NCBI GenBank assembly: GCA_903813345.2
Contig: CAIIXF020000125.1
Span: 62,001-126,000 of the forward strand
Reading direction: 5' to 3'
Source of the DNA: Owenia fusiformis
Lineage: Eukaryota > Annelida > Polychaeta > Sabellida > Oweniidae
Length of the DNA: 64,000 bases
In this document: piece after piece, positions 1 through 64,000 of the stretch
Numbering within the stretch: the first letter of the stretch is position 1
Layout of the letters: each line of letters begins with the position of its first letter
Translations under genes and position numbers: made by a program
The notes under the pieces: model-generated
What the model was told of the DNA's origin: nothing
Databases searched by the model: none
Seen by the model: only the letters and a program-made list of their open reading frames with translations

Positions 1-193
1 GTGTAGCAAGTGTATTGGCGTAGTAAACATACTATACTGTTTTTGTTCAATTAAATACCCGTAGCAGACGTAGTTGTACTTAGGGTGACCCTACAGTGTG
101 TATGTATACCTATAGACTCATGTTTAGGTGTAGCAAGTGTATTGGCGTAGTAAACATACTATACTGTTTTTCTTCAAGACTTAGCAGACGTAG
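1..193. repeat. Tail of the preceding HOR copy
   Basis: These alpha monomers precede the first phase marker. From about position 57 they align with 60842 onward (offset 60,785). The first roughly 50 bases differ from that counterpart (GTAAACATAC here, GTAATATTAATATAC there), so the two array ends diverge just upstream of the marker. Confidence 0.8.
81..93. other. Recurrent perfect palindrome TAGGGTGACCCTA (first example)
   Basis: TAGGGT and ACCCTA are exact reverse complements around one central G. The element recurs in most alpha monomers of standard length, preceded by ACT or ACA and followed by CAGTGTGTATG. A diverged form, ATAGGTTGACCCTATAG, occurs in a recurring minority. Such a dyad in a tandem repeat could be a protein-binding site. 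That is inference: no binding protein can be named from sequence alone. Confidence 0.6.
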
Positions 194-348
194 TTGTATA
201 TACAGTGTGTATGTATACCTATGGACTCGTGTTTAGGTGTAGCAAGCTTATTGGACTTATGTTTTGGTGTAGCAGGCGTAGTTGGCGTAGTCAATGCAGT
301 ATGTAGCTATACCCAGGGTACACCATGGCAGTGTGTGTGTACACCTAT

Positions 349-950
349 AGACTCATGTTTAGGTGTAGCAAGCGTATTGGCGTAGTAATATTAGCATACT
401 ATACTGTTTTTGTTCATTTAAATACCCGTAGCAGACGTAGTTGTACTTAGGGTGACCTGGCAGTGTGTATGTATACCTAAAGACTCATGTTTAGGTGTAG
501 CAAGCGTATTGGCGTAGTAAACATACTATACTGTTTTTCTTCAAGACGTAGCAGACGTAGTTGTATATACAGTGTGTATGTATACCTATGGACTCGTGTT
601 TAGGTGTAGCAAGCTTATTGGCGTAGTAAACATACTATACTGTTTTTGTTCAATTAAATAGCCGTAGCAGACGTAGTTGTACATGGGTGACCCTACAGTG
701 TGTATGTATACTTATAGTCTGATGTTTTGGTGTAGCAGACGTAGTTGGCGTTGTCAACACAGTACATACTATGAAGTTTTCATTTTAAATAAAATAATTG
801 TAGCAGAAGTAGCTATACCCGGGGTACACCATGGAGTGTGTGTTTACCTATAGACTCATGTTAAGATGAAGCAAGCGTAGTTGGCGGAGTAAACATACTA
901 TGCTCTTTTTATACCAAGGGTACACCATGGCAGTGTGTGTGTACACCTAT
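349..950. repeat. 602-bp internal duplication, first unit (R1)
   Basis: This five-monomer block recurs immediately downstream with a 602-bp offset (for example TTATAGTCT near 711 and 1313). The units differ at scattered bases: GGTGACCTGGCAG here against GGTGACCCTACAG in the second unit. Exact edges are arbitrary within the repeat period. R3-R7 lack the duplication (marker spacing 1,101 instead of 1,703 bp); R8 has it. Confidence 0.75.
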
Positions 951-1552
951 AGACTCATGTTTAGGTGTAGCCAGCGTATTGGCGTAGTAATATTAGCATA
1001 CTATACTGTTTTTGTTCATTTAAATACCCGTAGCAGACGTAGTTGTACTTAGGGTGACCCTACAGTGTGAATGTATACCTAAAGACTCATGTTTAGGTGT
1101 AGCAAGCGTATTGGCGTAGTAAACATACTATACTGTTTTTCTTCAAGACGTAGCAGACGTAGTTGTATATACAGTGTGTATGTATACCTATGGACTCGTG
1201 TTTAGGTGTAGCAAGCTTATTGGCGTAGTAAACATACTATACTGTTTTTGTTCAATTAAATAGCCGTAGCAGACGTAGTTGTACATGGGTGACCCTACAG
1301 TGTGTATGTATACTTATAGTCTCATGTTTTGGTGTAGCAGACGTAGTTGGCGTTGTCAACACAGTACATACTATGAAGTTTTCATTTTAAATAAAATACT
1401 TGTAGCAGAAGTAGCTATACCTGGGGTACACCATGGAGTGTGTGTTTACCTATAGACTCATGTTAAGATGAAGCAAGCGTAGTTGGCGGAGTAAACATAC
1501 TATGCTCTTTTTATACCAAGGGTACACCATGGCAGTGTGTGTGTACACCTAT
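951..1552. repeat. 602-bp internal duplication, second unit (R1)
   Basis: Second unit of the R1-specific five-monomer duplication. It begins with a private-looking GTAGCCAGCG monomer near 968 that R8 shares at about 61753. It ends at the GGTACACCATGGCAG monomer that continues into sequence common to all full copies. Confidence 0.75.
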
Positions 1553-3206
1553 AGACTCATGTTTAGGTGTAGCAAGCGTATTGGCGTAGTAATATTAACA
1601 TACTATACTGTTTTTGTTCATTTAAATACCCGTAGCAGACGTAGTTGTACATAGGGTGACCCTACAGTGTGTATGTATACCTATAGACTCATGTTTAGGT
1701 GTAGCAAGCGTATTGGCGTAGTAATATTAATATACTATACTGTTTTTGTTCATTTAAATACCCGTAGCAGACGTAGTTGTACTTAGGGTGACCCTACAGT
1801 GTGTATGTATACCTATAGACTCATGTTTAGATGTAGCAAGTGTATTGGCGTAGTAAACATACTATACTGTTTTTCTTCAAGACTTAGCAGACGTAGTTGT
1901 ATATACAGTGTGTATGTATACCTATGGACTCGTGTTTAGGTGTAGCAAGCTTATTGGACTTATGTTTTGGTGTAGCAGGCGTAGTTGGCGTAGTCAACGC
2001 AGTATGTAGCTATACCCAGGGTACACCATGGCAGTGTGTGTGTACACCTATAGACTCATGTTTAGGTGTAGCAAGCGTATTGGCGTAGTAATATTAGCAT
2101 ACTATACTGTTTTTGTTCATTTAAATACCCGTAGCAGACGTAGTTGTACTTAGGGTGACCCTACAGTATGTATGTATACCTATAGTCACATGTTTTGGTG
2201 TAGCAGACGTAGTTGGCGTTGTCAACACACTACATACTATAAGGTTTTTATTTAAAATAAAATACTTGAAGCAGATGTAGCTATACCCAGGGTACACCAT
2301 GGAGTGTGTGTGTATACCTATAGACTCATGTTTAGGTGTAGCAAGCGTATTGGCGTAGTAAACATCCTATACTGGTTTTGTTCAATTAAATAACCGTAGC
2401 AGGCGTAGTTAGCGTAGTCAACACAGTATGTAACTATTCCCAGGGTACACCACGGCAGTGTGTGTGTACACCTATAGACTCAGGTTAAGGAGTAGCAAGC
2501 GTATTGGCGTAGTAATATTATCATACTATACTGTTTTTGTTCATTTAAATACCCGTAGCAGACGTAGTTGTACATAGGCTGACCCTACAGTGTGTATGTA
2601 TACCTATAGTCTCATGTTTTGGTGTAGCAGACGTCGTTGGCGCTGTCAACACAGTACATACATGGTGTTTTTTAAATGAAATACTTGTAGCAGAAGAAGC
2701 TATACCCAGGGTACACCATGGAGTGTGTGTGTATACCTATAGACTCATGTTTAGATGTAGCAAGCGTAGTTGGCGGAGTAAACATACTATTCTGGTTTTG
2801 TTTTTAATTAAATACCCGTAGCAGACGTAGTTGTACATAGGGTGACCCTACAGTGTGTATGTATACCTATAGACTCATGTTTAGGTGTAGCAAGTGTATT
2901 GGCGTAGTAAACATACTATACTGTTTTTCTTCAAGACGTAGCAGACGTAGTTGTATATACAGTGTGTATGTATACCTATGGACTCGTGTTTAGGTGTAGC
3001 AAGCTTATTGGCGTAGTAAACATACTATACTATTTTTGTTCAATTAAATACCCGTAGCAGACGTAGCTGTACTTAGGGTGACCCTACAGTGTGTATGTAT
3101 ACCTATAGTCTCATGTTTTGGTGTAGCAGATGTAGTTGGCGTTGTCAACACAGTACATACTATAAGGTTTTTATTTTAAATAAAATACTTGTAGCAGAAG
3201 TAGCTG

Positions 3207-3378
3207 CAGTGTGTGTGTATACTTATACTGTGTATACTCAGGTTTACACCATGGCAGTGTACCCCAGCTATACTCAATAAAATACTCGTAGCAGACGAAA
3301 CTATACCCAAGGTACACCATGGCAGTGTGTGTGTATACTTATACTGTGTATACTCAGGTTTACACCATGGCAGTGTAC
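3207..3378. repeat. Irregular monomer cluster with 56-bp direct repeats (R1)
   Basis: Two nearly identical 56-bp segments (3207-3262 and 3323-3378, offset 116) carry TATACTTATACTGTGTATAC and GGTTTACACCATGGCAG. They replace the usual alpha/beta body and flank a short CTCGTAGCAGACGAAAC block. This is the most diverged regular piece of the HOR and recurs in R3-R7. Confidence 0.8.
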
Positions 3379-6110
3379 ACCAGGGCAGTATGTGTGTATA
3401 CCTATAGACTCATGTTTACGTGTAGCAAGCGTAGATGGCGTAGTAAACATACTATTTTTGTTTTCAATTAAATACCCGTAGCAGACGTAGTTGTACATAG
3501 GGTGACCCTACAGTGTGTATGTATACCTATAGTCTCATGTTTTGGTGTAGCAGGCGTAGTCAGCGAAGTCAACACAGTACATACTATGAAGTGGAAAGTT
3601 TCAATAAAATACTCGTAGCAGACGAAACTATACTCAAGGTACACCATGGCAGTGTGTGTGTATACCTATAGACTCATGTTTAGGTGTAGCAAGCATATTG
3701 GCGTAGTAAACATCCTATACTGGTTTTGTTCAATTAATTAACCGTAGCAGACGTAGTTGGACATAGGTTGACCCTATAGTGTGTATGTATACCTATGGAC
3801 TCATGTTTTGGTGTAGCAGGCGTAGTTGGCGTAGTCAGCACAGTATGTAGCTATACCCAGGGTACACCATGGCAGTGTGTTTGTACACCTATAGACTCAT
3901 GTTTAGGTGTAGCAAGCGTATTGGCGTAGTAATATTAACATACTATACTGTTTTTGTTCATTTAAATACCCGTAGCAGACGTAGCTGTACTTAGGGTGAC
4001 CCTACAGTGTGTATGTATACCTATGGACTCGTGTTTTGGTGTAGCAGACGTAGTTGGCGTTGTCAACACAGTACATACTATGAAGTTTTCATTTTAAATG
4101 AAAAACTTGTAGCAGAAGTACCTATACCCAGGGTACACCATGGCAGTGTGTGTGTACACCTATAGACTCATGTTTAGGTGTAGCAAGCGTATTGGCGTAG
4201 TAATATTAACATACTTTACTGTTTTTGTTCATTTAAATACCCGTAGCAGACGTAGTTGTACATAGGGTGACCCTACAGTGTGTATGTATACCTATGGACT
4301 CGTGTTTTGGTGTAGTAGACGTAGTTGGCGTTGTCAACACAGTACATACTATGAAGTTTTCATTTTATATAAAATAATTGTAGCAGAAGTAGCTATACCC
4401 AGGGTACACCATGGCAGTGTGTTTGTACACCTATAGACTCATGTTTAGGTGTAGCAAGCGTATTGGCGTAGTAATATTAACATACGTTACTGTTTTTGTT
4501 CATTTAAATACCCGTAGCAGACGTAGCTGTACTTAGGGTGACCCTACAGTGTGTTTGTATACCTATAGTCTCATGTTTTGGTGTAGCAGACGTAGTTGGC
4601 GTTGTCAACACAGTACATACTATAAGGTTTTTATTTTAAATAAAATACTTGTAGCAGAAGTAGCTATACTCAGGGTACACCATGGAGTGTGTGTGTATAC
4701 CTATAGACTCATGTTTAGGTGTAGCAAGCGTATTGGCGTAGTAAACATCCTATACTGTTTTTTTTTCAATTAAATAACCGTAGCAGACGTAGTTGGACAT
4801 AGGTTGACCCTATAGTGTGTATGTATACCTATGGACTCATGTTTTGGTGTAGCAGGCGTAGTTGGCGTAGTCAACACAGTATGTAGCTATATCCAGGGTA
4901 CACCATGGCAGTGTGTGTGTACACCTATAGACTTAAGTTAAGGAGTAGCAAGCGTATTGGCGTAGTAATATAAACATACTTTACTGTTTTTGTTCATTTA
5001 AATACCCGTAGCAGACGTAGCTGTACTTAGGGTGACCCTACAGTGTGTTTGTATACCTATAGTCTCATGTTTTGGTGTAGCAGACGTAGTTGGCGTTGTC
5101 AACACAGTACATACTATGAAGTTTTCATTTTAAATAAAATACTTGTAGCAAAAGTAGCTATACCCAGGGTACACCATGGAGTGTGTGTGTATACCTATAG
5201 ACTCATGTTTAGATGTAGCAAGCGTAGTTGGCGGAGTAAACATACTATGCTCTTTTTATACCCAGGGTACACCATGGCAGTGTGTGTGTACACCTATAGA
5301 CTCATTTTTAGGTGTAGCAAGCGTATTGGCGTAGTAATACTAACATACTATACTGTTTTTGTTCATTTAAATACCCGTAGCAGACGTAGCTGTACTTAGG
5401 GTGACCCTACAGTGTGTATGTATACCTATAGACTCATGTTTAGATGTAGCAAGCGTATTGGCTTAGTAATATTAACATACTATACTGTTTTTGTTCATTT
5501 AAATACCCGTAGCAGACGTAGTTGTACTTAGGGTGACCCTACAGTGTGTATGTATACCTATAGACTCATGTTTATGTGTAGCAAGTGTATTGGCGTAGTA
5601 AACATACTATACTGTTTTTCTTCAAGACGTAGCATACCTAGTTGTATATACAGTGTGAATGTATACCTATGGACTCGTGTTTAGGTGTAGCAAGCTTATT
5701 GGCGTAGTAAACATACTATACTGTTTTTGTTCAATTAAATAACCGTAGCAGACGTAGTTGGACATAGGTTGACCCTATAGTGTGTATGTATACCTATGGA
5801 CTCATGTTTTGGTGTAGCAGGCGTAGTTGGCGTAGTCAACACAGTATGTAGCTATACCCAGGGTACACAATGGCACTGTGTGTGTACACATATAGACTCA
5901 TGTTTAGGTGTAGCAAGCGTATTGGCGTAGTAAACATACTATACTGTTTTTGTTCCACTAAATAGCCGTAGCAGACGTAGTTGTACACAGGGTGACCCTA
6001 CAGTGTATATGTATATCTATACTCATGTTTTGGTGTAGCAGGTGTAGTTTGCGTAGTCAACACAGTATGTAGCTATACCCTGGGTACACCATGGCAGTGT
6101 GTGTGTATAC

Positions 6111-6370
6111 CTATAGACTCATGTTTAGGTGTAGCAAGCGTAGTTGGCGGAGTAAACATACTATACTGTTTTTGTTTTTAATTAAATACCCGTAGCAGAC
6201 GTAGTTGTACATGGGGTGACCCTACAGTGTATATTTATACCTATAGACTCATGTTTAGGTGTAGCAAGCGTAGTTGGCGGAGTAAACATACTATACTGTT
6301 TTTGTTTTTAATTAAATACCCGTAGCAGACGTAGTTGTACATGGGGTGACCCTACAGTGTGTATGTATAC
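6111..6370. repeat. Doubled 130-bp alpha monomer (R1)
   Basis: The monomers 6111-6240 and 6241-6370 are near-identical adjacent copies containing GGCGGAGTAAACATAC and TTTTTAATTAAATACCC. The junction carries ATATTTATAC instead of GTATGTATAC. The doubling is present in R1, R4 and R7 and single in R2, R3 and R5, so it marks the T lineage. Confidence 0.85.
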
Positions 6371-6666
6371 CTATAGTCTCATGTTTTGGTGTAGCAGACG
6401 TAGTTGGCGTTGTCAACACAGTACATACTATAAGGTTTTCATTTTAAATAAAATACTTGTAGCAGAAGTAGTTATACCCAGGGTACACCATGGAGTGTGT
6501 ATATACCTATAGACTCATGTTTAGATGTAGCAAGCGTAGTTGGCGGAGTAAACATACTATGCTCTTTTTATACCCAGGGTACACCATGGCAGTGTGTACT
6601 GTTTTTGTTCATTTAAATACCCGTAGCAGACGTAGTTGTACATAGGGTGACCCTACAGTGTGTATG

Positions 6667-6668
6667 TA
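6667..6668. other. Empty TA target site of the 643-bp transposon (R1)
   Basis: R1 reads GTGTATGTATACTTATAG here without interruption. The T copies have GTGTATGTA, then the element, then TATACTTATAG, so the TA at this spot is the target that was duplicated. Equivalent empty sites are at 13597-13598 (R2), 23593-23594 (R3) and 43278-43279 (R5). Confidence 0.9.
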
Positions 6669-9600
6669 TACTTATAGTCTCATGTTTTGGTGTAGCAGAC
6701 GTAGTTGGCGTTGTCAACACAGTACATACTATGAAGTTTTCATTTTAAATAAAATACTTGTAGCAGAAGTAGCTATACCCAGGGTACACCATGGAGTGTG
6801 TGTTTACCTATAGACTCATGTTTAGATGAAGCAAGCGTAGTTGGCGGAGTAAACATACTATGCTCTTTTTATACCCAGGGTACACCATGGCAGTGTGTGT
6901 GTACACCTATAGACTCATGTTTAGGTGTAGCAAGCGTATTGGCGTAGTAAACATACTATACTGTTTTTGTTCCATTAAATAGCCGTAGCAGACGTAGTTG
7001 TACATAGGGTGACCCTACAGTGTATATGTATATCTATAGACTCATGTTTTGGTGTAGAAGGCGTAGTTTGCGTAGTCAACACAGTATGTAGCTATACCCT
7101 GGGTACACCATGGCAGTGTGTGTGTATACCTATAGACTCATGTTATGGTGTAGCAAGCGTAGTTGGCGGAGTAAACATACTATTCTGGTTTTGTTTTTAA
7201 TTAAATACCCGTAGCAGACGTAGTTGTACATAGGGTGACCCTACAGTGTATATGTATACCAATAGACTCATGTTTTGATGTAGCAGGCGTAGTTGGCGAA
7301 GTCAACACAGTACATACTATGAAGTGGTAAGTTTCAATAAAATACTAGTAGCAGACGAAACTATACCCAAGGTACACCATGGCAGTGTGTGTGTATACTT
7401 ATATTGTGTATACTCAGGTTTACACCATGGCAGTGTACACCAGTGCTGTAATTGTGTGTACCTATGTAGTATGTAGCTATATCCAGGGTACACCATGGCA
7501 GTGTGTGTGTACACCCATAGACTCAAGTTAAGGAGTAGCAAGCGCATTGGCGTAGTAATATTTACATACTATACTCTTTTTGTTCATTTAAATACCCGTA
7601 GCAGACGTAGTTGTACATGGGGTGACCCTACAGTGTGTATGTATACCTATAGTCTCATGTTTTGGTGTAGCAGACGTAGTTGGCGTTGTCAACACAGTAC
7701 ATACTATGAAGTTTTCATTTTAAATAAAATAATTGTAGCAGAAGTAGCTATACCCAGGGTACACTCATGTTTAGGTGTAGCAAGCGTATTGGCGTAGTAA
7801 TATTCACATACTATACTGTTTTTGTTCATTTAAATACCCGTAGCAGACGTAGTTGTACATAGGGTGACCCTACAGTGTGTATGTATACCTATTGACTCAT
7901 GTTTAGGTGTAGCAAGCGTATTGGCGTAGTAATATTAGCATACTATACTGTTTTTGTTCATTTAAATATCCGTAGCAGACGTATTTGTACTTAGGGTGAC
8001 CCTACAGTGTGTATGTATACCTATAGACTCATGTTTAGGTGTAGCAAGCGTATTGGCGTAGTAAACATACTATACTGTTTTTCTTCAAGACGTAGTTGTA
8101 TATACAGTGTGTATTATTACCTATGGACTCGTGTTTAGGTGTAGCAAGCTTATTGTTTTTGTTCCATTAAATAGCCGTAGCAGACGTAGTTGTACATGGG
8201 TGACCCTACAATGTGTATGTATACTTATAGTCTCATGTTTTGGTGTAGCAGACGTAGTTGGCGTTGTCAACACAGTACATACTATGAAGTGGAAAGTTTC
8301 AATAAAATACTCGTAGCAGACGAAACTATACTCAAGGTACACCATGGCAGTGTGTGTGTATACCTATAGACTCATGTTTAGGTGTAGCAAGCATATTGGC
8401 GTAGTAAACATCCTATACTGGTTTTGTTCAATTAAATAACCGTAGCAGACGTAGTTGGACATAGGTTGACCCTATAGTGTGTATGTATACCTATGGACTC
8501 ATGTTTTGGTGTAGCAGGCGTAGTTGGCGTAGTCAGCACAGTATGTAGCTATACCCAGGGTACACCATGGCAGTGTGTTTGTACACCTATAGACTCATGT
8601 TTAGGTGTAGCAAGCGTATTGGCGTAGTAATATTAACATACTATACTGTTTTTGTTCATTTAAATACCCGTAGCAGACGTAGCTGTACTTAGGGTGACCC
8701 TACAGTGTGTATGTATACCTTTAGTCTCATGTTTTGGTGTAGCAGACGTAGTTGGCGTTGTCAACACAGTACATACTATAAGGTTTTTATTTTAAATAAA
8801 ATACTTGTAGCAGAAGTAGCTATACCCAGGGTACACCATGGAGTGTGTGTGTATAGCTATAGACTCATGTTTAGGTGTAGCAAGCGTATTGGCGTAGTAA
8901 ACATCCTATACTGGTTTTTTTCAATTAAATAACCGTAGCAGACGTAGTTGGACATAGGTTGACCCTATAGTGTGTATGTATACCTATGGACTCATGTTTT
9001 GGTGTAGCAGGCGTAGTTGGCGTAGTCAACACAGTATGTAGCTATATCCAGGGTACACCATGGCAGTGTGTGTGTACACCTATAGACTCAAGTTAAGGAG
9101 TAGCAAGCGTATTGGCGTAGTAATATTAACATACTATACTCTTTTTGTTCATTTAAATACCCGTAGCAGACGTAGTTGTACATGGGGTGACCCTACAGTG
9201 TGTATGTATACCTATAGTCTCATGTTTTGGTGTAGCAGACGTAGTTGGCGTTGTCAACACAGTACATACTATGAAGTTTTCATTTTAAATAAAATAATTG
9301 TAGCAGAAGTAGCTATACCCAGGGTACACCATGGCAGTGTGTGTGTACACCTATAGACTCATGTTTAGGTGTAGCAAGCGTATTGGCGTAGTAATATTAA
9401 CATACTATACTGTTTTTGTTCATTTAAATACCCGTAGCAGACGTAGTTGTACATAGGGTGACCCTACAGTGTGTATGTATACGTATAGACTCATGTTTAG
9501 GTGTAGCAAGCGTATTGGCGTAGTAATATTAGCATACTATACTGTTTTTGTTCATTTAAATATCCGTAGCAGACGTATTTGTACTTAGGGTGACCCTACA

Positions 9601-9698
9601 GTGTGTATGTATACCTATAGACTCATGTTTAGGTGTAGCAAGCGTATTGGCGTAGTAAACATACTATACTGTTTTTCTTCAAGACTTAGCAGACGTAG

Positions 9699-12600
9699 TT
9701 GTATATACAGTCTGTATGTATACCTATGGACTCGTGTTTAGGTGTAGCAAGCTTATTGGACTCATGTTTTGGTGTAGCAGGCGTAGTTGGCGTAGTCAAC
9801 GCAGTATGTAGCTATACCCAGGGTACACCATGGCAGTGTGTGTGTACACCTATAGACTCATGTTTAGGTGTAGCAAGCGTATTGGCGTAGTAATATTAGC
9901 ATACTATACTGTTTTTGTTCATTTAAATACCCGTAGCAGACGTAGTTGTACTTAGGGTGACCCTACAGTGTGTATGTATACCTAAAGACTCATGTTTAGG
10001 TGTAGCAAGCGTATTGGCGTAGTAAACATACTATACTGTTTTTCTTCAAGACGTAGCAGACGTAGTTGTATATACAGTGTGTATGTATACCTATGGACTC
10101 GTGTTTAGGTGTAGCAAGCTTATTGGCGTACTGTTTTTGTTCAATTAAATAACCGTAGCAGACGTAGTTGGACATAGGTTGACCCTATAGTGTGTATGTA
10201 TACCTATGGACTCATGTTTTGGTGTAGCAGGCGTAGTTGGCGTAGTCAACACAGTATGTAGCTATACCCAGGGTACACCATGGCAGTGTGTGTGTACACC
10301 TATAGACTCATGTTTAGGTGTAGAAAGCGTATTGGCGTAGTAATATTAACATACTATACTGTTTTTGTTCATTTAAATACCCGTAGCAGACGTAGTTGTA
10401 CATAGGGTGACCCTACAGTGTGTATGTATACCTATAGACTCATGTTTAGGTGTAGCAAGTGTATTGGCGTAGTAAACATACTATACTGTTTTTCTTCAAG
10501 ACGTAGCAGACGTAGTTGTATATACAGTGTGTATGTATACCTATGGACTTGTGTTTTGGTGTAGCAGGCGTAGTTTGCGTAGTCAACACAGTACATACTA
10601 TGAAGTGGTCATTTTCAAAAAAATACTCGTAGCAGACGTAGCTATACCCAGGGTACACAATTGCAGTGTGTGTGTACACATATAGACTCATGTTTAGGTG
10701 TAGCAAGCATATTGGCGTAGTAAACATACTATACTGTTTTTGTTCCATTAAATAGCCGTAGCAGACGTAGTTGTACAGTGTGACCCTACAGTGTATATGT
10801 ATATCTATAGACTCATGTTTTGGTGTAGCAGGCGTAGTTTGCGTAGTCAACACAGTATTTAGCTATACCCTGGGTACACCATGGCAGTGTGTGTGTATAC
10901 CTATAGACTCATGTTTAGGTGTAGCAAGCGTAGTTGGCGGAGTAAACATACTATACTGTTTTTGTTTTTAATTAAATACCCGTAGCAGACGTAGTTGTAC
11001 ATAGGGTGACCCTACAGTTTATATGTATATCTATAGACTCATGTTTTGATGTAGCAGGCGTATTTGCCGAAGTCAACACAGTTCATACTATGAAGTGGTA
11101 AGTTTCAATAAAATACTCGTAGCAGACGAAACTATACCTAAGGTACACCATGGCAGTGTGTACTTATACTGTGTATACTCAGGTTTACACCATGGCAGTG
11201 TACACCAGGGCAGTATGTGTGTATACCTATAGACTCATGTTTACGTGTAGCAAGCGTACATGGCGTAGTAAACATACTATTTTTGTTTTCAATTAAATAC
11301 CCGTATCAGACGTAGTTGTACATAGGGTGACCCTACAGTGTGTATTTATACCTATAGTCTCATGTTTTGGTGTAGCAGACGTAGTTGGTGTTGTCAACAC
11401 AGTACATACTATGAAGTTTTCATTTTAAATGAAATACTTGTAGCAGAAGTACCTATACCCAGGGTACACCATGGCAGTGTGTGTGTACACATATAGACTC
11501 ATGTTTAGGTGTAGCAAGCGTATTGGCGTAGTAATATTAACATACGTTACTGTTTTTGTTCATTTAAATACCCGTAGCAGACGTAGCTGTACTTAGGGTG
11601 ACCCTACAGTGTGTTTGTATACCTATAGTCTCATGTTTTGGTGTAGCAGACGTAGTTGGCGTTGTCAACACAGTACATACTATAAGGTTTTTATTTTAAA
11701 TAAAATACTTGTAGCAGAAGTAGCTATACTCAGGGTACACCATGGAGTGTGTGTGTATACCTATAGACTCATGTTTAGGTGTAGCAAGCGTATTGGCGTA
11801 GTAAACATCCTATACTGTTTTTTTTTCAATTAAATAACCGTAGCAGACGTAGTTGGACATAGGTTGACCCTATAGTGTGTATGTATACCTATGGACTCAT
11901 GTTTTGGTGTAGCAGGCGTAGTTGGCGTAGTCAACACAGTATGTAGCTATATCCAGGGTACACCATGGCAGTGTGTGTGTACACCTATAGACTTAAGTTA
12001 AGGAGTAGCAAGCGTATTGGCGTAGTAATATAAACATACTTTACTGTTTTTGTTCATTTAAATACCCGTAGCAGACGTAGTTGTACATAGGGTGACCCTA
12101 CAGTGTGTATGTATACCTATAGTCTCATGTTTTGGTGTAGCAGACGTAGTTGGCGTTGTCAACACAGTACATACTATGAAGTTTTCATTTTAAATAAAAT
12201 ACTTGTAGCAAAAGTAGCTATACCCAGGGTACACCATGGAGTGTGTGTGTATACCTATAGACTCATGTTTAGATGTAGCAAGCGTAGTTGGCGGAGTAAA
12301 CATACTATGCTCTTTTTATACCCAGGGTACACCATGGCAGTGTGTGTGTACACCTATAGACTCATTTTTAGGTGTAGCAAGCGTATTGGCGTAGTAATAC
12401 TAACATACTATACTGTTTTTGTTCATTTAAATACCCGTAGCAGACGTAGCTGTACTTAGGGTGACCCTACAGTGTGTATGTATACCTATAGACTCATGTT
12501 TAGATGTAGCAAGCGTATTGGCTTAGTAATATTAACATACTATACTGTTTTTGTTCATTTAAATACCCGTAGCAGACGTAGTTGTACTTAGGGTGACCCT

Positions 12601-15600
12601 ACAGTGTGTATGTATACCTATAGACTCATGTTTATGTGTAGCAAGTGTATTGGCGTAGTAAACATACTATACTGTTTTTCTTCAAGACGTAGCATACCTA
12701 GTTGTATATACAGTGTGAATGTATACCTATGGACTCGTGTTTAGGTGTAGCAAGCTTATTGGCGTAGTAAACATACTATACTGTTTTTGTTCAATTAAAT
12801 AACCGTAGCAGACGTAGTTGGACATAGGTTGACCCTATAGTGTGTATGTATACCTATGGACTCATGTTTTGGTGTAGCAGGCGTAGTTGGCGTAGTCAAC
12901 ACAGTATGTAGCTATACCCAGGGTACACAATGGCACTGTGTGTGTACACATATAGACTCATGTTTAGGTGTAGCAAGCGTATTGGCGTAGTAAACATACT
13001 ATACTGTTTTTGTTCCACTAAATAGCCGTAGCAGACGTAGTTGTACACAGGGTGACCCTACAGTGTATATGTATATCTATACTCATGTTTTGGTGTAGCA
13101 GGTGTAGTTTGCGTAGTCAACACAGTATGTAGCTATACCCTGGGTACACCATGGCAGTGTGTGTGTATACCTATAGACTCATGTTTAGGTGTAGCAAGCG
13201 TAGTTGGCGGAGTAAACATACTATACTGTTTTTGTTTTTAATTAAATACCCGTAGCAGACGTAGTTGTACATGGGGTGACCCTACAGTGTGTATGTATAC
13301 CTATAGTCTCATGTTTTGGTGTAGCAGACGTAGTTGGCGTTGTCAACACAGTACATACTATAAGGTTTTCATTTTAAATAAAATACTTGTAGCAGAAGTA
13401 GCTATACCCAGGGTACACCATGGAGTGTGTATATACCTATAGACTCATGTTTAGATGTAGCAAGCGTAGTTGGCGGAGTAAACATACTATGCTCTTTTTA
13501 TACCCAGGGTACACCATGGCAGTGTGTACTGTTTTTGTTCATTTAAATACCCGTAGCAGACGTAGTTGTACATAGGGTGACCCTACAGTGTGTATGTATA
13601 CTTATAGTCTCATGTTTTGGTGTAGCAGACGTAGTTGGCGTTGTCAACACAGTACATACTATGAAGTTTTCATTTTAAATAAAATACTTGTAGCAGAAGT
13701 AGCTATACCCAGGGTACACCATGGAGTGTGTGTTTACCTATAGACTCATGTTTAGATGAAGCAAGCGTAGTTGGCGGAGTAAACATACTATGCTCTTTTT
13801 ATACCCAGGGTACACCATGGCAGTGTGTGTGTACACCTATTGACTCATGTTTAGGTGTAGCAAGCGTATTGGCGTAGTAAACATACTATACTGTTTTTGT
13901 TCCATTAAATAGCCGTAGCAGACGTAGTTGTACATAGGGTGACCCTACAGTGTATATGTATATCTATAGACTCATGTTTTGGTGTAGAAGGCGTAGTTTG
14001 CGTAGTCAACACAGTATGTAGCTATACCCTGGGTACACCATGGCAGTGTGTGTGTATACCTATAGACTCATGTTATGGTGTAGCAAGCGTAGTTGGCGGA
14101 GTAAACATACTATTCTGGTTTTATTTTTAATTAAATACCCGTAGCAGACGTAGTTGTACATAGGGTGACCCTACAGTGTATATGTATACCAATAGACTCA
14201 TGTTTTGATGTAGCAGGCGTAGTTGGCGAAGTCAACACAGTACATACTATGAAGTGGTAAGTTTCAATAAAATACTAGTAGCATACGAAACTATACCCAA
14301 GGTACACCATGGCAGTGTGTGTGTATACTTATATTGTGTATACTCAGGTTTACACCATGGCAGTGTACACCAGTGCTGTAATTGTGTGTACCTATGTAGT
14401 ATGTAGCTATATCCAGGGTACACCATGGCAGTGTGTGTGTACACCCATAGACTCAAGTTAAGGAGTAGCAAGCGCATTGGCGTAGTAATATTTACATACT
14501 ATACTCTTTTTGTTCATTTAAATACCCGTAGCAGACGTAGTTGTACATGGGGTGACCCTACAGTGTGTATGTATACCTATAGTCTCATGTTTTGGTGTAG
14601 CAGACGTAGTTGGCGTTGTCAACACAGTACATACTATGAAGTTTTCATTTTAAATAAAATAATTGTAGCAGAAGTAGCTATACCCAGGGTACACCATGGC
14701 AGTGTGTGTGTACACCTATAGACTCATGTTTAGGTGTAGCAAGCGTATTGGCGTAGTAATATTCACATACTATACTGTTTTTGTTCATTTAAATTCCCGT
14801 AGCAGACGTAGTTGTACATAGGGTGACCCTACAGTGTGTATGTATACCTATAGATTCATGTTTAGGTGTAGCAAGCGTATTGGCGTAGTAATATTAGCAT
14901 ACTATACTGTTTTTGTTCATTTAAATATCCGTAGCAGACGTATTTGTACTTAGGGTGACCCTACAGTGTGTATGTATACCTATAGACTCATGTTTAGGTG
15001 TAGCAAGCGTATTGGCGTAGTAAACATACTATACTGTTTTTCTTCAAGACGTAGCAGACGTAGTTGTATATACAGTGTGTATGTTTACCTATGGACTCGT
15101 GTTTAGGTGTAGCAAGCTTATTGTTTTTGTTCCATTAAATAGCCGTAGCAGACGTAGTTGTACATGGGTGACCCTACAATGTGTATGTATACTTATAGTC
15201 TCATGTTTTGGTGTAGCAGACGTATTTGGCGTTGTCAACACAGTACATACTATGAAGTGGAAAGTTTCAATGAAATACTCGTAGCAGACGAAACTATACT
15301 CAAGGTACACCATGGCAGTGTGTGTGTATACCTATAGACTCATGTTTAGGTGTAGCAAGCATATTGGCGTAGTAAACATCCTATACTGGTTTTGTTCAAT
15401 TAAATAACCGTAGCAGACGTAGTTGGACATAGGTTGACCCTATAGTGTGTATGTATACCTATGGACTCATGTTTTGGTGTAGCAGGCGTAGTTGGCGTAG
15501 TCAGCACAGTATGTAGCTATACCCAGGGTACACCATGGCAGTGTGTTTGTACACCTATAGACTCATGTTTAGGTGTAGCAAGCGTATTGGCGTAGTAATA

Positions 15601-16765
15601 TTAACATACTATACTGTTTTTGTTCATTTAAATACCCGTAGCAGACGTAGCTGTACTTAGGGTGACCCTACAGTGTGTATGTATACCTTTAGTCTCATGT
15701 TTTGGTGTAGCAGACGTAGTTGGCGTTGTCAACACAGTACATACTATAAGGTTTTTATTTTAAATAAAATACTTGTAGCAGAAGTAGCTATACCCAGGGT
15801 ACACCATGGAGTGTGTGTGTATAGCTATAGACTCATGTTTAGGTGTAGCAAGCGTATTGGCGTAGTAAACATCCTATACTGGTTTTTTTCAATTAAATAA
15901 CCGTAGCAGATGTAGTTGGACATAGGTTGACCCTATAGTGTGTATGTATACCTATGGACTCATGTTTTGGTGTAGCAGGCGTAGTTGGCGTAGTCAACAC
16001 AGTATGTAGCTATATCCAGGGTACACCATGGCAGTGTGTGTGTACACCTATAGACTCAAGTTAAGGAGTAGCAAGCGTATTGGCGTAGTAATATTAACAT
16101 ACTATACTCTTTTTGTTCATTTAAATACCCGTAGCAGACGTAGTTGTACATGGGGTGACCCTACAGTGTGTATGTATACCTATAGTCTCATGTTTTGGTG
16201 TAGCAGACGTAGTTGGCGTTGTCAACACAGTACATACTATGAAGTTTTCATTTTAAATAAAATAATTGTAGCAGAAGTAGCTATACCCAGGGTACACCAT
16301 GGCAGTGTGTGTGTACACCTATAGACTCATGTTTAGGTGTAGCAAGCGTATTGGCGTAGTAATATTAACATACTATACTGTTTTTGTTCACTTAAATACC
16401 CGTAGCAGACGTAGTTGTACATAGGGTGACCCTACAGTGTGTATGTATACGTATAGACTCATGTTTAGGTGTAGCAAGCGTATTGTTCATTTAAATATCC
16501 GTAGCAGACGTATTTGTACTTAGGGTGACCCTACAGTGTGTATGTATACCTATAGACTCATGTTTAGGTGTAGCAAGCGTATTGGCGTAGTAATATTAAT
16601 ATACTATACTGTTTTTGTTCATTAAAATACCCGTAGCAGACGTAGTTGTACTTAGGGTGACCCTACAGTGTGTATGTATACCTATAGACTCATGTTTAGG
16701 TGTAGCAAGTGTATTGGCGTAGTAAACATACTATACTGTTTTTCTTCAAGACTTAGCAGACGTAG
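9699..16765. repeat. HOR copy R2 (shortened chimera, L-type downstream part)
   Basis: R2 is 7,067 bp, about 2.9 kb shorter than R3. From about 10.72 kb onward it matches R3 at a constant offset of 9,996 bp, including L-specific bases. The stretch from 9699 to about 10.7 kb is a different monomer order that includes monomers resembling R1. It has private variants: a 14-bp deletion in TTGGCGTACTG at about 10130, GTAGAAAGCG near 10321 and an unusual beta monomer at about 10550-10670. It already lacks the 33 bp near 16482 and has an empty transposon site. Confidence 0.85.
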
Positions 16766-17518
16766 TTGTATATACAGTGTGTATGTATACCTATGGACTC
16801 GTGTTTAGGTGTAGCAAGCTTATTGGACTTATGTTTTGGTGTAGCAGGCGTAGTTGGCGTAGTCAATGCAGTATGTAGCTATACCCAGGGTACACCATGG
16901 CAGTGTGTGTGTACACCTATAGACTCATGTTTAGGTGTAGCAAGCGTATTGGCGTAGTAATATTAGCATACTATACTGTTTTTGTTCATTTAAATACCCG
17001 TAGCATACGTAGTTGTACTTAGGGTGACCTGGCAGTGTGTATGTATACCTAAAGACTCATGTTTAGGTGTAGCAAGCGTATTGGCGTAGTAAACATACTA
17101 TACTGTTTTTCTTCAAGACGTAGCAGACGTAGTTGTATATACAGTGTGTATGTATACCTATGGACTCGTGTTTAGGTGTAGCAAGCTTATTGGCGTAGTA
17201 AACATACTATACTGTTTTTGTTCAATTAAATAGCCGTAGCAGACGTAGTTGTACATGGGTGACCCTACAGTGTGTATGTATACTTATAGTCTCATGTTTT
17301 GGTGTAGCAGACGTAGTTGGCGTTGTCAACACAGTACATACTATGAAGTTTTCATTTTAAATAAAATACTTGTAGCAGAAGTAGCTATACCTGGGGTACA
17401 CCATGGAGTGTGTGTTTACCTATAGACTCATGTTAAGATGAAGCAAGCGTAGTTGGCGGAGTAAACATACTATGCTCTTTTTATACCAAGGGTACACCAT
17501 GGCAGTGTGTGTGTACAC

Positions 17519-17650
17519 CTATAGACTCATGTTTAGGTGTAGCAAGCGTATTGGCGTAGTAATATTAACATACTATACTGTTTTTGTTCATTTAAATACC
17601 CGTAGCAGACGTAGTTGTACATAGGGTGACCCTACAGTGTGTATGTATAC
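17519..17650 (+). repeat. Exemplar alpha monomer (132 bp)
   Basis: This is a representative alpha monomer, phased on CTATAGACTCATG. In order it holds TTTAGGTGTAGCAAGCG, TTGGCGTAGTAATATTAACA, an AT-rich stretch with TTCATTTAAATACC, the block CCCGTAGCAGACGTAGTTG, the palindrome AGGGTGACCCT, and the GTGTGTATGTATAC lead-in to the next monomer. Shorter alphas have GTAAACATAC in place of GTAATATTAACATAC, or TTCTTCAAGACGTAGCAG with loss of the palindrome (109 bp, for example 2867-2975). Confidence 0.85.
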
Positions 17651-18573
17651 CTATAGACTCATGTTTAGGTGTAGCAAGCGTATTGGCGTAGTAATATTAA
17701 TATACTATACTGTTTTTGTTCATTTAAATACCCGTAGCAGACGTAGTTGTACTTAGGGTGACCCTACAGTGTGTATGTATACCTATAGACTCTTGTTTAG
17801 GTGTAGCAAGTGTATTGGCGTAGTAAACATACTATACTGTTTTTCTTCAAGACTTAGCAGACGTAGTTGTATATACAGTGTGTATGTATACCTATGGACT
17901 CGTGTTTAGGTGTAGCAAGCTTATTGGACTTATGTTTTGGTGTAGCAGGCGTAGTTGGCGTAGTCAACGCAGTATGTAGCTATACCCAGGGTACACCATG
18001 GCAGTGTGTGTGTACACCTATAGACTCATGTTTAGGTGTAGCAAGCGTATTGGCGTAGTAATATTAGCATACTATACTGTTTTTGTTCATTTAAATACCC
18101 GAAGCAGACGTAGTTGTACTTAGGGTGACCCTACAGTATGTATGTATACCTATAGTCACATGTTTTGGTGTAGCAGACGTAGTTGGCGTTGTCAACACAC
18201 TACATACTATAAGGTTTTTATTTAAAATAAAATACTTGAAGCAGATGTAGCTATACCCAGGGTACACCATGGAGTGTGTGTGTATACCTATAGACTCATG
18301 TTTAGGTGTAGCAAGCGTATTGGCGTAGTAAACATCCTATACTGGTTTTGTTCAATTAAATAACCGTAGCAGGCGTAGTTAGCGTAGTCAACACAGTATG
18401 TAGCTATTCCAAGGGTACACCACGGCAGTGTGTGTGTACACCTATAGACTCAGGTTAAGGAGTAGCAAGCGTATTGGCGTAGTAATATTATCATACTATA
18501 CTGTTTTTGTTCATTTAAATACCCGTAGCAGACGTAGTTGTACATAGGCTGACCCTACAGTGTGTATGTATAC

Positions 18574-18711
18574 CTATAGTCTCATGTTTTGGTGTAGCAG
18601 ACGTCGTTGGCGCTGTCAACACAGTACATACTATAAGGTTTTCATTTTAAATGAAATACTTGTAGCAGAAGAAGCTATACCCAGGGTACACCATGGAGTG
18701 TGTGTGTATAC
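18574..18711 (+). repeat. Exemplar beta monomer (138 bp)
   Basis: This is a representative beta monomer, phased on CTATAGTCTCATG. It differs from alpha by TTTTGGTGTAGCAGACG, by GTCAACACAGTACATACTAT, by an AT-rich centre (TTTTCATTTTAAATGAAAT), and by GTAGCAGAAGAAGCTATACC followed by CAGGGTACACCATGGAGTG. It lacks the TAGGGTGACCCTA palindrome but keeps the GTAGCA blocks at the same relative positions, so alpha and beta share an ancestor. Confidence 0.85.
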
Positions 18712-19181
18712 CTATAGACTCATGTTTAGATGTAGCAAGCGTAGTTGGCGGAGTAAACATACTATTCTGGTTTTGTTTTTAATTAAATACCCGTAGCAGA
18801 CGTAGTTGTACATAGGGTGACCCTACAGTGTGTATGTATACCTATAGACTCATGTTTAGGTGTAGCAAGTGTATTGGCGTAGTAAACATACTATACTGTT
18901 TTTCTTCAAGACGTAGCAGACGTAGTTGTATATACAGTGTGTATGTATACCTATGGACTCGTGTTTAGGTGTAGCAAGCTTATTGGCGTAGTAAACATAC
19001 TATACTATTTTTGTTCAATTAAATACCCGTAGCAGACGTAGCTGTACTTAGGGTGACCCTACAGTGTGTATGTATACCTATAGTCTCATGTTTTGGTGTA
19101 GCAGATGTAGTTGGTGTTGTCAACACAGTACATACTATAAGGTTTTTATTTTAAATAAAATACTTGTAGCAGAAGTAGCTG

Positions 19182-19353
19182 CAGTGTGTGTGTATACTTA
19201 TACTGTGTATACTCAGGTTTACACCATGGCAGTGTACCCCAGCTATACTCAATAAAATACTCGTAGCAGACGAAACTATACCCAAGGTACACCATGGCAG
19301 TGTGTGTGTATACTTATACTGTGTATACTCAGGTTTACACCATGGCAGTGTAC
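19182..19353. repeat. Irregular monomer cluster with 56-bp direct repeats (R3)
   Basis: R3 counterpart of the cluster at 3207-3378, with direct repeats at 19182-19237 and 19298-19353. The beta monomer just upstream has GTAGTTGGTGTTG in R3-R7 where R1 and R8 have GTAGTTGGCGTTG. Confidence 0.8.
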
Positions 19354-20723
19354 ACCAGGGCAGTATGTGTGTATACCTATAGACTCATGTTTACGTGTAG
19401 CAAGCGTAGATGGCGTAGTAAACATACTATTTTTGTTTTCAATTAAATACCCGTAGCAGACGTAGTTGTACATAGGGTGACCCTACAGTGTGTATGTATA
19501 CCTATAGTCTCATGTTTTGGTGTAGCAGGCGTAGTCAGCGAAGTCAACACAGTACATACTATGAAGTGGAAAGTTTCAATAAAATACTCGTAGCAGACGA
19601 AACTATACTCAAGGTACACCATGGCAGTGTGTGTGTATACCTATAGACTCATGTTTAGGTGTAGCAAGCATATTGGCGTAGTAAACATCCTATACTGGTT
19701 TTGTTCAATTAAATAACCGTAGCAGACGTAGTTGGACATAGATTGACCCTATAGTGTGTATGTATACCTATGGACTCATGTTTTGGTGTAGCAGGCGTAG
19801 TTGGCGTAGTCAGCACAGTATGTAGCTATACCCAGGGTACACCATGGCAGTGTGTTTGTACACCTATAGACTCATGTTTAGGTGTAGCAAGCGTATTGGC
19901 GTAGTAATATTAACATACTATACTGTTTTTGTTCATTTAAATACCCGTAGCAGACGTAGCTGTACTTAGGGTGACCCTACAGTGTGTATGTATACCTATG
20001 GACTCGTGTTTTGGTGTAGCAGACGTAGTTGGCGTTGTCAACACAGTACATACTATGAAGTTTTCATTTTAAATGAAATACTTGTAGCAGAAGTACCTAT
20101 ACCCAGGGTACACCATGGCAGTGTGTGTGTACACCTATAGACTCATGTTTAGGTGTAGCAAGCGTATTGGCGTAGTAATATTAACATACTTTACTGTTTT
20201 TGTTCATTTAAATACCCGTAGCAGACGTAGTTGTACATAGGGTGACCCTACAGTGTGTATGTACACCTATGGACTCGTGTTTTGGTGTAGTAGACGTAGT
20301 TGGCGTTGTCAACACAGTACATACTATGAAGTTTTCATTTTATATAAAATAATTGTAGCAGAAGTAGCTATACCCAGGGTACACCATGGCAGTGTGTTTG
20401 TACACCTATAGACTCATGTTTAGGTGTAGCAAGCGTATTGGCGTAGTAATATTAACATACGTTACTGTTTTTGTTCATTTAAATACCCGTAGCAGACGTA
20501 GCTGTACTTAGGGTGACCCTACAGTGTGTTTGTATACCTATAGTCTCATGTTTTGGTGTAGCAGACGTAGTTGGCGTTGTCAACACAGTACATACTATAA
20601 GGTTTTTATTTTAAATAAAATACTTGTAGCAGAAGTAGCTATACTCAGGGTACACCATGGAGTGTGTGTGTATACCTATAGACTCATGTTTAGGTGTAGC
20701 AAGCGTATTGGCGTAGTAAACAT

Positions 20724-21804
20724 ACTATACTGTTTTTGTTCCATTAAATAGCCGTAGCAGACGTAGTTGTACAGTGTGACCCTACAGTGTATATGTATAT
20801 CTATAGACTCATGTTTTGGTGTAGCAGGCGTAGTTTGCGTAGTCAACACAGTATTTAGCTATACCCTGGGTACACCATGGCAGTGTGTGTGTATACCTAT
20901 AGACTCATGTTTAGGTGTAGCAAGCGTAGTTGGCGGAGTAAACATACTATACTGTTTTTGTTTTTAATTAAATACCCGTAGCAGACGTAGTTGTACATAG
21001 GGTGACCCTACAGTTTATATGTATATCTATAGACTCATGTTTTGATGTAGCAGGCGTATTTGCCGAAGTCAACACAGTTCATACTATGAAGTGGTAAGTT
21101 TCAATAAAATACTCGTAGCAGACGAAACTATACCTAAGGTACACCATGGCAGTGTGTACTTATACTGTGTATACTCAGGTTTACACCATGGCAGTGTACA
21201 CCAGGGCAGTATGTGTGTATACCTATAGACTCATGTTTACGTGTAGCAAGCGTACATGGCGTAGTAAACATACTATTTTTGTTTTCAATTAAATACCCGT
21301 ATCAGACGTAGTTGTACATAGGGTGACCCTACAGTGTGTATTTATACCTATAGTCTCATGTTTTGGTGTAGCAGACGTAGTTGGTGTTGTCAACACAGTA
21401 CATACTATGAAGTTTTCATTTTAAATGAAATACTTGTAGCAGAAGTACCTATACCCAGGGTACACCATGGCAGTGTGTGTGTACACATATAGACTCATGT
21501 TTAGGTGTAGCAAGCGTATTGGCGTAGTAATATTAACATACGTTACTGTTTTTGTTCATTTAAATACCCGTAGCAGACGTAGCTGTACTTAGGGTGACCC
21601 TACAGTGTGTTTGTATACCTATAGTCTCATGTTTTGGTGTAGCAGACGTAGTTGGCGTTGTCAACACAGTACATACTATAAGGTTTTTATTTTAAATAAA
21701 ATACTTGTAGCAGAAGTAGCTATACTCAGGGTACACCATGGAGTGTGTGTGTATACCTATAGACTCATGTTTAGGTGTAGCAAGCGTATTGGCGTAGTAA
21801 ACAT
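20724..21804. repeat. L-specific 1,081-bp block (R3)
   Basis: Relative to R4, R3 has 1,081 extra bp between the CAT at 20721-20723 and 21805. The 200 bp before the insertion (20524-20723) recur at its end (21605-21804), so the block is bounded by direct repeats, as expected of unequal exchange between similar monomers. Internally it contains GTTGTACAGTGTGACCC (a defective palindrome), GTATTTGCCGAAGTC and CAAGCGTACATGGCG, variants seen otherwise only in R2 and R5. Confidence 0.85.
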
Positions 21805-24800
21805 CCTATACTGTTTTTTTTTCAATTAAATAACCGTAGCAGACGTAGTTGGACATAGGTTGACCCTATAGTGTGTATGTATACCTATGGACTCATGTTT
21901 TGGTGTAGCAGGCGTAGTTGGCGTAGTCAACACAGTATGTAGCTATATCCAGGGTACACCATGGCAGTGTGTGTGTACACCTATAGACTTAAGTTAAGGA
22001 GTAGCAAGCGTATTGGCGTAGTAATATAAACATACTTTACTGTTTTTGTTCATTTAAATACCCGTAGCAGACGTAGTTGTACATAGGGTGACCCTACAGT
22101 GTGTATGTATACCTATAGTCTCATGTTTTGGTGTAGCAGACGTAGTTGGCGTTGTCAACACAGTACATACTATGAAGTTTTCATTTTAAATAAAATACTT
22201 GTAGCAAAAGTAGCTATACCCAGGGTACACCATGGAGTGTGTGTGTATACCTATAGACTCATGTTTAGATGTAGCAAGCGTAGTTGGCGGAGTAAACATA
22301 CTATGCTCTTTTTATACCCAGGGTACACCATGGCAGTGTGTGTGTACACCTATAGACTCATTTTTAGGTGTAGCAAGCGTATTGGCGTAGTAATACTAAC
22401 ATACTATACTGTTTTTGTTCATTTAAATACCCGTAGCAGACGTAGCTGTACTTAGGGTGACCCTACAGTGTGTATGTATACCTATAGACTCATGTTTAGA
22501 TGTAGCAAGCGTATTGGCTTAGTAATATTAACATACTATACTGTTTTTGTTCATTTAAATACCCGTAGCAGACGTAGTTGTACTTAGGGTGACCCTACAG
22601 TGTGTATGTATACCTATAGACTCATGTTTATGTGTAGCAAGTGTATTGGCGTAGTAAACATACTATACTGTTTTTCTTCAAGACGTAGCATACCTAGTTG
22701 TATATACAGTGTGAATGTATACCTATGGACTCGTGTTTAGGTGTAGCAAGCTTATTGGCGTAGTAAACATACTATACTGTTTTTGTTCAATTAAATAACC
22801 GTAGCAGACGTAGTTGGACATAGGTTGACCCTATAGTGTGTATGTATACCTATGGACTCATGTTTTGGTGTAGCAGGCGTAGTTGGCGTAGTCAACACAG
22901 TATGTAGCTATACCCAGGGTACACAATGGCACTGTGTGTGTACACATATAGACTCATGTTTAGGTGTAGCAAGCGTATTGGCGTAGTAAACATACTATAC
23001 TGTTTTTGTTCCACTAAATAGCCGTAGCAGACGTAGTTGTACACAGGGTGACCCTACAGTGTATATGTATATCTATACTCATGTTTTGGTGTAGCAGGTG
23101 TAGTTTGCGTAGTCAACACAGTATGTAGCTATACCCTGGGTACACCATGGCAGTGTGTGTGTATACCTATAGACTCATGTTTAGGTGTAGCAAGCGTAGT
23201 TGGCGGAGTAAACATACTATACTGTTTTTGTTTTTAATTAAATACCCGTAGCAGACGTAGTTGTACATGGGGTGACCCTACAGTGTGTATGTATACCTAT
23301 AGTCTCATGTTTTGGTGTAGCAGACGTAGTTGGCGTTGTCAACACAGTACATACTATAAGGTTTTCATTTTAAATAAAATACTTGTAGCAGAAGTAGCTA
23401 TACCCAGGGTACACCATGGAGTGTGTATATACCTATAGACTCATGTTTAGATGTAGCAAGCGTAGTTGGCGGAGTAAACATACTATGCTCTTTTTATACC
23501 CAGGGTACACCATGGCAGTGTGTACTGTTTTTGTTCATTTAAATACCCGTAGCAGACGTAGTTGTACATAGGGTGACCCTACAGTGTGTATGTATACTTA
23601 TAGTCTCATGTTTTGGTGTAGCAGACGTAGTTGGCGTTGTCAACACAGTACATACTATGAAGTTTTCATTTTAAATAAAATACTTGTAGCAGAAGTAGCT
23701 ATACCCAGGGTACACCATGGAGTGTGTGTTTACCTATAGACTCATGTTTAGATGAAGCAAGCGTAGTTGGCGGAGTAAACATACTATGCTCTTTTTATAC
23801 CCAGGGTACACCATGGCAGTGTGTGTGTACACCTATTGACTCATGTTTAGGTGTAGCAAGCGTATTGGCGTAGTAAACATACTATACTGTTTTTGTTCCA
23901 TTAAATAGCCGTAGCAGACGTAGTTGTACATAGGGTGACCCTACAGTGTATATGTATATCTATAGACTCATGTTTTGGTGTAGAAGGCGTAGTTTGCGTA
24001 GTCAACACAGTATGTAGCTATACCCTGGGTACACCATGGCAGTGTGTGTGTATACCTATAGACTCATGTTATGGTGTAGCAAGCGTAGTTGGCGGAGTAA
24101 ACATACTATTCTGGTTTTATTTTTAATTAAATACCCGTAGCAGACGTAGTTGTACATAGGGTGACCCTACAGTGTATATGTATACCAATAGACTCATGTT
24201 TTGATGTAGCAGGCGTAGTTGGCGAAGTCAACACAGTACATACTATGAAGTGGTAAGTTTCAATAAAATACTAGTAGCATACGAAACTATACCCAAGGTA
24301 CACCATGGCAGTGTGTGTGTATACTTATATTGTGTATACTCAGGTTTACACCATGGCAGTGTACACCAGTGCTGTAATTGTGTGTACCTATGTAGTATGT
24401 AGCTATATCCAGGGTACACCATGGCAGTGTGTGTGTACACCCATAGACTCAAGTTAAGGAGTAGCAAGCGCATTGGCGTAGTAATATTTACATACTATAC
24501 TCTTTTTGTTCATTTAAATACCCGTAGCAGACGTAGTTGTACATGGGGTGACCCTACAGTGTGTATGTATACCTATAGTCTCATGTTTTGGTGTAGCAGA
24601 CGTAGTTGGCGTTGTCAACACAGTACATACTATGAAGTTTTCATTTTAAATAAAATAATTGTAGCAGAAGTAGCTATACCCAGGGTACACCATGGCAGTG
24701 TGTGTGTACACCTATAGACTCATGTTTAGGTGTAGCAAGCGTATTGGCGTAGTAATATTCACATACTATACTGTTTTTGTTCATTTAAATTCCCGTAGCA

Positions 24801-27800
24801 GACGTAGTTGTACATAGGGTGACCCTACAGTGTGTATGTATACCTATAGATTCATGTTTAGGTGTAGCAAGCGTATTGGCGTAGTAATATTAGCATACTA
24901 TACTGTTTTTGTTCATTTAAATATCCGTAGCAGACGTATTTGTACTTAGGGTGACCCTACAGTGTGTATGTATACCTATAGACTCATGTTTAGGTGTAGC
25001 AAGCGTATTGGCGTAGTAAACATACTATACTGTTTTTCTTCAAGACGTAGCAGACGTAGTTGTATATACAGTGTGTATGTTTACCTATGGACTCGTGTTT
25101 AGGTGTAGCAAGCTTATTGTTTTTGTTCCATTAAATAGCCGTAGCAGACGTAGTTGTACATGGGTGACCCTACAATGTGTATGTATACTTATAGTCTCAT
25201 GTTTTGGTGTAGCAGACGTATTTGGCGTTGTCAACACAGTACATACTATGAAGTGGAAAGTTTCAATGAAATACTCGTAGCAGACGAAACTATACTCAAG
25301 GTACACCATGGCAGTGTGTGTGTATACCTATAGACTCATGTTTAGGTGTAGCAAGCATATTGGCGTAGTAAACATCCTATACTGGTTTTGTTCAATTAAA
25401 TAACCGTAGCAGACGTAGTTGGACATAGGTTGACCCTATAGTGTGTATGTATACCTATGGACTCATGTTTTGGTGTAGCAGGCGTAGTTGGCGTAGTCAG
25501 CACAGTATGTAGCTATACCCAGGGTACACCATGGCAGTGTGTTTGTACACCTATAGACTCATGTTTAGGTGTAGCAAGCGTATTGGCGTAGTAATATTAA
25601 CATACTATACTGTTTTTGTTCATTTAAATACCCGTAGCAGACGTAGCTGTACTTAGGGTGACCCTACAGTGTGTATGTATACCTTTAGTCTCATGTTTTG
25701 GTGTAGCAGACGTAGTTGGCGTTGTCAACACAGTACATACTATAAGGTTTTTATTTTAAATAAAATACTTGTAGCAGAAGTAGCTATACCCAGGGTACAC
25801 CATGGAGTGTGTGTGTATAGCTATAGACTCATGTTTAGGTGTAGCAAGCGTATTGGCGTAGTAAACATCCTATACTGGTTTTTTTCAATTAAATAACCGT
25901 AGCAGATGTAGTTGGACATAGGTTGACCCTATAGTGTGTATGTATACCTATGGACTCATGTTTTGGTGTAGCAGGCGTAGTTGGCGTAGTCAACACAGTA
26001 TGTAGCTATATCCAGGGTACACCATGGCAGTGTGTGTGTACACCTATAGACTCAAGTTAAGGAGTAGCAAGCGTATTGGCGTAGTAATATTAACATACTA
26101 TACTCTTTTTGTTCATTTAAATACCCGTAGCAGACGTAGTTGTACATGGGGTGACCCTACAGTGTGTATGTATACCTATAGTCTCATGTTTTGGTGTAGC
26201 AGACGTAGTTGGCGTTGTCAACACAGTACATACTATGAAGTTTTCATTTTAAATAAAATAATTGTAGCAGAAGTAGCTATACCCAGGGTACACCATGGCA
26301 GTGTGTGTGTACACCTATAGACTCATGTTTAGGTGTAGCAAGCGTATTGGCGTAGTAATATTAACATACTATACTGTTTTTGTTCATTTAAATACCCGTA
26401 GCAGACGTAGTTGTACATAGGGTGACCCTACAGTGTGTATGTATACGTATAGACTCATGTTTAGGTGTAGCAAGCGTATTGTTCATTTAAATATCCGTAG
26501 CAGACGTATTTGTACTTAGGGTGACCCTACAGTGTGTATGTATACCTATAGACTCATGTTTAGGTGTAGCAAGCGTATTGGCGTAGTAATATTAATATAC
26601 TATACTGTTTTTGTTCATTAAAATACCCGTAGCAGACGTAGTTGTACTTAGGGTGACCCTACAGTGTGTATGTATACCTATAGACTCATGTTTAGGTGTA
26701 GCAAGTGTATTGGCGTAGTAAACATACTATACTGTTTTTCTTCAAGACTTAGCAGACGTAGTTGTATATACAGTGTGTATGTATACCTATGGACTCGTGT
26801 TTAGGTGTAGCAAGCTTATTGGACTTATGTTTTGGTGTAGCAGGCGTAGTTGGCGTAGTCAATGCAGTATGTAGCTATACCCAGGGTACACCATGGCAGT
26901 GTGTGTGTACACCTATAGACTCATGTTTAGGTGTAGCAAGCGTATTGGCGTAGTAATATTAGCATACTATACTGTTTTTGTTCATTTAAATACCCGTAGC
27001 ATACGTAGTTGTACTTAGGGTGACCTGGCAGTGTGTATGTATACCTAAAGACTCATGTTTAGGTGTAGCAAGCGTATTGGCGTAGTAAACATACTATACT
27101 GTTTTTCTTCAAGACGTAGCAGACGTAGTTGTATATACAGTGTGTATGTATACCTATGGACTCGTGTTTAGGTGTAGCAAGCTTATTGGCGTAGTAAACA
27201 TACTATACTGTTTTTGTTCAATTAAATAGCCGTAGCAGACGTAGTTGTACATGGGTGACCCTACAGTGTGTATGTATACTTATAGTCTCATGTTTTGGTG
27301 TAGCAGACGTAGTTGGCGTTGTCAACACAGTACATACTATGAAGTTTTCATTTTAAATAAAATACTTGTAGCAGAAGTAGCTATACCTGGGGTACACCAT
27401 GGAGTGTGTGTTTACCTATAGACTCATGTTAAGATGAAGCAAGCGTAGTTGGCGGAGTAAACATACTATGCTCTTTTTATACCAAGGGTACACCATGGCA
27501 GTGTGTGTGTACACCTATAGACTCATGTTTAGGTGTAGCAAGCGTATTGGCGTAGTAATATTAACATACTATACTGTTTTTGTTCATTTAAATACCCGTA
27601 GCAGACGTAGTTGTACATAGGGTGACCCTACAGTGTGTATGTATACCTATAGACTCATGTTTAGGTGTAGCAAGCGTATTGGCGTAGTAATATTAATATA
27701 CTATACTGTTTTTGTTCATTTAAATACCCGTAGCAGACGTAGTTGTACTTAGGGTGACCCTACAGTGTGTATGTATACCTATAGACTCTTGTTTAGGTGT

Positions 27801-29177
27801 AGCAAGTGTATTGGCGTAGTAAACATACTATACTGTTTTTCTTCAAGACTTAGCAGACGTAGTTGTATATACAGTGTGTATGTATACCTATGGACTCGTG
27901 TTTAGGTGTAGCAAGCTTATTGGACTTATGTTTTGGTGTAGCAGGCGTAGTTGGCGTAGTCAACGCAGTATGTAGCTATACCCAGGGTACACCATGGCAG
28001 TGTGTGTGTACACCTATAGACTCATGTTTAGGTGTAGCAAGCGTATTGGCGTAGTAATATTAGCATACTATACTGTTTTTGTTCATTTAAATACCCGAAG
28101 CAGACGTAGTTGTACTTAGGGTGACCCTACAGTATGTATGTATACCTATAGTCACATGTTTTGGTGTAGCAGACGTAGTTGGCGTTGTCAACACACTACA
28201 TACTATAAGGTTTTTATTTAAAATAAAATACTTGAAGCAGATGTAGCTATACCCAGGGTACACCATGGAGTGTGTGTGTATACCTATAGACTCATGTTTA
28301 GGTGTAGCAAGCGTATTGGCGTAGTAAACATCCTATACTGGTTTTGTTCAATTAAATAACCGTAGCAGGCGTAGTTAGCGTAGTCAACACAGTATGTAGC
28401 TATTCCAAGGGTACACCACGGCAGTGTGTGTGTACACCTATAGACTCAGGTTAAGGAGTAGCAAGCGTATTGGCGTAGTAATATTATCATACTATACTGT
28501 TTTTGTTCATTTAAATACCCGTAGCAGACGTAGTTGTACATAGGCTGACCCTACAGTGTGTATGTATACCTATAGTCTCATGTTTTGGTGTAGCAGACGT
28601 CGTTGGCGCTGTCAACACAGTACATACTATAAGGTTTTCATTTTAAATGAAATACTTGTAGCAGAAGAAGCTATACCCAGGGTACACCATGGAGTGTGTG
28701 TGTATACCTATAGACTCATGTTTAGATGTAGCAAGCGTAGTTGGCGGAGTAAACATACTATTCTGGTTTTGTTTTTAATTAAATACCCGTAGCAGACGTA
28801 GTTGTACATAGGGTGACCCTACAGTGTGTATGTATACCTATAGACTCATGTTTAGGTGTAGCAAGTGTATTGGCGTAGTAAACATACTATACTGTTTTTC
28901 TTCAAGACGTAGCAGACGTAGTTGTATATACAGTGTGTATGTATACCTATGGACTCGTGTTTAGGTGTAGCAAGCTTATTGGCGTAGTAAACATACTATA
29001 CTATTTTTGTTCAATTAAATACCCGTAGCAGACGTAGCTGTACTTAGGGTGACCCTACAGTGTGTATGTATACCTATAGTCTCATGTTTTGGTGTAGCAG
29101 ATGTAGTTGGTGTTGTCAACACAGTACATACTATAAGGTTTTTATTTTAAATAAAATACTTGTAGCAGAAGTAGCTG

Positions 29178-29349
29178 CAGTGTGTGTGTATACTTATACT
29201 GTGTATACTCAGGTTTACACCATGGCAGTGTACCCCAGCTATACTCAATAAAATACTCGTAGCAGACGAAACTATACCCAAGGTACACCATGGCAGTGTG
29301 TGTGTATACTTATACTGTGTATACTCAGGTTTACACCATGGCAGTGTAC
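29178..29349. repeat. Irregular monomer cluster with 56-bp direct repeats (R4)
   Basis: R4 counterpart of the cluster described for R1, exactly 9,996 bp downstream of the R3 example, with direct repeats at 29178-29233 and 29294-29349. Confidence 0.8.
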
Positions 29350-32080
29350 ACCAGGGCAGTATGTGTGTATACCTATAGACTCATGTTTACGTGTAGCAAG
29401 CGTAGATGGCGTAGTAAACATACTATTTTTGTTTTCAATTAAATACCCGTAGCAGACGTAGTTGTACATAGGGTGACCCTACAGTGTGTATGTATACCTA
29501 TAGTCTCATGTTTTGGTGTAGCAGGCGTAGTCAGCGAAGTCAACACAGTACATACTATGAAGTGGAAAGTTTCAATAAAATACTCGTAGCAGACGAAACT
29601 ATACTCAAGGTACACCATGGCAGTGTGTGTGTATACCTATAGACTCATGTTTAGGTGTAGCAAGCATATTGGCGTAGTAAACATCCTATACTGGTTTTGT
29701 TCAATTAAATAACCGTAGCAGACGTAGTTGGACATAGATTGACCCTATAGTGTGTATGTATACCTATGGACTCATGTTTTGGTGTAGCAGGCGTAGTTGG
29801 CGTAGTCAGCACAGTATGTAGCTATACCCAGGGTACACCATGGCAGTGTGTTTGTACACCTATAGACTCATGTTTAGGTGTAGCAAGCGTATTGGCGTAG
29901 TAATATTAACATACTATACTGTTTTTGTTCATTTAAATACCCGTAGCAGACGTAGCTGTACTTAGGGTGACCCTACAGTGTGTATGTATACCTATGGACT
30001 CGTGTTTTGGTGTAGCAGACGTAGTTGGCGTTGTCAACACAGTACATACTATGAAGTTTTCATTTTAAATGAAATACTTGTAGCAGAAGTACCTATACCC
30101 AGGGTACACCATGGCAGTGTGTGTGTACACCTATAGACTCATGTTTAGGTGTAGCAAGCGTATTGGCGTAGTAATATTAACATACTTTACTGTTTTTGTT
30201 CATTTAAATACCCGTAGCAGACGTAGTTGTACATAGGGTGACCCTACAGTGTGTATGTACACCTATGGACTCGTGTTTTGGTGTAGTAGACGTAGTTGGC
30301 GTTGTCAACACAGTACATACTATGAAGTTTTCATTTTATATAAAATAATTGTAGCAGAAGTAGCTATACCCAGGGTACACCATGGCAGTGTGTTTGTACA
30401 CCTATAGACTCATGTTTAGGTGTAGCAAGCGTATTGGCGTAGTAATATTAACATACGTTACTGTTTTTGTTCATTTAAATACCCGTAGCAGACGTAGCTG
30501 TACTTAGGGTGACCCTACAGTGTGTTTGTATACCTATAGTCTCATGTTTTGGTGTAGCAGACGTAGTTGGCGTTGTCAACACAGTACATACTATAAGGTT
30601 TTTATTTTAAATAAAATACTTGTAGCAGAAGTAGCTATACTCAGGGTACACCATGGAGTGTGTGTGTATACCTATAGACTCATGTTTAGGTGTAGCAAGC
30701 GTATTGGCGTAGTAAACATCCTATACTGGTTTTTTTCAATTAAATAACCGTAGCAGACGTAGTTGGACATAGGTTGACCCTATAGTGTGTATGTATACCT
30801 ATGGACTCATGTTTTGGTGTAGCAGGCGTAGTTGGCGTAGTCAACACAGTATGTAGCTATATCCAGGGTACACCATGGCAGTGTGTGTGTACACCTATAG
30901 ACTTAAGTTAAGGAGTAGCAAGCGTATTGGCGTAGTAATATAAACATACTTTACTGTTTTTGTTCATTTAAATACCCGTAGCAGACGTAGCTGTACTTAG
31001 GGTGACCCTACAGTGTGTTTGTATACCTATAGTCTCATGTTTTGGTGTAGCAGACGTAGTTGGCGTTGTCAACACAGTACATACTATGAAGTTTTCATTT
31101 TAAATAAAATACTTGTAGCAAAAGTAGCTATACCCAGGGTACACCATGGAGTGTGTGTGTATACCTATAGACTCATGTTTAGATGTAGCAAGCGTAGTTG
31201 GCGGAGTAAACATACTATGCTCTTTTTATACCCAGGGTACACCATGGCAGTGTGTGTGTACACCTATAGACTCATTTTTAGGTGTAGCAAGCGTATTGGC
31301 GTAGTAATACTAACATACTATACTGTTTTTGTTCATTTAAATACCCGTAGCAGACGTAGCTGTACTTAGGGTGACCCTACAGTGTGTATGTATACCTATA
31401 GACTCATGTTTAGATGTAGCATGCGTATTGGCTTAGTAATATTAACATACTATACTGTTTTTGTTCATTTAAATACCCGTAGCAGACGTAGTTGTACTTA
31501 GGGTGACCCTACAGTGTGTATGTATACCTATAGACTCATGTTTATGTGTAGCAAGTGTATTGGCGTAGTAAACATACTATACTGTTTTTCTTCAAGACGT
31601 AGCATACCTAGTTGTATATACAGTGTGAATGTATACCTATGGACTCGTGTTTAGGTGTAGCAAGCTTATTGGCGTAGTAAACATACTATACTGTTTTTGT
31701 TCAATTAAATAACCGTAGCAGACGTAGTTGGACATAGGTTGACCCTATAGTGTGTATGTATACCTATGGACTCATGTTTTGGTGTAGCAGGCGTAGTTGG
31801 CGTAGTCAACACAGTATGTAGCTATACCCAGGGTACACAATGGCACTGTGTGTGTACACATATAGACTCATGTTTAGGTGTAGCAAGCGTATTGGCGTAG
31901 TAAACATACTATACTGTTTTTGTTCCACTAAATAGCCGTAGCAGACGTAGTTGTACACAGGGTGACCCTACAGTGTATATGTATATCTATACTCATGTTT
32001 TGGTGTAGCAGGTGTAGTTTGCGTAGTCAACACAGTATGTAGCTATACCCTGGGTACACCATGGCAGTGTGTGTGTATAC

Positions 32081-32340
32081 CTATAGACTCATGTTTAGGT
32101 GTAGCAAGCGTAGTTGGCGGAGTAAACATACTATACTGTTTTTGTTTTTAATTAAATACCCGTAGCAGACGTAGTTGTACATGGGGTGACCCTACAGTGT
32201 ATATTTATACCTATAGACTCATGTTTAGGTGTAGCAAGCGTAGTTGGCGGAGTAAACATACTATACTGTTTTTGTTTTTAATTAAATACCCGTAGCAGAC
32301 GTAGTTGTACATGGGGTGACCCTACAGTGTGTATGTATAC
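32081..32340. repeat. Doubled 130-bp alpha monomer (R4)
   Basis: Adjacent copies 32081-32210 and 32211-32340, with the same ATATTTATAC junction as in R1 at 6111-6370. Sharing of this junction links R1 and the T version by descent. Confidence 0.85.
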
Positions 32341-32638
32341 CTATAGTCTCATGTTTTGGTGTAGCAGACGTAGTTGGCGTTGTCAACACAGTACATACTA
32401 TAAGGTTTTCATTTTAAATAAAATACTTGTAGCAGAAGTAGTTATACCTAGGGTACACCATGGAGTGTGTATATACCTATAGACTCATGTTTAGATGTAG
32501 CAAGCGTAGTTGGCGAAGTAAACATACTATGCTCTTTTTATACCCAGGGTACACCATGGCAGTGTGTACTGTTTTTGTTCATTTAAATACCCGTAGCAGA
32601 CGTAGTTGTACATAGGGTGACCCTACAGTGTGTATGTA

Positions 32639-32824
32639 CAGGGTGTCCCGAAAGTATGGGGCCCCCCCTAGGCAGACATACACCAATGTTCCCATAGTAT
32701 GTGTCATATATCATTTTAAAGCTTATCCAAAGTTACATTGATTTGCCAAGTATCATCGTCCAACTTACAAATGGGAAAAAGTTACAGGCATTTCAAAACG
32801 TAGTGTATGGCCAAAATTAAAGTT
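32639..32824 (+). repeat. Left terminal inverted repeat of the transposon (R4)
   Basis: This arm pairs with 33096-33281 on the opposite strand. The outer 51 bp are perfect, including a GC-rich GGGGCCCCCCCTAGG segment. The inner part keeps matching blocks such as AGTTACATTGATTTGCCAAG and fades after CCAAAATTAAAG. Confidence 0.9.
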
Positions 32825-33095
32825 AAAATCAGTATCCTGGAAACACCGCTAGCCTGAATGTGACCAAAAATATGGGTGCTATCGTTAAAGAGAGAATGGA
32901 TATTGAGTTCTAAAAAGAGGATGTTTAGGGTAGATACTCCAAGGAAACTCTTCTAAAATGCCTTAAAAAGGTTTTATGAGGATTATTAAATGCCATACCC
33001 CTATTTGCAGTGTATTAAAGGTCATATCTGGAAAGAATTGCTGCTGTTAACATGGCCAAGGGAGACACGGCGACCATTAATTTTGTGTAAAACTA

Positions 33096-33281
33096 AACTT
33101 TAATTTTGGTAAAACACTACATTTTGAAATGTGTGTAACTTTTTCCCGTTTGTGAGTTGAACCATGATACTTGGCAAATCAATGTAACTTTGGACAAGCT
33201 TTGAAATGATATATGACACATACTATGGGGACATTGGTGTATGTCTGCCTAGGGGGGGCCCCATACTTTCGGGACACCCTG
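33096..33281 (-). repeat. Right terminal inverted repeat of the transposon (R4)
   Basis: Reverse complement of the left arm, ending in GGGACACCCTG directly before the TA duplication at 33282-33283. Differences from the left arm, such as ATGTCCCC against ATGTTCCC, show that the arms diverged after the element arose. Confidence 0.9.
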
Positions 33282-36200
33282 TATACTTATAGTCTCATGT
33301 TTTGGTGTAGCAGACGTAGTTGGCGTTGTCAACACAGTACATACTATGAAGTTTTCATTTTAAATAAAATACTTGTAGCAGAAGTAGCTATACCCAGGGT
33401 ACACCATGGAGTGTGTGTTTACCTATAGACTCATGTTTAGATGAAGCAAGCGTAGTTGGCGGAGTAAACATACTATGCTCTTTTTATACCCAGGGTACAC
33501 CATGGCAGTGTGTGTGTACACCTATAGACTCATGTTTAGGTGTAGCAAGCGTATTGGCGTAGTAAACATACTATACTGTTTTTGTTCCATTAAATAGCCG
33601 TAGCAGACGTAGTTGTACATAGGGTGACCCTACAGTGTATATGTATATCTATAGACTCATGTTTTGGTGTAGAAGGCGTAGTTTGCGTAGTCAACACAGT
33701 ATGTAGCTATACCCTGGGTACACCATGGCAGTGTGTGTGTATACCTATAGACTCATGTTATGGTGTAGCAAGCGTAGTTGGCGGAGTAAACATACTATTC
33801 TGGTTTTGTTTTTAATTAAATACCCGTAGCAGACGTAGTTGTACATAGGGTGACCCTACAGTGTATATGTATACCAATAGACTCATGTTTTGATGTAGCA
33901 GGCGTAGTTGGCGAAGTCAACACAGTACATACTATGAAGTGGTAAGTTTCAATAAAATACTAGTAGCAGACGAAACTATACCCAAGGTACACCATGGCAG
34001 TGTGTGTGTATACTTATATTGTGTATACTCAGGTTTACACCATGGCAGTGTACACCAGTGCTGTAATTGTGTGTACCTATGTAGTATGTAGCTATATCCA
34101 GGGTACACCATGGCAGTGTGTGTGTACACCCATAGACTCAAGTTAAGGAGTAGCAAGCGCATTGGCGTAGTAATATTTACATACTATACTCTTTTTGTTC
34201 ATTTAAATACCCGTAGCAGACGTAGTTGTACATGGGGTGACCCTACAGTGTGTATGTATACCTATAGTCTCATGTTTTGGTGTAGCAGACGTAGTTGGCG
34301 TTGTCAACACAGTACATACTATGAAGTTTTCATTTTAAATAAAATAATTGTAGCAGAAGTAGCTATACCCAGGGTACACCATGGCAGTGTGTGTGTACAC
34401 CTATAGACTCATGTTTAGGTGTAGCAAGCGTATTGGCGTAGTAATATTCACATACTATACTGTTTTTGTTCATTTAAATACCCGTAGCAGACGTAGTTGT
34501 ACATAGGGTGACCCTACAGTGTGTATGTATACCTATAGATTCATGTTTAGGTGTAGCAAGCGTATTGGCGTAGTAATATTAGCATACTATACTGTTTTTG
34601 TTCATTTAAATATCCGTAGCAGACGTATTTGTACTTAGGGTGACCCTACAGTGTGTATGTATACCTATAGACTCATGTTTAGGTGTAGCAAGCGTATTGG
34701 CGTAGTAAACATACTATACTGTTTTTCTTCAAGACGTAGCAGACGTAGTTGTATATACAGTGTGTATGTTTACCTATGGACTCGTGTTTAGGTGTAGCAA
34801 GCTTATTGTTTTTGTTCCATTAAATAGCCGTAGCAGACGTAGTTGTACATGGGTGACCCTACAATGTGTATGTATACTTATAGTCTCATGTTTTGGTGTA
34901 GCAGACGTATTTGGCGTTGTCAACACAGTACATACTATGAAGTGGAAAGTTTCAATAAAATACTCGTAGCAGACGAAACTATACTCAAGGTACACCATGG
35001 CAGTGTGTGTGTATACCTATAGACTCATGTTTAGGTGTAGCAAGCATATTGGCGTAGTAAACATCCTATACTGGTTTTGTTCAATTAAATAACCGTAGCA
35101 GACGTAGTTGGACATAGGTTGACCCTATAGTGTGTATGTATACCTATGGACTCATGTTTTGGTGTAGCAGGCGTAGTTGGCGTAGTCAGCACAGTATGTA
35201 GCTATACCCAGGGTACACCATGGCAGTGTGTTTGTACACCTATAGACTCATGTTTAGGTGTAGCAAGCGTATTGGCGTAGTAATATTAACATACTATACT
35301 GTTTTTGTTCATTTAAATACCCGTAGCAGACGTAGCTGTACTTAGGGTGACCCTACAGTGTGTATGTATACCTTTAGTCTCATGTTTTGGTGTAGCAGAC
35401 GTAGTTGGCGTTGTCAACACAGTACATACTATAAGGTTTTTATTTTAAATAAAATACTTGTAGCAGAAGTAGCTATACCCAGGGTACACCATGGAGTGTG
35501 TGTGTATAGCTATAGACTCATGTTTAGGTGTAGCAAGCGTATTGGCGTAGTAAACATCCTATACTGGTTTTTTTCAATTAAATAACCGTAGCAGATGTAG
35601 TTGGACATAGGTTGACCCTATAGTGTGTATGTATACCTATGGACTCATGTTTTGGTGTAGCAGGCGTAGTTGGCGTAGTCAACACAGTATGTAGCTATAT
35701 CCAGGGTACACCATGGCAGTGTGTGTGTACACCTATAGACTCAAGTTAAGGAGTAGCAAGCGTATTGGCGTAGTAATATTAACATACTATACTCTTTTTG
35801 TTCATTTAAATACCCGTAGCAGACGTAGTTGTACATGGGGTGACCCTACAGTGTGTATGTATACCTATAGTCTCATGTTTTGGTGTAGCAGACGTAGTTG
35901 GCGTTGTCAACACAGTACATACTATGAAGTTTTCATTTTAAATAAAATAATTGTAGCAGAAGTAGCTATACCCAGGGTACACCATGGCAGTGTGTGTGTA
36001 CACCTATAGACTCATGTTTAGGTGTAGCAAGCGTATTGGCGTAGTAATATTAACATACTATACTGTTTTTGTTCATTTAAATACCCGTAGCAGACGTAGT
36101 TGTACATAGGGTGACCCTACAGTGTGTATGTATACGTATAGACTCATGTTTAGGTGTAGCAAGCGTATTGTTCATTTAAATATCCGTAGCAGACGTATTT

Positions 36201-38866
36201 GTACTTAGGGTGACCCTACAGTGTGTATGTATACCTATAGACTCATGTTTAGGTGTAGCAAGCGTATTGGCGTAGTAATATTAATATACTATACTGTTTT
36301 TGTTCATTAAAATACCCGTAGCAGACGTAGTTGTACTTAGGGTGACCCTACAGTGTGTATGTATACCTATAGACTCATGTTTAGGTGTAGCAAGTGTATT
36401 GGCGTAGTAAACATACTATACTGTTTTTCTTCAAGACTTAGCAGACGTAGTTGTATATACAGTGTGTATGTATACCTATGGACTCGTGTTTAGGTGTAGC
36501 AAGCTTATTGGACTTATGTTTTGGTGTAGCAGGCGTAGTTGGCGTAGTCAATGCAGTATGTAGCTATACCCAGGGTACACCATGGCAGTGTGTGTGTACA
36601 CCTATAGACTCATGTTTAGGTGTAGCAAGCGTATTGGCGTAGTAATATTAGCATACTATACTGTTTTTGTTCATTTAAATACCCGTAGCATACGTAGTTG
36701 TACTTAGGGTGACCTGGCAGTGTGTATGTATACCTAAAGACTCATGTTTAGGTGTAGCAAGCGTATTGGCGTAGTAAACATACTATACTGTTTTTCTTCA
36801 AGACGTAGCAGACGTAGTTGTATATACAGTGTGTATGTATACCTATGGACTCGTGTTTAGGTGTAGCAAGCTTATTGGCGTAGTAAACATACTATACTGT
36901 TTTTGTTCAATTAAATAGCCGTAGCAGACGTAGTTGTACATGGGTGACCCTACAGTGTGTATGTATACTTATAGTCTCATGTTTTGGTGTAGCAGACGTA
37001 GTTGGCGTTGTCAACACAGTACATACTATGAAGTTTTCATTTTAAATAAAATACTTGTAGCAGAAGTAGCTATACCTGGGGTACACCATGGAGTGTGTGT
37101 TTACCTATAGACTCATGTTAAGATGAAGCAAGCGTAGTTGGCGGAGTAAACATACTATGCTCTTTTTATACCAAGGGTACACCATGGCAGTGTGTGTGTA
37201 CACCTATAGACTCATGTTTAGGTGTAGCAAGCGTATTGGCGTAGTAATATTAACATACTATACTGTTTTTGTTCATTTAAATACCCGTAGCAGACGTAGT
37301 TGTACATAGGGTGACCCTACAGTGTGTATGTATACCTATAGACTCATGTTTAGGTGTAGCAAGCGTATTGGCGTAGTAATATTAATATACTATACTGTTT
37401 TTGTTCATTTAAATACCCGTAGCAGACGTAGTTGTACTTAGGGTGACCCTACAGTGTGTATGTATACCTATAGACTCTTGTTTAGGTGTAGCAAGTGTAT
37501 TGGCGTAGTAAACATACTATACTGTTTTTCTTCAAGACTTAGCAGACGTAGTTGTATATACAGTGTGTATGTATACCTATGGACTCGTGTTTAGGTGTAG
37601 CAAGCTTATTGGACTTATGTTTTGGTGTAGCAGGCGTAGTTGGCGTAGTCAACGCAGTATGTAGCTATACCCAGGGTACACCATGGCAGTGTGTGTGTAC
37701 ACCTATAGACTCATGTTTAGGTGTAGCAAGCGTATTGGCGTAGTAATATTAGCATACTATACTGTTTTTGTTCATTTAAATACCCGAAGCAGACGTAGTT
37801 GTACTTAGGGTGACCCTACAGTATGTATGTATACCTATAGTCACATGTTTTGGTGTAGCAGACGTAGTTGGCGTTGTCAACACACTACATACTATAAGGT
37901 TTTTATTTAAAATAAAATACTTGAAGCAGATGTAGCTATACCCAGGGTACACCATGGAGTGTGTGTGTATACCTATAGACTCATGTTTAGGTGTAGCAAG
38001 CGTATTGGCGTAGTAAACATCCTATACTGGTTTTGTTCAATTAAATAACCGTAGCAGGCGTAGTTAGCGTAGTCAACACAGTATGTAGCTATTCCAAGGG
38101 TACACCACGGCAGTGTGTGTGTACACCTATAGACTCAGGTTAAGGAGTAGCAAGCGTATTGGCGTAGTAATATTATCATACTATACTGTTTTTGTTCATT
38201 TAAATACCCGTAGCAGACGTAGTTGTACATAGGCTGACCCTACAGTGTGTATGTATACCTATAGTCTCATGTTTTGGTGTAGCAGACGTCGTTGGCGCTG
38301 TCAACACAGTACATACTATAAGGTTTTCATTTTAAATGAAATACTTGTAGCAGAAGAAGCTATACCCAGGGTACACCATGGAGTGTGTGTGTATACCTAT
38401 AGACTCATGTTTAGATGTAGCAAGCGTAGTTGGCGGAGTAAACATACTATTCTGGTTTTGTTTTTAATTAAATACCCGTAGCAGACGTAGTTGTACATAG
38501 GGTGACCCTACAGTGTGTATGTATACCTATAGACTCATGTTTAGGTGTAGCAAGTGTATTGGCGTAGTAAACATACTATACTGTTTTTCTTCAAGACGTA
38601 GCAGACGTAGTTGTATATACAGTGTGTATGTATACCTATGGACTCGTGTTTAGGTGTAGCAAGCTTATTGGCGTAGTAAACATACTATACTATTTTTGTT
38701 CAATTAAATACCCGTAGCAGACGTAGCTGTACTTAGGGTGACCCTACAGTGTGTATGTATACCTATAGTCTCATGTTTTGGTGTAGCAGATGTAGTTGGT
38801 GTTGTCAACACAGTACATACTATAAGGTTTTTATTTTAAATAAAATACTTGTAGCAGAAGTAGCTG

Positions 38867-39038
38867 CAGTGTGTGTGTATACTTATACTGTGTATACTCA
38901 GGTTTACACCATGGCAGTGTACCCCAGCTATACTCAATAAAATACTCGTAGCAGACGAAACTATACCCAAGGTACACCATGGCAGTGTGTGTGTATACTT
39001 ATACTGTGTATACTCAGGTTTACACCATGGCAGTGTAC
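38867..39038. repeat. Irregular monomer cluster with 56-bp direct repeats (R5)
   Basis: R5 counterpart of the cluster, 19,685 bp from the R3 example, with direct repeats at 38867-38922 and 38983-39038. Confidence 0.8.
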
Positions 39039-40408
39039 ACCAGGGCAGTATGTGTGTATACCTATAGACTCATGTTTACGTGTAGCAAGCGTAGATGGCG
39101 TAGTAAACATACTATTTTTGTTTTCAATTAAATACCCGTAGCAGACGTAGTTGTACATAGGGTGACCCTACAGTGTGTATGTATACCTATAGTCTCATGT
39201 TTTGGTGTAGCAGGCGTAGTCAGCGAAGTCAACACAGTACATACTATGAAGTGGAAAGTTTCAATAAAATACTCGTAGCAGACGAAACTATACTCAAGGT
39301 ACACCATGGCAGTGTGTGTGTATACCTATAGACTCATGTTTAGGTGTAGCAAGCATATTGGCGTAGTAAACATCCTATACTGGTTTTGTTCAATTAAATA
39401 ACCGTAGCAGACGTAGTTGGACATAGATTGACCCTATAGTGTGTATGTATACCTATGGACTCATGTTTTGGTGTAGCAGGCGTAGTTGGCGTAGTCAGCA
39501 CAGTATGTAGCTATACCCAGGGTACACCATGGCAGTGTGTTTGTACACCTATAGACTCATGTTTAGGTGTAGCAAGCGTATTGGCGTAGTAATATTAACA
39601 TACTATACTGTTTTTGTTCATTTAAATACCCGTAGCAGACGTAGCTGTACTTAGGGTGACCCTACAGTGTGTATGTATACCTATGGACTCGTGTTTTGGT
39701 GTAGCAGACGTAGTTGGCGTTGTCAACACAGTACATACTATGAAGTTTTCATTTTAAATGAAATACTTGTAGCAGAAGTACCTATACCCAGGGTACACCA
39801 TGGCAGTGTGTGTGTACACCTATAGACTCATGTTTAGGTGTAGCAAGCGTATTGGCGTAGTAATATTAACATACTTTACTGTTTTTGTTCATTTAAATAC
39901 CCGTAGCAGACGTAGTTGTACATAGGGTGACCCTACAGTGTGTATGTACACCTATGGACTCGTGTTTTGGTGTAGTAGACGTAGTTGGCGTTGTCAACAC
40001 AGTACATACTATGAAGTTTTCATTTTATATAAAATAATTGTAGCAGAAGTAGCTATACCCAGGGTACACCATGGCAGTGTGTTTGTACACCTATAGACTC
40101 ATGTTTAGGTGTAGCAAGCGTATTGGCGTAGTAATATTAACATACGTTACTGTTTTTGTTCATTTAAATACCCGTAGCAGACGTAGCTGTACTTAGGGTG
40201 ACCCTACAGTGTGTTTGTATACCTATAGTCTCATGTTTTGGTGTAGCAGACGTAGTTGGCGTTGTCAACACAGTACATACTATAAGGTTTTTATTTTAAA
40301 TAAAATACTTGTAGCAGAAGTAGCTATACTCAGGGTACACCATGGAGTGTGTGTGTATACCTATAGACTCATGTTTAGGTGTAGCAAGCGTATTGGCGTA
40401 GTAAACAT

Positions 40409-41489
40409 ACTATACTGTTTTTGTTCCATTAAATAGCCGTAGCAGACGTAGTTGTACAGTGTGACCCTACAGTGTATATGTATATCTATAGACTCATGTT
40501 TTGGTGTAGCAGGCGTAGTTTGCGTAGTCAACACAGTATTTAGCTATACCCTGGGTACACCATGGCAGTGTGTGTGTATACCTATAGACTCATGTTTAGG
40601 TGTAGCAAGCGTAGTTGGCGGAGTAAACATACTATACTGTTTTTGTTTTTAATTAAATACCCGTAGCAGACGTAGTTGTACATAGGGTGACCCTACAGTT
40701 TATATGTATATCTATAGACTCATGTTTTGATGTAGCAGGCGTATTTGCCGAAGTCAACACAGTTCATACTATGAAGTGGTAAGTTTCAATAAAATACTCG
40801 TAGCAGACGAAACTATACCTAAGGTACACCATGGCAGTGTGTACTTATACTGTGTATACTCAGGTTTACACCATGGCAGTGTACACCAGGGCAGTATGTG
40901 TGTATACCTATAGACTCATGTTTACGTGTAGCAAGCGTACATGGCGTAGTAAACATACTATTTTTGTTTTCAATTAAATACCCGTATCAGACGTAGTTGT
41001 ACATAGGGTGACCCTACAGTGTGTATTTATACCTATAGTCTCATGTTTTGGTGTAGCAGACGTAGTTGGTGTTGTCAACACAGTACATACTATGAAGTTT
41101 TCATTTTAAATGAAATACTTGTAGCAGAAGTACCTATACCCAGGGTACACCATGGCAGTGTGTGTGTACACATATAGACTCATGTTTAGGTGTAGCAAGC
41201 GTATTGGCGTAGTAATATTAACATACGTTACTGTTTTTGTTCATTTAAATACCCGTAGCAGACGTAGCTGTACTTAGGGTGACCCTACAGTGTGTTTGTA
41301 TACCTATAGTCTCATGTTTTGGTGTAGCAGACGTAGTTGGCGTTGTCAACACAGTACATACTATAAGGTTTTTATTTTAAATAAAATACTTGTAGCAGAA
41401 GTAGCTATACTCAGGGTACACCATGGAGTGTGTGTGTATACCTATAGACTCATGTTTAGGTGTAGCAAGCGTATTGGCGTAGTAAACAT
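40409..41489. repeat. L-specific 1,081-bp block (R5)
   Basis: Counterpart of 20724-21804 at 19,685 bp, again bounded by the 200-bp direct repeat (40209-40408 and 41290-41489). Its exact retention shows that the L/T difference existed before the 19.7-kb dimer was duplicated. Confidence 0.85.
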
Positions 41490-44400
41490 CCTATACTGTT
41501 TTTTTTTCAATTAAATAACCGTAGCAGACGTAGTTGGACATAGGTTGACCCTATAGTGTGTATGTATACCTATGGACTCATGTTTTGGTGTAGCAGGCGT
41601 AGTTGGCGTAGTCAACACAGTATGTAGCTATATCCAGGGTACACCATGGCAGTGTGTGTGTACACCTATAGACTTAAGTTAAGGAGTAGCAAGCGTATTG
41701 GCGTAGTAATATAAACATACTTTACTGTTTTTGTTCATTTAAATACCCGTAGCAGACGTAGTTGTACATAGGGTGACCCTACAGTGTGTATGTATACCTA
41801 TAGTCTCATGTTTTGGTGTAGCAGACGTAGTTGGCGTTGTCAACACAGTACATACTATGAAGTTTTCATTTTAAATAAAATACTTGTAGCAAAAGTAGCT
41901 ATACCCAGGGTACACCATGGAGTGTGTGTGTATACCTATAGACTCATGTTTAGATGTAGCAAGCGTAGTTGGCGGAGTAAACATACTATGCTCTTTTTAT
42001 ACCCAGGGTACACCATGGCAGTGTGTGTGTACACCTATAGACTCATTTTTAGGTGTAGCAAGCGTATTGGCGTAGTAATACTAACATACTATACTGTTTT
42101 TGTTCATTTAAATACCCGTAGCAGACGTAGCTGTACTTAGGGTGACCCTACAGTGTGTATGTATACCTATAGACTCATGTTTAGATGTAGCAAGCGTATT
42201 GGCTTAGTAATATTAACATACTATACTGTTTTTGTTCATTTAAATACCCGTAGCAGACGTAGTTGTACTTAGGGTGACCCTACAGTGTGTATGTATACCT
42301 ATAGACTCATGTTTATGTGTAGCAAGTGTATTGGCGTAGTAAACATACTATACTGTTTTTCTTCAAGACGTAGCATACCTAGTTGTATATACAGTGTGAA
42401 TGTATACCTATGGACTCGTGTTTAGGTGTAGCAAGCTTATTGGCGTAGTAAACATACTATACTGTTTTTGTTCAATTAAATAACCGTAGCAGACGTAGTT
42501 GGACATAGGTTGACCCTATAGTGTGTATGTATACCTATGGACTCATGTTTTGGTGTAGCAGGCGTAGTTGGCGTAGTCAACACAGTATGTAGCTATACCC
42601 AGGGTACACAATGGCACTGTGTGTGTACACATATAGACTCATGTTTAGGTGTAGCAAGCGTATTGGCGTAGTAAACATACTATACTGTTTTTGTTCCACT
42701 AAATAGCCGTAGCAGACGTAGTTGTACACAGGGTGACCCTACAGTGTATATGTATATCTATACTCATGTTTTGGTGTAGCAGGTGTAGTTTGCGTAGTCA
42801 ACACAGTATGTAGCTATACCCTGGGTACACCATGGCAGTGTGTGTGTATACCTATAGACTCATGTTTAGGTGTAGCAAGCGTAGTTGGCGGAGTAAACAT
42901 ACTATACTGTTTTTGTTTTTAATTAAATACCCGTAGCAGACGTAGTTGTACATGGGGTGACCCTACAGTGTGTATGTATACCTATAGTCTCATGTTTTGG
43001 TGTAGCAGACGTAGTTGGCGTTGTCAACACAGTACATACTATAAGGTTTTCATTTTAAATAAAATACTTGTAGCAGAAGTAGCTATACCCAGGGTACACC
43101 ATGGAGTGTGTATATACCTATAGACTCATGTTTAGATGTAGCAAGCGTAGTTGGCGGAGTAAACATACTATGCTCTTTTTATACCCAGGGTACACCATGG
43201 CAGTGTGTACTGTTTTTGTTCATTTAAATACCCGTAGCAGACGTAGTTGTACATAGGGTGACCCTACAGTGTGTATGTATACTTATAGTCTCATGTTTTG
43301 GTGTAGCAGACGTAGTTGGCGTTGTCAACACAGTACATACTATGAAGTTTTCATTTTAAATAAAATACTTGTAGCAGAAGTAGCTATACCCAGGGTACAC
43401 CATGGAGTGTGTGTTTACCTATAGACTCATGTTTAGATGAAGCAAGCGTAGTTGGCGGAGTAAACATACTATGCTCTTTTTATACCCAGGGTACACCATG
43501 GCAGTGTGTGTGTACACCTATTGACTCATGTTTAGGTGTAGCAAGCGTATTGGCGTAGTAAACATACTATACTGTTTTTGTTCCATTAAATAGCCGTAGC
43601 AGACGTAGTTGTACATAGGGTGACCCTACAGTGTATATGTATATCTATAGACTCATGTTTTGGTGTAGAAGGCGTAGTTTGCGTAGTCAACACAGTATGT
43701 AGCTATACCCTGGGTACACCATGGCAGTGTGTGTGTATACCTATAGACTCATGTTATGGTGTAGCAAGCGTAGTTGGCGGAGTAAACATACTATTCTGGT
43801 TTTATTTTTAATTAAATACCCGTAGCAGACGTAGTTGTACATAGGGTGACCCTACAGTGTATATGTATACCAATAGACTCATGTTTTGATGTAGCAGGCG
43901 TAGTTGGCGAAGTCAACACAGTACATACTATGAAGTGGTAAGTTTCAATAAAATACTAGTAGCATACGAAACTATACCCAAGGTACACCATGGCAGTGTG
44001 TGTGTATACTTATATTGTGTATACTCAGGTTTACACCATGGCAGTGTACACCAGTGCTGTAATTGTGTGTACCTATGTAGTATGTAGCTATATCCAGGGT
44101 ACACCATGGCAGTGTGTGTGTACACCCATAGACTCAAGTTAAGGAGTAGCAAGCGCATTGGCGTAGTAATATTTACATACTATACTCTTTTTGTTCATTT
44201 AAATACCCGTAGCAGACGTAGTTGTACATGGGGTGACCCTACAGTGTGTATGTATACCTATAGTCTCATGTTTTGGTGTAGCAGACGTAGTTGGCGTTGT
44301 CAACACAGTACATACTATGAAGTTTTCATTTTAAATAAAATAATTGTAGCAGAAGTAGCTATACCCAGGGTACACCATGGCAGTGTGTGTGTACACCTAT

Positions 44401-46512
44401 AGACTCATGTTTAGGTGTAGCAAGCGTATTGGCGTAGTAATATTCACATACTATACTGTTTTTGTTCATTTAAATTCCCGTAGCAGACGTAGTTGTACAT
44501 AGGGTGACCCTACAGTGTGTATGTATACCTATAGATTCATGTTTAGGTGTAGCAAGCGTATTGGCGTAGTAATATTAGCATACTATACTGTTTTTGTTCA
44601 TTTAAATATCCGTAGCAGACGTATTTGTACTTAGGGTGACCCTACAGTGTGTATGTATACCTATAGACTCATGTTTAGGTGTAGCAAGCGTATTGGCGTA
44701 GTAAACATACTATACTGTTTTTCTTCAAGACGTAGCAGACGTAGTTGTATATACAGTGTGTATGTTTACCTATGGACTCGTGTTTAGGTGTAGCAAGCTT
44801 ATTGTTTTTGTTCCATTAAATAGCCGTAGCAGACGTAGTTGTACATGGGTGACCCTACAATGTGTATGTATACTTATAGTCTCATGTTTTGGTGTAGCAG
44901 ACGTATTTGGCGTTGTCAACACAGTACATACTATGAAGTGGAAAGTTTCAATGAAATACTCGTAGCAGACGAAACTATACTCAAGGTACACCATGGCAGT
45001 GTGTGTGTATACCTATAGACTCATGTTTAGGTGTAGCAAGCATATTGGCGTAGTAAACATCCTATACTGGTTTTGTTCAATTAAATAACCGTAGCAGACG
45101 TAGTTGGACATAGGTTGACCCTATAGTGTGTATGTATACCTATGGACTCATGTTTTGGTGTAGCAGGCGTAGTTGGCGTAGTCAGCACAGTATGTAGCTA
45201 TACCCAGGGTACACCATGGCAGTGTGTTTGTACACCTATAGACTCATGTTTAGGTGTAGCAAGCGTATTGGCGTAGTAATATTAACATACTATACTGTTT
45301 TTGTTCATTTAAATACCCGTAGCAGACGTAGCTGTACTTAGGGTGACCCTACAGTGTGTATGTATACCTTTAGTCTCATGTTTTGGTGTAGCAGACGTAG
45401 TTGGCGTTGTCAACACAGTACATACTATAAGGTTTTTATTTTAAATAAAATACTTGTAGCAGAAGTAGCTATACCCAGGGTACACCATGGAGTGTGTGTG
45501 TATAGCTATAGACTCATGTTTAGGTGTAGCAAGCGTATTGGCGTAGTAAACATCCTATACTGGTTTTTTTCAATTAAATAACCGTAGCAGATGTAGTTGG
45601 ACATAGGTTGACCCTATAGTGTGTATGTATACCTATGGACTCATGTTTTGGTGTAGCAGGCGTAGTTGGCGTAGTCAACACAGTATGTAGCTATATCCAG
45701 GGTACACCATGGCAGTGTGTGTGTACACCTATAGACTCAAGTTAAGGAGTAGCAAGCGTATTGGCGTAGTAATATTAACATACTATACTCTTTTTGTTCA
45801 TTTAAATACCCGTAGCAGACGTAGTTGTACATGGGGTGACCCTACAGTGTGTATGTATACCTATAGTCTCATGTTTTGGTGTAGCAGACGTAGTTGGCGT
45901 TGTCAACACAGTACATACTATGAAGTTTTCATTTTAAATAAAATAATTGTAGCAGAAGTAGCTATACCCAGGGTACACCATGGCAGTGTGTGTGTACACC
46001 TATAGACTCATGTTTAGGTGTAGCAAGCGTATTGGCGTAGTAATATTAACATACTATACTGTTTTTGTTCATTTAAATACCCGTAGCAGACGTAGTTGTA
46101 CATAGGGTGACCCTACAGTGTGTATGTATACGTATAGACTCATGTTTAGGTGTAGCAAGCGTATTGTTCATTTAAATATCCGTAGCAGACGTATTTGTAC
46201 TTAGGGTGACCCTACAGTGTGTATGTATACCTATAGACTCATGTTTAGGTGTAGCAAGCGTATTGGCGTAGTAATATTAATATACTATACTGTTTTTGTT
46301 CATTAAAATACCCGTAGCAGACGTAGTTGTACTTAGGGTGACCCTACAGTGTGTATGTATACCTATAGACTCATGTTTAGGTGTAGCAAGTGTATTGGCG
46401 TAGTAAACATACTATACTGTTTTTCTTCAAGACTTAGCAGACGTAGTTGTATATACAGTGTGTATGTATACCTATGGACTCGTGTTTAGGTGTAGCAAGC
46501 TTATTGGACTTA

Positions 46513-49500
46513 TGTTTTGGTGTAGCAGGCGTAGTTGGCGTAGTCAATGCAGTATGTAGCTATACCCAGGGTACACCATGGCAGTGTGTGTGTACACCTA
46601 TAGACTCATGTTTAGGTGTAGCAAGCGTATTGGCGTAGTAATATTAGCATACTATACTGTTTTTGTTCATTTAAATACCCGTAGCATACGTAGTTGTACT
46701 TAGGGTGACCTGGCAGTGTGTATGTATACCTAAAGACTCATGTTTAGGTGTAGCAAGCGTATTGGCGTAGTAAACATACTATACTGTTTTTCTTCAAGAC
46801 GTAGCAGACGTAGTTGTATATACAGTGTGTATGTATACCTATGGACTCGTGTTTAGGTGTAGCAAGCTTATTGGCGTAGTAAACATACTATACTGTTTTT
46901 GTTCAATTAAATAGCCGTAGCAGACGTAGTTGTACATGGGTGACCCTACAGTGTGTATGTATACTTATAGTCTCATGTTTTGGTGTAGCAGACGTAGTTG
47001 GCGTTGTCAACACAGTACATACTATGAAGTTTTCATTTTAAATAAAATACTTGTAGCAGAAGTAGCTATACCTGGGGTACACCATGGAGTGTGTGTTTAC
47101 CTATAGACTCATGTTAAGATGAAGCAAGCGTAGTTGGCGGAGTAAACATACTATGCTCTTTTTATACCAAGGGTACACCATGGCAGTGTGTGTGTACACC
47201 TATAGACTCATGTTTAGGTGTAGCAAGCGTATTGGCGTAGTAATATTAACATACTATACTGTTTTTGTTCATTTAAATACCCGTAGCAGACGTAGTTGTA
47301 CATAGGGTGACCCTACAGTGTGTATGTATACCTATAGACTCATGTTTAGGTGTAGCAAGCGTATTGGCGTAGTAATATTAATATACTATACTGTTTTTGT
47401 TCATTTAAATACCCGTAGCAGACGTAGTTGTACTTAGGGTGACCCTACAGTGTGTATGTATACCTATAGACTCTTGTTTAGGTGTAGCAAGTGTATTGGC
47501 GTAGTAAACATACTATACTGTTTTTCTTCAAGACTTAGCAGACGTAGTTGTATATACAGTGTGTATGTATACCTATGGACTCGTGTTTAGGTGTAGCAAG
47601 CTTATTGGACTTATGTTTTGGTGTAGCAGGCGTAGTTGGCGTAGTCAACGCAGTATGTAGCTATACCCAGGGTACACCATGGCAGTGTGTGTGTACACCT
47701 ATAGACTCATGTTTAGGTGTAGCAAGCGTATTGGCGTAGTAATATTAGCATACTATACTGTTTTTGTTCATTTAAATACCCGAAGCAGACGTAGTTGTAC
47801 TTAGGGTGACCCTACAGTATGTATGTATACCTATAGTCACATGTTTTGGTGTAGCAGACGTAGTTGGCGTTGTCAACACACTACATACTATAAGGTTTTT
47901 ATTTAAAATAAAATACTTGAAGCAGATGTAGCTATACCCAGGGTACACCATGGAGTGTGTGTGTATACCTATAGACTCATGTTTAGGTGTAGCAAGCGTA
48001 TTGGCGTAGTAAACATCCTATACTGGTTTTGTTCAATTAAATAACCGTAGCAGGCGTAGTTAGCGTAGTCAACACAGTATGTAGCTATTCCAAGGGTACA
48101 CCACGGCAGTGTGTGTGTACACCTATAGACTCAGGTTAAGGAGTAGCAAGCGTATTGGCGTAGTAATATTATCATACTATACTGTTTTTGTTCATTTAAA
48201 TACCCGTAGCAGACGTAGTTGTACATAGGCTGACCCTACAGTGTGTATGTATACCTATAGTCTCATGTTTTGGTGTAGCAGACGTCGTTGGCGCTGTCAA
48301 CACAGTACATACTATAAGGTTTTCATTTTAAATGAAATACTTGTAGCAGAAGAAGCTATACCCAGGGTACACCATGGAGTGTGTGTGTATACCTATAGAC
48401 TCATGTTTAGATGTAGCAAGCGTAGTTGGCGGAGTAAACATACTATTCTGGTTTTGTTTTTAATTAAATACCCGTAGCAGACGTAGTTGTACATAGGGTG
48501 ACCCTACAGTGTGTATGTATACCTATAGACTCATGTTTAGGTGTAGCAAGTGTATTGGCGTAGTAAACATACTATACTGTTTTTCTTCAAGACGTAGCAG
48601 ACGTAGTTGTATATACAGTGTGTATGTATACCTATGGACTCGTGTTTAGGTGTAGCAAGCTTATTGGCGTAGTAAACATACTATACTATTTTTGTTCAAT
48701 TAAATACCCGTAGCAGACGTAGCTGTACTTAGGGTGACCCTACAGTGTGTATGTATACCTATAGTCTCATGTTTTGGTGTAGCAGATGTAGTTGGTGTTG
48801 TCAACACAGTACATACTATAAGGTTTTTATTTTAAATAAAATACTTGTAGCAGAAGTAGCTGCAGTGTGTGTGTATACTTATACTGTGTATACTCAGGTT
48901 TACACCATGGCAGTGTACCCCAGCTATACTCAATAAAATACTCGTAGCAGACGAAACTATACCCAAGGTACACCATGGCAGTGTGTGTGTATACTTATAC
49001 TGTGTATACTCAGGTTTACACCATGGCAGTGTACACCAGGGCAGTATGTGTGTATACCTATAGACTCATGTTTACGTGTAGCAAGCGTAGATGGCGTAGT
49101 AAACATACTATTTTTGTTTTCAATTAAATACCCGTAGCAGACGTAGTTGTACATAGGGTGACCCTACAGTGTGTATGTATACCTATAGTCTCATGTTTTG
49201 GTGTAGCAGGCGTAGTCAGCGAAGTCAACACAGTACATACTATGAAGTGGAAAGTTTCAATAAAATACTCGTAGCAGACGAAACTATACTCAAGGTACAC
49301 CATGGCAGTGTGTGTGTATACCTATAGACTCATGTTTAGGTGTAGCAAGCATATTGGCGTAGTAAACATCCTATACTGGTTTTGTTCAATTAAATAACCG
49401 TAGCAGACGTAGTTGGACATAGATTGACCCTATAGTGTGTATGTATACCTATGGACTCATGTTTTGGTGTAGCAGGCGTAGTTGGCGTAGTCAGCACAGT

Positions 49501-51376
49501 ATGTAGCTATACCCAGGGTACACCATGGCAGTGTGTTTGTACACCTATAGACTCATGTTTAGGTGTAGCAAGCGTATTGGCGTAGTAATATTAACATACT
49601 ATACTGTTTTTGTTCATTTAAATACCCGTAGCAGACGTAGCTGTACTTAGGGTGACCCTACAGTGTGTATGTATACCTATGGACTCGTGTTTTGGTGTAG
49701 CAGACGTAGTTGGCGTTGTCAACACAGTACATACTATGAAGTTTTCATTTTAAATGAAATACTTGTAGCAGAAGTACCTATACCCAGGGTACACCATGGC
49801 AGTGTGTGTGTACACCTATAGACTCATGTTTAGGTGTAGCAAGCGTATTGGCGTAGTAATATTAACATACTTTACTGTTTTTGTTCATTTAAATACCCGT
49901 AGCAGACGTAGTTGTACATAGGGTGACCCTACAGTGTGTATGTACACCTATGGACTCGTGTTTTGGTGTAGTAGACGTAGTTGGCGTTGTCAACACAGTA
50001 CATACTATGAAGTTTTCATTTTATATAAAATAATTGTAGCAGAAGTAGCTATACCCAGGGTACACCATGGCAGTGTGTTTGTACACCTATAGACTCATGT
50101 TTAGGTGTAGCAAGCGTATTGGCGTAGTAATATTAACATACGTTACTGTTTTTGTTCATTTAAATACCCGTAGCAGACGTAGCTGTACTTAGGGTGACCC
50201 TACAGTGTGTTTGTATACCTATAGTCTCATGTTTTGGTGTAGCAGACGTAGTTGGCGTTGTCAACACAGTACATACTATAAGGTTTTTATTTTAAATAAA
50301 ATACTTGTAGCAGAAGTAGCTATACTCAGGGTACACCATGGAGTGTGTGTGTATACCTATAGACTCATGTTTAGGTGTAGCAAGCGTATTGGCGTAGTAA
50401 ACATCCTATACTGGTTTTTTTCAATTAAATAACCGTAGCAGACGTAGTTGGACATAGGTTGACCCTATAGTGTGTATGTATACCTATGGACTCATGTTTT
50501 GGTGTAGCAGGCGTAGTTGGCGTAGTCAACACAGTATGTAGCTATATCCAGGGTACACCATGGCAGTGTGTGTGTACACCTATAGACTTAAGTTAAGGAG
50601 TAGCAAGCGTATTGGCGTAGTAATATAAACATACTTTACTGTTTTTGTTCATTTAAATACCCGTAGCAGACGTAGCTGTACTTAGGGTGACCCTACAGTG
50701 TGTTTGTATACCTATAGTCTCATGTTTTGGTGTAGCAGACGTAGTTGGCGTTGTCAACACAGTACATACTATGAAGTTTTCATTTTAAATAAAATACTTG
50801 TAGCAAAAGTAGCTATACCCAGGGTACACCATGGAGTGTGTGTGTATACCTATAGACTCATGTTTAGATGTAGCAAGCGTAGTTGGCGGAGTAAACATAC
50901 TATGCTCTTTTTATACCCAGGGTACACCATGGCAGTGTGTGTGTACACCTATAGACTCATTTTTAGGTGTAGCAAGCGTATTGGCGTAGTAATACTAACA
51001 TACTATACTGTTTTTGTTCATTTAAATACCCGTAGCAGACGTAGCTGTACTTAGGGTGACCCTACAGTGTGTATGTATACCTATAGACTCATGTTTAGAT
51101 GTAGCATGCGTATTGGCTTAGTAATATTAACATACTATACTGTTTTTGTTCATTTAAATACCCGTAGCAGACGTAGTTGTACTTAGGGTGACCCTACAGT
51201 GTGTATGTATACCTATAGACTCATGTTTATGTGTAGCAAGTGTATTGGCGTAGTAAACATACTATACTGTTTTTCTTCAAGACGTAGCATACCTAGTTGT
51301 ATATACAGTGTGAATGTATACCTATGGACTCGTGTTTAGGTGTAGCAAGCTTATTGGCGTAGTAAACATACTATAC
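46513..51376. repeat. 4,864-bp tandem duplication, first unit
   Basis: Sequence from 46513 to 51376 is repeated directly from 51377 onward. The join reads ACTATACTGTTTTGGTG: the left parent has ACTGTTTTTG and the right parent TATGTTTTGG, so TGTTTT is shared microhomology at the breakpoint. The period is about 40 monomers and is not a multiple of the 10-kb HOR. Confidence 0.92.
48863..49034. repeat. Irregular monomer cluster with 56-bp direct repeats (R6)
   Basis: R6 counterpart, with direct repeats at 48863-48918 and 48979-49034. It lies in the first unit of the 4,864-bp duplication. Confidence 0.8.
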
Positions 51377-54300
51377 TGTTTTGGTGTAGCAGGCGTAGTT
51401 GGCGTAGTCAATGCAGTATGTAGCTATACCCAGGGTACACCATGGCAGTGTGTGTGTACACCTATAGACTCATGTTTAGGTGTAGCAAGCGTATTGGCGT
51501 AGTAATATTAGCATACTATACTGTTTTTGTTCATTTAAATACCCGTAGCATACGTAGTTGTACTTAGGGTGACCTGGCAGTGTGTATGTATACCTAAAGA
51601 CTCATGTTTAGGTGTAGCAAGCGTATTGGCGTAGTAAACATACTATACTGTTTTTCTTCAAGACGTAGCAGACGTAGTTGTATATACAGTGTGTATGTAT
51701 ACCTATGGACTCGTGTTTAGGTGTAGCAAGCTTATTGGCGTAGTAAACATACTATACTGTTTTTGTTCAATTAAATAGCCGTAGCAGACGTAGTTGTACA
51801 TGGGTGACCCTACAGTGTGTATGTATACTTATAGTCTCATGTTTTGGTGTAGCAGACGTAGTTGGCGTTGTCAACACAGTACATACTATGAAGTTTTCAT
51901 TTTAAATAAAATACTTGTAGCAGAAGTAGCTATACCTGGGTACACCATGGAGTGTGTGTTTACCTATAGACTCATGTTAAGATGAAGCAAGCGTAGTTGG
52001 CGGAGTAAACATACTATGCTCTTTTTATACCAAGGGTACACCATGGCAGTGTGTGTGTACACCTATAGACTCATGTTTAGGTGTAGCAAGCGTATTGGCG
52101 TAGTAATATTAACATACTATACTGTTTTTGTTCATTTAAATACCCGTAGCAGACGTAGTTGTACATAGGGTGACCCTACAGTGTGTATGTATACCTATAG
52201 ACTCATGTTTAGGTGTAGCAAGCGTATTGGCGTAGTAATATTAATATACTATACTGTTTTTGTTCATTTAAATACCCGTAGCAGACGTAGTTGTACTTAG
52301 GGTGACCCTACAGTGTGTATGTATACCTATAGACTCTTGTTTAGGTGTAGCAAGTGTATTGGCGTAGTAAACATACTATACTGTTTTTCTTCAAGACTTA
52401 GCAGACGTAGTTGTATATACAGTGTGTATGTATACCTATGGACTCGTGTTTAGGTGTAGCAAGCTTATTGGACTTATGTTTTGGTGTAGCAGGCGTAGTT
52501 GGCGTAGTCAACGCAGTATGTAGCTATACCCAGGGTACACCATGGCAGTGTGTGTGTACACCTATAGACTCATGTTTAGGTGTAGCAAGCGTATTGGCGT
52601 AGTAATATTAGCATACTATACTGTTTTTGTTCATTTAAATACCCGAAGCAGACGTAGTTGTACTTAGGGTGACCCTACAGTATGTATGTATACCTATAGT
52701 CACATGTTTTGGTGTAGCAGACGTAGTTGGCGTTGTCAACACACTACATACTATAAGGTTTTTATTTAAAATAAAATACTTGAAGCAGATGTAGCTATAC
52801 CCAGGGTACACCATGGAGTGTGTGTGTATACCTATAGACTCATGTTTAGGTGTAGCAAGCGTATTGGCGTAGTAAACATCCTATACTGGTTTTGTTCAAT
52901 TAAATAACCGTAGCAGGCGTAGTTAGCGTAGTCAACACAGTATGTAGCTATTCCAAGGGTACACCACGGCAGTGTGTGTGTACACCTATAGACTCAGGTT
53001 AAGGAGTAGCAAGCGTATTGGCGTAGTAATATTATCATACTATACTGTTTTTGTTCATTTAAATACCCGTAGCAGACGTAGTTGTACATAGGCTGACCCT
53101 ACAGTGTGTATGTATACCTATAGTCTCATGTTTTGGTGTAGCAGACGTCGTTGGCGCTGTCAACACAGTACATACTATAAGGTTTTCATTTTAAATGAAA
53201 TACTTGTAGCAGAAGAAGCTATACCCAGGGTACACCATGGAGTGTGTGTGTATACCTATAGACTCATGTTTAGATGTAGCAAGCGTAGTTGGCGGAGTAA
53301 ACATACTATTCTGGTTTTGTTTTTAATTAAATACCCGTAGCAGACGTAGTTGTACATAGGGTGACCCTACAGTGTGTATGTATACCTATAGACTCATGTT
53401 TAGGTGTAGCAAGTGTATTGGCGTAGTAAACATACTATACTGTTTTTCTTCAAGACGTAGCAGACGTAGTTGTATATACAGTGTGTATGTATACCTATGG
53501 ACTCGTGTTTAGGTGTAGCAAGCTTATTGGCGTAGTAAACATACTATACTATTTTTGTTCAATTAAATACCCGTAGCAGACGTAGCTGTACTTAGGGTGA
53601 CCCTACAGTGTGTATGTATACCTATAGTCTCATGTTTTGGTGTAGCAGATGTAGTTGGTGTTGTCAACACAGTACATACTATAAGGTTTTTATTTTAAAT
53701 AAAATACTTGTAGCAGAAGTAGCTGCAGTGTGTGTGTATACTTATACTGTGTATACTCAGGTTTACACCATGGCAGTGTACCCCAGCTATACTCAATAAA
53801 ATACTCGTAGCAGACGAAACTATACCCAAGGTACACCATGGCAGTGTGTGTGTATACTTATACTGTGTATACTCAGGTTTACACCATGGCAGTGTACACC
53901 AGGGCAGTATGTGTGTATACCTATAGACTCATGTTTACGTGTAGCAAGCGTAGATGGCGTAGTAAACATACTATTTTTGTTTTCAATTAAATACCCGTAG
54001 CAGACGTAGTTGTACATAGGGTGACCCTACAGTGTGTATGTATACCTATAGTCTCATGTTTTGGTGTAGCAGGCGTAGTCAGCGAAGTCAACACAGTACA
54101 TACTATGAAGTGGAAAGTTTCAATAAAATACTCGTAGCAGACGAAACTATACTCAAGGTACACCATGGCAGTGTGTGTGTATACCTATAGACTCATGTTT
54201 AGGTGTAGCAAGCATATTGGCGTAGTAAACATCCTATACTGGTTTTGTTCAATTAAATAACCGTAGCAGACGTAGTTGGACATAGATTGACCCTATAGTG

Positions 54301-56239
54301 TGTATGTATACCTATGGACTCATGTTTTGGTGTAGCAGGCGTAGTTGGCGTAGTCAGCACAGTATGTAGCTATACCCAGGGTACACCATGGCAGTGTGTT
54401 TGTACACCTATAGACTCATGTTTAGGTGTAGCAAGCGTATTGGCGTAGTAATATTAACATACTATACTGTTTTTGTTCATTTAAATACCCGTAGCAGACG
54501 TAGCTGTACTTAGGGTGACCCTACAGTGTGTATGTATACCTATGGACTCGTGTTTTGGTGTAGCAGACGTAGTTGGCGTTGTCAACACAGTACATACTAT
54601 GAAGTTTTCATTTTAAATGAAATACTTGTAGCAGAAGTACCTATACCCAGGGTACACCATGGCAGTGTGTGTGTACACCTATAGACTCATGTTTAGGTGT
54701 AGCAAGCGTATTGGCGTAGTAATATTAACATACTTTACTGTTTTTGTTCATTTAAATACCCGTAGCAGACGTAGTTGTACATAGGGTGACCCTACAGTGT
54801 GTATGTACACCTATGGACTCGTGTTTTGGTGTAGTAGACGTAGTTGGCGTTGTCAACACAGTACATACTATGAAGTTTTCATTTTATATAAAATAATTGT
54901 AGCAGAAGTAGCTATACCCAGGGTACACCATGGCAGTGTGTTTGTACACCTATAGACTCATGTTTAGGTGTAGCAAGCGTATTGGCGTAGTAATATTAAC
55001 ATACGTTACTGTTTTTGTTCATTTAAATACCCGTAGCAGACGTAGCTGTACTTAGGGTGACCCTACAGTGTGTTTGTATACCTATAGTCTCATGTTTTGG
55101 TGTAGCAGACGTAGTTGGCGTTGTCAACACAGTACATACTATAAGGTTTTTATTTTAAATAAAATACTTGTAGCAGAAGTAGCTATACTCAGGGTACACC
55201 ATGGAGTGTGTGTGTATACCTATAGACTCATGTTTAGGTGTAGCAAGCGTATTGGCGTAGTAAACATCCTATACTGGTTTTTTTCAATTAAATAACCGTA
55301 GCAGACGTAGTTGGACATAGGTTGACCCTATAGTGTGTATGTATACCTATGGACTCATGTTTTGGTGTAGCAGGCGTAGTTGGCGTAGTCAACACAGTAT
55401 GTAGCTATATCCAGGGTACACCATGGCAGTGTGTGTGTACACCTATAGACTTAAGTTAAGGAGTAGCAAGCGTATTGGCGTAGTAATATAAACATACTTT
55501 ACTGTTTTTGTTCATTTAAATACCCGTAGCAGACGTAGCTGTACTTAGGGTGACCCTACAGTGTGTTTGTATACCTATAGTCTCATGTTTTGGTGTAGCA
55601 GACGTAGTTGGCGTTGTCAACACAGTACATACTATGAAGTTTTCATTTTAAATAAAATACTTGTAGCAAAAGTAGCTATACCCAGGGTACACCATGGAGT
55701 GTGTGTGTATACCTATAGACTCATGTTTAGATGTAGCAAGCGTAGTTGGCGGAGTAAACATACTATGCTCTTTTTATACCCAGGGTACACCATGGCAGTG
55801 TGTGTGTACACCTATAGACTCATTTTTAGGTGTAGCAAGCGTATTGGCGTAGTAATACTAACATACTATACTGTTTTTGTTCATTTAAATACCCGTAGCA
55901 GACGTAGCTGTACTTAGGGTGACCCTACAGTGTGTATGTATACCTATAGACTCATGTTTAGATGTAGCATGCGTATTGGCTTAGTAATATTAACATACTA
56001 TACTGTTTTTGTTCATTTAAATACCCGTAGCAGACGTAGTTGTACTTAGGGTGACCCTACAGTGTGTATGTATACCTATAGACTCATGTTTATGTGTAGC
56101 AAGTGTATTGGCGTAGTAAACATACTATACTGTTTTTCTTCAAGACGTAGCATACCTAGTTGTATATACAGTGTGAATGTATACCTATGGACTCGTGTTT
56201 AGGTGTAGCAAGCTTATTGGCGTAGTAAACATACTATAC
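51377..56239. repeat. 4,864-bp tandem duplication, second unit (4,863 bp)
   Basis: Direct repeat of 46513-51376. The only difference noticed is loss of one G in TATACCTGGGTAC near 51938, where the first unit has TATACCTGGGGTAC. At 56240 the sequence resumes the normal T-version continuation (TGTTTTTGTTCAATT), as a simple tandem duplication predicts. Confidence 0.9.
53726..53897. repeat. Irregular monomer cluster with 56-bp direct repeats (R7)
   Basis: R7 counterpart in the second unit of the 4,864-bp duplication, 4,863 bp from the R6 example, with direct repeats at 53726-53781 and 53842-53897. Confidence 0.8.
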
Positions 56240-56628
56240 TGTTTTTGTTCAATTAAATAACCGTAGCAGACGTAGTTGGACATAGGTTGACCCTATAGTG
56301 TGTATGTATACCTATGGACTCATGTTTTGGTGTAGCAGGCGTAGTTGGCGTAGTCAACACAGTATGTAGCTATACCCAGGGTACACAATGGCACTGTGTG
56401 TGTACACATATAGACTCATGTTTAGGTGTAGCAAGCGTATTGGCGTAGTAAACATACTATACTGTTTTTGTTCCACTAAATAGCCGTAGCAGACGTAGTT
56501 GTACACAGGGTGACCCTACAGTGTATATGTATATCTATACTCATGTTTTGGTGTAGCAGGTGTAGTTTGCGTAGTCAACACAGTATGTAGCTATACCCTG
56601 GGTACACCATGGCAGTGTGTGTGTATAC

Positions 56629-56888
56629 CTATAGACTCATGTTTAGGTGTAGCAAGCGTAGTTGGCGGAGTAAACATACTATACTGTTTTTGTTTTTAAT
56701 TAAATACCCGTAGCAGACGTAGTTGTACATGGGGTGACCCTACAGTGTATATTTATACCTATAGACTCATGTTTAGGTGTAGCAAGCGTAGTTGGCGGAG
56801 TAAACATACTATACTGTTTTTGTTTTTAATTAAATACCCGTAGCAGACGTAGTTGTACATGGGGTGACCCTACAGTGTGTATGTATAC
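56629..56888. repeat. Doubled 130-bp alpha monomer (R7)
   Basis: Adjacent copies 56629-56758 and 56759-56888 with the ATATTTATAC junction, as in R1 and R4. Confidence 0.85.
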
Positions 56889-57186
56889 CTATAGTCTCAT
56901 GTTTTGGTGTAGCAGACGTAGTTGGCGTTGTCAACACAGTACATACTATAAGGTTTTCATTTTAAATAAAATACTTGTAGCAGAAGTAGTTATACCTAGG
57001 GTACACCATGGAGTGTGTATATACCTATAGACTCATGTTTAGATGTAGCAAGCGTAGTTGGCGAAGTAAACATACTATGCTCTTTTTATACCCAGGGTAC
57101 ACCATGGCAGTGTGTACTGTTTTTGTTCATTTAAATACCCGTAGCAGACGTAGTTGTACATAGGGTGACCCTACAGTGTGTATGTA

Positions 57187-57372
57187 CAGGGTGTCCCGAA
57201 AGTATGGGGCCCCCCCTAGGCAGACATACACCAATGTTCCCATAGTATGTGTCATATATCATTTTAAAGCTTATCCAAAGTTACATTGATTTGCCAAGTA
57301 TCATCGTCCAACTTACAAATGGGAAAAAGTTACAGGCATTTCAAAACGTAGTGTATGGCCAAAATTAAAGTT
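57187..57372 (+). repeat. Left terminal inverted repeat of the transposon (R7)
   Basis: Counterpart of the R4 left arm, starting CAGGGTGTCCCG after TA. It pairs with 57644-57829. Confidence 0.88.
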
Positions 57373-57643
57373 AAAATCAGTATCCTGGAAACACCGCTAG
57401 CCTGAATGTGACCAAAAATATGGGTGCTATCGTTAAAGAGAGAATGGATATTGAGTTCTAAAAAGAGGATGTTTAGGGTAGATACTCCAAGGAAACTCTT
57501 CTAAAATGCCTTAAAAAGGTTTTATGAGGATTATTAAATGCCATACCCCTATTTGCAGTGTATTAAAGGTCATATCTGGAAAGAATTGCTGCTGTTAACA
57601 TGGCCAAGGGAGACACGGCGACCATTAATTTTGTGTAAAACTA

Positions 57644-57829
57644 AACTTTAATTTTGGTAAAACACTACATTTTGAAATGTGTGTAACTTTTTCCCGTTTG
57701 TGAGTTGAACCATGATACTTGGCAAATCAATGTAACTTTGGACAAGCTTTGAAATGATATATGACACATACTATGGGGACATTGGTGTATGTCTGCCTAG
57801 GGGGGGCCCCATACTTTCGGGACACCCTG
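57644..57829 (-). repeat. Right terminal inverted repeat of the transposon (R7)
   Basis: Counterpart of the R4 right arm, ending GGGACACCCTG before TA. It shows the same arm-to-arm mismatches as R4, so those mismatches predate the copying. Confidence 0.88.
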
Positions 57830-60800
57830 TATACTTATAGTCTCATGTTTTGGTGTAGCAGACGTAGTTGGCGTTGTCAACACAGTACATACTATGAAGT
57901 TTTCATTTTAAATAAAATACTTGTAGCAGAAGTAGCTATACCCAGGGTACACCATGGAGTGTGTGTTTACCTATAGACTCATGTTTAGATGAAGCAAGCG
58001 TAGTTGGCGGAGTAAACATACTATGCTCTTTTTATACCCAGGGTACACCATGGCAGTGTGTGTGTACACCTATAGACTCATGTTTAGGTGTAGCAAGCGT
58101 ATTGGCGTAGTAAACATACTATACTGTTTTTGTTCCATTAAATAGCCGTAGCAGACGTAGTTGTACATAGGGTGACCCTACAGTGTATATGTATATCTAT
58201 AGACTCATGTTTTGGTGTAGAAGGCGTAGTTTGCGTAGTCAACACAGTATGTAGCTATACCCTGGGTACACCATGGCAGTGTGTGTGTATACCTATAGAC
58301 TCATGTTATGGTGTAGCAAGCGTAGTTGGCGGAGTAAACATACTATTCTGGTTTTGTTTTTAATTAAATACCCGTAGCAGACGTAGTTGTACATAGGGTG
58401 ACCCTACAGTGTATATGTATACCAATAGACTCATGTTTTGATGTAGCAGGCGTAGTTGGCGAAGTCAACACAGTACATACTATGAAGTGGTAAGTTTCAA
58501 TAAAATACTAGTAGCAGACGAAACTATACCCAAGGTACACCATGGCAGTGTGTGTGTATACTTATATTGTGTATACTCAGGTTTACACCATGGCAGTGTA
58601 CACCAGTGCTGTAATTGTGTGTACCTATGTAGTATGTAGCTATATCCAGGGTACACCATGGCAGTGTGTGTGTACACCCATAGACTCAAGTTAAGGAGTA
58701 GCAAGCGCATTGGCGTAGTAATATTTACATACTATACTCTTTTTGTTCATTTAAATACCCGTAGCAGACGTAGTTGTACATGGGGTGACCCTACAGTGTG
58801 TATGTATACCTATAGTCTCATGTTTTGGTGTAGCAGACGTAGTTGGCGTTGTCAACACAGTACATACTATGAAGTTTTCATTTTAAATAAAATAATTGTA
58901 GCAGAAGTAGCTATACCCAGGGTACACCATGGCAGTGTGTGTGTACACCTATAGACTCATGTTTAGGTGTAGCAAGCGTATTGGCGTAGTAATATTCACA
59001 TACTATACTGTTTTTGTTCATTTAAATACCCGTAGCAGACGTAGTTGTACATAGGGTGACCCTACAGTGTGTATGTATACCTATAGATTCATGTTTAGGT
59101 GTAGCAAGCGTATTGGCGTAGTAATATTAGCATACTATACTGTTTTTGTTCATTTAAATATCCGTAGCAGACGTATTTGTACTTAGGGTGACCCTACAGT
59201 GTGTATGTATACCTATAGACTCATGTTTAGGTGTAGCAAGCGTATTGGCGTAGTAAACATACTATACTGTTTTTCTTCAAGACGTAGCAGACGTAGTTGT
59301 ATATACAGTGTGTATGTTTACCTATGGACTCGTGTTTAGGTGTAGCAAGCTTATTGTTTTTGTTCCATTAAATAGCCGTAGCAGACGTAGTTGTACATGG
59401 GTGACCCTACAATGTGTATGTATACTTATAGTCTCATGTTTTGGTGTAGCAGACGTATTTGGCGTTGTCAACACAGTACATACTATGAAGTGGAAAGTTT
59501 CAATAAAATACTCGTAGCAGACGAAACTATACTCAAGGTACACCATGGCAGTGTGTGTGTATACCTATAGACTCATGTTTAGGTGTAGCAAGCATATTGG
59601 CGTAGTAAACATCCTATACTGGTTTTGTTCAATTAAATAACCGTAGCAGACGTAGTTGGACATAGGTTGACCCTATAGTGTGTATGTATACCTATGGACT
59701 CATGTTTTGGTGTAGCAGGCGTAGTTGGCGTAGTCAGCACAGTATGTAGCTATACCCAGGGTACACCATGGCAGTGTGTTTGTACACCTATAGACTCATG
59801 TTTAGGTGTAGCAAGCGTATTGGCGTAGTAATATTAACATACTATACTGTTTTTGTTCATTTAAATACCCGTAGCAGACGTAGCTGTACTTAGGGTGACC
59901 CTACAGTGTGTATGTATACCTTTAGTCTCATGTTTTGGTGTAGCAGACGTAGTTGGCGTTGTCAACACAGTACATACTATAAGGTTTTTATTTTAAATAA
60001 AATACTTGTAGCAGAAGTAGCTATACCCAGGGTACACCATGGAGTGTGTGTGTATAGCTATAGACTCATGTTTAGGTGTAGCAAGCGTATTGGCGTAGTA
60101 AACATCCTATACTGGTTTTTTTCAATTAAATAACCGTAGCAGATGTAGTTGGACATAGGTTGACCCTATAGTGTGTATGTTTTGGTGTAGCAGGCGTAGT
60201 TGGCGTAGTCAACACAGTATGTAGCTATATCCAGGGTACACCATGGCAGTGTGTGTGTACACCTATAGACTCAAGTTAAGGAGTAGCAAGCGTATTGGCG
60301 TAGTAATATTAACATACTATACTCTTTTTGTTCATTTAAATACCCGTAGCAGACGTAGTTGTACATGGGGTGACCCTACAGTGTGTATGTATACCTATAG
60401 TCTCATGTTTTGGTGTAGCAGACGTAGTTGGCGTTGTCAACACAGTACATACTATGAAGTTTTCATTTTAAATAAAATAATTGTAGCAGAAGTAGCTATA
60501 CCCAGGGTACACCATGGCAGTGTAGACTCACCTATAGACTCATGTTTAGGTGTAGCAAGCGTATTGGCGTAGTAATATTAACATACTATACTGTTTTTGT
60601 TCATTTAAATACCCGTAGCAGACGTAGTTGTACATAGGGTGACCCTACAGTGTGTATGTATACGTATAGACTCATGTTTAGGTGTAGCAAGCGTATTGTT
60701 CATTTAAATATCCGTAGCAGACGTATTTGTACTTAGGGTGACCCTACAGTGTGTATGTATACCTATAGACTCATGTTTAGGTGTAGCAAGCGTATTGGCG

Positions 60801-61133
60801 TAGTAATATTAATATACTATACTCTTTTTGTTCATTAAAATACCCGTAGCAGACGTAGTTGTACTTAGGGTGACCCTACAGTGTGTATGTATACCTATAG
60901 ACTCATGTTTAGGTGTAGCAAGTGTATTGGCGTAGTAAACATACTATACTGTTTTTCTTCAAGACTTAGCAGACGTAGTTGTATATACAGTGTGTATGTA
61001 TACCTATGGACTCGTGTTTAGGTGTAGCAAGCTTATTGGACTTATGTTTTGGTGTAGCAGGCGTAGTTGGCGTAGTCAATGCAGTATGTAGCTATACCCA
61101 GGGTACACCATGGCAGTGTGTGTGTACACCTAT

Positions 61134-61735
61134 AGACTCATGTTTAGGTGTAGCAAGCGTATTGGCGTAGTAATATTAGCATACTATACTGTTTTTGTTC
61201 ATTTAAATACCCGTAGCAGACGTAGTTGTACTTAGGGTGACCCTACAGTGTGTATGTATACCTAAAGACTCATGTTTAGGTGTAGCAAGCGTATTGGCGT
61301 AGTAAACATACTATACTGTTTTTCTTCAAGACGTAGCAGACGTAGTTGTATATACAGTGTGTATGTATACCTATGGACTCGTGTTTAGGTGTAGCAAGCT
61401 TATTGGCGTAGTAAACATACTATACTGTTTTTGTTCAATTAAATAGCCGTAGCAGACGTAGTTGTACATGGGTGACCCTACAGTGTGTATGTATACTTAT
61501 AGTCTCATGTTTTGGTGTAGCAGACGTAGTTGGCGTTGTCAACACAGTACATACTATGAAGTTTTCATTTTAAATAAAATAATTGTAGCAGAAGTAGCTA
61601 TACCCGGGGTACACCATGGAGTGTGTGTTTACCTATAGACTCATGTTAAGATGAAGCAAGCGTAGTTGGCGGAGTAAACATACTATGCTCTTTTTATACC
61701 AAGGGTACACCATGGCAGTGTGTGTGTACACCTAT
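61134..61735. repeat. 602-bp internal duplication, first unit (R8)
   Basis: Counterpart of R1 349-950. It has GGTGACCCTACAG where the R1 unit has GGTGACCTGGCAG. The second form also occurs in the inner copies R3, R4, R5 and R7, which suggests a conversion tract or retention of different ancestral alleles. Confidence 0.72.
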
Positions 61736-62337
61736 AGACTCATGTTTAGGTGTAGCCAGCGTATTGGCGTAGTAATATTAGCATACTATACTGTTTTTGT
61801 TCATTTAAATACCCGTAGCAGACGTAGTTGTACTTAGGGTGACCCTACAGTGTGAATGTATACCTAAAGACTCATGTTTAGGTGTAGCAAGCGTATTGGC
61901 GTAGTAAACATACTATACTGTTTTTCTTCAAGACGTAGCAGACGTAGTTGTATATACAGTGTGTATGTATACCTATGGACTCGTGTTTAGGTGTAGCAAG
62001 CTTATTGGCGTAGTAAACATACTATACTGTTTTTGTTCAATTAAATAGCCGTAGCAGACGTAGTTGTACATGGGTGACCCTACAGTGTGTATGTATACTT
62101 ATAGTCTCATGTTTTGGTGTAGCAGACGTAGTTGGCGTTGTCAACACAGTACATACTATGAAGTTTTCATTTTAAATAAAATACTTGTAGCAGAAGTAGC
62201 TATACCTGGGGTACACCATGGAGTGTGTGTTTACCTATAGACTCATGTTAAGATGAAGCAAGCGTAGTTGGCGGAGTAAACATACTATGCTCTTTTTATA
62301 CCAATGGTACACCATGGCAGTGTGTGTGTACACCTAT
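61736..62337. repeat. 602-bp internal duplication, second unit (R8)
   Basis: Counterpart of R1 951-1552, including the GTAGCCAGCG monomer and GTGTGAATGTATACCTAAAG. Shared by descent with R1 and absent from the inner copies. Confidence 0.72.
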
Positions 62338-64000
62338 AGACTCATGTTTAGGTGTAGCAAGCGTATTGGCGTAGTAATATTAACATACTATACTGTTTTT
62401 GTTCATTTAAATACCCGTAGCAGACGTAGTTGTACATAGGGTGACCCTACAGTGTGTATGTATACCTATAGACTCATGTTTAGGTGTAGCAAGCGTATTG
62501 GCGTAGTAATATTAATATACTATACTGTTTTTGTTCATTTAAATACCCGTAGCAGACGTAGTTGTACTTAGGGTGACCCTACAGTGTGTATGTATACCTA
62601 TAGACTCATGTTTAGGTGTAGCAAGTGTATTGGCGTAGTAAACATACTATACTGTTTTTCTTCAAGACTTAGCAGACGTAGTTGTATATACAGTGTGTAT
62701 GTATACCTATGGACTCGTGTTTAGGTGTAGCAAGCTTATTGGACTTATGTTTTGGTGTAGCAGGCGTAGTTGGCGTAGTCAACGCAGTATGTAGCTATAC
62801 CCAGGGTACACCATGGCAGTGTGTGTGTACACCTATAGACTCATGTTTAGGTGTAGCAAGCGTATTGGCGTAGTAATATTAGCATACTATACTGTTTTTG
62901 TTCATTTAAATACCCGTAGCAGACGTAGTTGTACTTAGGGTGACCCTACAGTATGTATGTATACCTATAGTCACATGTTTTGGTGTAGCAGACGTAGTTG
63001 GCGTTGTCAACACACTATATACTATAAGGTTTTTATTTAAAATAAAATACTTGAAGCAGATGTAGCTATACCCAGGGTACACCATGGAGTGTGTGTGTAT
63101 ACCTATAGACTCATGTTTAGGTGTAGCAAGCGTATTGGCGTAGTAAACATCCTATACTGGTTTTGTTCAATTAAATAACCGTAGCAGGCGTAGTTAGCGT
63201 AGTCAACACAGTATGTAGCTATTCCCAGGGTACACCACGGCAGTGTGTGTGTACACCTATAGACTCAGGTTAAGGAGTAGCAAGCGTATTGGCGTAGTAA
63301 TATTATCATACTATACTGTTTTTGTTCATTTAAATACCCGTAGCAGACGTAGTTGTACATAGGCTGACCCTACAGTGTGTATGTATACCTATAGTCTCAT
63401 GTTTTGGTGTAGCAGACGTCGTTGGCGCTGTCAACACAGTACATACTATAAGGTTTTCATTTTAAATGAAATACTTGTAGCAGAAGAAGCTATACCCAGG
63501 GTACACCATGGAGTGTGTGTGTATACCTATAGACTCATGTTTAGATGTAGCAAGCGTAGTTGGCGGAGTAAACATACTATTCTGGTTTTGTTTTTAATTA
63601 AATACCCGTAGCAGACGTAGTTGTACATAGGGTGACCCTACAGTGTGTATGTATACCTATAGACTCATGTTTAGGTGTAGCAAGTGTATTGGCGTAGTAA
63701 ACATACTATACTGTTTTTCTTCAAGACGTAGCAGACGTAGTTGTATATACAGTGTGTATGTATACCTATGGACTCGTGTTTAGGTGTAGCAAGCTTATTG
63801 GCGTAGTAAACATACTATACTATTTTTGTTCAATTAAATACCCGTAGCAGACGTAGCTGTACTTAGGGTGACCCTACAGTGTGTATGTATACCTATAGTC
63901 TCATGTTTTGGTGTAGCAGATGTAGTTGGCGTTGTCAACACAGTACATACTATAAGGTTTTTATTTTAAATAAAATACTTGTAGCAGAAGTAGCTGCAGT

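What the first reader, a model, noticed from the sequence alone, without database searches (positions are those of the whole stretch)
1..64000. Three-tier satellite: ~60-bp half-monomers, ~120-bp monomers, ~10-kb HOR of roughly 75-80 monomers
Monomers about 10 kb apart are almost identical while neighbours differ widely. The HOR unit (9,996 and 9,689 bp) is several times longer than classical human alpha-satellite HORs, which are mostly a few kb or less. I do not recognise the monomer family.
Basis: partly seen in the sequence, partly recalled or inferred. Interest (0 to 1): 0.72.

Follow-up and report, generated by a model that had tools for sequence, protein, structure and literature searches.

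The report
Large layered satellite DNA repeat array
This stretch is a block of noncoding satellite DNA in which roughly 130-letter repeats are stacked into nearly identical 10,000-letter units, two of which form a still larger 19,685-letter unit marked by one transposon insertion; it is a long but recognisable form of a known kind of chromosome repeat.

Summary
The 64 kb are one head-to-tail satellite; the only interruption found is a 643-bp transposon-like element, present twice. The 9,996- and 9,689-bp periods are real but belong to two unit types, Q (no insert) and P (with insert), which alternate Q-P-Q-P', so the newest repeating unit is 19,685 bp. Its two copies show 0 substitutions over 19,241 bp. 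Adjacent Q and P (U2, U3) differ by 10 substitutions in 8,914 aligned bases plus a 1,082-bp block, one 130-bp monomer and the insert. The second P carries a further 4,863-bp duplication. The older flanking unit U0 is P-type with an empty insertion site, which polarises the insertion. The modal monomer is 132 bp (median 130), with 79 per Q and 71-72 per P. The "half-monomers" share a 16-bp start and no detectable homology beyond it. Best explanation: layered unequal exchange in a long satellite array, plausibly centromeric or pericentromeric (untested). HORs of this size are in print: orangutan 58-, 59- and 84-mers, human 52-mer. Organism and monomer family were not identified, and no repeat library was available. 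The perfect 19.7-kb copy could be an assembly error.

The parts
1..6668 (+). U0: partial older unit, P-type without the insert (empty site at 6668/6669); carries a 602-bp tandem duplication (308-909, 910-1511) absent from the corresponding stretch of U2
   Evidence: 910-6668 vs 26876-32638: 23 mismatches in 5,758, 3 small gaps, no 130-bp gap; exact 42-nt empty site at 6647; 602-bp copy
6669..13594 (+). U1: shortened unit (6,926 bp), start haplotype m, carries the 1,082-bp Q block at 10737-11818
13595..23590 (+). U2: Q-type unit, 9,996 bp, no insert, start haplotype n
20733..21814 (+). 1,082-bp block present in U1, U2 and U4, absent from U3 (direction of change unknown)
23591..33279 (+). U3: P-type unit, 9,689 bp, with insert, start haplotype n
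32076..32330 (+). extra 130-bp monomer in P (125 bp of exact tandem copy at lag 130)
32639..33281 (+). 643-bp palindromic MITE-like insert, 186-bp terminal inverted repeats (13 mismatches), TA target duplication
33280..43275 (+). U4: Q-type unit, 9,996 bp, start haplotype m (unit boundary as used in the alignments overlaps the last 2 bases of the insert)
43276..57827 (+). U5: P-type unit with internal 4,863-bp tandem duplication (46519-51382 copied at 51383-56245)
57187..57829 (+). second, identical copy of the MITE-like insert
57828..64000 (+). U6: partial unit, start haplotype m; its later part shares the 602-bp tandem duplication of U0
1569..1700 (+). example of the canonical 132-bp monomer: 63-bp arm A + 69-bp arm B
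   Evidence: decomposition

Best explanation
The window lies inside a long satellite array, presumably eukaryotic, built by successive rounds of out-of-register (unequal) homologous exchange. Two arms (58-68 and 69-71 bp) make a ~132-bp monomer. Monomers were duplicated in blocks until a ~10-kb unit of ~72-79 monomers formed. That unit duplicated and diverged into types P and Q. One P copy received a TA-inserting, non-autonomous DNA transposon. The neighbouring Q+P pair (19,685 bp) was then copied as one block, and the later P gained a 4,863-bp duplication. Shown: tiers, unit types, single orientation, the order of events relative to the insert, no long open reading frame. Inferred: that the exchanges were unequal crossing-over or a related recombination process, and that the array serves as centromeric or pericentromeric chromatin (my estimate about 0.5 for that sub-claim).
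For: Single orientation: GTAGCA 851 forward, 0 reverse. 19,685 = 9,996 + 9,689. U2 vs U4: 6 mismatches in 9,996; U3 vs U5: 0 in 9,689 apart from the 4,863-bp duplication; U2 vs U3: 10 in 8,914. 0 mismatches in pieces of 15,306, 5,890 and 2,353 bp, which together cover 16392-35632 = 19,241 bp. Five linked sites: U2, U3, U5 (after Q-type ends) carry one haplotype and U1, U4, U6 (after P-type ends) the other, 6 of 6 units for which the start is in the window. Empty site in P-type U0. The 130-bp event is one whole monomer; the 1,082-bp event breaks at nt 38/39 of the same arm kind after 627 bp that are 94.6% alike. The 4,863-bp junction follows a closely similar stretch and 6 shared bases. No ORF of 150 aa or more, no Rfam or tRNA match.
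Against: Only two copies of the 19,685-bp unit are in the window, so that tier could be a single duplication or an assembly duplication. At the 1,082-bp breakpoint only 5 bases are exactly shared, and the 4,863-bp junction joins unlike arm positions (nt 41 of an a arm to nt 67 of a B arm), so exchange strictly in register is not shown there. Older copies are less alike: U0 vs U3 99.6%, U1 vs U2 99.3% with nine gaps. U4 vs U5 aligned with 48 mismatches in 9,995 and 11 gaps, which I put down to the aligner spreading the 4,863-bp duplication over many gaps. No chromatin, FISH or read data. No CENP-B box; 4 of 4 monomers folded no better than shuffles.
Confidence: 0.78

Rival explanations
1. The 19,685-bp tier is an assembly artefact: the assembler walked one path twice, and only the ~10-kb P/Q organisation is real.
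For: 0 substitutions in 19,241 bp, longer than many accurate long reads (general knowledge); only two copies.
Against: The second P has a private 4,863-bp duplication with a 1-base length difference between its copies; U2 and U4 differ at 6 sites, five of which form a haplotype tied to the preceding unit. The P/Q difference itself cannot come from a double walk.
Confidence: 0.17
2. Break-induced replication or rolling-circle re-insertion, rather than unequal crossing-over, made the large duplications (not exclusive of the best explanation).
For: Break-induced replication is reported to change human centromeric array length (PMC11034957, abstract and outline seen); a 19.7-kb jump without substitutions fits one-step copying; the 4,863-bp junction joins unlike arm positions.
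Against: The 130- and 1,082-bp events lie in monomer register, as unequal exchange would give. Sequence alone hardly separates the two.
Confidence: 0.3
3. A non-centromeric satellite block (subtelomeric, interstitial or sex-chromosome heterochromatin) with no kinetochore role.
For: No CENP-B box; nothing in the window places it on a chromosome.
Against: Length, homogeneity and HOR structure are common in centromeric arrays, but this is recalled general knowledge and not diagnostic.
Confidence: 0.4

Closest known systems
Cascading alpha-satellite superHORs of orangutan (Y 58-mer; chr13 59-mer; chr5 84-mer)
   Same: Units of tens of monomers, ~10-14 kb by monomer count x 171 bp (my arithmetic); monomer types recur within the unit; for the Y 58-mer and the chr13 59-mer, units are nearly identical (0.25% and 0.1% divergence reported).
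   Different: Monomer ~132 bp of two unlike arms, not ~171 bp; no CENP-B box found; two alternating unit types, one with a transposon insert; only a handful of units seen here.
Human chr21 52-mer HOR (PMC12385485, abstract and outline seen)
   Same: Very long HOR unit.
   Different: Alpha satellite, different monomer length.
Tc1/mariner-type MITEs (short, palindromic, TA target; class features recalled)
   Same: TA duplication, 186-bp terminal inverted repeats, 643 bp, no long ORF.
   Different: No transposase source or family match could be searched; family unknown.

Membership tests
Satellite higher-order repeat (HOR) | Head-to-tail monomers in one orientation | tested here: met
   851 forward vs 0 reverse anchors
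Satellite higher-order repeat (HOR) | Multi-monomer unit repeated with identity far above that between monomers | tested here: met
   99.9-100% for U2/U3, U2/U4, U3/U5 and 99.3-99.6% for the older U0, U1, against medians of 0.65 (neighbouring monomers) and 88.7% (best neighbour of a tile)
Willard-type HOR | All monomers within a unit are of different types (5% rule) | tested here: not met
   Q: 79 monomers in 36 types at 95%, 18 types used more than once; P: 71 in 31, 17 more than once (gap-penalised identity)
Cascading superHOR | Very long unit with monomer types recurring within it | tested here: met
   usage of the term
Alpha satellite | ~171-bp monomer | tested here: not met
   mode 132, median 130; no sequence comparison with alpha satellite was made
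Alpha satellite | CENP-B box in a subset of monomers | tested here: not met
   0 core matches on either strand; best 8 of 9 positions at 3 places (box recalled)
Centromeric satellite | CENP-A/CENH3 occupancy | not testable with these tools
   no chromatin data
Tc1/mariner-type MITE | TA target duplication against a real empty site | tested here: met
   TA on both sides; 42-nt empty site exact at 12 places, 4 of them at the homologous unit ends (6647, 13577, 23573, 43258)
Tc1/mariner-type MITE | Terminal inverted repeats, no coding capacity | tested here: met
   186 bp, 13 mismatches; longest stop-to-stop frame overlapping it 72 aa, running out of the element
Tc1/mariner-type MITE | Mobilised by a transposase of that superfamily | not testable with these tools
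   no whole genome held for this window

The most novel reading that the evidence does not exclude
A previously undescribed satellite family, outside alpha satellite, whose current amplification unit is a 19,685-bp, ~150-monomer block of two alternating ~10-kb superHORs tagged by a transposon, giving a natural marked clock for ordering array expansions.
Probability: 0.35. Interest if true: 0.55.

Novelty: new variant of a known kind. Interest (0 to 1): 0.38.

Why it matters
The very long HOR units that I found in print are primate alpha satellite. A ~10-kb superHOR on a ~132-bp two-arm monomer would suggest that very long units are a general outcome of array recombination. The insert with its empty-site relative lets the layers be put in order: P/Q split, then insertion, then the 19.7-kb copying, then the 4.9-kb duplication. 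That order can be tested in populations of the source species once it is known.

Tried and rejected
Half-monomers as homologous halves: the arm kinds share a 16-bp start, but without it 777, 839, 776 and 534 of 1000 shuffles score as well as or better than the real pair for A-B, C-B, C-D and A-D. A conserved protein-binding box at that start: it ranked first among 16-nt windows in arms A/a (of 45) and B (of 54), but 11 of 53 in C and 47 of 55 in D (partly circular because arms were cut at it). With an independent anchor the first box still ranked 1 of 112, but the middle one ranked 43 of 112, so I dropped the idea (48 distinct of the 52 monomers of 120-142 bp, out of 76 in one unit).

Coding repeat: no frame of 150 aa. 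Structured RNA or tRNA: none at the thresholds used. Single-strand folding: 4 monomers tested, z -0.01, 0.37, 0.83, 0.22. AT-dinucleotide periodicity: weak values of 0.05-0.09 at lags 9-11 and 0.08 at 21 and 30, no control run, not interpreted. CENP-B box: none. A further interruption of the satellite: of 426 tiles of 150 bp, the 7 with fewer than 30 matches elsewhere all lie in the two inserts, and the only arm spacings above 200 bp are the two inserts.

Relatives: six patterns from monomer and insert gave 0 matches in viral contigs, and the insert gave no match in phage records. One genome contigs pattern gave 3 single matches against 3.7 expected by chance with even base use; blastn of the three loci against one 19.7-kb unit pair found 0, 0 and 2 hits of 27 bp. 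A full-text search for monomer and insert strings found 10 papers, 9 listed; those 9 held only 'cagggtgtccc' or 'gggtacaccatgg' and are on unrelated subjects by title. A search with 132 bp, HOR and Tc1-mariner terms found 2 papers, not opened. Searches were seen as listings; from them I opened PMC12428378, PMC11276891, PMC4053949, PMC12385485 and PMC11034957 only. The first check of the 4,863-bp junction at a fixed lag showed no similarity, because the flanks differ by small gaps; the gapped alignment did show it.

Full report
What is there. The window is one head-to-tail satellite: the arm anchor GTAGCA occurs 851 times forward and never in reverse. It has no frame of 150 aa, no Rfam match at gathering score and no tRNA. 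GC is 38.5-39.9% per 2 kb, and AT skew is weakest at 32-34 kb and 56-58 kb, where the two copies of an inserted element lie. No other interruption was found: of 426 tiles of 150 bp, only 7, all inside the inserts, have fewer than 30 matches in the window.

Monomers. A parser with five arm models gave two kinds of arm: 58-68 bp (A, a, C) and 69-71 bp (B, D); 688 of its 1,251 segments are full arms, the rest truncated or hybrid pieces. Together two arms make a monomer with modal spacing 132 bp (123 of 499 spacings), median 130 and mean 128; shorter forms of 96, 99 and 109 bp are common. The two arm kinds begin with nearly the same 16 bp, but the rest shows no similarity above shuffles, so 'half-monomer' describes spacing rather than proven ancestry.

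Units. The five highest lags are 19,685, 9,996, 29,681, 24,548 and 9,689. Self-alignment and direct checks give: U0 1-6668 (partial), U1 6669-13594 (6,926 bp), U2 13595-23590 (9,996), U3 23591-33279 (9,689), U4 33280-43275 (9,996), U5 43276-57827 (14,552), U6 57828-64000 (partial). U2 and U4 are type Q; U3 and U5 are type P. Q has a 1,082-bp block that P lacks; P has one extra 130-bp monomer and the insert; otherwise U2 and U3 differ at 10 of 8,914 aligned bases. U5 is U3 plus a 4,863-bp tandem duplication and no other change; the two copies match without mismatch in 555 + 4,308 bp, with one base of length difference. A direct U4-U5 alignment gave 48 mismatches in 9,995 and 11 gaps; I take this as the aligner scattering the duplication, since U5 equals U3 over every base of U3.

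The newest tier. Q+P (19,685 bp) is present twice: 0 mismatches in pieces covering 16392-35632, 19,241 bp. With 0 observed, the usual 95% bound is about 3/19,241, or 1.6e-4 (my arithmetic); a date would need a mutation rate and a species, which are unknown. Six differences remain between U2 and U4, all in the first 2.8 kb. Five of them form two haplotypes: U2, U3 and U5 have T-A-T-T-G; U1, U4 and U6 have A-G-G-A-A. The second follows P-type ends and the first follows Q-type ends, in 6 of 6 units whose start is in the window.

The insert. 32639-33281 and 57187-57829 are identical 643-bp elements with 186-bp terminal inverted repeats (13 mismatches) and TA on both sides. The uninterrupted 42-nt site occurs exactly 12 times in the window, four of them at the homologous ends of U0, U1, U2 and U4. 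This fits a non-autonomous Tc1/mariner-type element (assignment from TA and inverted repeats, recalled knowledge). U0 is P-type by structure and by 23 mismatches in 5,758 bases, yet its site is empty, so P predates the insertion.

Older layers. U1 matches U2 at 99.3% with nine gaps of 9-765 bp. The two ends of the window, 1-3210 and 60781-64000, match at 15 mismatches in 3,210 and share a 602-bp tandem duplication that the corresponding part of U2 lacks, so the recent Q+P copying sits between copies of an older kind.

Inside a unit. At 95%, 79 monomers of Q fall into 36 types, 18 of them used more than once; 71 of P fall into 31 types, 17 used more than once. This is a cascading pattern in the sense of Gluncic and colleagues, not a Willard pattern. 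Identity was gap-penalised and clustering greedy, so type counts are approximate.

Mechanism. Length differences of 130, 1,082, 4,863, ~10,000 and 19,685 bp are seen. The 130-bp event is one whole monomer and the 1,082-bp event breaks at nt 38/39 of the same arm kind, although only 5 bases are exactly shared there. The 4,863-bp junction follows a closely similar stretch and ends in 6 shared bases, but joins unlike arm positions. I infer unequal homologous exchange; break-induced replication, for which there is experimental support in human cells (PMC11034957, abstract and outline), is not excluded. A centromeric or pericentromeric role is plausible but untested; no CENP-B box was found.

Known relatives. 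Orangutan Y 58-mer with 0.25% divergence and an 84-mer on chromosome 5 (PMC12428378; abstract and Discussion read), orangutan chr13 59-mer (PMC11276891; passages) and a human chr21 52-mer (PMC12385485; abstract and outline) show that HOR units of about 9-14 kb exist. HORs are widespread in plants and animals (PMC4053949, passages: clear HOR in 76 of 171 species with Sanger data). What is unusual here is the combination: a ~132-bp two-arm monomer, two alternating unit types and a transposon tag. I found no matching satellite in the string search or the titles, but no repeat library was searched and the organism is unknown.

Verdict. Real, well-formed and long, but a variant of a known kind. The main caution is that the perfect 19.7-kb copy may be an assembly product.

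Noticed in passing
window 32639-33281 and 57187-57829: Identical 643-bp palindromic MITE-like elements with GGGGCCCCCCC near the end and TA target duplication; family not identified.
   Followed up: yes
window 308-1511 and 61093-62296: Both ends of the window carry a 602-bp tandem duplication (9 and 5 mismatches between copies) that the corresponding stretch of U2 lacks, so an older unit form flanks the recent Q+P copies.
   Followed up: partly
window 13595-16391: All six U2/U4 differences lie in the first 2.8 kb of a 10-kb unit; five are a haplotype tied to the preceding unit type, which may mark an exchange point near 16391.
   Followed up: partly
window 1-64000: CpG observed/expected 0.67 with CpA 1.43, a moderate CpG deficit that could reflect DNA methylation; not tested.
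   Followed up: no
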